Shown here one piece after another: positions 1 through 64,000 of a stretch of DNA of 64,000 bases. The number at the start of each line of letters is the position of its first letter. The first letter of the stretch is position 1. The position numbers and the translations under genes were made by a program. The notes under the pieces are model-generated. The model was not told where the DNA came from. It did not search any database and saw only the letters and a list, made by a program, of their open reading frames with translations. This DNA is from Gautieria morchelliformis (Eukaryota > Basidiomycota > Agaricomycetes > Gomphales > Gomphaceae), in assembly GCA_015179125.1 (NCBI GenBank), contig WHVA01000113.1:186001-250000 (forward strand), in the 5' to 3' direction.

Positions 1-1010
1 CATTGGTATTGGCACGAACGCCGTCTTCTTCTTTTACTTGTTTGGCATCCTCTTTGTTCTTATTGTCATCACGCCGCCTCTCCTCCTCCTCCACTCGCGC
101 CCGCAATACGTCGACCTCCTCGTAACCCTGCTTGCGCTGGGTGAGCCAGTCTTGCCATTCCTTCTCCACAGCCTTGTTCACCTGCAGAATGTCACAGGGT
201 TATTCGATATTTATTGCACTGGCAGTCGCCTGTAATTCATTGAGATGTCTGTACGCACCCCCACCTTCCGTTTCTCGATAAACGCAGACTGTGCCGGCGT
301 AAGTAGCGCTGGAAGGTAAGCTAACGGCGGCGGATGTGTCCGCGGCGGTGCGGCGAGTGGATTGACGGAGGCTAGTAGTGTTGAAAGTTCCTCCGGGTCA
401 CCGGATGGAATCGTATCCGACGTAAGTAGGAAATTCGCTAACGCAGGAAGGCGTGTGCGGCGACTATGATACTAAAGCCTCTCATGAAAATCGGAATACA
501 GAAGTGGCGACTAGCAGACGCTTACGATCGTTTCCCTTAGCTTAAGCTCCTCGTCTTTCCTGGTCGCAGTCTGACGATCCCTTTTTAATTCCTCCGTACG
601 CCGAACGTAATCGTTCTCCTCCGCAAGTTGCGTTTGCAGTCTACGATCTATATCAGCCCGTTTTTTCGCCTTTACACCGTCAATGTCCGGCACAACATCA
701 CGACCTGAGTAAAACTTACAGCTTCCGACGCATTTCTGTCATGGTCCTCCTTTTTGGCTTTGTTCAGAGTGCCAAGTAAGATCCCAAACATCGATTTACC
801 ACGTTTGCGCTCCCTAGAATCGGTAGTCAGGTCTATACGAGGTCTTTTCTTGCCTGCTGCCGGTGCCTCCACAGGCAAGACTGCTACAGGCTCTGGTTCT
901 GGTTCTTGGACATCATCTTCTGCAACATTAGCATCGTTTTGAGATCTGTTTCCACAATGTCAGTGTTGGGAAATACAAGAAAGCCTATATGCTCACTGGT
1001 CAGTGGTCAT
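1..1010 (-). CDS. Pinin/SDK/memA-family nuclear protein, 3' end beyond window
   Basis: The family acts in the nucleus at the exon-junction/spliceosome level. The reading starts at an ATG at 1010-1008 (MTTDQ), crosses a short intron ending near 955, then gives an acidic stretch, a KKRPRIDL basic patch and the family signature RKRGKSMFGILLGTLNKAKK near 740-800. A second intron, with a GTAAGT donor near 725, leads to a charged helix (AKKRADIDRRLQTQLAEEN, about 670-610). Further exons at 470-240 contain LTPAQSAFIEKRK, matching the usual pinin 'LTPAQ..FLEKRK' block, and 190-1 gives a Glu/Arg-rich tail (EKEWQDWLTQRKQGYEE). The end lies outside the window. The start is chosen because it is the only ATG that splices in frame to the conserved block. 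Family call good; exon ends by eye. Confidence 0.8.
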
Positions 1011-1063
1011 GGTCAATAGTTTCAATTCGGTTCCAGAGTTTCAACTCCGCCAGACTGTTTGTT
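1011..1063. promoter_or_regulatory. Compact divergent promoter between pinin and SRP72
   Basis: Only 53 bp separate the inferred start codons of the minus-strand pinin gene (1010) and the plus-strand SRP72 gene (1064). Both promoters and both 5' leaders must overlap here or reach into each other's gene. No TATA box is visible. Confidence 0.5.
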
Positions 1064-2127
1064 ATGCCGACCTCCCAACGAAAGAAAGCAAGCCAAAAGT
1101 CACCCCCTGCTGTTTCTGAATGCATACGAAGACATTTCAAGTCTCTTGTTGCTCAGATTGATGGCGGCCATCTCAAGAACGCCATCAAGACATGTGACAA
1201 GAGTATGTGTCTGGATCATAGCGTTCTATATGTTTCTTATCTTCACCAGTTCTTCGCCTCGAGCCTAACGATCCGGATGCATTGCAGACTAAACTTTCCC
1301 TCCTACTTCATACTGACCAACATGCATCTGCACTTGCTATCTCAGAGACCCTTATGGAGGGAGAGCAACAGACCACATTTCCGCTCGTGTTTGGAAAGGC
1401 TTACGCGTTATACCGTTTGAGCCGTGAAGTAGAAGCACACGATATCGTCCAAAACATTAAGCCACAGGGAGACAATCAAGAGCGTGGCGTAATGCACATG
1501 AAGGCTCAGATTGTGCGTCACCTCTCGTTCCAAATCCCTTGAACGCCGACTCACTGCGTTCCTCCCACAAGGAGTACCGTCGCGGCGATTACCAGCAGGC
1601 TCAAAATCTTTACTCTGAAATCTTTGACTCTTCACTGCCTGTGAGTTTAATACGGAAATTCATACAAACTTCGAGGACTCATGGGTGCTTGTGACGGGCA
1701 GCACTCAGATGAACAGTCTGATTCGCTCACGAATTTGACAGCTTCCCAAACACACCTCGATTTCTTGCAAGCAGGCTTCCTTCGCTCTCTTCATTCTCTC
1801 CCGCAAGCCCTCATCGGCTCTCTTGAGGACGCTCCACCGCCTCCGCTTGTCTCCCCGCACCCTGTTCTGGCTATGTCGACACGCCATGTGCGGCAGCAAG
1901 CTCCTACATCAGCGAAGGCAAAAGTGCGTGTCTCTCGTGTTCCGAAAGGCGTTGTGCCAGGCGTTACCCCTCCTCCGGACCCGGAACGATGGTTAAAGAA
2001 GAGCGAAAGGACCAATGCACACTATCATGGGTCGAAACGGAAAAAGGCGGTCACAGGTGCTACGCAAGGTAGTTTGGATAGCGGTACCAAAGGTGGCAGC
2101 AGTGGCAAAGGAAAGAAGAAGAGATGA
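1064..2127 (+). CDS. SRP72: Signal recognition particle subunit SRP72, internally shortened
   Basis: SRP72 binds SRP68 and 7S RNA in the SRP that takes secretory ribosomes to the ER. Four exons splice in frame: 1064-1202, 1250-1512, 1572-1640 and 1702-2127, giving about 298 residues. The first three hold the N-terminal TPR region (ILRLEPNDPDALQTKLSLLL; HASALAISETLMEGEQ; EYRRGDYQQAQNLYSEIF). The last opens with the TPR-like HSDEQSDSLTNLTASQTHLD and then passes directly to the RNA-binding tail (PKGVVPGVTPPPDPERWLKK), ending in a Gly/Lys-rich stretch. Family members usually have about 600-670 residues, so roughly 300 residues of central TPR helices are absent, with the frame kept. It may be a shortened gene, a pseudogene or an assembly collapse. 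The exon 3 acceptor is AAG rather than CAG. Identification is strong; function uncertain. Confidence 0.85.
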
Positions 2128-2295
2128 TCCGCAGGATGTCTCAATTGTTATTATTAAGTACGTAGACTCCCGGCATGGGGCATAAGTACTGTATGGAATG
2201 AATCGGTACATTGTCCAAAGTGGGCTGTCCAAAGATGGTATGGGATCGGAACAGAGTACACGGCAACTAATCACAACATTAACGAACCGACCGAT

Positions 2296-5183
2296 TTAAT
2301 TTCTGGTGGGAGCTGGCGTAATCAACGGGACTGCTGCAGCTGGTCCTGTACATGCCGCAGTAGGCAGCGTCGCGGAGACCGCGTTCCAGGGGTCAGGATA
2401 GGTGCAGCCTGCCACCGCTGTGACACCCCCTTGGGTATCTTGTGCGTCCAGCCAGCCATTCCCAGAGGTGATCGTGCTGGTTGATCCACCAGTAGTAAAC
2501 GTATAAGTGGGCATCGGCAAGGTTTCCACCGGAGCCGTATTAGTGTACGTTGGAAGCAGTGCTACCTGGTTAGCAGGCGTGACTCCTGCCATAGTGGCTG
2601 GAGGCCACACAAACTGAGAGGATACAGAAGGATTGATTGTTCCTGCACCGGACCCTCCAGTTTGCCACGGCAAGTATGTGCCCGCGAACGGCACGGTGGG
2701 TGCAACACCGACTGAAGCACACGCTCCATATGCTTCTCGTGGGTCACTGGGTATGGCGCCGACTTGTAAGCCAAGTTGATAGGACCAGAGTGGCGCCCGG
2801 ACTGTGTTCGTTGTGGAAGAGTTACCAACCTACGGCCAAGATACAGTAAGTTGAAGAGTCTTGAAACACTTCGATCAAGGTACCTTCCATGTCCAAAAAA
2901 AGTAATTCTGCAGGGAATCCATGGAAGTCAATGCGAATTGTTTCAAGCCAGTTATGACTGAACTGTCCCAGGTTGAGGCGTCTTCCCATGTACTGCAGTC
3001 GCCTCCATAAGAGGCTTGACCGCCGACGCCTCTAACCCACAATCCACAATCATTAACCTTTCAAAGAACATGCGGCAGGCCAGGGGTGATTAACAAAAAA
3101 TCCATAGTAAACGGAGGAAACTGACTGCGTTACTGAACTCGCCTGCGATTGTGACACCAAACGCTTGTTGACTACCATTGACTCCACTCGCCCAACTGTT
3201 GCATGGCATGGCAGCATATTGCGATAACGGCTGCGTGTTCGGCGATCCGTCAAAAGCAAAATATGGGTGCGTGTCAAGAATTATCCTGTCGGAACCAGGA
3301 AGGAAATTGGCCCTACAGATGGTGACTGACGTCGGAGCTTGCACTCAAGTAACGGATAGGATAACTCACCAAGATTCCAGGCCTTGGAAACCATCATGAA
3401 TAGACAAGAATGGTCCTTTGCCCTGTCCAACACCGGTGATAGACCGCACAATATCGTACGCTTGAAGATAGCTAAAAAAAATTGAGAAATGTTCCCGTAA
3501 CCGCCAAGTCTGTACTCACAAAGAGGACAAATTTTCTCGTCCAATGGTCTGCAACAAAGCTTCATTCACCATTCCAAAGATAGGAATCAAGTCAACGTAT
3601 TCCGGCTGGGATATAAATTCAGCCAAGATACGAATATAACCCAGCGTGCGTTCTGCATTTGCTAATCCCATGACACCATTTATGAAGTTGACCTGTGAAC
3701 AAGTCACTGCTTAGAGACTCGAGGTGCATACACCAAGCTCTTACCTGGCCTTCCTTTCCACTGTGGTTGTATCTGCGCAACATCAAAACGAGCATGATAT
3801 ACAAGAAGCTTGTCTGCGTACCCATTTTGAGAGCCTGGACAGATTGTGTGAAAATTAAGCAGAATAGTGAGGGCGATGTATGCACTAGTCATACCAGGGA
3901 TAGTGTGAAGATCCAAGTAGATTCGCAGACCATACTTACGCGCCCAAGCAAAAGCTTGGAGGATATACCTGAATATACTGAGTACGAGAAGACGATAGAG
4001 CAGGGGGTGAACTTACTTCCAGGATACCCCTTCTAAAAAAGGTTCATCGTTCCACGTGTCTATAGCCCAGAACGGGATGGGGAGTCTGATCCAGTTGAGT
4101 CCAGCCCCAGCAATTTCGGCAAAGTCTACTTCAGTCTAAACGCGAAAGGTTATTGACGTGCTAATGCATAAAGATTTAGGATGATGTTCACTATGAACTC
4201 CTGATAGTGCTTTTCAAGCTGGCCAATTCCACCTCCTGGTGAAGCATCTGCTCTCATTGCCTGACTGAGCGTCCATTCGTCCTGCGCCTGAATGGCACCG
4301 GTCTGGTATTTCTCGAACAAAGACGGAATAATGAAGGGCTCTGAAAAAAATTAATTGGGTATACACGTCTCATTCGCAGACCTTGAATCCAGACACACCA
4401 GGGACGAACCATCCTGTGAGGGGAATCCATCAGCGATTTAGTCTGACAGAGCATATACAACCAAAATAAAAATCACCGCCTAGATTGACACTGAGATACT
4501 TCAAGTTAAAATCTGTGCACTCGGATAATTGTCTGAAGCTCGCACCCATGAATCAGGTCTTGACCGAAAGTCCAACTCTCATTGAGAGCGGGAACCCACG
4601 ACTGGGGTTTAGCTCCATTGTTGTATGGATCACTCGGATCTGCAAGCCAATATCCACCAAAAGGATTCTTGTATGTGAAGGTAGACCCGTCCGAAGTCGT
4701 GACAAGAGACCCGTCACCACCCGTGATGGAGTTGGACAAGGGAGTCGGATTCGAGCCAGGAGTAGAAGTAGACCCTGGTGCCGGTGCTGCTTGCGCGGCA
4801 GCACTGTTGTGATGTTGGTCTGGACGAATTACGAGGAAGTACACGGGCAAGATCACCGCGGCCACGACGACCACAAACACAAGTAATCCACCGAAGACAA
4901 GGAGGGGGACCGACTTGGCCTTTTTCTTTGCTTTGGTGAGTTTGGTCGAATCCGTCCGGAATGCCTTTTCGCCTGTGTCTTGGTCAATGCCATTGTCGGC
5001 CTCATAAGTGTCGACCAAACGGGCGGATGAACGTTGTGTTTCCAGAGTTTGCGACCCTGCAGCATATGAGTCGCGAGGTGAACTGAACCCAGACTCGAGC
5101 ATAGAAGGAGCTGGTGGTGGCAATAATGCAGAGTCACTGTCCCCCATGAAAGGAGTGTGAGGGGCGACGCCGTACTCTGCCAT
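2296..5183 (-). CDS. Membrane-anchored GH5 glucan 1,3-beta-glucosidase
   Basis: Exo-1,3-beta-glucanase of the exgD type, expected to trim beta-1,3-glucan at the cell surface. The ATG at 5183 opens a cytosolic tail of about 90 residues ending in a Lys-rich stop-transfer patch (KLTKAKKKAK). A single membrane helix follows (about residues 91-119, VPLLVFGGLLVFVVVVAAVI), then a Ser/Pro/Thr linker: a type II membrane protein. The catalytic domain follows (NPFGGYWLADPSDPYNN; HGVNLGGWFVPEPFI; AGAGLNWIRLPIPFWAID; LDLHTIPGSQNG). NEA in FGMVNEALL fits the acid/base position and AGEFSNA the nucleophile position. At least nine introns; two neighbouring exons are only 14 and 15 nt, and the one coding SQNG about 13 nt. 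The C-terminal stretch is Thr/Pro-rich. It looks intact. It converges on SRP72 (168 bp between stops) and is followed upstream by the chitinase on the same strand. Confidence 0.88.
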
Positions 5184-5453
5184 GTCGACTCGTCGAGGTT
5201 TCGACGAACTGAGAAACGCTCAAGCCGGGACGTACCTCGCGGAACACACCGGCAGCACTAGGCGCATTGGTTCTGTATAAATAAATGTGCAATTTTGCGA
5301 TCACGTGAGCTAGATCTTACAGCACACCAGCGTCTGTCCCACTGGCCATGCGGCCAAAACAGTATCAATTCGGAAGGTCATTAGAAGTCGTAAAGTATCA
5401 TGAGTCATACTTAGTCATTGAGAATCCAGCGCTCGGCTGTACTACATTCGAAA

Positions 5454-7664
5454 TTACTTCCCCAGCTTCGACCGAATTACGTTCTGCAAGGAGACGCCAT
5501 CATCCTGGTATGTTCAATTTTAATGTCGTTCAAGGGATTCAAGAAGATTTTTACCTGATCAAGGGACCAGGTGAAACAGCCACCCATTCCGTTCTGCTGC
5601 GCGAAGGCAGCCTTGTCACCCAGAGAGTACGTATCGTCGTAGGTGACAACCGTGGACCTAGAAGTGTCGAAGAGGAACTGCGACGACTCAGGCCTCAGGA
5701 TCGGCCCGAATGCAGATCACCTATAGCACTTACCGGTGTGTCGCTGCAATTATCCCAACCTTGCCGGAAATTGAGCACAGTAGCAGATGACCGTGTAATA
5801 AAATTAATATATGAACCTTCTGTATACCCATTTGCTTGCCCATAGGTTCCATCAGAATTTTTAACCAGAGCTCCCAGCTGTAGTAGTTGATTGAACGGAA
5901 TTTGTTGTCCCCAATACGCACTGAGGTCTCCCAGAGCTGTAGCTGCAGCTCCTGTCGGCAGGACACGGGTTCTAGCATGGTTGCCGTTCAAGAAGTTAGG
6001 TACCGTTGTCAAACCCTGTGCCTGATTCGAGTCCTCGTTATTTAATACACGCTGCTTATGCTGGGACATGGTGAAACCCGTAGGGGGGCGCGCAATATGT
6101 GACAGGGTAGTCTGCGTGCTGTTGGAGACATAACCGTAGAGGGGCAGGCCGAGCAGTAGCTGCTGAGCAGGGAAACCAGCAGCTGTCCATTGCGCTAGAG
6201 CCGCAGCGGCATTCGCCTGCGGCTGCTGGCTGTTGTGGCAAGCGTCGCTGAGGGGAGCATTCGGTCCTGGCATAGATGATGCACCCCATACATCATAATT
6301 CCTATATATTTTCAGCGACGTCCAGGATGACATGCTGGACGCAGACTCACATGATGTTGGCAGTGGTCAACTGGGCCGCATATGCTGAGACATCAGTAAG
6401 TGGCTGACCGTTTGAACCAATCCATGGCAAATCAGTCACGGCAGCCGAAATAATCTTGGAAGAACCAAGCGCAGCTCGCAACTGTGTGAAGAAGCTGAGA
6501 AGATTGGCGGCATCCGAGGGCGAAAACGGATTGCCAGCACCCGGCAAGTTGGGATATTCCTTGTGGGAATGTTAGTGAGTGCTAGCTCAAACAAATGCCT
6601 TTTATGTACCCAATCGATGTCAATCCCTATATAACAACAGAGGTCATACATACAAACGTTAGGGGAAATCAATCTGAAGAGCCAACGCACCATCGAGTCC
6701 ATAGGTATTTACTGCATCCACACACGCATTTACAAATGTAGTCCTGTTTCCAGAGGAACTGACTGCCTGGGAGAAAGAAGTCGAACCCCCCCAACCACCT
6801 GTGCGTCACATAATTAAGGCTGAAACGATGATAGTCCAATTGCTAATACTTGCCAATGGACAGCGCAACTTTAGTGCCTTGACCACTGTTTCTTGCACTA
6901 GTGACCTTTCGTGAACAGCGATTAGACACAGTTTAGTAGAACAAACAGCAGCCGAGACCAACCAGTCGCTGCAGTATGGCCTGCCCACCGGCGTCCCAAG
7001 ATATTCCCGATGAAGAGTTTGGTGTTGCAAAAGCTATTATCGGACGGTATTAATTGAATGTGTAATCTTAAATAGGCAGGCTGGTCACCAAAGTAAAGAA
7101 GATCGAACTTGGAGTAGTCGATACTCTCCGGCGGGTTACTATTCACCGACCAGTCGGGATAGTACGCAGCAGCCGTAAGACTCGCAGCAGCCATTATGGC
7201 TTCGGCACCCTTCCTTGAAAGTGTAGAAGGCAAAGCATCCTCCAAATTGAATTTACGGGACGCTCCAATAGACGAAGGGGCGAAAAACTCGACGAGTGCA
7301 GAGTCCGTCCGCCATCGGACATCTCGTAACACAGCCTTGATATATGCATTCAGACCAGCCTTGCGTTCCTCGATCAGCCTATCGTCCACCCATGCGCTTG
7401 GAAGGAAGGTTGTGGCCAGAATCCTCTTGGGAGGAAGTGTACCAGAACTAAACCCAAGCGCGTCGTGCAGGCCACTGAACTGAGGTCGGGGTTAGACCAA
7501 TCATGCGAGACAATTGTAGATGATAGAGCGAACCTCAGAATACCTTTTCACCAAGGTATACTTCTTGCTGTCGATTGACGTCACCTCGACGACATAGAGA
7601 ATATGAGGGCGAGGGACGAGGCAGTAGTATGGCCGGTAATAGAGGCATCCTTGATGGGGAGCAT
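5454..7664 (-). CDS. GH18 chitinase read in frame from a PX-domain 5' part (chimera)
   Basis: GH18 enzymes hydrolyse chitin by substrate-assisted catalysis. The GH18 part starts at AAAYYPDWSVNSNPPESIDY (about 7190). It has the substrate-binding block (KVALSIGGWGGSTSFSQA, about 6860-6760), the catalytic LDGIDIDWEYP (DxxDxDxE) across two introns near 6690-6540, MNYDVWG (about 6300), GLPLYGY, GMGGCFTWSLDQD and a stop at 5454. About nine exons splice in frame and the domain looks complete. Upstream there is no signal peptide: the same open frame continues back into a PX domain (WVDDRLIEERKAGLNAYIK, about 7390). The chitinase may use the internal ATG near 7194 (MAAASLTAAAYY), giving a cytosolic enzyme, or the gene may be a deletion fusion. 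The GH18 call is firm; the true 5' end is open. Confidence 0.8.
7200..7664 (-). pseudogene. Vam7/sorting-nexin-like PX domain fragment
   Basis: PX domains bind phosphoinositides on endosomal or vacuolar membranes; in Vam7 one precedes a SNARE helix. From an ATG at 7664 (MLPIKDASITGHTT) the reading gives PRPHILYVVEVTSIDSKKYT and the family signature LVKRYSE. After an intron it gives FSGLHDALGF, LPPKRILATTF, SAWVDDRLIEERKAGL and TDSALVEFFAP. The residues FNLEDALPSTLSRK then run into GH18 sequence with no SNARE helix. The stretch between TTASS and PRPHIL needs one extra base: the C run at 7613-7615 appears one short. It is therefore either a decayed 5' half of a Vam7-like gene or an uncorrected read error. 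Only the PX assignment is well supported; Vam7 is the likeliest parent. Confidence 0.55.
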
Positions 7665-8280
7665 AACGAAGGGCGCAGGAAGCTGCAGCTCCAAATGTAA
7701 CTTCCAGGCGGTAGTGTGTCTGAGCGCGGAGGGAAACTGATGATCCTAAGAGCACTAAGCTTTTGAGTCTTCATCGAAGCAGTATATCCAGGTGCCAAAT
7801 GAAGGTGGGTCACATGCACAGATCTAGAAGATCCACGAAGGAGACGTCACATCCGCTTATTGACTTATTCGTATCAACGCTCAACTGTAACCCAGGTAGA
7901 GAATCGTGTGCTCTGTAACGCTGCGTTGATACTCCTGTTTGTCTCGGGCCGTATCTTAGACTTAACACTAGTCCGATTCATCGGAGGCTAGCTTTTAAGT
8001 TGCTTTACTGAAGTTTCTGAAGCGTCGTCCATATGGCAATCTCCCGAATTAATCAAGAAGCTGGTTACCAGAGATAGAGAGCAAGAAGGATGGCGGCGCC
8101 CCGGGCGGCACAGTAAGTACATCAACACGGTGGCAAGAGCAACCGACGGTGCTTACTGTACTCCTGAGACCATAAGAGAATGCCAGCAAGCTCAGCATGC
8201 GCGTGGAAAGTAAACGTCGATAGTCGATACATGCGCACCTGCGGGCCGGCGCATGTGTGGGCGCCTGTGAAATTTCTAGC
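7665..8280. other. Intergenic region between the PX/GH18 locus and UTP20
   Basis: A 616-bp divergent intergenic space. No conserved reading frame, RNA gene or repeat was recognised; it presumably holds both promoters. Confidence 0.4.
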
Positions 8281-11200
8281 ATGGACTCTGAAAGCGGTCG
8301 ACCATTGAAGCGTTTCAAGGTGCGCACATTACAGTCCTCTCTCCACGTCCACTAACTATCAGCGTTAGCATCAATCCTATCAAGCGACTCTCAAAAATGT
8401 TCATCTTCCTCCCGCTTCCGCACCGTCAAGGCTCGACGACGACATACCAGACTCCGAATCTCATTTCAACCGTGCACTCAACCAGTGGCGACAATTAAAC
8501 CTTTCTCCTGCTTTCTTACACTTTGCAGCTCAGGTTCACGGCTTAAGCGTAACTGTACCTCTCCTTTTGCATCATTGCGACGAGATCGTGGACCTTTGGA
8601 TAGATGCCACAAAGCAAGCAGACGATGATGCGCTGAGAGCATTGCTAGAGTGCGTCTTCTATGTGGATGCAAACTGCGTCTGTACTGAGTATGTTTAGTC
8701 TTCTCCAGAAGCTGGTGCATGATTTGCGTGGGACTCTTGAGCTGTCTTATATGCGTCTTCTGGAGACACTCTTAACGCCTCTTCCCCGTTCTCAGTCAGC
8801 AGAAACTCTCACCATTCTTCTGGGAACCCTTTCCTTGTTCCTCAAGCAACTTCTGGGTTCCACGACCCAACGTTTGGAAGAGACGTGGTCGGTCTTGACA
8901 TCAACGCTTACAAAGTGTAATCCCGAGGTGCGACGAGCTGGAGCTGAGGTTTGGGCTACCATCTTGAGACGGTGCAAGGGAGATATGAGGAATGTTGCCG
9001 TGACCCTGATTCTGCGTGATTTGGAAATCATTCCAGATGGCGGAGCATGGATGTTCATCTACGCTTTCAAGGTTTGTTGCAGTCAGCAGTCTGTACTAAT
9101 CCCCTGTGAGCTCACTTCTATTCTGTCCAGTAGTCGGTCACACATGCTCTCCATACATCCACGGCTGTTCTCTTTGAAGAACTGCTAACGGTTCATCTTT
9201 CCGCACAGTATCGTTCACATACTGCAACTTTAATGAGAAGAGTCATTACCGCGGTTACTCATCATTGCGACAAGGCCGAACAGTTCTCTCCAATCTCGGA
9301 CCTCCTCGTTTCCCGATTCCTCGGTGCCACTCCCGAGGAGCTGCCCTATCTTATGCCTCTGTTGTCCACCGCTTTCTCGGTGCGGAAGGGTTCACGCATG
9401 ACGCGTATGTGCTTGTGATGTGGTTTTCCAGCTCAGTTTAGAATGAAGCCGCTTACACAGAGAATCAAATATCGAGGGTCCTGACCCATTTAGCACAGAG
9501 AAGTGTTTCTCAGAGAGAACATGTCCTTAGCCTGGGAACAGCGACTCTTATGGCAGGTGAAATGCCGGTTTGGATGGGTTCAGGCCGGAGGTTCATAGAA
9601 TCATCATGGCAAGTATGTATCTCCAAAGGATTACTTCTTTGGTACATTGTTAACCTTGAACGATTTCGTTCAGGACCCTATGCTAGGCTTACAGCTTGCT
9701 GGATCCCTCTCAGGCCTAGATTGGGGCGGGTGGCGACTGATCGAACTGCCATTCACTTTAAAGTCGCATTTTCCTTAAGTTCATACGTGGACATGCACTA
9801 ACTTACGGTTTCATAGGCATACGGTGCAATCGATCGACTCACATCCGCTTCCCACGCTGACCCTACTTGCCTCGCTCGTGAAAGCGGAAAGACTCGGCGA
9901 CGCAGACGATGGATGGCTGCGTAGAATGACTACATGCGTTCAGGCTCGGCTGAAGATGTTGGACTTCAATGGATTGGATGTAAATCTTCCCGTCTGTTTT
10001 ACGGCCAAAACACAGTTGTTCACTTAATACGGTTGCAGGAGCTCAAGTGCATTCTTGCGCTGTCACCTATTCTTCCATCGATCGGACAAGAGCTCGTCCA
10101 TTTAGCGACAAATGCTCTTGACTCTTCCTCTTCACAGGCAGAAAGTCAACGAGCAGAGCCCAGAATACCAGATTCGCTTGCGGCCCAGGTGTTTGGTGCA
10201 TGTGCAAAGGCACTCGCAGAGCTTCCGAGTCTTGGATGGTCGGCAGAAATGGATATATCTGCTTGGATAACACGTGCTGTGACGCAGTGGCCTAATTGCC
10301 AAAGTGTCCTCAGCGGTCTGGTGGCCGTCTTGAAGCAGTAAGTTCGGTGTACTGTCGGTGCTCCTTGCAATACTAACTGTAAAGCAGGCCTCGATCTGGC
10401 TCCCAGATCCTGTTCTCCGATGTTTACCCAGGCCTACAGCATTCTATTCTCTCTCACAGACAACAGCTGCGTCTTGATGCCCTCCAAATACTCACCTCTC
10501 CCTTGATTGAGGAGACCCAAACTAGTGAGGTCCTGAGGCGATGTCACCAAGGGGAAGAGTCTGCATTAGACGTACAGGGGGTACGAGAGCGCCTTCTCAA
10601 AATCACTGCAGCCCCACAAGTCGTGAAAGACGATGATCACATTGGGGCTGATATCTGTGCCAGGTGGTTGATCGGTGAGTCTCGCTTATCGGTGCTGTGT
10701 GGTTTTTGACTTTTGAACCCCTAAAAGCACAACTGAAAGTCAATCTCCGCCCTCTCTGGACTCCCGCTGCAAAGGCACTAGCCGTTCTCGCTCAACGGTT
10801 CGGAGATCTGGTTTGGAACTTAAGTTTTACCGAACTCGAGGCAATAGTCCACGGAAAACTCGCTCAAGACGTTGGGTCCATTAGTCCTAAAGATGGGCCT
10901 GATGTAACGATGGAGGTCGAACGATCTTGGAGAGACCCAAGTGCTGCTAAACTTCGTTCGATAGTGAACATGTGGTCAGATGGTGATCCACCACCAAAGG
11001 AACCTTCCCAGGTATGATTTTGATTACAGGGGCAATACATCGCACTAACGATGTCGTGTGCGATAGAACCAGCACGAGATATTGGACGTGACAAACTATG
11101 AAGTTCAGATGCTGCACGCTCTTGGTGAATTTGCGTCGTTGACACAGCGATACAACGCCGGGCTTGTCCGTCTATTCCTGTCATTTTGCTCACCGGACTT

Positions 11201-14200
11201 ACCATCCAAACCTCCGCGCGCGAGACTCAGTGGTTGGATTACCCTGTTTTCAAAGCTGGACAATCCCAAATCATTTCACCAAACGTCAAAGCTTCAAGCT
11301 CTCTACCGTTCCCTTCTAGCTCACCCAGATCGTAATCTCCAGTCTGTGGCGCTCACCTGCATATTAAACCACAAGTCGCCACATCTTCTACCGTATGAAG
11401 CGCACTTTCGTGCCCTTCTGGACAGCACAAAATGGCGGGATGAATTGACATCGTTTGACATCGCGAGCATCGGAGAAGAAGACCGATCTGAAGCTGTGGA
11501 TATTATTATTCGGATGTTCTTTGGAATGATGTTGGAGCGACATGGACGCACAAAAGGTGCAGATAGACGGGCCAGTCTCTTAAGCGCCCTTGGCGGGTGT
11601 CGTGAAGGCGAGTTGCGGCTCCTGATCGACCTTATGTTGGAACCGTTCTCTCTGTCATCCTCCTCGTCTGAGGTCCCGGATAGCCTGGAATGGGAAGAAA
11701 AGCAGCAAGCAGGGTTCATGAACCTTTTAGGTGACATAATGAAAAGGATGGGATCGCGCGTTGTGACCTGTTGGCCTTCGCTTCTCCTGATAACAATTAG
11801 ACTTGTGGCCGGTGCCCAAGCAAAGCTGGACCCGTCCCTGATGCAGTCGAACAGCAAGAAGCGCAGGAGATAGACGACGACTCGGGCCCAACTCTCAACG
11901 ATGCGCCATTGCTCACCTCTTCGCTCGTGGCACGTGCTACACGAACTGTGCGACAGCTCGGAGTTAAACGATTCACAGACTTCTTCCGCTGTGACACTTC
12001 GTTTGAGTTCGAACCTTACTTGCCATCTGCATTCGCTGGATTTATCTCGCCTCGTCTCGCTATCCTAGAAGTTGAAAACTCCCAGTCGCCATCCGCTATG
12101 TTACAGCTATTCCATGAATGGTCAATGCATAGGCGATTTGTTTTCTTTTTGGTTGCGTATGACGATCGTGTATTGCCCAAGGTGTATGCCTGTCTTCAGG
12201 CAGTTCATGTGAAGCCAGAAGTCGTATCTCGAATATTTGACATTGTCGAGCATATTCTCACTTTGTCTGAGGACGATAGCGAGGTGGCGGACAGGGTCTT
12301 AAAGCCCCACATTTCCGCCCTCCTTGATGCATTGTCGACCGAGTTCCCTACATCTAGTGGCTCCCGAAGCGATCTTTTACATCGCCAAGTTGGCATTCTT
12401 TCCCAGGTCGCGCCGTTCGCTTCAAGCCCATCGCAAGCAAGGCAACTTCTTCAACACTTCTCACCTCTACTCAAACGTCCACACAAAGTCATACCTGAAA
12501 AAATCAAGGTCCATTTATTAAAAATTATACAAAGCATCATCCCAATAGTGGACGATTTCCGGGATTGCTCTAGCAGTGTCTATGCTCAAACATATGATCT
12601 TTTCGCAAACTCTTTCAAACCCTGCGTAGCAGGCCAGCACGACTTGCTCTTTTGGATGCTCTGGGTCAACTAAGTATCGTTGATCCCAGCCTCCACCGTC
12701 TTCACGACCTTTGACATCTCTCAATGCCTTCACATCAAAGCGTATAGACGAGCCAGATTTCAGCTGTCGACTCCAGGCTTTCTCCCATCTTAATGAAGGT
12801 TTGTACAGTCAACTATCCGCACACGAATGGCATCCCGTTTTGTACAACATGCTCCAGTCAATACAAGATCCCGACGAGTTGGTCGTTCGGACGAATGCGG
12901 CATATTCTTTGAAACGATTCATCGAAATCTTATCTAAAAACGATAGTCCAGATATCGAAAACCTGTTTATGCGAACCCTCTTCCCTGCGTTGAAAAATGG
13001 ACTTTTGTCCAAGGTCGAACTTGTTCGTACTGAAATACTAGGCGTCCTTGCATATGGTGTATCAAAATGTGACTCTATCTCTGCATTGAGCGAGCTGCGC
13101 CCTCTTCTTGCCGACGGAGACAGCGAGGCAAACTTCTTCAACAATGTTCACCACATTCAGACCCACAGACGTACACGTGCATTACGCCGACTGGTCGAAT
13201 ATGTCGAGAACAGTGGTGTGCGCAGCACAACCATCGCCGAGATTTTCCTGCCCCTAACTGGTCATTTTATTGTCAATGCGCCAACTACAGACCACATCCT
13301 CGTGGACGTGGCAATCGTAACAACGGGCTCACTGGCACATCGTCTAAATTGGGGAGCTTACAACTCCTTGGTTCGTCGGTACATGTCACTGATTAAGGCA
13401 AAGTCCACTGCCGAACGCGCTTGTGTGCGGACCCTTGTAGCCGTTTTGGAGAACTTTCGCTTTTCGATGGATGCTATAGCCGTGGAGGACGTGCCTGTTG
13501 ATGTTAACCAAAATGATGTTGAACAGATGGATGAAGTGGAAGCCTTCCAGGGTGTGGAACCAGAGCCTAACGCTACTACAGTGGATGGTCCTCGTAAAAA
13601 AATTGCCGATGCAGTCAGTACGCGTCTCTTGCCGAACTTACTCCAACACTTGGAGAATCAGTGTGACAACGAGGACATATTGCGGATCCCTGTCTCTGTT
13701 GGTATTGCACAAGTCGCATGTCATCTTCCGAAGACTTCTAAGGATATCCAACTATCGCGCCTGTTGACGGTCCTTTCTCAAGTCTTTCGTTCTAAATCCC
13801 AAGACACCCGGGCACTGGCGCGAGAGTCTCTATGCAAAATTGCTGTCATCATAGGGCCGTCTTACCTCGCGCGGATCATGACTGAACTTCGAGCGGCGTT
13901 ATTGCGAGGCCCCCATTTACACATTTTGGCAACGGTTGCACACGCACTACTTGTGCATGTCACATCATCACCTAACGCCGTGACTTTGTTCAAAGATCTG
14001 GATGAATGTGCAGCTGACGTTGCTCATGTTTCTGCCGAAGTCATTTTTGGGCAATCCGGTCAGGATGTGCGCACCGAGGGCTTCACAACAACCGTCCTTG
14101 AAGTTAGAGGGTCCTCTTCCAAGGGCTTGGATGCATTCGCCATTCTCGCCAGAAACATTACTCCGTCTCGCATCAGCGCCATCTTAAACCCAATCAAAGG

Positions 14201-16668
14201 AATCATGCATGAGACGGGAACCTCAAAAACTTTGCAGCTGGTGGATGATGTTCTGCGCCGAATTTCCGTAGGGTTAAATGCTAACAAGCACTTGGCGCCT
14301 CCTGAGTACCTCTCACTGTGCCACACATTGATTCAGCAGAACTCCCGCTTCTTGAAGGAAGCACCTCGCCCCATCACTGGAAAGAAGAAGGGGAGAAAGG
14401 ACTTTGTGGTGCAGACCAAGCGGCGCCTGGATAAGGATGAAGATCATTTTGCAAACAATTCATTCAGGTTTGATTTTTGTTGTTCTTAGAGACGAAGGAA
14501 GTTAACCAATTGGACAGATTTGTCGTCCTTGGTCTTGACCTCTTCAGCCTTGCATTTCGGCGCGGGCGATTTGACATACATGACTCACATGTCATATCAC
14601 GCTTGGAATCCATGGTCGCAGTTATTGGAAATACCCTTTACTCTCACGAGGCTCCTGTCGTCGTTCAGGGTTTGAAGGCAGCCGCCTTGATCATCAAGTG
14701 CCCTTTGAAATCAATCGAGGAATCACTTCCTGTCTTTGTCCGCCAAACCCTAGACATTGTCAGACAAGCGGGGAATACGGAGTCGGAAGTCGTACAGTCC
14801 TCTTTCCGAACCTTGGCAGTCATCATTCGGGATTGCACCACATCACATCTCAAGGAGAAGGATCTTGTATATCTGCTGGAAATACTCACCCCAGACCTCG
14901 AAGAACCTAACAGGCAATCGGCTGTCTTTGCGCTCCTTCGAGCCATCGTCTCACGCAAGTTTGTAGTGGCCGAGATCTATGACATCATGGACAAAGTAGC
15001 TGAAATCATGGTAACTAACCAGGCTGGCCAGGTGCGAGAGCTCTGCCGTGCCGTCCTACTTCAGTTCTTGCTGGATTATCCGCAAGGAAAAGGACGGTTG
15101 AAGAATCAAATGACCTTCCTGGCTCAGAATTTGTCCTACGAATTTGAGAGCGGAAGACTGTCGGTTATGGAACTCCTTAGCGCCGCTTTCACCAAATTCG
15201 ATACTGAGCTGCTACGTGAATATGCGGATCTTTTCTTCGTCGCACTCATCATGGTAATGGCCAATGATGATTCTTCAAAGTGCCGGGAAATGGCGGCAGA
15301 ATTGATCAAGGTCCTATTAATTCATCTTGACGTCGAGCACCGCAAGGTCATTATCACACATCTGCATGCCTGGTCATCTGAGAAGGCCCAGCTCCAATTG
15401 TCACGGGTATCCGCTCAAGTTTATGGTGTCGTGGTTGACACATTGCACCAAGATGTTGCTTCGTACCTGCACGGCATTTTAGAAGACATGAACGCGGTAA
15501 TTCGCCGAAGTGCTGTGGAAATACAAGAGCTAGAAGCAAACACGAACGATCAGCCTTCCATGGATGTTGACGTGGAATGGCAACTGCCGTATCATGCTCT
15601 CAACGTCATCCACAAGCTTCTACGTGTCCACCCTGAGCTCACAAATAACGAGGGTAAGATTGATTGGGTCGCAATTGGGTCTCACCTTCTCTTTTGTCAT
15701 GCGTGGGTTCGCAATGCCGCATCTCGTTTAGTCGGTCTACTTTTCAATGCGGTTCCACCTGGACTTCCAGAACCAACAATCCGAGATGATAGCCTTGTGT
15801 CCCTCCCTGGGTTAATTGAGGTAGCTCACAGTTCATGTCTTCAGTTGAAGAGCGACACACTAGACAAGACGTTGAGTCTTCAAGTGGTCAAAAACTTATT
15901 TTACGTTGGAAAGTGTTTCTGCATGATCTCCAAAGCCCAGCCACTGCAGGATTATAATGGCAATGACTTCGAGGGTCACGAGGCTGAAATGGATCCGGAA
16001 CCCCAGAGCAAATTGGAAAGCATCCGTAGCAATCCTTTGCCTTGGCTATTCTCCAAACTTTCCTACCAAGCAAGGTCAGCCTGGCTAGCTCGGCGGAATC
16101 GCCCGATTGGACAGGTGAGTAATTTATAGTTACTTTGGTGCCGAGACTGAGGTGCAATAGGACAACTGGTCAGAACAGCCTCTGGCTATCTTCCGATGGT
16201 TTGCGGCCATGGCATCGCACATGGACGCCGCACTCCTGGAGACGTATCTCGTCCATATACTGACTCCTGTTTATCGCATTATTGATGATGATACTATTCA
16301 CGACAGTAGCATGGGTTGGTTACACATCGTCTGTTTGGGAACTGTCACTCACCGCTGCCTGGGTAGGAGATCTGAAGACCCTAACTCAGGAGTTACTAGA
16401 ACTGGTTCAAAATAAAGTGGGAACGACGAAGTTTGCGGATGTGTACAATCGTATCAGACAGGGTGTCGCAACAGTCAGGAAAGAGCGCAAGATGGAGAAA
16501 GACATTCAGGTCCGTTTCGTCGCCTTGAATCTTACAACGTACTTAGGTGTTATTGTGCTGGGTAAATTACAGACTACAAGAAATCCACAAACCGCTGCCC
16601 ATCGTAAGATTCTGCGTAACAAGGCCAAGAAGATAAATCGAGTAAAAGCAACCCGTGTGTTTGCGTGA
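8281..16668 (+). CDS. UTP20: U3 snoRNP-associated protein UTP20 (DRIM), HEAT-repeat giant
   Basis: Utp20 is a nucleolar HEAT-repeat scaffold of the small-subunit processome, needed for 18S rRNA maturation. ATG at 8281 (MDSESGRPLKRFK), first intron 8320-8370. Conserved blocks run to the basic tail (RKILRNKAKKINRVKATRVFA) and stop at 16668. They include LNQWRQLNLSPAFLHFAAQ, GSLSGLDWGGWRLIELPF, SKRIDEPDFSCRLQAFSHLN, FVVLGLDLFSLAFRRGRFD and a long alpha-helical array with an acidic insert near 13480-13570. Many ~50-bp introns (for example 14468-14516 and 16512-16571); product about 2,400-2,500 residues, normal for the family. Two sites break the frame: the T runs at 12613-12615 and 12710-12712 each seem one base short, either side of the conserved LRSRPARLALLDALGQLS. 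Since the protein is essential and the rest is clean, an assembly error or a recent null allele are both possible. Confidence 0.92.
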
Positions 16669-16833
16669 GCACTTCTTCACCGTTTCCTGCATGTACTGAA
16701 ACGATCATAGGGAGGGTAAAGTTCGCAATAACCGTACGAAGAATAGAACCAGGGAAGGCTAGGAAGCCAGAAGTATAGATATTTGTCCTAATAACGAACT
16801 GCTTTATCGTACATCTCGATGGATCCCCAGCCA

Positions 16834-17964
16834 TCACCAGATCTCCATAGCTGTATCTGGATCATCTTCCTTTGCTAGTGGTTTTGCAGGGAGGTCATCG
16901 GGAAAGCAAAGGGCATTCTCTTCCTGCGCCGCCTCGTCATCGTCTTCATTCCAGTCGCTAGTTGTCTCCCATGCATTTTCAAATTCTATGTCTATAGAGA
17001 ACTCATCTGATATAATCTCTGCTGCTGGTGGAGCAAGTGCCTTTCCCTTGCGTCCTGTCGATGATGACTGTAGATATGTAGCAGATAAAGGGTAGAAAGA
17101 CGCAAGTCGAGGCGGAAGTGGCGTGCGAATGGGTGGCTGCACCCAGCGTCGTTCACGGAGCCGTTTGTGCTGGCGAAACCCACGGTTAGAGTGTTAGAGG
17201 AAGAGGGTGGGAGAGGCTACCAACCCGTTCACGGTCCTCCTCGATTCGTTTCTGGACCTCCAGTGATGGAAACTGCTCGTCGATAGTCGGGAGTTCATGG
17301 ATACTGTAACAATATGGCTTTCGTGTGCTTTCGTCATGTTAAATACTCACAGAGCCTTCCTGCGGTCAAGGCTAGCCAAAACCTTATCCACGGTTGATGG
17401 ATCTATAACACGTTTGGTGCGCCAGCTCTCCAAAACCTGGATGAATGGGGTTGCTGTTCAAGAACCAGAAACATACCAGGACAGGTATTACCTGTGTTGT
17501 ACTCATGAGATTCAGCAAGCCCGCTCTTCCATCAGGCACTACAAGCTCTACAATTTTTCCCAAGTCTTTCGTCACGTAGTCGACATAGAAGGCGGCACCA
17601 GACGAAGAGGACGTTCGGGATGCAAGGGAGGTCTCGCAAAGAGAATCCAAGAGGTAGAAGATGTTGATCCGAGTGTTTGTGGAGCCCTGCAGTTATATAT
17701 GAATTCGAGTCGGAACAGACATGGCAGGCAAGCTTGCTTACCTTTTGGCATTCCTCGACGATGCAGTCCCACAAGTCCTCGCCGCAGCGAGAGAAGTATT
17801 TGAGCGCGAAACTAACGGTTTTTTGGATAGATTGCTGTGATCTGGGACAGCCAAAGAAGGCCAGACAGAAATATCAAAACGTTGCAGAAGCGTGAAGATG
17901 AAACGTACGCGGTCAGACGTTTCAGTTGCGCCAGGAATTGCATGCGTACTTCGAAAGGGTCCAT
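16834..17964 (-). CDS. CTK3: CTD kinase subunit gamma (Ctk3-like)
   Basis: Ctk3 is the third subunit of the CTDK-I complex, which phosphorylates Ser2 of the RNA polymerase II tail; it has a CID-like N-terminal fold. ATG at 17964 gives MDPFEVRMQFLAQLKRL. After an intron comes SQQSIQKTVSFALKYFSRCG and LWDCIVEECQK, then RINIFYLLDSLCETSL, YVDYVTKDLGKIVELVVP, GRAGLLNLMST and LESWRTKRVIDP-type sequence. The C-terminal helix reads EVQKRIEEDRERHKRLRERR, followed by an acidic tail ending TAMEIW. About six exons with standard GT..AG introns; no damage seen. It converges on UTP20 with 165 bp between the stops. Confidence 0.85.
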
Positions 17965-18447
17965 TGCGCCAGGAAAAAGGGAATTACTAGCAGCACTTTA
18001 AGTTACTCCCACCGCGGGTTTCAGAGAATCGAGTCCGCTGCGCGAGACTGTCTCCGGAGACTCGCTCGCAGCCAAACAGTGATCCACCGTCTACTGACAC
18101 CCTCAACGCGTCCACAACCCAACCCTGTTCCTACAGTTGCGGACACTGAAAGCCCGTATTTTGGTCGACCATTTTTTAGGACGGCCGGAATGGCCCAGAT
18201 TGTTTCTAAACAGTAAAATACAATAATCTAGATCACTATGAGAATATTTGCACGAGCCGATTATCAAAAATTGACAAAAAAAGTTTTAACCCCCCTAAAT
18301 TTTGGCCGTACCCCCTTTTTAGCGCCGTAAATCACAAAAAAATGTGATTCAATAGCATTTGATGTGCTGTGTTTGCGCATGTTGAAAAGAAGACGGTAAA
18401 TACAACTGGGACTGCGGAAAAAAATTCCAAAGTCTCACCTTGCACCC
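17965..18447. other. CTK3 upstream region and left edge of the transposon-rich zone
   Basis: No gene recognised. From about 18170 the sequence turns A/T- and homopolymer-rich, with an odd pyrimidine run (CCCCCCTAAATTTTGG near 18290). This resembles the outer part of a DNA transposon, but no matching inverted end was found in the window. Confidence 0.3.
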
Positions 18448-19110
18448 ATGGCCAGAGGTCGACCATCGAAGAGAGCACGGGCCACCCGCAACATCTCTGG
18501 CCTCAAAAATCAATCGCGAGACCCCACTGATTTCTCTGAGTCAACCCCTCAGCCCATTCCACACCGATCTCAAGCACCAAGCCCCAATAGGGACGACCTA
18601 GAGGAGGAGGATGAGGATCTGTCTCTTTTAATTCACTTTGATTCTCTGAAAATGAACCTTGCATATGAAGAGGCTTGCAAAGATGATGGAGAGGAGCTGG
18701 AGAATGAGGAGTTAGAGGAATGGGAGGGATTCTGCGATGAAGGTCTTGCTGAATTGATGGTCGAGCTGTTTAAGGCAGATGACGCATTTGATTTGGACTG
18801 GTTGCCTGAGAAGCTGAAGAACAAAAGAAATAAGAGAAAGAAAGAGAAGAAAGGCAAGTACTCATCATCATTCGCGTTTTTGTTACTTATCACGTGATCA
18901 GAAAGACCCAAGACGTACAAGAAGGGTCCAGATGTTCTGTCCAAATCAGATCGCACACAGAGGAGGCATGCACGAGTGATGCAAGGTCAAAGCAGGCTAA
19001 CTGCGTTCAGTTTCAAAGCTCCTTCATATCCAGCGAGGGTTGTGCGGCCAAAGATACTGACGAAAGGTTTGTTGACGCCGATCATCGATCCAGAGGAACA
19101 GATCAGATAA
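18448..19110 (+). pseudogene. N-terminal exons of a transposon-borne protein (fungal DDE-type element)
   Basis: ATG at 18448 gives MARGRPSKRARATRNISGLK, a Ser/Pro-rich stretch, then HFDSLKMNLAYEE and a strongly acidic region. An intron from about 18857 to 18904 joins to KPKTYKKGPDVLSKSDRTQR and a Lys/Arg-rich helix, ending at a TAA at 19110. The pair of an acidic HFDSLK block and a 'KGPDVLSKS.RTQRR' block is, from memory, the N-terminal region of a repetitive DDE-transposase-linked protein common in agaricomycete genomes. No catalytic DDE core follows; an LTR-like block does. It is best read as a truncated, dead fragment. The family name is tentative. Confidence 0.45.
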
Positions 19111-19112
19111 AG

Positions 19113-19243
19113 TCACCTGATTATCTACAGCCTCAAAGTCACTTGATTATCTACGGTCACCTGACAATCACATGACACAGTCACATGACATCAATCCAGC
19201 TTGAAGTCACATGACTTTCCTTCGTCACATGATAATCACATGA
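19113..19243. promoter_or_regulatory. Cluster of eight TCACNTGA motifs
   Basis: TCACNTGA occurs at 19113, 19139, 19157, 19168, 19181, 19207, 19225 and 19236, with N = C, T or A. A palindromic TCACGTGA lies upstream near 18889. The core CANNTG is an E-box, the site of bHLH factors. The cluster sits about 200 bp upstream of a TATA box, as an upstream activating region in an LTR would. Confidence 0.45.
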
Positions 19244-19249
19244 GTGTGG

Positions 19250-20319
19250 GAGTTTCTTACATACTCTTAACTTTACTGTCACAGAGCTGTGACTTTAACC
19301 CAGAATAGCAATAGAACCTTCCACAGCCTTCCAATAGTTTCCAAACCTTTCCTGAAGCTTCTCTAAGCTTCCACAAGGTTCTTCACAGTAGTAGAAGCCT
19401 CTACAAGGTTCCTAGCAGTAGTTACATAAGCTAGATAAATGCAGTATAAATAGCCTGCAGTTTTAGCAGTGAAGCAATCAATCATCTTTCACCCAAACCA
19501 CTCATACCTTGAGTAACTGAAGTGTGACTTCAACACAGCCTTGTACCGAAGTACTGGCTCACTGACTTGGCTACAGTCTAAGATTGCAGCAACTCTGATT
19601 GGCTCTGAGAAGTACAAGAGTGCTCTATTTTAATTGCAGCAGGCTCTGAATAATCGCGCTGCGAACAGCAACATTACTAAGAGTAACTGATTAGTAATCC
19701 TGTACCACTAGACGCCACTCTGAGCAGTGATCTAATAGACTTGGTTATTAGTTATTCAATTCATGCAATAGATTATTAACTTAACTCTGAGTTAAGTGGG
19801 TTAATAGCCTTTTGAGTAATTGATCTTTCTTGATCAATCAATGCACTGCAGATATTAACCTAACTCAGGGTAAGTGAGTTAATATCCTACGTTTGTTGAG
19901 TTGGAAAACTAGAAAAGCCACGAGAATAGTGACATACTTGAACTGAGGAAGAGTTCAAGCGCAGAACTATCTTTTCACGCTTTGGGGGTTATTGTTGTCT
20001 TTAATTCACTTGACCTGCGGTCCTAAGACTCTAGGTAGCTTTCCTCCTTAAAGTATCTGGACCCTTGGATGCCTAATAACATTATTTGACCTCACAAAGT
20101 ATTGCACAATCTGAGAACTACACATGTTCAGTTAAATCTCTATTGCTTCCTGTACCAATACAGATTCTGATTGTTCACCGGAGTATAATTTCTTAATTGG
20201 GTTCTCTGTTAAAATAGTTTTGAAGCTTGCGTGTGCTTGTAAAGTCAAATCTCTGAATGAACTTTAGAATTGTGTTTAACACCACAGTTTTACGTTTAGT
20301 TCAACGGGTTCCAAAACAG
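19250..20319 (+). repeat. LTR-like block D with TATA box
   Basis: About 1 kb without coding potential. It holds a TATA box (TATAAATAG, 19445) and ends in GGGTTCCAAAACAG at 20306-20319. The same 14 bases close the LTR-like block near 47.2-47.86 kb, also downstream of a TATA box. The simplest reading is an old LTR of the same broad family as block E, probably a solo copy. The left boundary is not fixed and no target duplication was identified. Confidence 0.4.
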
Positions 20320-20588
20320 TGTGCAAGCCCTCTGCCTACATAAGGGACATCGCCGACGGTGCAGGCAGCAGCACCAGTCACGCGAATGCCCCCATGTACC
20401 CTAAGGGGCTGCCCATCCCCACCAGGGACGTGGCCTTAGCGGTCCTGGAGGAGCTGGAGGAGGGCAGCGTGGATGACACATCGCCCTCTAGAACTTTCGA
20501 TGGCGGTGGCTACCCAGAGCATGGGAATTGACCCGGTTAGCCTGGATGATGCGCGTTCATGTGAGGACTGGCCGGCCTGGGACACCTC
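20320..20588. other. Short unassigned segment left of element A
   Basis: An open stretch (starting CKPSAYIRDIADGAGSS) follows block D, then element A begins. It resembles neither element B nor other parts of the window. It could be the start of the internal region of the element that owned block D. Confidence 0.25.
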
Positions 20589-21051
20589 TGTCAGGGGACA
20601 CCCTGTTTTCCATCTCCAGTTCCGACTCCATTTCCGACTCCGCTTCCGATTCCGATTCCATCTCCGCCTCCGCTCTCGGAAATGATTCCGCTTCTGGGAG
20701 AACTTCCACCAGTTCTGTTCGCCTTCCCAGTTCCACTCCAATTTCCGAGTTCCACCCTCGGAACAGTGTCGGAAATCAAGCGACTCGCGTAATAGGTGAC
20801 ATCAAGGGTCGATCAAGGGTCAGGGAGGTGCAGGGTTGATGGCGGGTGCCAAGTGTTGTCCCTGGCTGCGCAGCGTAGTATAATACGGGCTCGCTGACAT
20901 TGGGGGTCCTTAGACTTTTCTCTTTGGATTTCCCCTTGTCAGGTGAGAATCCCCTCTCTTGTATGCTCTGTTCATTTATACAGACTTTGGATTTCCCCTT
21001 GTCAGTTGTGTGGTAGTGTGATCTCCACGACTAGCCAGGGTTGCCCTTACA
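20589..21051 (+). repeat. Element A 5' LTR
   Basis: Starts TGTCAGGGGACACC and ends CCCTTACA. It matches the 3' LTR along its whole length (463 against 480 bp). A TTCCGA-rich stretch occupies about 20610-20690, and a TATAATA-type box near 20880 is a possible promoter. Confidence 0.9.
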
Positions 21052-21239
21052 GCAGAAAAGTCTCTCCCATAGAGGACCGGCGGTCGTACTGCGTGTCGCA
21101 GCCGCCATAGGTGCGTTCGGAATCGGAGACAGCGACTCGGAGATCGCAACCTCTTCCGCACACACAGCGTACGACAGCCCTTCTTCTTACGTCGATCTCC
21201 CAACCCCGGAAATCCCGTCCCACATTTCTCCTTCCGACA

Positions 21240-22413
21240 TGGATCCGGACGATCGTCTTCGGAATATGGAGGAGGAATTGACGCGGAACCGGATGAAGAC
21301 CGACGCGATTGAAACAGCCTTACAAGCGATTTTGGCTAAGTTAGATATTCCACAAGGTGGTGGAAATGAAATGTTGGATGATCCGGATTTCGGAAAAGCG
21401 GAACTAGCGGAGGAGAGAAAGTCCGCGAAGTTAGCAAAGGTCAAACCCGCAACTCCGGCGGACTTTGACGGAGATCGGGAGAAGGGACGCGCATTCTTCA
21501 ACACATGCAGCATCTACTTCGCAATTGTCGGAGACCTCTTTCCGAACGACCAGGCTCGGATTCACTGGGCATTGTCCTTTTTCAAGTCGGACCGCGCATC
21601 CCGTTTTGCAAACAAGGTGATCCGACATGAAGCAAAGGGCAAGGGGACTACTTCCGAGACTGGGACGCCTTCGAGAAAACATTTTCCGACCAGTTCTGCC
21701 CAAAAAATGAGCAGCTCACAGCCCTTACGAAGCTCGAGGGGACCAGCTGGTACCAGGCCAAGGATCCGGTCGATGACTATATCGATCGCTTCCAGGAGCT
21801 CATCGACCTTGCGGAGTATGATGACGACAAGACGATCGTCATCAAATTCCGACGAGGACTCGATCCGACACTCCAGAACCAAGTTGCGCTGCTTGGGGAT
21901 GGAGCTCCGGACTTTGATGACCCGGAAGGGTGGTACCAAGCTGCACAGAGGGTGTCCCGGAACAGGGAAGCAAATGAGGCCTTCGTGGAGACGAGCCGGA
22001 ATATGACGCGCAGTTCCACTCGTCCTACTCCACCTGTGCCAAAATCCGGAAGCGCATTCATTCCCATGCGGAAAGTATTTCCGACGCTTTCTCCGCCCGC
22101 TCCTATTAGGAACCATAGCCCTCCTCCCTCGAAGAGTGGCCCTGCCCCGATGGATGTTGACCGCATGCGCGGAAAAGGCCGCGGAACTATCACCTGCTTC
22201 CGATGTCAACAACCAGGCCACTATGCCCGCGAGTGCCCCCAAGCATTTGACATCCGGCTTATGACCACAGAGGAGAAACTCGAGCTCCTTCCAGAGTTCC
22301 TCGCACTTGCGGACATAAGCGGAGTGCCTACTGCGGAAGGAGTTTCCGAAAATGCGGAACATGGCGCATCGGAAGCGGAAGATGCGTCGGATTTTGTGAC
22401 GCGCAGCGGGTGA
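21240..22413 (+). pseudogene. Element A Gag region
   Basis: Capsid-type helices (FDGDREKGRAFFNTCSIYF, RIHWALSFFKSDRASRFA) are followed by a Pro/Ser-rich linker and one zinc knuckle (CFRCQQPGHYARECP, near 22195-22240). The order is normal for Ty3 Gag. The region is broken. Confidence 0.8.
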
Positions 22414-24716
22414 GATGTGTGCCCCTGCTGCCTGTACATAACCGGTTTGCCTGTCTTGAAGTAGAGAATGAAAAGCCCCGACTCCCCTCACTTCGTACAG
22501 ACCCACCGGATAAAGTCACACAAAAGCCAAATCCGACACCCCGGCTATCCCGCATCCGCCCTTGGGAGAGACGCCTTCCGAAGCGCTATGTCGTTGCTGC
22601 CACCCCTGGCCCCAAGTCACTAGTCATTAAGGTAGAGATCCAGACGACAGATACGGCGGAAGTCAAATCCGGACCCGCCCTTGTCGATTGCGGGGCCACT
22701 GGTCAGTTTATGGACCGGGACTATGTGGAACGGAACCGACTGACGACGCGGAAGTTGCAACGTGCAATCCCGGTGTTCAATGTGGATGGAAGCCCCAATG
22801 AGGCAGGGTCCATCACGGAGATAGTGGACACAATTCTCCGCTACGATGGACACTCGGAACGCACTTCCTTCGCTGTCACCAGCCTGGGGAAGCAAGACAT
22901 CATCCTTGGGTTTACCTGGCTTCAAGAGCACAACCCGGAGATCAATTGGCAGACTCGGAAGGTACTGATGAGTCGATGTCCAGCCAAGTGTCACATGTGC
23001 CGGTCGGAAGTGCGGAAGGAGCACCAGGAGCAGCGGAAGACCGAACGGCTCATACAGACATGTTGTTCCGGCCCCCATCCACTGCTTGCAGAAGAAGACT
23101 CGGAAGCGGAATTTGACCCGGATCCCCCTTCCAATTCCGATTCCGACGTCATCCGACTCGGCCTGGAAGACGCTCTGACGGAAGGGGAGCGCTTGCTGTA
23201 CGTAAACCTTCCGCCGGAGGCGGAACACATCCGCGCCACCGGAAATATTTCGCAACGCCTTGCTGAAGCCTCTAAGAGGTATGATAGAGTGGAGGCGGAA
23301 ATTCCGGAGTACCTGCGGGAGTTTGAGGACGTCTTCTCCAAGGAGTCGTTTGATGCCCTGCCTCCGCGGAAACTGTGGGACCATGCCATCGAGTTGGAGC
23401 CTGGGTCGACGCCCACCAACTGCAAGGTCTACCCGCTGTCACCCAAGGAGCAGGTAGAGCTCGATGCATTCCTTGCGGAAAATCTCCGTACAGGGAGGAT
23501 CTGCCCCTCCAAGTCACCCATGGCATCTCCGGTGTTCTTCATCAAGAAGAAGGACGGCTCGCTCAGACTTGTGCAGGATTACCGGGCCTTGAATGCGATC
23601 ACGATCAAGAACCGGTACCCCATTCCGCTCATTTCCGAATTGATCACACAACTCCGCGGGGCGAAGTACTTCACCAAGCTGGATGTCCGCTGGGGCTTCA
23701 ATAATGTCCGGATCCGGGAGGGAGATGAGTGGAAGGCCGCATTCCGCACCAACCGAGGACTCTTTGAGCCACAGGTCATGTTCTTTGGCCTCACCAACAG
23801 TCCTGCCACGTTCCAGACAATGATGAATGACATTTTCCGTGACATGATAGCAGAAGGGGTTGTCTGCGTCTACCTCGATGACATCCTCATCTTCACAAAA
23901 ACAATGTCCGAACATCGGGAAGTCGTGCGGAGAGTGCTGGAACGACTCCGGGAGTACAACCTGTGTCTCAAGCCGGAAAAGTGCGAATTTGAGCGGACGC
24001 GGATAGAGTATCTTGGGGTGATCGTGTCGGAAGGAAAGGTGGAAATGGACCCCGTCAAGGTTTCCGGTGTGTCGGATTGGCCGGTGCCGCGGAACAAGAA
24101 GGAAGTCCAGTCCTTCATTGGGTTTGTCAATTTCTACCGGCGGTTCATCAAGGACTTCTCCTGCCACGCCCGTGCCCTCTTCGACCTCACCAAGAAGGAG
24201 GTTGGATGGCGGTGGGGAGAGCCGGAACGGGCCTCCTTTGACAAACTCAAAGAGCTGATCACTTCCGCCCCGGTCCTGATCTTTCCCGACGACTCTCGCC
24301 CTTACCGAGTGGAGGCGGATTCTTCCGACGCAGCTACCGGAGCGGTCTTGTCGCAACAGTCATCGGAAGAAGGTGGGGGGTGGCATCCGATTGCCTTCTT
24401 CTCTAAGAGTCTCAGTCCGGTCGAGCGGAACTACGAGATCCATGACAAGGAGATGCTGGCAATCATCCGAGCGCTGGAGGAGTGGCGACACTTCCTCGAG
24501 GGTGCTCTATGCCCATTTGAGATCTGGACAGACCACAAGAACCTTGAGTATTTCCGCACGTCTAAGAAGTTGAACCGACGACAAGCACGGTGGTCCCTAC
24601 ACCTGTCCCGGTTTGACTTCATGCTCCACCACCGCCCGGCCGCACCATGGGCAAGCCCGATGCCCTATCCCGCCGTGCGGATCATGGAAGCGGAAGCGGA
24701 GACAATGCGGATATGA
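22410..24716 (+). pseudogene. Element A protease, reverse transcriptase and RNase H
   Basis: An aspartic protease motif with an unusual LVDCGATGQF is near 22680. RT motifs (LVQDYRALNAITIKNRYP; CVYLDDILIF near 23870) and Ty3-type RNase H (YRVEADSSDAATGAVLSQ, ILTDHKNLEYF-like) follow. This is the usual Ty3 Pol order. Part of a broken fossil element. Confidence 0.88.
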
Positions 24717-24948
24717 CACTGCTCCGCCCAAGTCTCTTTGCAATCCGCGCCCTAGAAGGAGTGACTGCAGTTGGAGCGGAAGCGGAAATGCTCCGGGACA
24801 TCCGGAGACAGTATCGGAATGGAGAGAAGGAGGAGTCGGTGGTGAAGGCAGTGGAGGAACTCCGGAAAGGGCACTCACGGTCTGTACGGGCAGCGGAATG
24901 GTCGGAACGTGATGGGCTGCTCCACTTCAGAGGCAAGGTCTATGTTCC

Positions 24949-26313
24949 GTGGGGCGGACCTCCGCCGCGCATGTGTCCCAGCACCATGACACACGGGTCG
25001 CTGGGCATGCTGGCAGGTGGAAGACGCTGGAGTTAGTGGCTCGGAATTACTGGTGGCCTCAGATGTCCCGCTACATTGGACAGTACGTGAAGACATGTGA
25101 CCTTTGTCTCCGAACCAAAGTGCAACGACATCCACCCGTCGGAGAACTTGTTCCGCTCCCGATTCCCGAATCCCGCTGGGACACCATCAGCGTCGACTTC
25201 ATTGTTGAACTCCCAGAGTCTCATGGCTACGACGCGATCATGAACGTCGTGGATTCGGTAAGCAAGGTGTCCCACTTCATTCCGACGCACACGACGATCA
25301 CAGCCCTCGGAGCGGCCCGCCTGTTCCTTGCCCATGTCTGGAAGTTGCATGGGCTCCCGAAGCAAGTGGTTTCCGACCGAGGTCCGCAGTTTGTCGCGGA
25401 ACTGACTCGGGAGCTCTACCGCCTGCTCGGCATAAAGCTAGCTACCACCACGGCGTACCATCCGCAGGGTGACGGACAGACGGAACGGGTCAATCAGGAG
25501 TTGGAGCAATATCTCCGCCTCTTTGTCAATGAGAGGCAGGACGACTGGGATGAATTACTTCCGCTGGCGGAATTCCAATACAACAACCATGTCCATTCCG
25601 CCACACAACAGACTCCCTTCATGCTCGACTCCGGACGACACCCGCGGATGGGCTTCGAACCACGCCAGGCTGAGTCCCGACTCGAGACGGTCAATGAGTT
25701 CCGAGACCGCATGGACTCCACCCTTTCGGAAGCCAAGTCGGCCCTTGCAAAGGCCAAGGATGACATGGCGAGGTACTACAACCGACGCCGGGTTCCTGCC
25801 CCAGAGTACCAAGTTGGAGACAAGGTGTATCTAGATGCAAGTGACATCCGCACCGCACGCCCTTCGCAGAAGCTTGCCCACCGCTACCTTGGGCCCTTCA
25901 CAGTGACGCGGAGGGTTGGACGGAATGCATACCGCCTCCGACTTCCGATGTCCATGTCCCGCCTCCACCCCGTCTTCAACGTGGTGAAGTTACTCCCTAT
26001 GCTTGAGGACCCAATTCCACATCGGAAGGCTCATCCGCCACCTCCGCCAGAAATTGTAGATGGGGAAGAGCACTACGTGGTGGAACGGATCCTGGACAGC
26101 CGGTTTGTGCGAGGACGACTCCAATTCCTCGTGAAATGGGAAGGGTATGGGTACAAGGAGAATTCTTGGGTCCCGGAGCAAGATGTTTCCGCTCCTGACA
26201 AACTCCGGGAGTTCTATAGGACACATCCAGGTGCCCCTCGCCGAATCCGCTCGCTGGCATTTCAATCCCTTGTGTCCCGTGCTTCGAGGACGCAGCACGC
26301 TAGAGGGGGGTGA
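24949..26313 (+). pseudogene. Element A integrase with chromodomain
   Basis: Zinc-binding and DDE core blocks (CDLCLRTKVQRHPPVGEL; VSDRGPQFVAELTREL; YHPQGDGQTERVNQELEQYL) are followed by a GPF/Y-type module (YLGPFTVTRRVG). A C-terminal chromodomain (YVVERILDSRFVRGRLQFLV, near 26070) marks the chromovirus lineage, whose integration is thought to be steered to heterochromatin. The reading ends directly against the 3' LTR, after an AGAGGGGGG polypurine tract. Confidence 0.88.
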
Positions 26314-26793
26314 TGTCAGGGGACACCCTGTTTTCCATTTCCAGTTCCGACACCACACCCAGTTCCGACTCCATTTCCGACTCCGCTTCCGGTTCCGATT
26401 CCATCTCCGCATCCGCTTTCGGGAACGATTCCGCTTCTGGGAGAACTTCCACCAGTTCCGTTCGCCTTGCCAGTTCCACTCCAATTTCCGACTTCCGCCC
26501 CGGAACAGTGTCGGAAATCAAGCGACTCGCATAATAGGTGGCATCAAGGGTCGATCAAGGGTCAGGGGGATGCAGGGTTGATGGCGGGTGCCAAGTGTTG
26601 TCCCTGGCTGCGCAGCGTAGTATAATACGGGCTCGCTGACATTGGGGGTCCTTAGACTTTTCTCTTTGGATTTCCCCTTGTCAGGTGAGAACCCCCTCTC
26701 TTGTATGCTCTGTTCATTTATACATACTTTGGATTTCCCCTTGTCAGTTGTGTGGTAGTGTGATCTCCACAACTAGCCAGGGTTGCCCTTACA
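26314..26793 (+). repeat. Element A 3' LTR
   Basis: TGTCAGGGG..CCTTACA, the partner of the LTR at 20589. It carries a short insertion near 26345 and about twenty substitutions relative to the 5' copy. Confidence 0.9.
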
Positions 26794-29700
26794 CAGCCAG
26801 TCCAGTCCCGCAATGATCGGTGCCCCATTATCCATAACAATCTCCTCCACCGCACCCCACCTACACAGCAGATCCTCAAACACAAACTTCCCCACTGCCA
26901 CACCCGTTTCCTTCGCCAATATCCTGAACTCGGGATATGCATCGTATCAATGTGAACCCTGCGAAAGAGAGGGGCAGGCGACGCGACAACTGGCGGAATG
27001 TGGACGTGCTGCGTAGAGCGTATCTGGCACTCGTGGCAGGTTTTGATAAACCACGCCACATCACGGTTGATGCCCGGCCACCAGAAGCGATCTGCCAGGG
27101 TGTGGCGCGTCGAATAGAAGCCCTTATGGCCAAGCTGGTCATGCGCCTGAAGAATGAAAGAAAGACGGTCAGCAGGAAGAAATATGACGAGTTGATGGAT
27201 TTTAGTGGATCCGCGCCGCCAGAGTTGGCCATTGCGCACGAAGAATTTAGTGGCACATCTAATAAACTTTTTGAGCTGAGTGTCATCAAAACCGGCGGGC
27301 TTCAGGGCAGTAGTCAAAAATTCTTTGATTCGGGGCAATTCCAGATCATCGCGAATGTCCGTGTCTGCGCGAGGATGGTGAGATCAGGTCTTGGAGCAGG
27401 CAAGGAGGGCATAGTAAACCTGAGGAAAGGGGAGGGGTACACCAGGAGCGGGAGAGATTCTGGCGGCACCTGTTCATCAGCCACCTCTTCAAGAAAATGA
27501 CTTGCTGGCATCCCCCTGGTCGGATAACCAACACTTTGTTGGAAGTGCGGTAGCGTTGACCTGGCCTTCTCCACTGCCTGCGCCCCTACCCAAGAATTTA
27601 CCCAAACCCCCAATTCCAAAACCTCATCTACCCAATCATCCTGCGGCTCCTCCTCGCCCTCTGGTGCTGGCCGTCGTCGAGAAAGACTGTCCAGCCCCGC
27701 ATGATCCTTGCCCGGCACGTGCACAAGTCGAAGTCGAAGAGCAGAATCCCGGCGATCCATCGGTTCATGGCGTTATTCGGTTGTATGTCCGGATTGTTCA
27801 GCATTCCCTTGATATATTTTGCGTAGACTTCCAGGCTGAACGTTGGCAGGCCCACAAGATGAATTCGAAGAGCCTTGAGGGTCCGAAAAACACCATGCAG
27901 TTCCAGCTTTGACTGCGAATATCTAGCCTTGCGTTCCGTCCATGAAATGGAGCCGTACCTCGACGGTTTCCTCCGGCCCCGTTCATCGAGCTGATAGACA
28001 ATCCACCCCACCACGATAAATGAAGAGTCCACAGTGAGGATGACTAGACGCTTGCTTAGATACTCGATAGGTGCCAACACAGGTGCGGCCACAACACGCC
28101 ACTTCAAACAATCCATCACCTCCTGCTGCTCTTCCCCCCACACAAACTCAACATCCTTTCGCGTCAACTGCACCAATGGCCGCGCAATTTCCGCAAATTT
28201 CTCAATGAAGATACGCATGACCCCACAGGTGCCCAAAAATCCCCGTACTTCTGTCAGATCGCGACCGACTGGCCAGTTCTCGATCTTCGACACTCGAGCC
28301 TGGTCCGAGACCCGTCCCTCGTAATTGCAAGTGTGGCCCACTATGTTCACCTCCGGGACCCCTAGGACGAGCTTGTGGGCCGAAAAGGTGCCGCCTGCAT
28401 GCTTCATGCGGTAGAAAAATCCTGTTGACATCGGTGAAGTGCTCCCAGACAAACCGTCGTATGTTTGGATTCTCAGCAAGTGTTGCGTAAGTACCACCTG
28501 GCAGCTCATAGCGTGTTTTTGGACCTAGAACAGGGATGTCATCTAGGAACGGCGGTGCCATACCAAGCTCGTCCTGCAAGATAAAAGTGACGTGTCCTTG
28601 AAAAATAGATACTGAGTTGGACCATCCCATTGGGAGGGCCGTGAGGCGATGAGGACCAAGGGGCGTCTGGAATGTGGTGAGGTCTCGAGATTCCGGAGCT
28701 ATGGGCACGTGGTCATATCCCACATAAAGATCGCCGAGTGAGTAGATAGCCCGGCCCGTGCAGTGCTCCGCATATGGCTCCACGTTTGGCGGAAGACCCA
28801 CGTCCTTTATTGTCACGGCATTCAATGGCTGTAGATCATGAACAATACGGAACTTCCCATTTTTCTTCGGCACACAGAACCAGCGCGACCTATAGGAGGA
28901 GCCAGATGGTTCGTACGTCCCACTCGAAATCTTGTCCTTTATAAACTGAATGACTTCGTCCCGCAACCCATGTGGAATAGGAATGTTCTTCAATGCCCAT
29001 GGCTCGTGTTCGACGGTCGGTATGATAACCGGATCGAAGTAGTCCTCCCGAAACTTCCCCCTCTCCGCATCCTCCCAAGCCAGAGCCCCCTCGTTCTTCA
29101 TCAACATTTTGAACGCCAAATTCACCTCTTCCTCCCACAGAAACCCTTGCCTGTGCAGGCCCAACCCCTCCCACCTTTCCCTCGTCAACCTCTCCCCAAA
29201 AATCAGCGGCGCAGATGGCTGCAGTGATAGTTGCGGAAGCATGAGAAGCGGATCTTCTGGAAACCGCCGCTTCGGCCTCGCCTGTTCTGGAAGTGTAGTC
29301 GCTACGGGCCGAATCCTTCGTGCCACTGGCTTATACTTGAGTCCCAGTGCCGGCGTCGTGAAGTCATACACAGTCCGCAAGTAGTATGAGGCCATTGGTA
29401 AGTTTGCCGAGAACAGGGATGGAACTTTGGCCGTACTAACTGAACCCGAAACTGGCGAAGGAGAAGGCGTTGTCAGCGCTAGATGCGCCTGGCGATGCTC
29501 GCCTGCGTGGTGCGGCGTCATCGGCACTCGTACACGGTGGCCTGGCTTCTTCGGGTCAAAGATTATTAATGTTTCCCCCACATCCTCTGTGTCACACTGC
29601 ACCGCCCTCTGGAATGGTCGACCCAGCAACAGATGGTAAGGAGCCTTTTCGATGATCCATGCGTGGACAAATATGCTGATGCCCACGATGGTGAGCTCCG

Positions 29701-31430
29701 AGTTTTCCACCACCCCCGTGTTTGTCTTGGTCCCTCCATTCACATCCCTCATGTTTAGCTTCAGGTCCGGATTCCAAGGCAAGTTCAGCTCCTTCACTGC
29801 TTCCTTGCTGATACAAACTAACTCCGCTCCGGAATCGTAAAGGCCGACTTTGTTGAATTGACCCGCAACCTTGACGTTAAGCTCCATGATTGGCGACGAG
29901 TAGACTGGCGCCGTCGTTGCTAGAAGGCTGTCGGTGGTGAGAGAAGACAGCAACTCAGGGGAAAGAGAGTAACCAGCCATTCGGTTCACTTTACAGAAAT
30001 CGACCGTATACTTGCGGAAATCCGGTGACAACGCCATAAGCTCCGCTGTTGACACATCCGCCCTTGCTGCCATAAATCGCTCAAAACCCTCTGGACCGTC
30101 CGTATTAGCGTCGTCGCACTTGGACCTGTAGGTGTACTGCGACGGTTTACGGTCCGAGTTGGCTGACCCCTGCGTTGTTGCAGTGGCTTCGTCCGTAGTT
30201 ACGATCACTGGGTACGCCCCCCTCATCTCCTCCTGTACACCCTCCTCCACCTCACTGAGTCCCCCCCCTGTGACTCCCAAAACCTCCTCCTCATCCACCG
30301 GATCCACCTGCAAGAATGCTACAGCCGCACCTTGCACCCCTGATGTCTGAGCTTGGTCCACCACGAACTTGATCCCCCGTGGGTCATTCAGGATTCGAGA
30401 TCCGTTGGGCCACCGATAGAACCCTTGCTCGCTGATAATGACCCTTCCCAGCCGTACATATTCCATCCCGATTGGGCACTCCCTGGGTGTGCGTCCCGCA
30501 CAATTCGAAGCCTTGCAGAAAGGACAAGTCTGTCCTCCCGGAATGGGCTGGAAGAGGGGTGCCTGGTGAGGATTACTTGTTGGTGCCAAGGCATAGGCTG
30601 CGGGTGTCTTCAAAACATTAATGTAGCTGGGCTGCTTTGAAAGAACTTGAAAGTATGTAGTAGCGTATGCCTCTTCCTCAACTTTGAGGCCTCGCAGCTT
30701 TTCCAACAGGTCAGTGACATCCGACGGCCTGTCTGCTGGCAAGCAAACCGTTTTCTTGATGACCTGCGGGTCCCCCGCCACTCCCTGGGACTTCAAGCTG
30801 GACGCCGGCGCAGGCAAGGCCGAAGGTATGACACGGTTAAAGGCGTGGCTATTGAAAATATAACACCCAGCTTTATAGACATCTGTGATAGCGAAGAGAT
30901 CCTCCCACGGATGATTAGGCGTGACGATCCCGAGACGACGCTCGAGCTGCTCTTGGGTGGCGGGGTGGAAGCAGAACCAATAGTAGCGGGCAGCATCCTT
31001 TTCAGACAGTTGCTTGTCTGTGATCAGGTATGCCACAATTCCCTGAAAGCCTCGGTGATACACACGCAACTCAGTATCCGTGGTGATAAGTTCGGCAGCG
31101 GAAACTTGGATAAAAGAATCAAGAGTGGCACGCGTACACTTCTTGGTCTGGAATGCTCCCCCAAAGGCCTCCTTGATAGAAGCGCTAAACACATCCCAAT
31201 CCTCCATGGCATACCCGTCGAAGGCTTCAAAGGTGAGCCGCTGAGCACGGTCTAGGTATCAAAACATAAACTTCACCCATTCTGCTTTAGGGAGCTGTGC
31301 ATCATCAGCGCAGCATTCATAGATTTCCAAAAACTCAGCGATATCCTCCTCATCACCTTCGAACATTTTCGGGGCTTTCTTCGACCGGGGGGCAGGCATA
31401 GCCGCTTTTCCTATGGATTGGGCCATGGCG
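26794..31430 (-). mobile_element. Element B: older Ty3/gypsy element, cut by element A
   Basis: On the minus strand, right to left: a Gag-like N-terminal region; a Cys-rich knuckle (CPFCKASNCAGRTPRECP, about 30500); retroviral-type protease (LYDSGAELVCISKE, about 29840); RT (WFCVPKKNGKFRIVHDLQPL, about 28860); RNase H (about 28100-27750); and the zinc-binding start of integrase (WWPGINRDVAWFIKTCHECQ, about 27040). The integrase stops where the 3' LTR of element A begins, so A interrupts B; the rest of B is not found on the other side of A. About five breaks in addition to the truncation. A candidate 5' LTR lies beyond 31490. Confidence 0.85.
28202..31207 (-). pseudogene. Element B Gag-protease-RT open stretch
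   Basis: A long open reading stretch of about 1,000 codons spans the Gag-like, knuckle, protease and most of the RT regions. It continues as an RNase H region to about 27630 in another frame. Its length shows that decay is moderate. Fossil copy. Confidence 0.75.
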
Positions 31431-32039
31431 TGGGGAGAAACTGGCAGAGGTGGCTGTTGAGGGGCGGAAGAAACTGGTCGGGGAATGCGAGATGGTGTTA
31501 AGGCCGTGCTACGCAGAACACGAGCTGTTGGAGGGGAAGGCTTTTTTGAGTGTTTCGGAATGATGGCGAAGGAAAGATTAAAAGGGAAAATGCAGGGCGT
31601 AGCTCAAGAAGGAGACTTTTAATCTCAAGGTTTGAGGTTCGACGTTGCGTGAGGCTCCAGTATGTAAGAATGCAATGTACTGCAGGTGTAGATGCAACGA
31701 GATTGTCCAGTGACCTCAAGATCGCACAAGCTAGCTTATGAGTGCGAGCAAGGTGCGTAAGATAAGATGATCCTCTAAAGCTGTGTACAAGCCTAGTTAT
31801 AGGGAAAGGACAATGAGCTGCGCAGTGGCACAAGTGGAAACTATGCAAACGGTGGACAAAGGCACTATCAGTGGACCGTTATACGCGAGTGGACAGAGTG
31901 CGGTATACCTCTTTGCGTTGTAAGGGAGTTACACTCCCTGTACGGTGATTTCAGATACGGTCTATGTCTCGATTTGTCTCGATGTTCTATTTTTAGATTC
32001 ATAGTGATTAGGATTCGGACACTATTCCTCTTTTCTTTG
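31431..32039 (-). repeat. Probable 5' LTR and leader of element B
   Basis: No coding sequence. Read on the minus strand, this block lies just upstream of the element B Gag start, where a 5' LTR and leader belong. The block from about 31497 to 31990 is the candidate LTR. Its partner would be beyond the truncated integrase, so it cannot be confirmed by comparison. Confidence 0.35.
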
Positions 32040-33547
32040 TCTCACACACGCGTGCCTTATTTTGATGCAGTCCACTGATGGTATTGCGTCTGCATATGTC
32101 CACCTTCCGCCCTGATCCACTTTCCACATGCTCCAGGTCAAAAACAATGTTGAGCAGCCAACCACCTTGTTACTGGATATGGTGGTTCGCTGGTCATCAA
32201 TATATCTCATGCTCGACAGAGCTTATCGCAACAAAGAGGTGTGTACTCACAACAAACATATATGTATATTTTTATAAAGGTGACCCTGCAGCATGTCAAC
32301 CGGTTCATGCTTGAAATAGCACATCTTGAGAAGGAGCGCACAAAGTCACTGAAGCTCATGAAGCTGTCCCTTACCCCGGGTGAATGGGACTCTGTGAAGG
32401 CCTTTATACAGCTCCTACGGGTATGTCTTTCCTGGCTATGCAACTAAGTCAATGCTAAACATCTCCCCTGTACCAGTTTGCCAACTGTGCGCAGCATGAG
32501 TTCTCAGCTGAAAGGTATCCTACCCTGTACCTTGCAATCCCATGGTTAGAGGGTCTCCATGCAGCATGGTCAGGCCAACCCATTTCAAGGTCTGGATACG
32601 ACGAACTCCGCGAACCATTGACTGCAGGGATCAATAAACTCGCTGAATACTATAGCAGGACGGAAGACTCACCGGCATATATTATGGCTATGGGTGGGTT
32701 GCATACGTATGTACAAATTGTCCATGAATGCTAACACATTGATTGTGTGGCAGTGCTTCACCCTGAACACAAACTTGCTCACTTCGAAAAACATTGGGAT
32801 AATGATCTCATGGACAGGGTGATACATATGGTCAAAACTATTGTGAGTTAGGTATGTATGTTGTCTATTCTTTCCACTGACCAGTCCTGCAGTTCAAGGA
32901 ACGTTGGGATGCATTGAGGGCCACGCCGACTCAGCCCAATGCAGCTCCTAACCCAAGGAAGTGTCGGCTCCAGACTCTACTGGGCACACTGAGTGGCAAT
33001 GAAGAAGAAGACACGCCGGCTCCCTTGGTGCCTACTTCCAGCTTCTCGAGTGACATGTCAGAGAGTGAAAGCCCTTGGCTCCAGGCATACCGAGGCTACA
33101 TGGGACCAGTGGAGCCAATACCTGATGGGATGGGGCTAATTGACTGGTGTGGGGTAAGCCCTTATATTTTCGGGACTAGATGAAATCGCTGATCCATACC
33201 TAGTGCCACGAATGACTTTTCCCTATTTGGGCATCACTGGCATATGATTACCTTCCAATCATGGCCTCCTCGGTTTCAAGCAAACGTGCGTTCTCTAGCT
33301 CAGGTATCACGATCACCAAACGCCGTAACTGCTTGAAAGGAGATGTGGTGGAGGCCCTACAGGTATTAAAATGTGCCTTATGAAACGACTTGCTCACCCG
33401 TGAGCCGGCACCCATGTCCTTGCTTGAGATCGATCTCATTGGTGATGGGAAAACTGCGGGTGGATCCAGTGAGTGTACTATTGACTTAGACTTAGATAGT
33501 GACTGTGAGCTTGAACTAGACAACCTCCTGCATGAGGAGGTTGTCTA
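32040..33547 (+). pseudogene. hAT-family transposase, C-terminal two thirds
   Basis: The reading enters at VVRWSSIYLMLDRAYRNKE, the hAT 'RW.S.Y.ML' block. It continues through VNRFMLEIAHLEKERTKSLK, LSLTPGEWDSVKAFIQLLR, FANCAQHEFSAERYPTLYLA and LHPEHKLAHFEKHWDND to the hAT dimerisation domain (LAYDYLPIMASSVSSKRAFS, about 33240-33300), and ends near 33547. Small introns (for example 32239-32279 and 32420-32476) keep the frame across exons. The BED zinc finger and N-terminal catalytic residues are missing; sequence left of 32040 belongs to element B or its LTR. A dead, 5'-truncated element. Confidence 0.75.
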
Positions 33548-33599
33548 GTAGTTGAATTTAATACTAAGTACAAGTAACAAATATCATAATGCGCGTGCA

Positions 33600-33775
33600 G
33601 CATCCCCTTCGACGACTGCCCACCCACAGGCTGGGGCTTTAGCCTGGACCTGGCCTGAACCCGACCCGGCCCTTGAAGAAGGGCCGGGCTCAGAATTTGA
33701 CGAGCCCGAGCCCCTCCAGGCCAAGCCCAAGCCCGGCATTTTGAGCCCAGCCCCAGCCCACAGAACACTAACTAC
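33600..33775 (+). repeat. hAT-type subterminal repeats and right end
   Basis: Just downstream of the transposase remnant is a run of GGGCYYG/CCCGAGCCC-like words (for example GGGCCGGGCTCAG, GAGCCCGAGCCC, CCAAGCCCAAGCCC), ending in CAGAACACTA. Clustered short GC-rich subterminal words are typical transposase-binding regions of hAT elements. The matching left end was not found. Confidence 0.5.
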
Positions 33776-34032
33776 AAGGGGGGTGCAGGGTAGGGTAGAA
33801 CAACAGCAAAAGAACAAAGGGTTGGAAAGTATATCTGACATGAAGAAGCAACGAGACTCCAAAAGGGGGCCAGACATATGGTCTTGCTGTGCTGCAAGGC
33901 GATTCCGGTGGGTCTGAGTAATAGAGTTGAAAGAAAAAAGGATAAAACAAGGGGTGGGAATATCGGAACTATCAGAGGGTCAGAATGTGAGTGGAACTGA
34001 GTGTCAGAAGTTGGAGATGCATGGTTGTAACA
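33776..34032 (-). repeat. Partial LTR beside zinc-cluster gene copy I
   Basis: Read on the minus strand, a polypurine tract (AAAGGGGAGATAC, 34033-34047) is followed by TGTTACAACC, as at a Ty3 3' LTR start. The LTR runs leftwards until it meets hAT-end sequence. The equivalent tract and TGTTA start are found at 54200-54213 next to the other zinc-cluster copy, although the LTR bodies differ. Confidence 0.45.
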
Positions 34033-34151
34033 GTATCTCCCCTTTAAGGTCGAGCCCTGTGAAACCACAAGTTGGATCACGTGACCTGTGAACAACAGGG
34101 TGGAGTTCGAAAGATAGCTGGGAAGGAAGATGTATCTTGTCTTGAACCACC

Positions 34152-35036
34152 ATGGCATCTAACGTGGATTTCTCCAAAATGCCTAGCACTGAAATGAAGC
34201 AGCATTTTGCTGACATGGTTGCACAAAAGGAATTGGCTGAGAAATGCAAGGCCAAACAGCGCAAACGGAAGGAGAAAGAACACCAGGAGGAGGAGTGCAA
34301 GGAGAAGGAGCGCCAGGAGAAAGCTTGTAAGGACAAAGAGTGTCGGGAAAAGGAGGAGTGTATCCAGGAAGACAAATGGAAGTGCAATGCATTGAGGAAG
34401 AAAGCTGCTGAGGAAAAGGCTGCCATGGAGAAGGTGGAAAAACAACAGGTGAGTTGGACAAGTTCCATAGGCCCATGGGTGATGCTAATAAGAGACCTAG
34501 GAAAACTTGAGGAGTACGAGTCCGACACTGCATCGGGGTACTCTCCGGAAACCAGGCCGGTGCCTCAGGGCAATTGCAAACAAAATATTCCAGCTTCTGC
34601 GGAGAACCTGGTGGCAGAGTGGAAACATCGTACCGACGAGTTCCAGAGGGCAAGGGCTGAGAAAGCCAGACGGCTTATGGAGTTGAAGGAACTGGAGCCC
34701 GTGATCATGACTGTGGTAACCGGGAAGTGGAAAAAGTGGGAGGAGGAAGATTCAAACATAGAACACAATGGGGCTCCATGCAACCCTTGTGAGGTGCAGG
34801 GCCTCAAGTGCGTATGGTCGACCAATCCTCAGGAGACCTTGTGGGAGAGGTGTCAGGACGTGAGGAAGAGGTGTGAGGTTGATGGCTGTTTGGTGAGGAT
34901 TGACCGTCACTGTGTGCTGACTAAGCTCGGCGAGGCGCGCCCATCACAGATGGATGCTGGTCACGTGATCATGTCGATGGGAAAATGGGTTCGACCTAGA
35001 GAACGATTATCTCAAAAGGCTTCGCTTTTGACATAG
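34152..35036 (+). CDS. Coiled-coil/zinc-cluster protein carried by an LTR element, copy I
   Basis: 294 codons from ATG 34152. Residues about 20-100 are almost entirely Lys/Glu/Arg with regular heptads (EKCKAKQRKRKEKEHQEEEC), a long coiled coil. A mixed middle follows. Residues about 205-255 hold a Cys array (PCNPCEVQGLKC..CQDVRKRCEVDGC) that fits a two-module zinc cluster. The ATG is 120 bp from a polypurine tract plus TGTTA LTR start on the opposite strand, so the gene is antisense to that LTR. Its stop lies at the edge of repeat R1. Copy II near 44.3/54.0 kb has the same arrangement. Function unknown; a DNA- or RNA-binding accessory protein is a guess. This copy looks whole. Confidence 0.5.
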   Translation: MASNVDFSKMPSTEMKQHFADMVAQKELAEKCKAKQRKRKEKEHQEEECKEKERQEKACKDKECREKEECIQEDKWKCNALRKKAAEEKAAMEKVEKQQVSWTSSIGPWVMLIRDLGKLEEYESDTASGYSPETRPVPQGNCKQNIPASAENLVAEWKHRTDEFQRARAEKARRLMELKELEPVIMTVVTGKWKKWEEEDSNIEHNGAPCNPCEVQGLKCVWSTNPQETLWERCQDVRKRCEVDGCLVRIDRHCVLTKLGEARPSQMDAGHVIMSMGKWVRPRERLSQKASLLT

Positions 35037-35762
35037 TTTAGAGTAGGCAATGATAGTAGACTCTCAATGAATATTTAGAGAAAACTATCAAGGACTGAGT
35101 TCTGTAGCTATCAAACAAGTCTACAGTTACTTCAGGGGGTAAAACAGTAATTTCTGGATGACTTGTTTGCATATTTGTGGTAGCTATTTATACTATAATA
35201 GTGATGACTACCAGTGTTCAGGATAATGAGTAAATGGGTCGAAAAACTATGTGTAAATAAAGGGGTGACTATTTGTAGTCATAAAGCCATGAAAAAGATG
35301 GGCATAATAACAGGGGTGATAGACTTTGAGATAGAGTCTTGTATCTACTATACAAAGCTCCTGTCTACATGCTGTTAGGATAATAATCAGCTGGACGTGT
35401 CATGGAGTACAATAGAAAATGAAAACTGAATTTCTCTTGTGTAATATAAATGCTGCTCTTGGTGATAGGGCCGCCATCTCTGTGCCTCTTCTGTGGGGTA
35501 GCTAATCAAGTATATGTGCTTGGAATGACATTCTGTCGTCATTCCGTAGTGTCCAATACTCCTGCACAGTCTACATGCCTCTGCGGCGTTTGGTGCCCAC
35601 ACCCACTTGGTGCCTGTGGCCTGGCGCCTGTCGACATCATGGCCGATGCCATCTGCCGACAGGCGCGCTGTCTCTGGTCGGCCACATGTGGCCGATGCCG
35701 GTACTCTATGTTCCTGTATCTTATCTAAGCGATAGATAAGATAGCTGTCAATCGTGATGTCA
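35030..35762 (-). repeat. LTR-like repeat R, copy 1
   Basis: Reverse-strand match to 43372-44095. In its own orientation it starts TGACATCA, has a hairpin (ATCTTATCT..AGATAAGAT), a TATA box (AGTATAAATAG) about 550 bp in, and ends ..TCA. Similarity to R2 continues for some 130 bp past the end into the tail of the zinc-cluster gene. Confidence 0.65.
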
Positions 35763-35939
35763 TCTGGCGCTTGCCCGCATCAATATCTATGATGTCATGA
35801 GCATTGTTTCCATTTCCTTAATAAATCCTTCTTTTGTTCTTTTTGTTAGTTTCTATATATAAGAGTGATTTAAATAACACAGTTGCATCTATCACAACAC
35901 CCAGGACCGCTGCACTCATCAGAAGAGCATTTGCAATAC

Positions 35940-36183
35940 TTTTGAGTGGTCTGTTGTTTATTAATAAAACAGATAAGAAGAAGCAATGGGAGGATGCATG
36001 AAGGGCCAAGCAGGAACGGAAGGAACAGGAAGCGCAGGCCAAGGCTGCAAGAATAGCCAAGGAAGAGCGTAAGGAGTTGGAAAGGAAAGCTGAGGCCGAC
36101 AAGAACGCCGAACTTGAGCATAAGAGGCTTGATGACCTTTTGAAAGCCAAGCGGGTTCAGCAAGCATTGGTGGATCAAAATAT
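35940..36183 (+). pseudogene. Coiled-coil fragment of a zinc-cluster gene (copy III)
   Basis: A Lys/Glu/Ala-rich helix (ELERKAEADKNAELEHKRLD) ends in ALVDQNMHH. Copy II has the matching ADVDQNIHI after its own coil. At 36184 the sequence changes directly to Ty3 integrase and the open frame continues. It marks a recombination or insertion junction. Confidence 0.5.
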
Positions 36184-37283
36184 GCATCATCGGCCTTATG
36201 GCTCCCTGCAGCAGCTTCTGATACCCAAGAAACCTTGGAATTATATATCCATGGATTTCATTCAGCAGTTGCCGGCGTCTTCAGGATTCACTGCAATCCT
36301 TGTAGTAGTTTGCCACTTAACCAAGCAGAGCATATTCATCCCAACTTACAACACAGTCACATCTGCAGGCCTCGCCCGCCTGTTTGTCTTGCATGTGTTC
36401 TCGAAGCACGGTGTCCCTAGTCATGTGACATCAGACCGAGGTTCGGAATTCATCTTGCACTTTTTCCATTCCCTTGGTAAGGCTCTCAACATGAAACTGC
36501 ACTCCACCTCAGGATATCATCCTGAAGGTGATGGTCAAACCAAATGTGTAAACCAAACTCTGGAACAGTATCTTCATGTGTATTGCAACTACCAACAGGA
36601 CAATTGGTCCGAGTTGCTACCACTCACCGAGTTTGCATACAACAATGCTCCCAGTGCAACTACAGGCATATCACCCTTCTTTGCCAACAAGGGATACAAC
36701 CTGAACCTCATGGTTCACCCTGAACGGGACCTCACATCCTCCTGAGCCTGAGACTTTGCAGTTGACCTTGACAAGTTACATGCTACCCTGAAGGAGCAAA
36801 TTAAACTCGCTCAATCTCGGTATCAGGTCTCAGCTGATGTGGGTCGCCCTCCCACTCCCGAGTTCGCGATAGGATCCTCCGTGTTTGTAAAAGCGCAGTT
36901 CTTCCGGACAACCCAGCCCTCAAAGAAGCTGTCTGAGAAGTACCTTGGTCCCTTTGCGATTATTGGCCAGGCTGGATCCTGAGCTTACATTCTACACCTG
37001 CCAGATAGCCTTCGGGCAGTCCACCTGGTCTTCCATGTCTCCATGCTCAAACCTGCAATACCAAACGCCATTCCGAACCAGGTTCATCTCCACTGCCTTC
37101 AGTCAAAATCAACGGTGAGACAGAGGATGAGATTTCCAAGATTCTTGATTCCAAGATCAACCAATGACGTAGACCCTGTAACCTCCTGTACCTTGTCCAT
37201 TGGGCTGGTTATGAAGGTACCGATGAAGAGACGTCATGGGTCCTTGCGACCGAGCTCAGCCATGCAGCCGAGATCGTGACCAT
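36184..37283 (+). mobile_element. Element C, left piece: Ty3 integrase and 3' region
   Basis: Integrase core (WNYISMDFIQQLPASSGF; VTSDRGSEF; YHPEGDGQTKCVNQTLEQYL) runs to a chromodomain-like end near 37260, where LINE 1 begins. The Gag, protease and RT regions are absent. About three breaks. About 690 bp of it (from 36590) is repeated, with several percent divergence, on the other side of LINE 1. Confidence 0.75.
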
Positions 37284-38728
37284 CTTGTCCCATGATGCAT
37301 GTCCGTTGGTGTCACAGTTGATGCATCTGTACCGCGCCGGGTCGATCTCTTCACATTCCACCGTCTTGTGTGCCCCTCTGCACGTCCCGTGCATGTCGTC
37401 GCCTGGGCACTCTGCCGCCATGTGCCTCACGTTGAGCTTTTGACACTTCAAGCACCTCCTCAGCTCCCTTTTCATTCTTCTTGCCCAGGTGCGCTTTCCT
37501 GCTATTATCAGTCCTTCCCGTATGCTCTGATTTGCAGCTTGGATGGATGAGAACTTAGCTATCAGTGGGCCGAGCGCTGTCCTTGCGTTCTTCGGCTCGC
37601 CGGCTTGATCCATCTCGTCAAGATCAACGTGTTGCTGGGCAGTCTCGAATCTCTTTCGATTTTCTTGAGCTCCCCCATGGCCTCTGGGGCGTGGGTCAGC
37701 AGGAAATACTCTACCAGGACTGCAACGGCCCGCTCTTTGATCACTGAGGTGCCGCCGAGCCTGTGCGCGAATTGCGTCTTGTTTGCCTGGCCCCACTTGG
37801 CCGCTGCGGGCGTGTCCAGCTTGTACACAACACCTCCGTTGGCTAATATTTTGGCTCCTATGAATTTGATGTTGGTGTTGATACTGATGCCTTCTAGTTG
37901 TTCCAGCGCCTGGTTTGCCTTGGCTATTAACTCTTGTTCCATGAGGTTTCCCAGCGCGCGTTGTGTTCTGGTCTAGGATCTTTGTCTATCAGTAATTGAC
38001 ACACCCTGGCCTTCGCTCTGGCCAGGTTGCTTGGGTGCGATAGAGGGACATTACCTCTGAGCACTGCCGCGTACGTGTTCTCCGTTGCCTGTTCCCCTCT
38101 CACTTCGCTCCTTATTCTCTGGATGCTACAGACCTCTTCTACCACCAGGCTGGCCTCATCCATCATGTTCTTTGAGGTGTCTGTGATCTCGTGCGTGGCC
38201 TCTATGATCGAGTCGACTTTGCTGAGTACGGGCGCTAGGCTCTTTTCAATGTATTGCATGATGGCTGTACCTAGGCCTCTGGCTGCCTCATCGTTCATTA
38301 GGATGGCAACCAATCTGGCGCCCTCCTCGAGTGCCTTGCCTGTGGAACTGTGGGCGAGGGAGAGCAGGATATAGCTGAGCTGTTCTGTCATCACCGGGCT
38401 GTCCTTGGCTATGAAGCCTTGCTTGTCCAGGAAGGCTCGTGCTTGTTCTTTGGTGTGTACTCACGTGTATGGATCTGCTATCAGCTCGGCTCTAGTCTTG
38501 GTGTTTGTCTGTTGGCTTCTCGCTCTCATTCTGAGCGTTAACGTGGCGACAGGTGGGTGGGGCTCTGCGCTGGATGGCATGGCCCTTTTGGTGCCTTTTG
38601 TTGTGGAGGCTTTTTTGCTAGTGCTTAGTGTCATTCGAGGTGAACTATCAATAGCTGGAGATTGTGTGTAGGTGGGGATTGGAATTTTAGGGTTTTTCGT
38701 GGTGGTGGTAGGTGTGAGAAAGTTTTTT
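37284..38728 (-). pseudogene. LINE 1 ORF1, inverted segment
   Basis: From the 5' end near 38728 the minus strand gives a Thr/Ser/Pro-rich start, a helical region (MTEQLSYILLSLAHSS, near 38390), TYAAVLRGNVPLSHPSNLAR, FIGAKILANGGVVYKL, WARRMKRELRRCLKCQKLNV, two CCHC knuckles (CPGDDMHGTC.., INCDTNGHASW) and then the break at 37284. It is closely related to LINE 2 ORF1 (51843-53378). Several frame changes and stops split it. ORF1 products coat LINE RNA. Confidence 0.8.
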
Positions 38729-41700
38729 TCCACAGACCAAGTCACCGCTCACCTTGCAGCTCTTACAAATGCCATATCAGAGACGGCAAAAGAGGTAATC
38801 CCATCAGCAAACTGTCACCATACATGAAGCGCTGGTGGTCTATGGAGCTGACGCAGATCAGAGTGGAAACCAGGAAATTGGGTAAAAAGGCCTATGTGAG
38901 GCACAGTGATCCAGCAGACAGCACGCACGAGAGATACAAGAGAGCTAGAAACGACTACGCAAGTGCTATCAAGAGCAGGATCATTGGAATGATTTCCTGG
39001 ATGGCATTGACCAGAAGACAGTCTGGACGGGTCACAAATACACGATGGCTCAAGCTTCGGACGGCAGGAGTGCGAGGATCCCCATGCTGCAAAGTGCTCG
39101 ACAGGACAGCTCAATATGGGTAGCAGACACAAATGAGGTGAAAGCAGACATGCTGTTCGGGATGTTCTTCCCACAGATGAGCACCGACAGCGAGGTCGCC
39201 CAGACGAGCCACCTGTACCCTGAACCGGCATTCAACTTCCAGCCGATAAGTGACGAGCAAATACGAATAGCGGTTGACAAACTAAACCCCTTCAAAGCTA
39301 CTCGGGTGAACGGTATTCCAAATGTTGTCATAAAGCAGACCATTGACGTGCTTCTCCCATATATAGGACCCCTGTTTAGAGCAACCTTCAGCCTCGAAAT
39401 ATATCCGGCCGAATGGAGAGACTCTGTCACGAGGGTCCTGCGCAAGCTGGGAAAGACCGACTACACAGCACCAGGGGCATATTGACCTATTGCACTGCTA
39501 GATACATTAGGAAAGGTCCTCTCGGCCTGTGTCACCGAAGACCTGGTGAAAATGGCAGAAAAACATTTCCTGCTGCCAGATAACCACTACAGGTGCAGAC
39601 TGGGGTGCGCGACAACTGATGCTATCCACTACGTGGTAGGAGCCACCAAGGAAGCGTGGCAATGAGGCAAAGTACTGGGGGTACTATACTTGGACATCAA
39701 GGGAGAATTCCCCAGCATAGTACTTGACCGCTTGATCCATAACATGTGTCAGAGAGGGATACCGGCTGAGTACACTGGCTGGATATGCAGAAAAGTGGAG
39801 GGACAGGTCACCACGCTGAGCTTCAACGACTACACCACAGCGCCAAGACAGATAACACGAGGAATGGACCAAGGGTGCCCTTTATCCGCCATAGCATACC
39901 AATTCTACAACAGCGACCTCATAGAAGTCATACAGCCTGCAAAAGGTGAGGACTGTGTTGTGTTTGTCGACGACACCACCATCACCATGGTAGGATCCGA
40001 CCTAGCAGAGGCCTTTAGCAAGCTGTCCAACATCATGGCGAGGCCGACGGGTGCGCTGGACTGGGCGTGCGACCACAACTGCAAGTTTGTGGGGGAGAAT
40101 TTCAGCCTGATGGGACTCACCAGACAGTGAGAAAAAGATCCTACAAGACCCAGAAGAACCAGGCCAGTGACGAGGCCCACCATTAAAATAGGCCAGCACA
40201 TCGTCAAACCCACAAAGACACACAGGTTCCTCTGCGTCGTCATGGATCGAGAACTATGGTTCAGGCAACAGGTACATTACGCACCCAAGAAGGGCGATGC
40301 ATACATCAATCAGTACAGGATAATGATGAAGCAGACAAGAGGAGCTACAGCTAAGCACATGCGAAAATACTACCTGGCGGTGGCAATACCTCAAATGCTC
40401 TACATGGCTGACATCTTCCTTATTCCAGAATACGAGCGCACTAAGGGGACCAAGGGGCACATCAACAAGCTAGCATGAGTTCAACGGCAGGCGGCACTAA
40501 CCATAACAGGAGCCATGAGAATGACAGCCACCAATACACTCGACGCACACGCCAACCTACTACCTTTCCCGCTGCTGGTGCAAAAGTGATACACAGGGCA
40601 GCGGCGCATCTGGCTCACCTACCTGACACCCACCCACTCACCGCGAAGGCCCACAGGGCGGCCGAAAGGTATGTCAAAAGGCACCGGACACCCCTTCATG
40701 AGATCCTACATGCCTCTGTAATCCAACCACACAGAATGGAGAAGATACATACCGTTGTTCACAGCCCCAAATGGTCCCCAGCGTTCAATATTCAAATCTC
40801 CCGCAACAAAGACCAGGCGCTCGAGGAAATAGAGGCGGAGTCTGCAGACGTCATGGTATACTCAGACAGCTCGAGCATAGAGGGCAGGGTAGGAGCGGCC
40901 GCGGTGCTATACAGAGGAGGGAGAGAGATTCTGGCTGTCCGACTGTACATGGGCACAGACCAAGAGCACACGGTCTTTGAGGCTGAACTGGCAGGAGCTG
41001 CAATGGATGCCAAGCTGCTAAACACGGAGAGGGGGCAAAGATACCTCATCGCAACTGACAACCAGGCGGCAATCCTCACCACGAGAAAGGAGAAGTCGGT
41101 GCCAGGGCAGTACCTAATCAACGTGCTCCATAGACAAATTGAAGGAGTTGTGCAGCAGCAACCGGGAATGACAATGTTGTTGAGGTGGGTACCAGGACAT
41201 GAGGGCATGGCAGGGAACGAGCGAGCGGACGAGAAAGCAAAGAAGGCTGCGAGAGGAGAATCTAGCGAGGAAAGGTTCATTCCAATCGAATGTAGGGGAG
41301 AGTTGCCCATCAGCAAGACAGCTGAGATCCAGCGACACCAGAAGGAGATCAAACAGAGAGCCAGAGCAGTCGTTGCTAAGTCCCCACAAGCTCGAACCTC
41401 ACACAATATTGACCCGTCCATGCCATCTGTAGCATTCTCCAAGCTCACCAAAGACATGCCTCAACGGCACGCCAGCTTGCTAGTACAGTTGAGAATGGGG
41501 CACATCAAGCTCAATAAACACCTGCACAAAATCAGCAAAGCCACCTCACCAACATGTCCGGCTTGCAGGAGAGCGAACAAGACAGTGTACCACTATCTCT
41601 TTAGGTGCCCGGCACACAGGACTCAGAGAAAAGGGATGGAGAAGGGATTGCGCAGGGGGGCGGCCTCGATAAAAACGTTACTCAGAAAGCCCAGAGCGAT

Positions 41701-41737
41701 GAAACACCTGTTCAAGTTCGTGGAAGACACACAGTGA
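38729..41737 (+). pseudogene. LINE 1 ORF2, reverse transcriptase and RNase H part
   Basis: It starts inside ORF2 (SPYMKRWWSMELTQIR, near 38815). RT follows (FNFQPISDEQIRIAVDKLNP; LGVLYLDIKGEFPSIVLDRL; MDQGCPLSAIAYQFYNSDL; catalytic VVFVDDTT near 39960), then RNase H (VMVYSDSSSIEGRVGAAAVL, near 40850; LLRWVPGHEGMAGNERADE) and a Cys/His end (CPACRRANKTVYHYLFRCP). Stop near 41737. In-frame stops at about 39484, 39663, 40128 and 40476 make it inactive. RNase H after RT fits the fungal Tad1 clade. Confidence 0.85.
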
Positions 41738-42012
41738 TTCAAGGCATCTTACGGAGACATGACACTCCCAGAGAAGCAGGAGGACAGGAAGAAGTGAAGG
41801 GGAGACAGCATGAAAACATGCTACAAGTAGCACAAGCCTTTCCTCGCCCACACCGGCATGGACATGCTCGGGGCGTAGCCCAATGAGCAGAAGCAGAGAT
41901 AGAGGGTGAAAGGGGAGAAGGCGCCACAGCAGGTCTGAACACATGTATTGACTGTATAGCATAGGGCAATGCCACAATAGATGTAAAATTAGATACAAAA
42001 AAAAAAAAAAGA

Positions 42013-42760
42013 AAAACATTCTACCAACAGGACAATTGGTCCAAGTTGCTACCACTCACCGAGTTTGCGTACAACAATGCTCCCAGTGCAACTACAGGCA
42101 TATAACCCTTCTTTGCAAACAAGGGATACAACCCAAGCCTCATGGTTCACCCTGAATGAGGCCTCACATCCTCCTGAGCCTGAGACTTCACAGTTGACCT
42201 TGACGAGTTACATGCTACCCTGAAGGAGCAAATTAAACTCGCTCAATCTCTGTATCAGGTCTCAGCCGACGCATGTTGCCCTCCCGCTCCTGAGTTCGTG
42301 ATAGGATCCTCCATGTTTGTAAAAGCGCAGTTCTTCCGGACAACCTGGCCCTCAAAGAAGCTGGCTGAGAAGTACCTCGGTCCCTTTGAGACTATTGGCC
42401 AGGCCATATCCTGAGCTTACATTCTACGCACTGGATAGCCTTTGGGAAGTCCACCCGGTCTTCCATGTCTCCATGCTCAAACCTGCAATCCCAAACACCA
42501 TTCTGAACCGGGTTCATTCTCCACCGCCTCCAGTTGAAATCGACGACGAGACAGAGTATGAGATTTCCAAGATCAACCGACGACATAGACCCTGTAACCT
42601 CCTGTACCTCATCTGTTGGGCTGGTTATGAAGGTACTGATGAAGAGACGTCATGGGTCCTTGCAACCGAGCTCGGCCATGCAGCTGAGATCGTGACCAAC
42701 TTCCACTCAGCCTACCCTGCCAAGCCTGGACCATGGGTTCCCTGGACCCAAGCTTTGGCT
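42013..42760 (+). mobile_element. Element C, right piece: integrase end and chromodomain
   Basis: It resumes in the integrase (CAACAGGACAATTGG, matching 36593) and runs to a chromodomain (YEISKINRRHRPCNLLYLIC; GYEGTDEETSWVLATELG). The overlap with the left piece and several percent divergence show two copies, not one copy simply split by LINE 1. Broken (about three changes). Confidence 0.75.
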
Positions 42761-42979
42761 TTCCCATTTCCTTTCACTCATTTTACAGTCACTTTCTTAG
42801 TTAGACACAACACTCTTTTCTATGTTTTATCTCGGCTGTTTTGCCAAATAGCTATGCTTGTAGTTCTCGGTTCCTCTCTGTCTGTCCATTTCACTTCCAT
42901 TCCCAATCCCAATTCCGAAACAAAAAGCACCAAGAAAAAATATTCATATTAGGATAGAAAACCCGAAAAACATTATTAA

Positions 42980-43252
42980 TTAGTTGTCTTCCATAGTAGC
43001 ATCCCCATCCAGGTCCCTTTCCCTGTCATCCCACTCATCACCCAAATCCCCATCCTTTGTCTTGTCCACATCCTCGTTCCCACTCTCCGAATCTGCTCCC
43101 ACCTCCGCTCTTTCCTCTGTCTCTTTTTCCTTCTCTTTTTCCTCTGTCTTGTTCCCTTTTTCCCCACTTCCCGAACCTGAACCTGAACCCCCAGCCAAAT
43201 TGAAACTGTCCCAACCTGAATCTGAACCCGACCACTGTTGTGATATACGCAA
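42980..43252 (-). other. Antisense acidic reading frame downstream of element C
   Basis: Ninety codons: a Gly/Ser run, a Glu/Lys run and an Asp-rich end (DEWDDRERDLDGDATMEDN). It is antisense to element C and lies between its chromodomain and repeat R2. It may be the C-terminal exon of a gene whose other exons are not evident, or low-complexity chance coding. Confidence 0.3.
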
Positions 43253-43371
43253 CTATTCTATTTTAAGTTATCTATGTATACAAACAAACTAATAAAAGAA
43301 GAAAAGAAAAAAAACGACTAAAAAGATAGGAACGACACTTATGACGGACATCGACACAGACGACAGATACA

Positions 43372-44095
43372 TGACATCATGAACAGGTATCTTATCTACA
43401 GATTAGATAAGATACAGGGATACGGGCGTCGACCACGTGTGGCCAATCAGAGATAGCGCACCTATTGACTGATGGCATTGGCCATGATGTCGACAGGCGC
43501 CAGGCCACAGGCACCGAGGAGGTGCGGGCACCAAATGCCACAGAGGAGTGTAGACTGCCCAGGAGCACCAGACGTCGTGGAATGACTTCAGAATGTCATT
43601 CCTAATACGTGTGTTCAATCAGCTGCCCCACAGAAGAGGCACAGAGACAGCAGCCCCATCACCAAGCCTAACATTTATGCTAGGCAGGAGGGATTTAATT
43701 TCTATTTTCCATTGAGCTCCATGACACAACCAGCTGACTACTATCTTGACACCATGTAGACAGGGGCTTTGTATAATAGGTACAAGACTCTATTCCAAAG
43801 CTTAACAAACCTGATACTATCCCCATCACTCCCATGAATTTATGACTATAATTAGTCACCCCTCTAGTTACAAGTAGTTTTTTGACCCGTTAACTCACTA
43901 TCTCGAACACTAGTAGTTACCACTAGTATAGTATAAGTAGCTACTACAAATGTATGAATCAATCATCCAGAATCAACTGTTTCACCCCTTGAAGTCACTG
44001 TAGTCTTGTTTGATAGCTACAGAACTTAGATCTCGATAGTTTAATCCAATTCTTCGTTGAGAGTTCACTATTATTGCTTACTCTAGACTACTTCA
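43372..44095 (+). repeat. LTR-like repeat R, copy 2
   Basis: TGACATCA start, hairpin (TATCTTATCT..AGATAAGATA, 43392-43420), TATA box (AGTATAAGTAG, about 43928) and a ..TTCA end. It is inverted relative to R1 and matches R3 at the right window edge. Similarity to R1 continues to about 44225, into the 3' end of zinc-cluster copy II. Confidence 0.65.
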
Positions 44096-44297
44096 AAAGC
44101 GAGGCCTTTTGACTTAGTTATCCCTTAGATCGAGACCATTCTCTTGTCGACACGGTCATGTGACCTTCATCCATCAGTGCCAGACGCGCCTCGGGAGGCT
44201 TAGTCAGCACACAGGAGAGGGACAGATATAGTGGTCCCAACCGCTGAGCAATAGAAATTGTTTTCTAAAGGCACAATCTAACATCTTAATCTAAAAT

Positions 44298-44790
44298 CTA
44301 CAAGGCAGCGTTTTCCGCCGCTGTGGTCCACAAGTGCAGCCGCTTGTTCATCTGGGAATTGTGCCACTCGATCCGCTGCACAAAATCCAGGACACCCTGA
44401 AGCAGGTGATTGCTTCACTCCAGTTGCTGGTTTTGTTGGGACAATAAATCCCTCAACATGCTGGACGACGCTTTGATCGATGCAACTTTGGCCTTCTTCA
44501 GCGCCCGTCCCTCAGCTCCCTTATCATCCCTTCATTTCCACTTCCCATCCAGGAAGCTACACCGAACTTTTCAGTCCACGCATTGCTGGCATGCGGTTTT
44601 CTTTCTGCGCAAACACAGAGTGTTGCACCTCCTGCAAGGATTGCATGGCTCACCCTGTAATGAAAAAAAATACATAAGTCACACCCGGACCAAACCGACC
44701 TGAGGACTTGCCTCTTCACCCAACTCCTCCTCATCTGACTCCTCAGTCATCTTTCTTTTCTTCGGTCCCAAGGACCTTGGCTTCACCTTT
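44298..44790 (-). pseudogene. Zinc-cluster gene copy II, 3' part
   Basis: Minus strand from the LINE 2 boundary: KVKPRSLGPKKRKMTEESDE, an acidic patch, a small intron, then the Cys array (GEPCNPC..C..CQQC) as in copy I, a Lys-rich helix, and the end at 44298 beside R2. The 5' part of the same gene lies on the far side of LINE 2 (53527-54080). Not intact. Confidence 0.5.
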
Positions 44791-44999
44791 GTTTTTTTTT
44801 TTATCCAATTTATTGTCTTTTGTGGCAAGGCCCTATGTAAGACAAAGCATACAAATCGCCGGTCGCAAATAAATGTTCTGTCCACCCTATTCTTCTCGGT
44901 CTCTACTTGCACTCTGTGGGTGAGGCCCCAAGCGTGTCCGTGCCTGCTTAGGCTGGGTGTGATGTTTCCATTCATTGGTTCTGTTTTCTCCCCTGTCCC

Positions 45000-45923
45000 C
45001 TACTGTGCCATCTCTTCTCCCTGCTCCTGAGGCAGCGTTAGATCTCCGTAGGTCTTTTTGAACCTCTCCGTGCCGCTGATGTATTTGAACAGCGGTCTCA
45101 TCGCCTTGGTCCTAGCCAGCAAAACTCTTGTCGAACTCGCGCCCCTACGCAGCTCTCTTTCTAGTTCCTTCCTCTGCTTTGCATACTTTGGGCACCTAAA
45201 CAAATAGTGGTGCACCGTCTTGTTGGCCGCCTTGCATGCTGGGCACCTGGGTGAGGCCTCTTTACCGATATTGGCTAGGTGCTTATTCAGGGTGATGTGT
45301 CCGGTCCTGAGCTGTACAAGTATGGCTGCGTGCCTTCGGGGCATAGTGGCGCTCAGTCTGACAAAAGCTATGGATGGCATCGTTGGATCAATTCTGTGTG
45401 CGATGCTAGCTCGAGGTGACTTAGCAAAAGCTGCCTTCGCTTGTTTTTTGATCTCCTTGTGGTATCTCTGCATCTCCGCTGCCTTGCTGATAGGAATATC
45501 GCCCCTGCACTCTAAGGGAATCATTATCTCTTTGCTGCTCTCCCCTTTCGCTGCTCTCTTCGCTTCTTCGTCTGCCCTCTCGTTTCCCGGTACTCCCTTG
45601 TGACCTGGTACCCACCTCATGTCCAGCCTCACACCCTGCTGATACAATAGAAGTCCTTCGATCTGTCTGTGGAGTGTGTTGACCAGGTGTTGGCCCAAAA
45701 TGGGTTTCTCCCTCCTCGTCGTCAGGATTGCTGCTTGGTTGTCAACGGCGATCATATACTTTGTCTGCCTCCTCGTGTTCAGCAGCTTCCCTCCCAACGC
45801 TGCTCCCACCAATTCTGCCTCGAACACTGTGTGTTCGTCCTCCGCTCCCAGATGTAGCCTTACCGTCTGCTTTTCGACCCCTCGTTCATATAGAACTGCC
45901 GCTGCGCCCACCCCGCCTGAGCC
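45000..45923 (-). pseudogene. LINE 2 ORF2: RNase H and C-terminal zinc region
   Basis: It resumes after the insertion at GSGGVGAAAVLYERGVEK. RNase H blocks (DEHTVFEAELVGAALGGKL; AVDNQAAILTTRREKP; MRWVPGHKGVPGNERADEEA) and the C-terminal CPACKAANKTVHHYLFRCPK follow, ending just before 45000. This end is open throughout. Confidence 0.85.
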
Positions 45924-48632
45924 TGTCATGACGTGTTTATTTCCCATACTCAGATGCTCTGTTCTCCCATTTCTCACTCCACCTTCATGTTCGTTCCGAT
46001 TGCCCTTGCCGTGTTCAGCAGCCGATCCTCGCTGTTCGCGCCATTTACCATAGCCATGCCGTCAAAGCATGATCGACGTCCTTGGACTGACTTGGCAGTC
46101 ATCGCTGGGCCTATCACCTCCCCTGCTCAACCCTCTTTCGATGGTGTTCCTATGATCAGGTTGTCATGACTTGTGTATTTCCTGCACCTTGTTATCCCCA
46201 TTTCCCCTTTCGCCACTCCTCCCCTGTGTTCGCTCGGCTTCGCCCTCCACTTCAACCACTTCTACCCTATGTCATCTCCGTTCGCCCTTCCTCGCATTTC
46301 TCCGAACCGCTATTCGCTGCTTGCGCATTTCGCCAGCAGGCACGCTATCAAATACGATCGATACCATTTACCTGGCATGATGGTTCTGTGTAGGAACCAT
46401 CTTTCTAGCCTAAAAATCTCGAAAAAAAAAACATTAAAAAGTCTGTAAAAAACCTTTTTCCCATCTTAACATCAGCCAATACATGCAGCTTTGATGGGGA
46501 ACTGTCTTTAGAATATTCCTTGAATTTTCTTGTATTTTCCCGCCAATTATTCTGACCTCCTTGGCTCAAAACTGCTTTACTGTGCTTGACAAAGGCTATG
46601 AACCCATGAGAGTCCATAGCTTTGTCATCGGCTCTCAATTTCAAACTCCGACCGGAGCGATCCTCTAACGCGCTAATTCAGAGCCGCATGTCTTCAAACA
46701 CCCACAACTCTGACACTTTGGCTCTTTCAATCTCAGCTGGTGAGATTGGGAATCAGCTTACACAAGCCTGTACACTTAAATATAGTTCAAACCCAGCAGA
46801 CACATGACTTCCTTCATAGCAACCATGGCTGTGTAAGGCTGTGTGCAAGACTGCCCAATGATACGCAGAGCCAAAACTAGGGTGTATATTCAATCAATCC
46901 TATTGGACAATGAGCCTCCAAGCTCAATGCTACAACCCCTGAAATAGGACCCTTGATGTCATAGGGCTGTGCAGGGCTATGCAGAGCTGTGTAAGGCTAT
47001 GCTGAGCAGTGCAAATCAGGGAAGGTGATTGGCTAGCTATTCTTAATTTCCTTGCACAAACACACCACTATAGTTACAAGGGTGTGCTTTAGCTGCGCAA
47101 ATATTTACTTATGACATCACTCGCCTAATAGATAGAAGCTCCCCATTTTACATAATCCTGTGTAATTTACAATATAAAAGGAGGCCATTCTGACCCCCTA
47201 GGATCATCATCCAATCTAGCAATCTACTGCTTCTATCCTACACGTGACTCATGTGACTTGCATCTTACTAAGCTGCTAATCCCAGCTAGGGTTATTCACT
47301 TACTTTAGTGTCTAATTCCTTGTTAAGTAGATACTTTTCTGCTTAGCCACCTAGACTAATCCTCTGGGTGTAATTCTACAGAGTGAGTCTGTCAATTGAT
47401 AGTCTTGCCATTCGCACTCCAATACCCGAGAGAGTTGATCAGTTGATTTTCATGGTTAATATCCTTCACAAGTCAATTCCTGTTACTTGTAAAAGCTGCT
47501 TTAGATTCTATTCTTTGCCTCTCGTTTTATTGCTGTGCACTGGTAGATTATCAGGGCAGTCCATTTATAAACTCGCCTACTAAGTACATTCCTTTATATT
47601 TTGGAATACGCTTGGACCCCGATAGTGTCCTTGAACCTACAGTCTTTTAGTATATTGTTCAGTGCTGCTAAGAAACGCATTGCCTTCCATCCATATTACC
47701 TTGGACTAGTTTTTAAGCGGATTGCAAAACCAAGGTACAAATATTAAATTATTTCCGGAGTTGTGCTGCAGCATTGTTTAATATCTTTGAGTCTCGTAAA
47801 CGACATGTTCTGATAGATTGAAGTGTTAGCAATAACACCAAAGTCTTGAAGGGTTCCAAAACAGGTTCATCACTAACCCCATCATCTTCTTAATCCAACC
47901 CCTTGGGGTGTTCGTATGGCCGAAGTGTGTTCGCGGGACATCCCTTCTGTAGGTTGTGCAGGATCAACCCAGTAGATGAAGAGTGCGTGCAGAGTAGCAT
48001 GTATGCGGGTCCCAAGACATGGTTTTGTACATCAGTGCCTTCACCACCTTTACTCTCCGTCGTTTCATGTTCGCACCCTTCCCTCACTCTATTGTATGTT
48101 TATTCCATCTACTTAGTATCATGACTGCGCACCCCTATCCTCATGACAGCCTCTTTCCTATTCGCTGATACCTTATGAGCATTCGATATAAGTAGTTTAC
48201 ATTCGCATGTATATTCTCCAGTTCAATTATCATACATCGTCCATCTTGTGCAAACTTGACCTCGCTATGATCATCGTCTTGAGCCTTCTCCTGGAGATTT
48301 CTATCTTCGACCAGAAGAGGATTTAGGCATCACTAGTGAGTTCTCATACTTCATCGTCGTTACCTTAGCCTTCGAACTATTTTCTGTGCTGACGGCGAAG
48401 GGATTGTCACTACTTAGACAACCCTTCCGTGACACCTTGTACGTTACATCACCAAGTGCCATGGGCTATTTCGCTACAACTGTAGATAGGGCGAGCTCCA
48501 CTCAGGCAGCCCTCTTGTGAACATTTATTGGTTCACCTATTTGCCGAATGGCATACTTATTCGCACAAGTTATTTGGGCATTCGCTGTGTTCACTAATAC
48601 ACGATATTAACGCCTAAAAACCAATCTTGACA
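45924..48632. mobile_element. LTR-type insertion inside LINE 2
   Basis: 2,709 bp with inverted ends TGTCA..TGACA and flanks GAGCC/GAGCG, a 4-5 bp target duplication with one change. No Gag or Pol is recognisable. TGTCATGAC recurs near 46163. The right part has a promoter-like stretch (CGATATAAG, about 48185). The middle holds block E. It is probably a solo LTR or LTR pair that later received another insertion. Its orientation is undecided. Confidence 0.6.
46450..47864 (+). repeat. LTR-like block E with TATA box
   Basis: Non-coding. Degenerate GGCTGTGCA words lie at about 46960-47010, a TATA box (ATATAAAAGG) at 47172, and the end GGGTTCCAAAACAG (47851-47864) is identical to the end of block D. 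Probably an LTR nested in the 45924-48632 insertion. The left boundary is uncertain. Confidence 0.4.
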
Positions 48633-51600
48633 GAGCGGTCTGCAAAAACCTTCACTTCCACGTCGTCCATTTCGACCTCGCCTATTGCCCAGTCTTTGTC
48701 ATTAGGTATATGTATCTTGAAGGATGGTTCCCATTTCGGTCCCAGGACCACTGGGTGAATCTTCTCCATCTGGCCGGGCTTCAGGTCGAAGGCGTGCATG
48801 ACCTCGTGCAACGGTGATCGATGTCTCCTTATGTATCTGCTGGCTGCCTTCAGGACCTTCGGCGTGAGTGGGTGGTAGTCTGGTAGGCATGCCATGTGCA
48901 CTGCTTCTCTGTGAACTACCTTGGTGACCAGGAGGGTGAAAGGGAGTAAGTTGGCATGCACATCTAAGACGTCGTTAGCAGTAGTTCTTAGGGCACCCGT
49001 TATGAACAGAGCTGCTTGTCTTTGGATCCTGGCTAGCTTATTTATCTGTCCCTTCGTGCCTTTGCTGTGGTTGGTTCCTAGTAAGAGGAAAACATAAGCC
49101 ACGTATAGGACTTTTGGGACTGCTACCGCCAGATAGTAGTGGCGCATATGCCTCGGTGCCACCCCCTTCGATGGTCTCGCCAAACGCTTGTACTGGTTGA
49201 TGAATTTGTTCCCCTTCACCAGTGCGTAGTTTGTGTGCTCTTTGAACTTAGTTCCTGGTCTAATATGACACCTAGGAACTTGTGCGTGGTGGATGGCTGG
49301 ATGGTGTGTCTGCCGATCCTGATGGTCAGTCTGCAGATTGGTCTGGACTTCTTGATGCCCGTTGGGTCACGTTCTCTCTTTCTGGTGAGGCCCATCAGTC
49401 CAAATTTCTCTATGGCAAAGTGGCACTCATGTGTCGCGGCCCAGTCCATAGCCCCTTCCTGCCACGCCATCATGTTTGCTTCCTGCCACACCATCATGTT
49501 TGCAAAGCTTGTCAAAGGCTTCCCGAAGGTCCTTCCCTTCCGCAATCATCATCGTGTCGTCCACGAATCCAACGGCGTCTTCCCCCCCGCGCAAGTTGGG
49601 AAGTCTGCACTGCAAAATTGATATGTGATGGCCGAGAGTGGGCAACCTTGGTCCATCCTGCAACCTATCTCCATCATCTGTGTGTTGTAGTCATCAAGGC
49701 TCATCACTGTTCGGCAGCCCTCGACTTTGCGCTTAATCCACTCAGTGTACTCCCTTGGTACACCTCTTTTGTGCATGTTGTGAGCCAGCTTGTCTAGAAT
49801 GACACTCGGGAAAGCACCATTGATGTCCAAGAACAAGAGTCCTAAGACCTTGCCCCTTCTCCACGCGTCTTTTGCTGCACTTATCATGTACTGGAGAGCA
49901 TCGGTGGTCGTGCGGCCCGGTCTGCAGCCGAAATGATTCGCTGGCAGTATCTGCTTGAGCTCCGCCATCTTGACCAGGTCCTCCACTACGCAGGCCAATA
50001 GGACTTTCCCTATTGTGTCGAGTAGGGCTATTGGGCGATATGCCCCAGGTACAGTGTAGTTGGACTTTCCAGGCTTGCGGAGGACTCGCGTTATTGAATC
50101 TCTCCATTCTGATGGGTACACCTCCAGGCTGAACGTCACGTGAAACAAGGGCCCTAGGTATGGTAGCAGAGTGTTAGCGCACTGCCTCAATATGACATTG
50201 GGGATACCGTTCATTCCCGGGGCTTTGAATGAGTTTAGCCTGTCGATGGCGCACCTGATTTGCTCGTCGGTGATCGGCATAAAATTGAAGGCGTCTGGGG
50301 GATAGGTGCGGCTCGCTGTGTCACTCGCTACTGCATCTTGCGCTGCGGTTTTGGGGAAAAATGTGTCGAATAGCATCTCGGCTTTTCGGTCGTTTGTGTT
50401 TGCGGTCCAGGTGGTTCCATTCTCGTGCTTGACTGAGAGTGTTGGGATGCGTGTTCTCCCGCCATCTAAGGAGTCCGCCGACGTGTACTTATGCGCTGTC
50501 CAGACCGTCTTCTGGTCGATGCCTTCTAGGAAGTCCTCCCAATGTTCGCGCTTCGACTTCTCGATTGCACTCACGTACTGGTTCCTCGCTTGTTTGTACT
50601 CCATGTGCGCGGTGTGCGTGGGATCATTTTTGCTTGCAAGGGATTTCCTGCATAGTTTCCTGGATTCTGTTCTGAGGCGCGTTAGCTCGAGTGACCACCA
50701 ACGCTTCATGTAAGGAGACAGCTTAGTCTTGGGGACGACCTCCTCTACGGTCTCTAGGATCGCAGCCATTAATCCCTCTAGGTTTCGTTGGAAGTCTTGC
50801 TTGGTGGATGGGGTAGGTTCATTTATCCCACTCATTAATCTGACCGTGAGCTTCTCATTGAATACTTTCCAGTCCACCTGCCTGTAGTTGCGCTTATGGG
50901 TGTCGCTCGCTTCCATGGTGATGGCGTTGATTATGGTGTGGATCGGGTAGTGGTCGCTTTTTGCCAGCTGATCCTCTGGGACTGGAGTGCTTCTGATCAG
51001 CATCTCAATGAGTGCAAAGGATAGGAAAACATTATCAGGGCGTGTGTGGTTGCCTGTGGACATGGCTTTGAGGGTTGGCAGGCCCCTAGGTAATACCATC
51101 TGCATGTCATAGTCCACAGTCACGTCGATCAGGAGTTGGGCGGCGTCCAGGTTGTGTCTCGTGAACAGATGTGCGTTGCAGTCATCATCCCACTGTGGAT
51201 GATGTCTATTAAAATCCCCTACCCACAGCATGCCTGTCGCTTCCCCATCGTTCACGTTGTCGGTAGTTATCTGGCCCTGTAGGTATCTCCATATGTCACG
51301 GATGCTGTCAGAATTTGTGCAGTCGCAATAAAAGTTGTAAATTATTACTATACCCATATGAGTCTTAATCCTTATCGCCATAATATCTGGTGTGTCTACC
51401 TCCACCGCCATCCATTTGTTTGTTGTAATTCTCTTGTTGATTAAGATCATCGATCTGGTGCGTTTGCTGTTGTCTCTGTAGTGGGTTTTGGGGTATATCG
51501 TATACCAGTGCGGGGTAGCCCTGGCATTGCCGAGAAAATCGATGTAAGGTTCCTGTACTGCTATGATGTCATATTTGTCCGGTGGGCACTTTACAAGCAT

Positions 51601-51681
51601 GTCGACGGTTGCAGTGAGGGATTTGTTGACATTTTGTTGTCTAACTCGCAGTTGTTTGGCTCCATTGTTTTCGTCGCTCAT
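48633..51681 (-). pseudogene. LINE 2 ORF2: endonuclease and reverse transcriptase
   Basis: From ATG 51681 (MSDENNGAKQLRVRQQNVNK), an AP-type endonuclease (IIAVQEPYIDF; LWVGDFNRHHPQWDD; AKSDHYPIHTI) is followed by RT (LLFLDINGAFPSVILDKLAH; MDQGCPLSAITYQF). The first 710 codons are open; a frame change near 49600 then puts the catalytic AVGFVDDTM in another frame. A 24-bp tandem duplication (49459-49506) lies about 20 residues beyond it. The reading continues (NKFINQYKRLARPSKG; MRHYYLAVAVPKVLYVAYVF) to VEVKVFAD, where the LTR-type insertion begins. Confidence 0.85.
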
Positions 51682-51842
51682 CCTCGGTAAGCGTCGGTGG
51701 GGTTGTCATAGTCTTCTTGGGGTTGGCTGTTCATTTGTTCGGCCCCAATTCCATAGTCGTCCAGGGTCCTTTGCCTCGTGCCCCTGTTGCTCCAGCCTCT
51801 ATCGCTATGTCCCACCCTAGGGTTGCTCCTACCCCCTTGCTC

Positions 51843-53378
51843 TCAGCCCCGGATGTACACATTCCCCTCCCATCTCCCGCGCGCCTCATTCGCCTCCATC
51901 TGCCTTCCATTGTGGTATGCATCCCTCTGCTCGTTCAGCATCTCTACATCTGCCGTCGAGCCTCCTGCGCCCCACTGCTCCCACGTCCATGGTTGCTCAC
52001 TCGGGAAAAAATTGTAAGTGTTATCCGGGTCTGTCCTCTCTACCACCTGACACGCGTCTCTGAAGCTTGGGCAGGTCTGGTCCCATGACGCATGACCTTG
52101 CCCGTTGCAATTGACACACCTGAACTTGGCTGGGTCGGTCTCCTTGCAGTCTGCCATTTTGTGGGCATTTCCACATGTGCCGCAAGTGTCTGGGCCACCG
52201 CATTCCGCAGCTAAGTGTCGTGCGTTGTATTTCTGACACTTCAGGCATCTGCGAGGTTCCTTCTTCATCCTTCTTGCCCAGGTGCGCTTTCCCGCAATGA
52301 TTAATCCATCTCTAATCGCTATATTGGCGGCCTCTGTCGAGGCGAATTTTGCAATTAGGTGCGCGGAGCGCTGGACTTCCGTCCTCCTATGAACTGGCTT
52401 TATCCACCTCGTGGCGATTAGGCTGTCGTCAGGGAGTTTGGAGTCTTGCTCAATTTTCCTGAATTCTGACAGTGCGTCTGGTGCGTGGCTTATCGGCACA
52501 TACTCTACTATCACTGAGACTGCCCTGTCCTTCACCACCGATGTGCCGCTAAACTTCTTGACGAATTCTGTTCTATGGGTTTGGATCCATTTTGCGCGGA
52601 GGGGTGTGCTGAGGTCCAAAACTATCCCCCCATTGTTGAGAATCTTGGCCCCTATGAACATTACTTCCGTTTCTCCCCTCAGCTCTCCTAGCAGCACAAT
52701 GGCCTCGTTTGCCTTGCTGACAAGTTCCCATTCCATGAGTTGCGCTAGCGTGTTCCGCGTTGCGCTCGGGTCTTTGTCTATTAGGATCTGACATTCCCTT
52801 GCTTTTGACTTCGCGAGGTTGTTCGGGTGCGATAGTGGGACGCTACCTCTTAACGCTGCTGCGTATGTGGTACCCGGGTTCCCGGGTCCTCCACTCGCTT
52901 CCCTAGCCCGTTGTGCACTGGTGGACTCTCCAATCGCCTGCTGGGCCTCTGCCATCGTTGCTTTCGCAGATTCTGTGGAATCTTTGGCGTTGTCCAGGAC
53001 TGCTGTAACTTTGTCTAAGATGGGGGATATGTTCTTCGTGATATACTGGGCTATGATCTCTCCTGCTCTACTGGCCATGTCATCCAACATAAGCATGGCT
53101 ACCGCTCTGGCTCCTTCCTGTATCACGTTTGCACCCACGCTTTGGGCTATGGATAGCAATATATAGCTGAGCTGTTCCATCGAGGGCTGATCGTCTTTCA
53201 CTAGGTATCCGTTTCTGTCGAGGAAAACGCGGGCAGCCTCTTTCGACCTAATGGTCGAGGTGGGGTCCGCGATGAGCTCGGCTCTGCTTTTCGAGCTCGG
53301 GTTCTGTGCATTGGCTCTTGTGCGGCTGCTGTTCCCCTGCGATAGGGCGGGCAGCAGCGTGTCCGAGTTGGGTGGCAT
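51843..53378 (-). CDS. LINE 2 ORF1, intact RNA-binding protein
   Basis: 511 codons without interruption: Ser-rich start, long helical region (EQLSYILLSIAQSVGANVIQ), TTYAAALRGSVPLSHPNNLA, FIGAKILNNGGIVLDL, VKDRAVSVIVEYVPISHAP, KRTWARRMKKEPRRCLKCQK and a CCHC knuckle series (CGGPDTCGTCGNAH; CVNCNGQGHASW), then a Trp/Gln-rich tail. Non-LTR ORF1 proteins of this type bind the element RNA as a ribonucleoprotein. Compared with LINE 1, this copy is clearly younger or better kept. Confidence 0.85.
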   Translation of the reverse strand: MPPNSDTLLPALSQGNSSRTRANAQNPSSKSRAELIADPTSTIRSKEAARVFLDRNGYLVKDDQPSMEQLSYILLSIAQSVGANVIQEGARAVAMLMLDDMASRAGEIIAQYITKNISPILDKVTAVLDNAKDSTESAKATMAEAQQAIGESTSAQRAREASGGPGNPGTTYAAALRGSVPLSHPNNLAKSKARECQILIDKDPSATRNTLAQLMEWELVSKANEAIVLLGELRGETEVMFIGAKILNNGGIVLDLSTPLRAKWIQTHRTEFVKKFSGTSVVKDRAVSVIVEYVPISHAPDALSEFRKIEQDSKLPDDSLIATRWIKPVHRRTEVQRSAHLIAKFASTEAANIAIRDGLIIAGKRTWARRMKKEPRRCLKCQKYNARHLAAECGGPDTCGTCGNAHKMADCKETDPAKFRCVNCNGQGHASWDQTCPSFRDACQVVERTDPDNTYNFFPSEQPWTWEQWGAGGSTADVEMLNEQRDAYHNGRQMEANEARGRWEGNVYIRG

Positions 53379-53526
53379 GGCTCTATTGGGTCGCCTCTTT
53401 TTGGGGAAGCGGTGGATGGGTAGTAGGGCGTCGTCTGAGGTAGGCTAGCTATCACAAAAATGTGTGTGCGTGCAGGTGTTGTGATTTTGGGTTTTTGGTG
53501 GATGTGGTTAGCATGAGAAAGTTTTT

Positions 53527-54080
53527 TGGGCTTCACCTTAGCCGCACTTCTCTCCAGCACATGTTTTGCCGTGAGGATCCAAGCTTGTGCTGTGGCAGAA
53601 TCCATGACCAGTGGCTCAGGTGACAGGATATGGATGTTTTGATCCACATCGGCTTGCCAGATCTTTTCAGCTTCCAGAATCTTGATAAACCTTTTGCGCT
53701 CACATTCGGCTGTCTCCCCCCATGCCTTCCGAGCCTCCTTGGCTTTTGCTCTTAAGGCCTCCCACGCCTCTGAGGTCTCCCACACTTTCCACGCCTCCTC
53801 AGCTTGCCATGCCTCTTCAGCTTGTTGGGCTTCCTCAGTGTTTTGAGCCTCTTCGGCTTTTCCTGCAGCTTCGGCCTGCGCTTCCCGTTCCTTCCGCTCC
53901 TCCTCGGCTTTTTCCTCGTCCTCCTACCATTTCTTCTCCAAGGCCTCCTTGCACTCCTGTGCAAATCGACGCTTTTCCTGGAGTGCTTTCTGCCACTCAT
54001 CCGCTTCACGCTCTGCCCACATGAGCTCTGCATCGAGCTCCTTGATCTCATCAATGGTCTTTTCTGGCATTCCTTGCATG
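53527..54080 (-). pseudogene. Zinc-cluster gene copy II, 5' part
   Basis: From ATG 54080 (MQGMPEKTIDEIKELDAELM) a very long Glu/Lys/Ala/Trp-rich coiled coil follows, then ADVDQNIHIL and ILTAKHVLERSAAKVKPKK, where LINE 2 enters. The ATG is 132 bp from the TGTTA start of the plus-strand LTR at 54213, the same antisense layout as copy I. Broken by the insertion and one or two further changes. Confidence 0.5.
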
Positions 54081-54212
54081 ATCTGGGAATTTGATGATGA
54101 TGGGAGAAGACAAGAAGCAGAATGCCAAACAAAGCTTATGTAAGCTTCCCAACCTGGTGATCTCCAGGATCTTGCTTATGGCCTCATGGGCTCAGCCATA
54201 AGGGGGAGGTAC

Positions 54213-54564
54213 TGTTATGATCTGTTCCCGAATCCAATCCCGAAGCCTCAGCTTCAGTACTTGTTCGGGAACATCAGGTTTCACTCGGCTTCCTTCAGGT
54301 TTCTCTTCGCACCTTCCATCACCCCTGACTTCCTTTTCTAGTTAGTTCCCCATTTTCCTGACCCTTTGTTCCCCTGTCCGTTGATCCAATCATTGAGCCC
54401 TCTCGACCGTGCACGCTACTTTCCTATATAGACCCCCAGTCCATGTATCGTAGTTCCCCAGTTCAGATATCAAATTAGCTTCTCAAACATTAGACCCCTC
54501 TGCTTGATATCACATCCAATTCTCAGCTTCTAGCCAAGACTGTTCCCGAAATTAGGGCAGAACA
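54213..54564 (+). repeat. Ty3-type LTR (LTR-C) with polypurine tract
   Basis: A polypurine tract AAGGGGGAGGTAC (54200-54212) precedes TGTTATGATCTG; the block ends GGGCAGAACA at 54564. TATA-like CTATATAG is at about 54424. Tract plus TG start identify it as a 3' LTR in plus orientation, with antisense zinc-cluster copy II directly upstream. No second copy was found in the window. Confidence 0.6.
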
Positions 54565-55062
54565 CTGAGTGGGTGCAACCCACGAGGTTGAAGCCAAGCC
54601 CTCTGACCCAAGACCCAAGGTCGACCTTGGTAAAGCCGAACAACAGTATGACTCATAGTCTTAACACCAGTGCAATTGGGAGGTGACCCGGTGGGACAGC
54701 TTGGCCCACCATCACTTGCATCCGGATTTCCCTTGTTCACCGCAGTACATCCTGCTCAAATCGGAAAAGTCGGCCATGATGGGCATTACAGCCAAATGTC
54801 AGCTCCGAGCGATGGAAACAATCAAGCAGCAGCATGTTTTTGAGGTAGAGGACAATATTAAGGCAGATGTTCTCAGGAATGTCAAGGTGCTTGAGGGGAC
54901 AGCTGTCGACATAGTTGCATGTGAATCTGTAGACACTTTTCTTGGTAACACCTCCTAACTAGTCGGATCAATTTGTTTGAACTCATTCTGCATATGCATG
55001 TACTTACTACAGCAGTGGGCAACGGAATGACTCAAGCATCGCGCACAAAGACTGAAGTGCCT
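54565..55062. other. Unassigned segment right of LTR-C
   Basis: A 60-codon open stretch from ATG 54776 (MMGITAKCQLRAMETIKQQH..) to 54958 is the only coding hint. It matches no family I recognise and may be chance. Confidence 0.2.
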
Positions 55063-55245
55063 AATGCATTTTATTGCGCGCACGGGAATTAGCGTACATG
55101 TCAGGACTGTGCGAGGAAGTCAAGTAATGCATTTTTGCGCATGCGGGAATTAGCGTACATGTCAGGACTGCGCGAGGGAGGCCAATAATGCGTCCTTGCG
55201 CGCGGGAAGTAGCGTACATGCCAGGACTGTGTTAGGGAGTCAAAT
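55063..55245 (+). repeat. Three-unit tandem repeat, about 60 bp per unit
   Basis: Three successive units of about 63, 61 and 59 bp, each beginning AATGCATT/AATGCGTC and sharing TTGCGCGC, GCGGGAAT/AGTAGCG, TACATGTCAGGACTG and a GAGGGAGTCAAAT-like end. Units one and two are closest; the third is the most divergent. Confidence 0.75.
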
Positions 55246-58200
55246 ACTCGAAATCGCATCGGAATACTTGAAAAGCGCATGGGTGAGCTGAATTTTTGTG
55301 CATTTCAACCGTCATATGTGACAGCAGCATTGTGTTAAAAATGATAAAATTGAAGCTGGGCAGTAATGTTGAGAATTTGGATGCAGCAAGCAATGCCTAA
55401 GTTCAAGGAGCGTTACAAAGGTATAAAAATGTTGAGAAAAGACGTACCAGGCCTGGTACCAATAGCTTGCGAATGTCTAGAGGGCGGACGCAAGGCTTTC
55501 CAGAGGCTTCCACACACAGGTCCGAATAAGGTCAAGACAAGGTGGTCGAGTGGCTGACTCCTAGATTTCACTTACCTACTTCAAGATACGCAGGCAAACG
55601 ATGAACGGACCCTTCCTACACATACACCGTAAGGCTACTGAGAAGGCAACAACAACTACCTTAGAGAAAGTCTGAACTCGAACGGCGGTGTACAGACTTA
55701 CACAGATCCAGATCGTTCTCAGGAAACTCCGCATAGCGTCCGTCTCTCCGCGTCAGGCGACTTGGCGGCGGCCTCTAGCGCTTGCGCGCTTCTTCAAGCG
55801 AACACCAACGGGTTTCAATACTCTCGCGCGATAGAGCCCGTAGGCACCGTTGCGCAAGATGAGAACCAGCCTTGCGCGTGATCCCGTAGGCACCGTCGAA
55901 AAAAGCCCGCCTTGCGTCGAAGCTACGCTCGAGCGGCACCGTCCACTGCAAGCTCAAAACTTTATGCCCGCCCCGACGCGCTCTTCCTCTGTTGTCCTCC
56001 TTCATGGATAACGTGACGACTAGCGAAAATATCGGCATGAGATTTCGATCGCAGGGTTGGTTGAGCCACTGGGGGAAGCACTTGCCAATTCCTCGATGGA
56101 ACCTTCTGAAGCTGGGAGGAGACCCATACCGGCCGTGGGTGGATATCCGATTTATTGTGAATGTGCTTGGTTTGCACGCTAGGGTATCTCTGAGTGGAAA
56201 GACTGGTCGACCATGCCACGACCGACACCCGGCGGCAGCTGGGACGAAATGGGAAGCCAGCTCAATGGTACTTTTTCAGTGAGTGTATTCAGTCACTGAA
56301 TATGTCCGTTAAACTTTGAATAGGAGCTTTGTCGCCACTGAGGGATAGGCAGAGCATAAAGACCCCGCGTCTTTAACCATTCCGGCGATGGAGTTCATCG
56401 TGGCCGTGGCATAATAAGATATGGTGCGTGTAGCGGACTCATCTGTGTTTTATATATGGTTCTTTGGGGATGTGCGTGTTTCGGTAAGCAACCACCCAGC
56501 CATGGTCCTGGACGAGCGCAGAGCACGAAGATCAAGCCGTTGTGGAGATGAGTTTGACGAGAAACAGAGATAACATAGAAAGTAGCCCGAGTGAATAGTT
56601 GGGGCAATATTAGAATGGGGTATCGCCTAGTTGTCGAGGAGAGGACCTCGGTAACGTCCCATACCAGCTAAAGCTGAAGAGATTTCAGCTTGTGGGGGAT
56701 AATGACACATTGGTCGATCTCACAGCGTATTGTTGTCCTACAAGACACACAAAAGGTCGTACTTGGATGGTCCCGTGTCCCCATTCACGAACTAACTGGA
56801 TCTGAGATATCTCATCAATCAAATCTTCAGTAGGGTCGTCAAGCACTCACAACCGTCCCAGCCCTTCCCATAGCACCTGTCCCTGCCCTGGCGTTGTCTA
56901 TGTACCATGGCGCCGCTTCACTTCCTCTGTGATTCGTACTATCTACAATTTCCTGGCGATCTTGACAGCCACGAGGGACAGCTGGTGCGACGCGATACCT
57001 GAAGTAACCATCCCGAGACCACATGAAGGCGACACGAATAAGGTATGATATGGAATTTATCACGCACGGTTGCCTTTTTTTAAGACGTTAGGACCTAACT
57101 GAAGCATTTGCTGTCGACTCCGCATCGACCCGCTGGTGAGTGTATCGTCGACTTTCCCTTGGGGTTTCCTTGGCAGCCTCCTAAGATAGTGCTACCTTTT
57201 GCTTTACTGGGTGGAAGCCTCAGATGATGGTGTGTGAGCCGGACATAGTCGTGGTTTCTGGCGTGGCCTTTGGTTGAGCACGCGCGCGCTTGGAGAAATT
57301 TCTCATAGGCCGGACGGATAAGTATGCTCTATGTAGCTCCGCTATTACCTTCTTCCTCTCGCGGGATCGTCTGTACGGAACTTCCATCTTGCTCTTGCTT
57401 GCCAGGATTCTAAGGAATGCAGTCCCCATCTCCCTCTCAGACGCTCTTGATGGCGCCTCAGCAAACCTACTAATCGCTAACATGTCAATCTGACTATCCC
57501 TACAGAGGCTCAAGGTTGCCTATACGACACGCCAAGATCCACTATGGTATTCTACCGCTTGGCTCATGTTGCCATCCATTGTTGCTATCCATATTTGACT
57601 CTCGTCTTAATTCTCCAAGGTGTGCCCGCCTGAAATATCTGTCAAGGTCGTAATCTTGCTTTCTTCCAGATATGAGACTCGCTAGTCTTTTAAGTGTGCG
57701 TACCCTTTGCACTTTGCGGCTCGCTTGTCTTGACCATGAGCAGATTGTGTCCTATTGACCTCTGCCATATTTTTCCCCGCGACGAATCCATCTGTCAATC
57801 TTGTACCCTTGCGTCTTTAAACGTGAAGTTTGCTAGCCTTGAGGTGTGTGATTCGAGGTTTGCTTGTCTTGAACGCGAATATTCACGCTTGATTGGCGAA
57901 GAACAATCCCACGCTGTGTCTGCGATACTTGCAGCATTAAGAGGTTTGAGAGTTGCTGGTCTGTAATATGACTTGCGTGTTTGACGCTATCCTTGCCTTT
58001 GAATCTTGAGTTTGGGCCGCGAAACATCGATCAGCAGAGCATGTAGAGCTGTCAATGTCATTGATGAATTCCGTGTTCATCGTCATTATACAAGATCCCC
58101 GTTCCACCCGACGTCGCGTGGCATTCTGTCGGATGTCTGACCGTTGTGGAATACTTTACTCGTCCGACTTTGAGCATCCATGCCTTGCACCGTTCTACGG

Positions 58201-58960
58201 CCCCAATTCTGACTCGACGTATGTGACTTCACGACCAGCGTATCGACTGACCAGAGCACCCCTTGCCACCCCTACTCTTCCTCGAATCGACATGCGAACG
58301 AGCGATCATTCGTGGCGTTAGCTTAGTTGTCGGCTCCAGCGTTCGGAGCGCAGGCATGGGTCTAGAAATCCATTCCATGGTGCTGATGCCCCAGTAGCGG
58401 ATTCACCCGTTCCCAGCCGCTGTCCACTAAGGAAGTAAAGTCAGTGTCAAAGCCGCCTGGGCAAGGTGCACCAACCCATTTTACCAGGTGTGAGGAATTG
58501 GGGCGAAGCGTCGGCGAGGGGCATTGCCCGATGCAATTACATACCTGTTAGACCGTAGTCTATTCGTGAATATCACCGTGTCAGAAAATGCTACTCACAA
58601 CGATGACCAACAGTGTGATTACCCCATATTATAATCAGAAGGTGAAGAAGGTGAAGAATCAAGAAAGAAACATACAGACCCAGTATTACCCGTCTCCTTA
58701 CCCAAACCTCCCTCCGGGCTTTGACCAGCTTTGCAGTCGTGGGCGACTGTAGTCTGTGCCTGACTTCGCACCCTTTTCAGGTCGTCTACCCCTTTACCGG
58801 GCCCTTTCCCCTCCCGTCCTTAACTCTCACCTCACGCTGGCTGGACAGTGTGGCCCCATTCGCAGCGTGCGCCAGACGCGGGCCTCAAGTCTCACCTCAC
58901 GCTGCTGGACGGTGTGCCATCATTCGCACCGAAGGCGATACGGCCCCGGACTTTCATGAG
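55246..58960. other. Gene-poor region, no recognisable gene
   Basis: Several short open stretches: 63 codons at 55366, 96 at 55992 and 97 on the minus strand at 57513-57220 (KVIAELHRAYLSVRPMRNFS). None shows a known motif or a convincing exon chain. 57690-57900 repeats a loose 'TTGCT(A/T)G(C/T)CTTGA' word. 58830-58930 holds an imperfect duplication of a CTCACCTCACGCTG segment. No RNA gene seen. Confidence 0.3.
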
Positions 58961-60095
58961 TGATTTAATGTTCCCGCGTCCCGTCCTTTCTGCCCCCACC
59001 ATCAGCCCTTGATCTTTCACGGCATTGGTACCCACATTACCCGCAACGGCTGCCAGATACGCCTCTGCCCTCTTTTGGACTTCGAGCTGTCTCTTCACGT
59101 GCTGCCTCCATGTCTTTGCCGCTGGCCCATGTCTCTGACCGACTTCCGCTTCACCGCGTGAGTGGACGATTGACCATCGACCAATCTGTACAATCATTGA
59201 CGGCGGCGAGAAAGGTTTTACAGGAAGCTCCTGAACGGCAAGTTTCTCCCGCACCCTCCATTGCCGATTCAATTGCGCTGAGCGAGGCTCACCCAACATC
59301 TCCAGCAACACCAGTCGCTCATCCTCCGACGAGACATGATGAGGTGCCAGATGGACCAGAAATTACTGCTCTGAAACTGGACCGGACGAAGTTGCTTACG
59401 GACTGTTGGATTCAATTTAGTATGACAGTCATCCCGTAATTGGCAAAGATAGCGGTTCACATTTGCCTCAGCATTTGTTTGGCCTCTCATGCTGGCTGGC
59501 GCTTAGCTTGATTCTTCGGGCCCTTAGCTCTGTTGGGGCTGAGCCCCTGGAGAGGTGCGGGATAGGAATGAATGGGACGGAAGACGTCTGTGGGAAGGAA
59601 AGCCGAAGGGAAAAAACTGTAAAACCGTATGCTGAGGACATGTCGTCATCGGAGGAGGGAAACTGTGCGGGCTGAGTGAATGCGGAAAGGGGAAAGGGGT
59701 CAGGAATGAACCACGGACGCACAGGAGAGCAAAGGAGGGCGAAGAAATGTAGAACGAAGGAGGTATAATAAATTGTTGTTATTATTCAATCTACTTTAGA
59801 TCGTCTGCTTTTATACTAAATACCATGTCCAATATATTACTGATGATTTCGAGCTGCTGTACCGATCCCGTGCCGGCGCACCTTTAGTGTCACGCAACCG
59901 CACACGCAATGTTGCCTGCTGTATGTATCTCTGTAGCTCTTACCCCAACAAATACGATCAGTGCAAGACGTGGCCTTCGAAGTACAGTATGTATATATGC
60001 ACAGTACATATTATATTGATGGAATAACCAACTACTCGTGAATAGCGTGCTATACAGTGCGGATGGGTCATACGTCAAAAAGATATATATGATGA
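58961..60095. other. Unassigned region before the tandem array
   Basis: A minus-strand open stretch at 59311-58892 has a charged helix (WRQHVKRQLEVQKRAEAYLA) but no identity. The rest is A/T-rich with no recognisable gene. Confidence 0.25.
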
Positions 60096-60700
60096 TACAC
60101 AAAATCTTTGAGCAAGGCACTGCATCGTGCACACAGAGCCAAGAAAAGCGTCGTGTCGATGACCATGTGAAATAAATCAAATCAACAACAGTCGCCCGAC
60201 AGCGTTGCTTGAGCTTTTACACAAACTCTTTGAGAGATCTAAGAAAACCCTCCAGTGTCGATGACCATATGAAATACAGGTCGTTGACAGTACTAGTTGC
60301 CCGACAACGTTGCTGGAGCTTTTACACAAAATCTTTGAGCAAGGCGCTGCATCGTGCACACAGAGCCAAGAAAAGCGTCGTGTCGATGACCATGTGAAAT
60401 AAATCAAAACAACAACAGTCGCCCGACAGCGTTGCTTCAGCTTTTACACAAAATCTTTGAGCAAGGCGCTGCATCGTGCACACAGATCTAAGAAAACCCT
60501 CCAGTGTCGATGACCATATGAAATAGTGGTTGACAGTACTAGTTGCCCGACAACGTTGCTTGAGCTTTTACACAAAATTTTTGAGCAAGGCGCTGCATCG
60601 TGCACAGATCCAAGAAAACCGTCAAGTGTCGATGACCATACGAAATACAGGTGGTTGAAAATCAAAACAACAACAGTCGCCCGACAACGTCGCTTGATAG
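60096..60700 (+). repeat. Five-unit tandem array with two alternating unit types
   Basis: Units start TACACAAAATCTTTGAG at 60096, 60218, 60323, 60445 and 60569 (lengths about 122, 105, 122, 124 and 125). Type A has GCCAAGAAAAGCGTCGTG and AACAACAACAGTCGCCCGAC. Type B has TCTAAGAAAACCCTCCAG and ACAGTACTAGTTGCCCGAC. The order is A, B, A, B, then a hybrid, so a two-unit block was itself duplicated. Confidence 0.8.
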
Positions 60701-60985
60701 ACAAAAATGTAATTGGCCTTCCGCACCTTAGCACGCGTAGGTCGAACACTGAGACAAAACGTCGTGAATCCAATCAGCAGAGCCAGAAATCCGCCTTACT
60801 CGAACAATCGGATGTCGAGTTCAGCGCAGCAGCTTAAGCCGCCCGTGAAGCTCGAGAAGCTTGAGAACCGAAACTCGGTGCTGACGCTAGAATATTGGAG
60901 ATATTCGATGATAAATCTTCGCACCGACGTTAGCGTCTTGTATGTTAACCTGTAGTCGGGCTAGTTTGGCCTTCGAAGGTCTTCG

Positions 60986-62552
60986 TCAATAAGCCTGCGA
61001 GTGTATATTCCACGCAGACCGCAGCTCTAATTCCGTCCGCAATCTTTACATACCTCTCTCTGACGATATATCTTTTCTCCGAGGCCTGACAGATGCTTTC
61101 GAAGTTCTTGTAATTCGACCTGAAACAAAACCATCCATGCATCAGACTGTATATAGAGATAATTTGAACCCAACCTCAATTTTTCCACGTTTAGTAACAA
61201 AGTCCTCGTCTTCATCCGAATCATATGTAGACGTCCAATATTCAAAGAAAGACTTGCCAGGCGACAGCGACCCGCACTCGAGTTCAGCAGATCGTATGCG
61301 ATCCAGCGTTTGCGCCCATTCTTGCTGTTAAGTAGTTGAACGAATATCCAAATCAACGATAAGACGACTAACCCTGGTTCGCAAGTATTCTTCTTTTCCC
61401 TGTATAGCAACGAGTTTCTGAATCACAGACCCAAGTTTCATCTATAACAACAAGAATTGAATACGCTTCTGCGAAAATCATGGTTCAAAAGGAAGACACA
61501 GTACACACGTCTATTCCCGCGATCTTGGTAGAATAATTTTCATCATCGTCAAAGGTCATGACATCTTGCACTGAATGTTCTAATTGATCATCCGTTTGGG
61601 GAGGGCTGGGCGATGGATCCGGACGGGGTCTCTTTCTCAAATTAGGCAGTGCTTTGGAACGTAACATATCCGTCCGGTCCGGGATGTCGACGCCATGGGC
61701 GGATGCTCGAGGAACCGGGTGACTTGAAGAAGAACGGAATGGGTATGAGTTGGGGGAGGTGCTGGGTACCCCTCCCATTGAATCTGATGCAGGCGAGGAT
61801 GGCGGAGGTGCACAGGGAGCACTGGAAGAACCAGGTGATGTCTGAAGCAGAGAATAAGCCAGGGCAGAAGACGGGTTATTGATCCCCAGGGAGAGAGCCT
61901 GTGTGGACCCAGAGGGGGTACGCTGTTGACGCGCGGAAGGCGAATTATCTCCTTCGGGGCCAATAAGTTCGAAATTGAACATAAATGTTACATAAGGAAC
62001 CCCTAGATCAGATGGAACCCAATCGAAATTCATCTCCTTTACTCCGTTTGACATTTCGGTGACGCTGAACGACGTTGCGCGTCGTATTTCTAACCAAGCG
62101 GTTCCCAAATGCGTGGTGTCTGTGGTTAGATACAAGTGAGTAAAGTATCATGAAGATGAGGGCTTTGAAGGACCTTACGCTTATTAAGTTTCTGGAACCT
62201 TAGGTTTCTTCCCGAGTGAGTATGAGCTGTTGATGACCGTCGTTGTGTCCAAGGCATAGCAGCATCCATTTCGCATGTGGCTACGGCTTTCGAAATTTCG
62301 CCATATGGGTTTCTCGTATGAATTTCGCACAATGCTGTAAGAGGTGCTTTAGAGAACCAATGTATTATATAGGCCTACCTTTGCGATCAGTGGCGCAAAA
62401 GAGATGCCGGGCCTGCACAGGCTTACCTTTCTGGCTGGAAGCTTGACCGTAGATGTGACTACATTAGGTTCCCCAGAATACGTGCGTATTTCAGGTAACG
62501 TAACATTGTCCTTGGTGGTGACCCAGCACTGTATGTCGTTTAGCTCCAGCAT
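60986..62552 (-). CDS. DUF7918-like protein with C-terminal coiled coil
   Basis: The minus-strand reading starts at ATG 62552 (MLELNDIQCWVTTKDNVTLP). The next exon gives YGEISKAVATCEMDAAMP and SGRNLRFQKLNK; then GTAWLEIRRATSFSVTEMSN and VPYVTFMFNFELIG, which resembles the basidiomycete DUF7918 fold (function unknown). A Ser/Pro-rich low-complexity stretch (about 61960-61640) and a basic patch (LRKRPRPDPSP) follow. Three or four small exons with clean GT..AG introns (61440-60986) encode a charged coiled coil (QEWAQTLDRIRSAELECGSL; VELQELRKHLSGLGEKIYRQ). The reading phase across the first intron does not close cleanly by eye, so that junction is uncertain. The regular exon chain argues for a real gene; the family name is tentative. 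Confidence 0.5.
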
Positions 62553-63800
62553 GATGAACGTTTGAGCTTTGTGGAAGCACCCACACATTCCCCCTCCATC
62601 GACTGCTGGGAATAAGCCTCGAGAGTCGGACCTTACCATCACACGTTTAGCTAGCTACACCTCGTAAATGCACCTAAATTTTTCATCCCGCCGTAGTTCT
62701 CCGCCAGGATTTGGAGAAGCAATTGTTATATCTGGATCATTGCTGAATGTGCCAGGGGAAGACGACACAGGGGTGGTGCCGTGGACATGGATAGGAAATA
62801 CAATAAGAACATACAGGCTGGTGTGTGGTTTATCCTTCTCGTTACGCTGTGCGTGTATGCACAGCACAAAGTTGCACTGCGCCTTACTCCTTGAGAACGG
62901 ACTGCATGCGATGCTGTGTTCAACCTCAACCCCTTTGTCAGTCATGCCGAGTGCGAGGCCCCCGCCTGCACCCGTACCCGTACCCTGCCATTTACAAACC
63001 CTGCTCGGTTCGTTCAAGGCAGTAGATCCGACGAGCGTGCCTCTCTGTGCGGACATGAATGATACCGATCTCGCTTTGCAGCTAGCAGGGCTAAGTCACC
63101 AACTGCCTGTCTTGAATCTCTCTCAAGCAAGCAAAACTTACAGCTATTTCAGGTACACAAGGCGGAGTCTGAAATACATGCCGCCCGGTGCCGCCGAAGC
63201 ATATTGAGCTGTATCTCTCCAACAACTGATGATTAAGAGGTGGAACTTGGTGCACATTATATACTGTGTAGTAGCCATAATTCCATATAAAGATCATGGC
63301 ATATTATGAGTTGTTTAATGTTTGAATAATTTCGCTTATATGCATCATTATGCCCTCAAATTCTTTCAATAAGGGCTATAACTTACTCAGATTACAGTAA
63401 TGTACATGGATAAATGTTTGACATAGAAAACAAGCCTGTAATCAGCTGGTTATGCAAAGGGGGAGAGGTGCATGTCTGTTTGCCTGCTCTCTATGCTACT
63501 CCGTTTGCACTTTAATTATTTGGCGTGCACAAATGTAAAAATGCGTGCACACAAGTCATGCTAGCGCCGCATCTTCGAGTTTTTCTGACGATATATGTGG
63601 AAGCAAGTCAGGCATATATGATATATGATGGTCAAAAGGCAAAAATATATTATTTTGGGACGAATTGAAATGGGACCGCGTGCCCCTGGGTATGTGCCAA
63701 CATGGGTGGCTATGGGTGGTTATAGGCCATGGGTGACAAATACTTTGCACCCACAGCTGTATGCAGCCTGTGGAGCATTTCCTATATCAAAAGGACATTA
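62553..63800. other. Region right of the DUF7918-like gene, no firm gene
   Basis: Overlapping open stretches on both strands at 62655-63207 (133 codons minus, 179 plus) show no recognised motif, so the coding strand cannot be chosen. 63220-63800 is A/T-rich and non-coding. Confidence 0.25.
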
Positions 63801-63805
63801 ATCCA

Positions 63806-64000
63806 ACCCATTCCCTCACTATCTTGAACACTGGTAGTCACTACTATTTTAGTATAAGTAGCTACCATAAATGTATGAACAAAACATCCAGAAATTACTG
63901 TTTCACCCCCTGAAGTCACTGTAGACGTGTTTGATAGCCACAGAGCTTAATTCTTGATAGTTTTCTCTAATTCTTTGTTGTGAGTCTACTATAACTGGTT
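63806..64000 (+). repeat. LTR-like repeat R, copy 3 (partial, runs off window)
   Basis: Matches R2 from about 43890: the TATA box (AGTATAAGTAGCTACC, about 63855), CTGTTTCACCCCCTGAAGTC and TTGATAGTTTTCTC, up to the window edge. The left 500 bp of R is absent here, so the copy is truncated on that side. Confidence 0.65.

Follow-up and report, generated by a model that had tools for sequence, protein, structure and literature searches.

A clade of Ty3/gypsy chromoviruses in Gautieria morchelliformis was found to carry an antisense accessory gene with a zinc cluster between pol and the 3' LTR, in the related families A1, A2 and A3. Each family is also saturated with a CGG-core word of its own, both in LTR arrays and inside pol. 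The protein probably reads the word of its family and regulates the element in trans. The window (the whole stretch of DNA analysed) is 64,000 nucleotides long. The features discussed below lie in it as follows.

20589..26793, plus strand: chromovirus of family B, lacking the antisense gene and bearing the CGGAA word of A1
33771..34032, minus strand: 3' LTR remnant of an A1-type element (polypurine tract and LTR homology)
34152..34448, plus strand: exon 1 of copy 1 of the antisense gene, coiled coil (ORF and translation)
34449..34500, plus strand: probable intron of copy 1, GTGAGT...TAG, 52 nt
34501..34907, plus strand: exon 2 remnant of copy 1, decayed zinc cluster (tblastn)
34904..35899, plus strand: repeat R, dispersed, about 1 kb, breaking into copy 1
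36188..37281, plus strand: A-type integrase/chromodomain remnant (72% and 61% identity to A1 pol)
42022..42733, plus strand: end of an A-type pol, integrase C-terminus/chromodomain (62-64% identical to A1 pol)
44301..44801, minus strand: remnant of a third antisense gene, of A2 type (matched by the L056 protein in tblastn)
53525..54079, minus strand: copy 2 of the antisense gene, A2 type, coiled-coil part only (ORF and tblastn)
54213..54605, plus strand: 3' LTR of the element of copy 2 (polypurine tract, TGTTA start)

At copy 1 the minus strand has the polypurine tract GGGGAGATACTGTTA followed by a TGTTA LTR edge at 34032. The ORF starts at 34152 on the plus strand, 120 nt from the edge and antisense to the LTR. 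At copy 2 a polypurine tract on the plus strand is followed by a TGTTA edge at 54213, and the ORF starts at 54079 on the minus strand, 134 nt from the edge and again antisense. The initial annotation had described these tracts, edges, orientations and nearby starts, and all were recovered. Its reading of the flanking tract as an LTR boundary was borne out by homology to the A1 LTR at 33771-33998 (75% identity to the L040 LTR) and to the A3 LTR at 54425-54605. The LTR of copy 2 (L044) had TCGG/CCGA words within its first 115 bp.

Both copies are decayed. Exon 1 of copy 1 matched other A1 loci in its start and GTGAGT donor, and tblastn of the L041 protein gave a match at 34152-34907 with 46% identity. 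The unspliced reading is open and the spliced reading is out of frame before the cluster. The fourth cysteine of the cluster is gone by our own reading of the translation, and repeat R truncates the gene near 34907. In copy 2 the frame is broken by a stop after 51 codons, and the coiled-coil part alone is visible. Copy 2 was matched at 53752-53525 by tblastn with A3 exon 1 and at 53749-53303 with L056, the final part of the latter being doubtful as it overlaps a LINE-type ORF. That ORF (stop-to-stop 51843-53444) starts where the 3' side of copy 2 has been lost. The earlier claim that the 3' ends of both genes adjoin repeat R was not upheld: R adjoins copy 1 and was not found at copy 2. With 40 of its 1460 candidates scored, R had at least 44 matches; elsewhere in the window it occurs at 43236-44214 and in part at 63806-64000. 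The integrase/chromodomain remnant at 36188..37281 lies in an orientation that does not fit copy 1. The third remnant, overlooked in the initial annotation, had 52% identity to the L056 protein (E 1.6e-44). It sits downstream of the pol end at 42022-42733, whose order and orientation fit it.

Outside the window copies, 45 loci were sampled. An LTR was present in 39 of these, with the gene antisense to it in 38, and pol in 29, with the gene antisense in 28. For A1 (29 loci) an LTR was found in 26/29 and a pol end in 20/29, and the gene was antisense in 26/26 and 20/20, respectively. The counts for A2 (13 loci) were 10/11 antisense to the LTR and 6/7 to pol, and for A3 (3 loci) 2/2 and 2/2. L064 was excluded from the counts; it was intended as the continuation of the A3 element of L063 and looked like another A2-type region. 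Among 150 listed A1 pol ends, 76 had an antisense-gene match within 3 kb among the 150 gene matches listed, and the gene lay downstream on the opposite strand in 76/76 of these pairs. The layout is real and general, far beyond chance, and the orientation counts over loci and pol ends rule out a host gene lying near LTRs by chance. This was the check set beforehand by the initial annotation: the other copies were neither unlinked to LTRs nor randomly oriented, and its proposal of a retroelement accessory gene antisense just inside the 3' LTR held across the sampled loci.

The host element is a Ty3/gypsy chromovirus, as evidenced by the PR-RT-RH-INT order with a C-terminal chromodomain and by paired LTRs, a polypurine tract and a 5-bp target site duplication. 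Pfam models matched in the L041 pol ORF were RVP_2, RVT_1, RNase H, Integrase_H2C2, rve, SH3_Tf2-1 and Chromo. L040 is a full element: its two LTRs, 682 bp each, are identical, it has a polypurine tract and the duplication TCTTT, and its antisense gene sits between pol and the 3' LTR. The duplication of L039 is TGGCC. No tRNA was found in a scan of L040. A1 is abundant, with at least 150 matches (150 scored of 490 candidates, all matching). Amino acid identity in pol is 72-76% between A1 and A3, compared to 42% between A1 and B, and A2 and A3 share 83-86% in the aligned pol pieces. A pattern scan of viral contigs for relatives gave 290 pattern matches with no relative among them.

The start of the antisense gene lies 111-134 nt inward of the LTR edge, and the gene reads away from the LTR. 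This direction is given by the gene structure, and a promoter would lie on the LTR side. The gene carries a conserved intron. The frame is kept up to the cluster in 15/20 loci when the intron is spliced out, compared to 4/20 when it is read through, and intron lengths differ among loci in their remainder modulo 3. Purifying selection was evident (median dN/dS (omega) 0.18 over 64 pairs). An antisense RNA without a protein is unlikely given the omega and the frame-keeping introns.

The protein has a coiled coil at its N-terminus, followed by a Zn2Cys6-like cluster between basic flanks, and ends in a further coil. The six cysteines are invariant in 9/9 aligned A1 proteins at the spacing of the Zn2Cys6 family, and the pattern is also present in A2 L056 and A3 L063. 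The isolated 42-aa cluster of L040 scored 23.1 bits against PF00172 (cut-off 21), and larger or whole proteins scored 12.7, 18.1 and 11.6 bits, under the cut-off. The A1 half-clusters match the profile in swapped order, the second half weakly. The Pfam scan of the antisense protein returned Zn_clus-type or chance models only and no VANC. PDB sequence searches returned no Zn2Cys6 protein, just weak coiled-coil and chance matches. Profile comparison showed the A1 and A2 antisense proteins to be distant homologues (34% identity, hhalign probability 93.5, E 2.3e-7), fuller proteins from elsewhere in the genome being used in place of the window copies. The initial annotation had seen the same kind of gene twice in the window; the two belong to families A1 and A2 and are not copies of one element. 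GAL4-type Zn2Cys6 fungal transcription factors have the same C-x2-C-x6-C-x(7/10)-C-x2-C-x6-C pattern and basic flanks, and CGG is the usual half-site of this family. The protein here differs from them in being element-borne and antisense and in its weak Pfam scores.

The family-specific CGG-core motif is the main point here and was overlooked in the initial annotation. Expected counts inside coding DNA were obtained from synonymous codon shuffles that preserve the protein and its codons. In A1 pol CGGAA was seen 66 times compared to 21 expected and ranked 1 of 512 5-mers; it also ranked 1 of 512 in A1 gag and in the L041 antisense gene. The family B element in the window had 105 CGGAA compared to 18.5 expected. 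The word ranked 1 in two B copies and 2 in the B integrase piece alone. CTCGG ranked 1 in A2 (one decayed element) and A3 (two elements), where CGGAA ranked 65-338, and CTCGG ranked 349-465 in A1 and B. These opposite ranks amount to a double dissociation. The common word of A2 and A3 hardly counts as two independent cases as the two families are close. Motif arrays stand at the LTR start in A1, B, A2 and A3, and TTCCG reached 25 per kb in LTRs compared to 9-14 in coding parts.

The word follows neither ancestry nor host. A3 lacks the word of A1 although it is closer to A1 than B, which has it, so sharing by ancestry alone was rejected. Of the B motif sites in aligned pol 8/47 coincide with A1 sites compared to 0.4 expected, suggesting that some of the sharing between A1 and B is by descent. 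A genome-wide CGGAA bias was ruled out by the controls (copia, a LINE, the C element, which is a further retroelement, and host DNA), in which word enrichment was absent. CGGAA-type words were also present in three A2 loci. The sites fell inside A1 or B pieces in 17/21 cases for L048, 15/20 for L051 and 0/17 for L046. Those of L046 are not explained by such pieces and count against family specificity.

In the mechanism proposed, the antisense gene would be expressed away from the LTR with its one intron spliced out. The protein would most likely enter the nucleus as an oligomer and bind the word of its own family, CGGAA in A1 and CTCGG in A2 and A3. The word would have accumulated in the LTR-start arrays and, by synonymous changes, over coding DNA. 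By marking the DNA of the element, the protein would act in trans, boosting transcription or warding off silencing at all tagged copies. Family B, with the word and without the gene, may be a freeloader on the A1 protein. We infer DNA binding, the role of the protein as motif reader and the sign of the effect. In A1 LTRs the motif CpGs decayed as fast as others (0.27 compared to 0.27, Fisher p 1.0; older copies 0.54 compared to 0.42, p 0.11; younger copies 0.18 compared to 0.21, p 0.29), leaving no trace of lasting methylation protection.

Four other explanations were weighed against a protein that reads its own family's word. A DNA-binding protein of the host, shared by several chromoviruses, might read the motif, and the antisense protein would then do something else. 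This is unlikely. Family B carries CGGAA and its one full copy seen has no antisense gene, as a host reader would allow, but a trans-acting element protein would allow it too. A1 and A3, close relatives in the same host, differ in word, each word has the CGG core expected of the encoded protein type, and neither copia nor LINE nor the C element makes use of the word. Rather less likely is a repressor or copy-number control of HBZ type, which would bind the motifs and lower sense transcription. A spliced antisense coiled-coil factor beside the 3' LTR would suit this, and an antisense promoter in the HTLV 3' LTR and antisense-encoded nuclear retroviral regulators are described in passages of PMC7264820 and PMC11963269. 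However, A1 is abundant with young copies, as the L040 LTRs show, and the body-wide motif density and the presence of the word in B fit a benefit to the element more easily.

The protein might also coat new cDNA through the motifs and aid nuclear entry, integration or pre-integration protection. The spread of motifs throughout the element, coding DNA included, is in line with this, but density peaks in the LTRs, where the arrays stand, so that regulation suits better and coating is very improbable. Least credible is a mutational or codon-usage artefact with no binding protein. The motifs do contain CpG, a mutation-prone dinucleotide. Against this the shuffles hold protein and codons fixed, and two families of one genome have opposite words. 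Of the words resembling the motif, CCGAA and TTCGG show no enrichment in A1 pol and TCCGG is weakly enriched there (13 compared to 8.3 expected, reached by 90/2000 shuffles). Copia has 0.3-0.6 of the expected word count at a CpG content similar to that found in B.

VANDALs belong to the Mutator-like DNA transposons. Their VANC proteins in Arabidopsis act against silencing at short motif arrays in their own family, and the parts of PMC5735166 on this report that related families differ in motifs, that the motifs lie mainly in non-coding DNA and that the unrelated AT9TSD1 carries VANC6 motifs and responds. The elements here likewise have dense family-specific arrays. They differ in being LTR retrotransposons with an unrelated protein type and motifs that fill coding DNA too, the likeness being one of proposed working only. 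VANC-like working in trans is most likely here, with putative binding and anti-silencing.

Among plant Ty3 elements, antisense additional ORFs (Grande gene23, RIRE2, Retand, PvRetro13) are treated in passages of PMC7264820 and PMC11963269. As here, those passages place them between pol and the 3' LTR in most copies, with a suspected nuclear or DNA-binding role. They encode TRP28, SMC-like or unknown domains, unlike the Zn2Cys6-type cluster here, which is accompanied by a matching CGG-core word throughout the element. Retand elements are given there as non-chromoviruses with TRP28 (PF04195) typical, whereas these are chromoviruses and the scan of their antisense proteins and protein pieces gave no PF04195 match. 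The initial annotation knew of no fungal case. An antisense gene, brtn, has been published for Boty-like elements of Botrytis cinerea (Zhao 2011, as cited in PMC7264820 and PMC8365987), also fungal Ty3 chromodomain elements. The citing passages mention no motif system, and brtn is set beside the present families by description only. The pairing of a zinc-cluster gene with a motif had no precedent in the literature searched. TET/JBP dioxygenases on DNA transposons of Agaricomycetes and Pezizomycetes are proposed to counter silencing in the part of PMC12730594 concerned; those are enzymes, unlike the putative sequence-specific protein of an LTR element here.

A fuller reading is offered tentatively. 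The antisense protein and the matching word, written synonymously across the element, may form an LTR retrotransposon self-recognition system. Both would co-diverge between families, the gene would be swapped as a cassette among near-identical backbones, and a distant family would have taken up the word and so profit from the protein. The role would be activation or anti-silencing of tagged copies.

A passage of the review PMC7264820 gives the function of Ty3 antisense genes as unknown. The gene described here comes with a candidate target legible in the sequence, which makes the question of function directly testable. If the reading is true, synonymous sites throughout a retroelement have been remodelled by selection for a word that a protein binds, and the regulator of one element family is exploited by another family. 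Both would be unusual to our knowledge. Sequence-specific transposon self-recognition would then have arisen in fungal LTR elements as it did in plant DNA transposons.

The antisense gene between pol and the 3' LTR was found in three related families of Ty3/gypsy chromoviruses (A1, A2 and A3) and is absent from the one full copy of a distant chromovirus family, B. Locus L040, fetched like the other L-numbered loci from the same genome, is a full A1 element with identical LTRs of 682 bp and a target site duplication (TSD) of TCTTT. Its features are as follows.

427-1108 and 7724-8405: the two LTRs
minus strand: gag and a pol ORF of 1257 amino acids
1231-2460, plus strand: the antisense gene

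Protease, RT, RNase H, integrase and chromodomain were identified in the pol of L041. The zinc-cluster region of copy 1, the A1-type gene at 34152 (+) in the window, was searched against the 122 Mb genome. Of 490 candidates 150 were scored and all 150 matched, the window copy among them. At fetched loci orientation was scored against the two flanks of the gene, with an LTR sought to one side and pol to the opposite side. Among 29 A1 loci the gene was antisense at all 26 with a located LTR and all 20 with a located pol end. The counts were 10/11 (LTR) and 6/7 (pol) for 13 A2 loci and 2/2 each for three A3 loci; an LTR or pol that was missed is not proof of absence, because most loci span only about 1.5 kb on each side of the match. 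The sole A2 exception in both counts was L048, a rearranged locus in which an A1 pol fragment (92% identity) adjoins the A2 gene. In the coordinate lists at least 76 of the 150 listed A1 pol ends had a listed antisense-gene match within 3 kb, downstream and on the opposite strand in 76/76, with a gap of 498-1138 (median 619). This is a lower bound as pairs were drawn from listed matches alone (150 of 2965 pol and 150 of 490 gene candidates). The antisense layout put forward in the initial annotation proves general among these loci, in A1 wherever LTR or pol was located and in A2/A3 with one exception. It is essentially certain that these elements carry an accessory antisense gene.

In the window, a polypurine tract followed by TGTTA was confirmed at both loci, 34032 (-) and 54213 (+). 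The ORFs start 120 nt (copy 1) and 134 nt (copy 2, A2-type, 54079 (-)) away and are antisense to the LTR at both. The genes had been described as two copies from one kind of element; they are remote relatives from different elements, both decayed. The dispersed repeat R, of about 1 kb, had been placed beside both copies; this did not hold for copy 2, which runs into a LINE-type ORF. Further features of the window are as follows.

43236-44214, and in part 63806-64000: recurrences of R
44301-44801, minus strand: third antisense-gene remnant, A2 type, downstream of pol remnants at 42022-42733, plus strand

R is inserted between this third remnant and the pol remnants. R at 34904-35899 gave 44 matches of 75-89% identity besides its 100% self-match, among 40 scored of 1460 candidates. 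Its ends are TG...CA-like, so it is perhaps a solo LTR from another family; no clear target duplication was seen at 34912. Part of the antisense gene's coiled-coil region is fused in the same orientation to an integrase or pol piece, both at 35950-36188 (+) in the window and in L048, a rearranged junction that may be recurrent.

The antisense gene brtn of the fungal element Boty was reportedly described in Zhao 2011. Antisense genes of plant Ty3 elements and Boty brtn are already known from PMC7264820, PMC11963269, PMC8365987 and PMC4227169. No Zn2Cys6 antisense gene or self-matching motif of an LTR element was found among the papers listed by full-text searches of open-access literature, as judged by title and start of abstract. 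The words antisense and zinc are both absent from the main text of 'LTR Retrotransposons in Fungi' (PMC3248453).

The protein comprises an N-terminal charged coiled coil, the cluster and a C-terminal coil, the coils and basic flanks being assigned by eye from the sequence. The A1 cluster is C-x2-C-x6-C-x10-C-x2-C-x6-C with all six cysteines invariant in 9/9 aligned proteins; A2 and A3 have x7 in place of x10. The isolated 42-aa cluster of L040 scored 23.1 bits against PF00172 (cut-off 21) and the larger antisense proteins scored under the cut-off. The A1 half-clusters (L040:1861-1986 (+)) look swapped relative to the profile: the first aligns to positions 16-36, the second to positions 2-13 (weak, 7.8 bits alone). 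The A2 cluster matched in the usual order. Homology between A1 and A2 proteins extends across the cluster and the C-terminal coil (126 columns, probability 93.5, E 2.3e-7). A1 and A3 proteins have a C-terminal TMREE/TMRED/TMKED in common, the remainder being widely diverged. The antisense product is likely a zinc-cluster DNA-binding protein.

In the 19 of 35 examined A1 loci where both points were located (L024 and L043 in this set being one locus), the gene starts 115-128 nt from where the TAACA pattern begins, which puts it 111-124 from the LTR edge. The A3 distances were 128 and 131 nt. The stretch from LTR to start retains CACGTG in 18/21 loci, has about 85-87% identity between subfamilies and is a candidate antisense promoter. 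A GTGAGT donor lies downstream of the start in 20/21 start-bearing loci. The zinc cluster was in frame via a short intron in 15/20 loci and via unspliced reading in 4/20, with one to three in-range acceptors to select from per locus. At L042 the donor is duplicated and no reading was obtained. A1 introns were 41-57 nt, except 94 in L032, which has an exon 1 frameshift. The donor is unchanged in the A3 loci, where CTGAC and TTTAG lie immediately ahead of the cluster. Intron lengths vary in remainder modulo 3, yet the spliced frame is constant, which points to splicing that is likely real. Since the genomic RNA is the opposite strand, the intron could outlast retrotransposition. Median omega was 0.18 over the 64/66 pairs with dS > 0.02, drawn from 12 spliced sequences of 11 distinct loci, all with long open frames, indicating purifying selection. 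Together with the element types and the Zn2Cys6 cluster, intron size points to a fungal host.

Compared segment by segment with L041 or L042, L040 was 96-100% identical along LTR, gag and pol. Identity fell to 86-92% in the segments on either side of the gene and to 73-82% across it. Between L040 and L041 the gene had a dS of about 1.05 and an omega of 0.13. With a gene 18-27% different inside backbones 96-100% identical, the pattern would best be accounted for by a swap of the gene among elements that are nearly identical elsewhere. L041 also has, in the interval separating the antisense-gene end from the pol end, tandem units of the type TCGGAAATGAGG at about 2625-2675 (+), in an array holding four consecutive TCGGAAATGA.

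Zn2Cys6 proteins usually prefer CGG. L040 (7979 bp) contains 117 TTCCG and 32 of its complement CGGAA, 149 in all compared to 30.7 expected from dinucleotides. Its LTR has 25 TTCCG and 1.5 CGGAA per kb, most of them clustered around 1-110 and 500-660. All 512 5-mers were ranked against synonymous codon shuffles. CGGAA ranked first in A1 pol (66 vs 21.5 expected), A1 gag (23 vs 6.7) and the L041 antisense gene (26 vs 11.4), and fifth in the second exon of L022. In old A1 copies CGGAA is largely gone along with CpGs (6 vs 3.7 in window copy 1).

Ranks of the two words by family
A1, L040 / L042: CGGAA 1; CTCGG 465 / 450
B, L043 / window copy: CGGAA 1; CTCGG 373 / 349
A3, L065 / L063: CTCGG 1, TCGGG 2; CGGAA 65 / 338
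A2, L056: CTCGG 1 (10 vs 4.0); CGGAA 68

A1 and A3 had 57 vs 16 CGGAA sites (9 in common) and 8 vs 26 CTCGG sites (4 in common) over 1109 aligned codons. The first 115 bp of the A2 LTR hold 33 TCGG/CCGA across 10 related copies, window copy 2 included, where shuffles gave 5.7 (at most 13 in 300 shuffles). The A3 array in L065 has six TCGG and one CCGA, and the two B LTRs have 6+3 and 9+2 motif sites. The B copy at 20589-26793 (+), without the antisense gene, contains 105 CGGAA/TTCCG vs 18.5 expected, and extra motif sites close to the LTR start set its two LTRs apart. CGGAA-type words also stand out at three A2 loci, which blurs family specificity; sites within A1/B pieces (≥80% identity) were 17/21 in L048, 15/20 in L051 and 0/17 in L046. 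The 17 CGGAA/TTCCG sites of L046 (C532), a locus of A2 type, all lie outside such pieces. Neither word was enriched in the C element, another window retroelement (ranks 152 and 341). CGGAA was unenriched in four copia loci of the 150 listed (ranks 357-473; 0.3-0.6 of expectation over whole loci), in the host-like window region 1-20000 (39 vs 35.9) and in the LINE at 49549-53444 (4 vs 6.4), and was absent from a second LINE at 37283-41740.

The zinc-cluster protein probably reads the CGG-core word. A host factor reading CGGAA is a less likely alternative, suggested by B, which carries the word without the antisense gene. Pol amino-acid identity was 72-76% for A1-A3, 83-86% for A2-A3 and 42% for A1-B; together with the ranks, this means that the word tracks neither pol ancestry nor host. 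B sites coincided with A1 sites in 8/47 cases compared to 0.4 expected, an overlap that may be partly inherited or protein-driven. As for the effect of the protein, anti-silencing or activation is tentatively leaned towards, and HBZ-like repression by the antisense protein is a live rival. A CpG-decay test of methylation protection at motif CpGs was null. In Arabidopsis the motif of the VANDAL anti-silencing protein VANC6 also sits in an unrelated, VANC6-responsive element, according to passages of PMC5735166, as B carries the A1 word here. The simplest reading, with one A2 and two A3 elements, partly decayed and from close kin, as word evidence for those families, would be that the A1 word fits the A1 protein, the A2/A3 word fits theirs, and B adopted that of A1.
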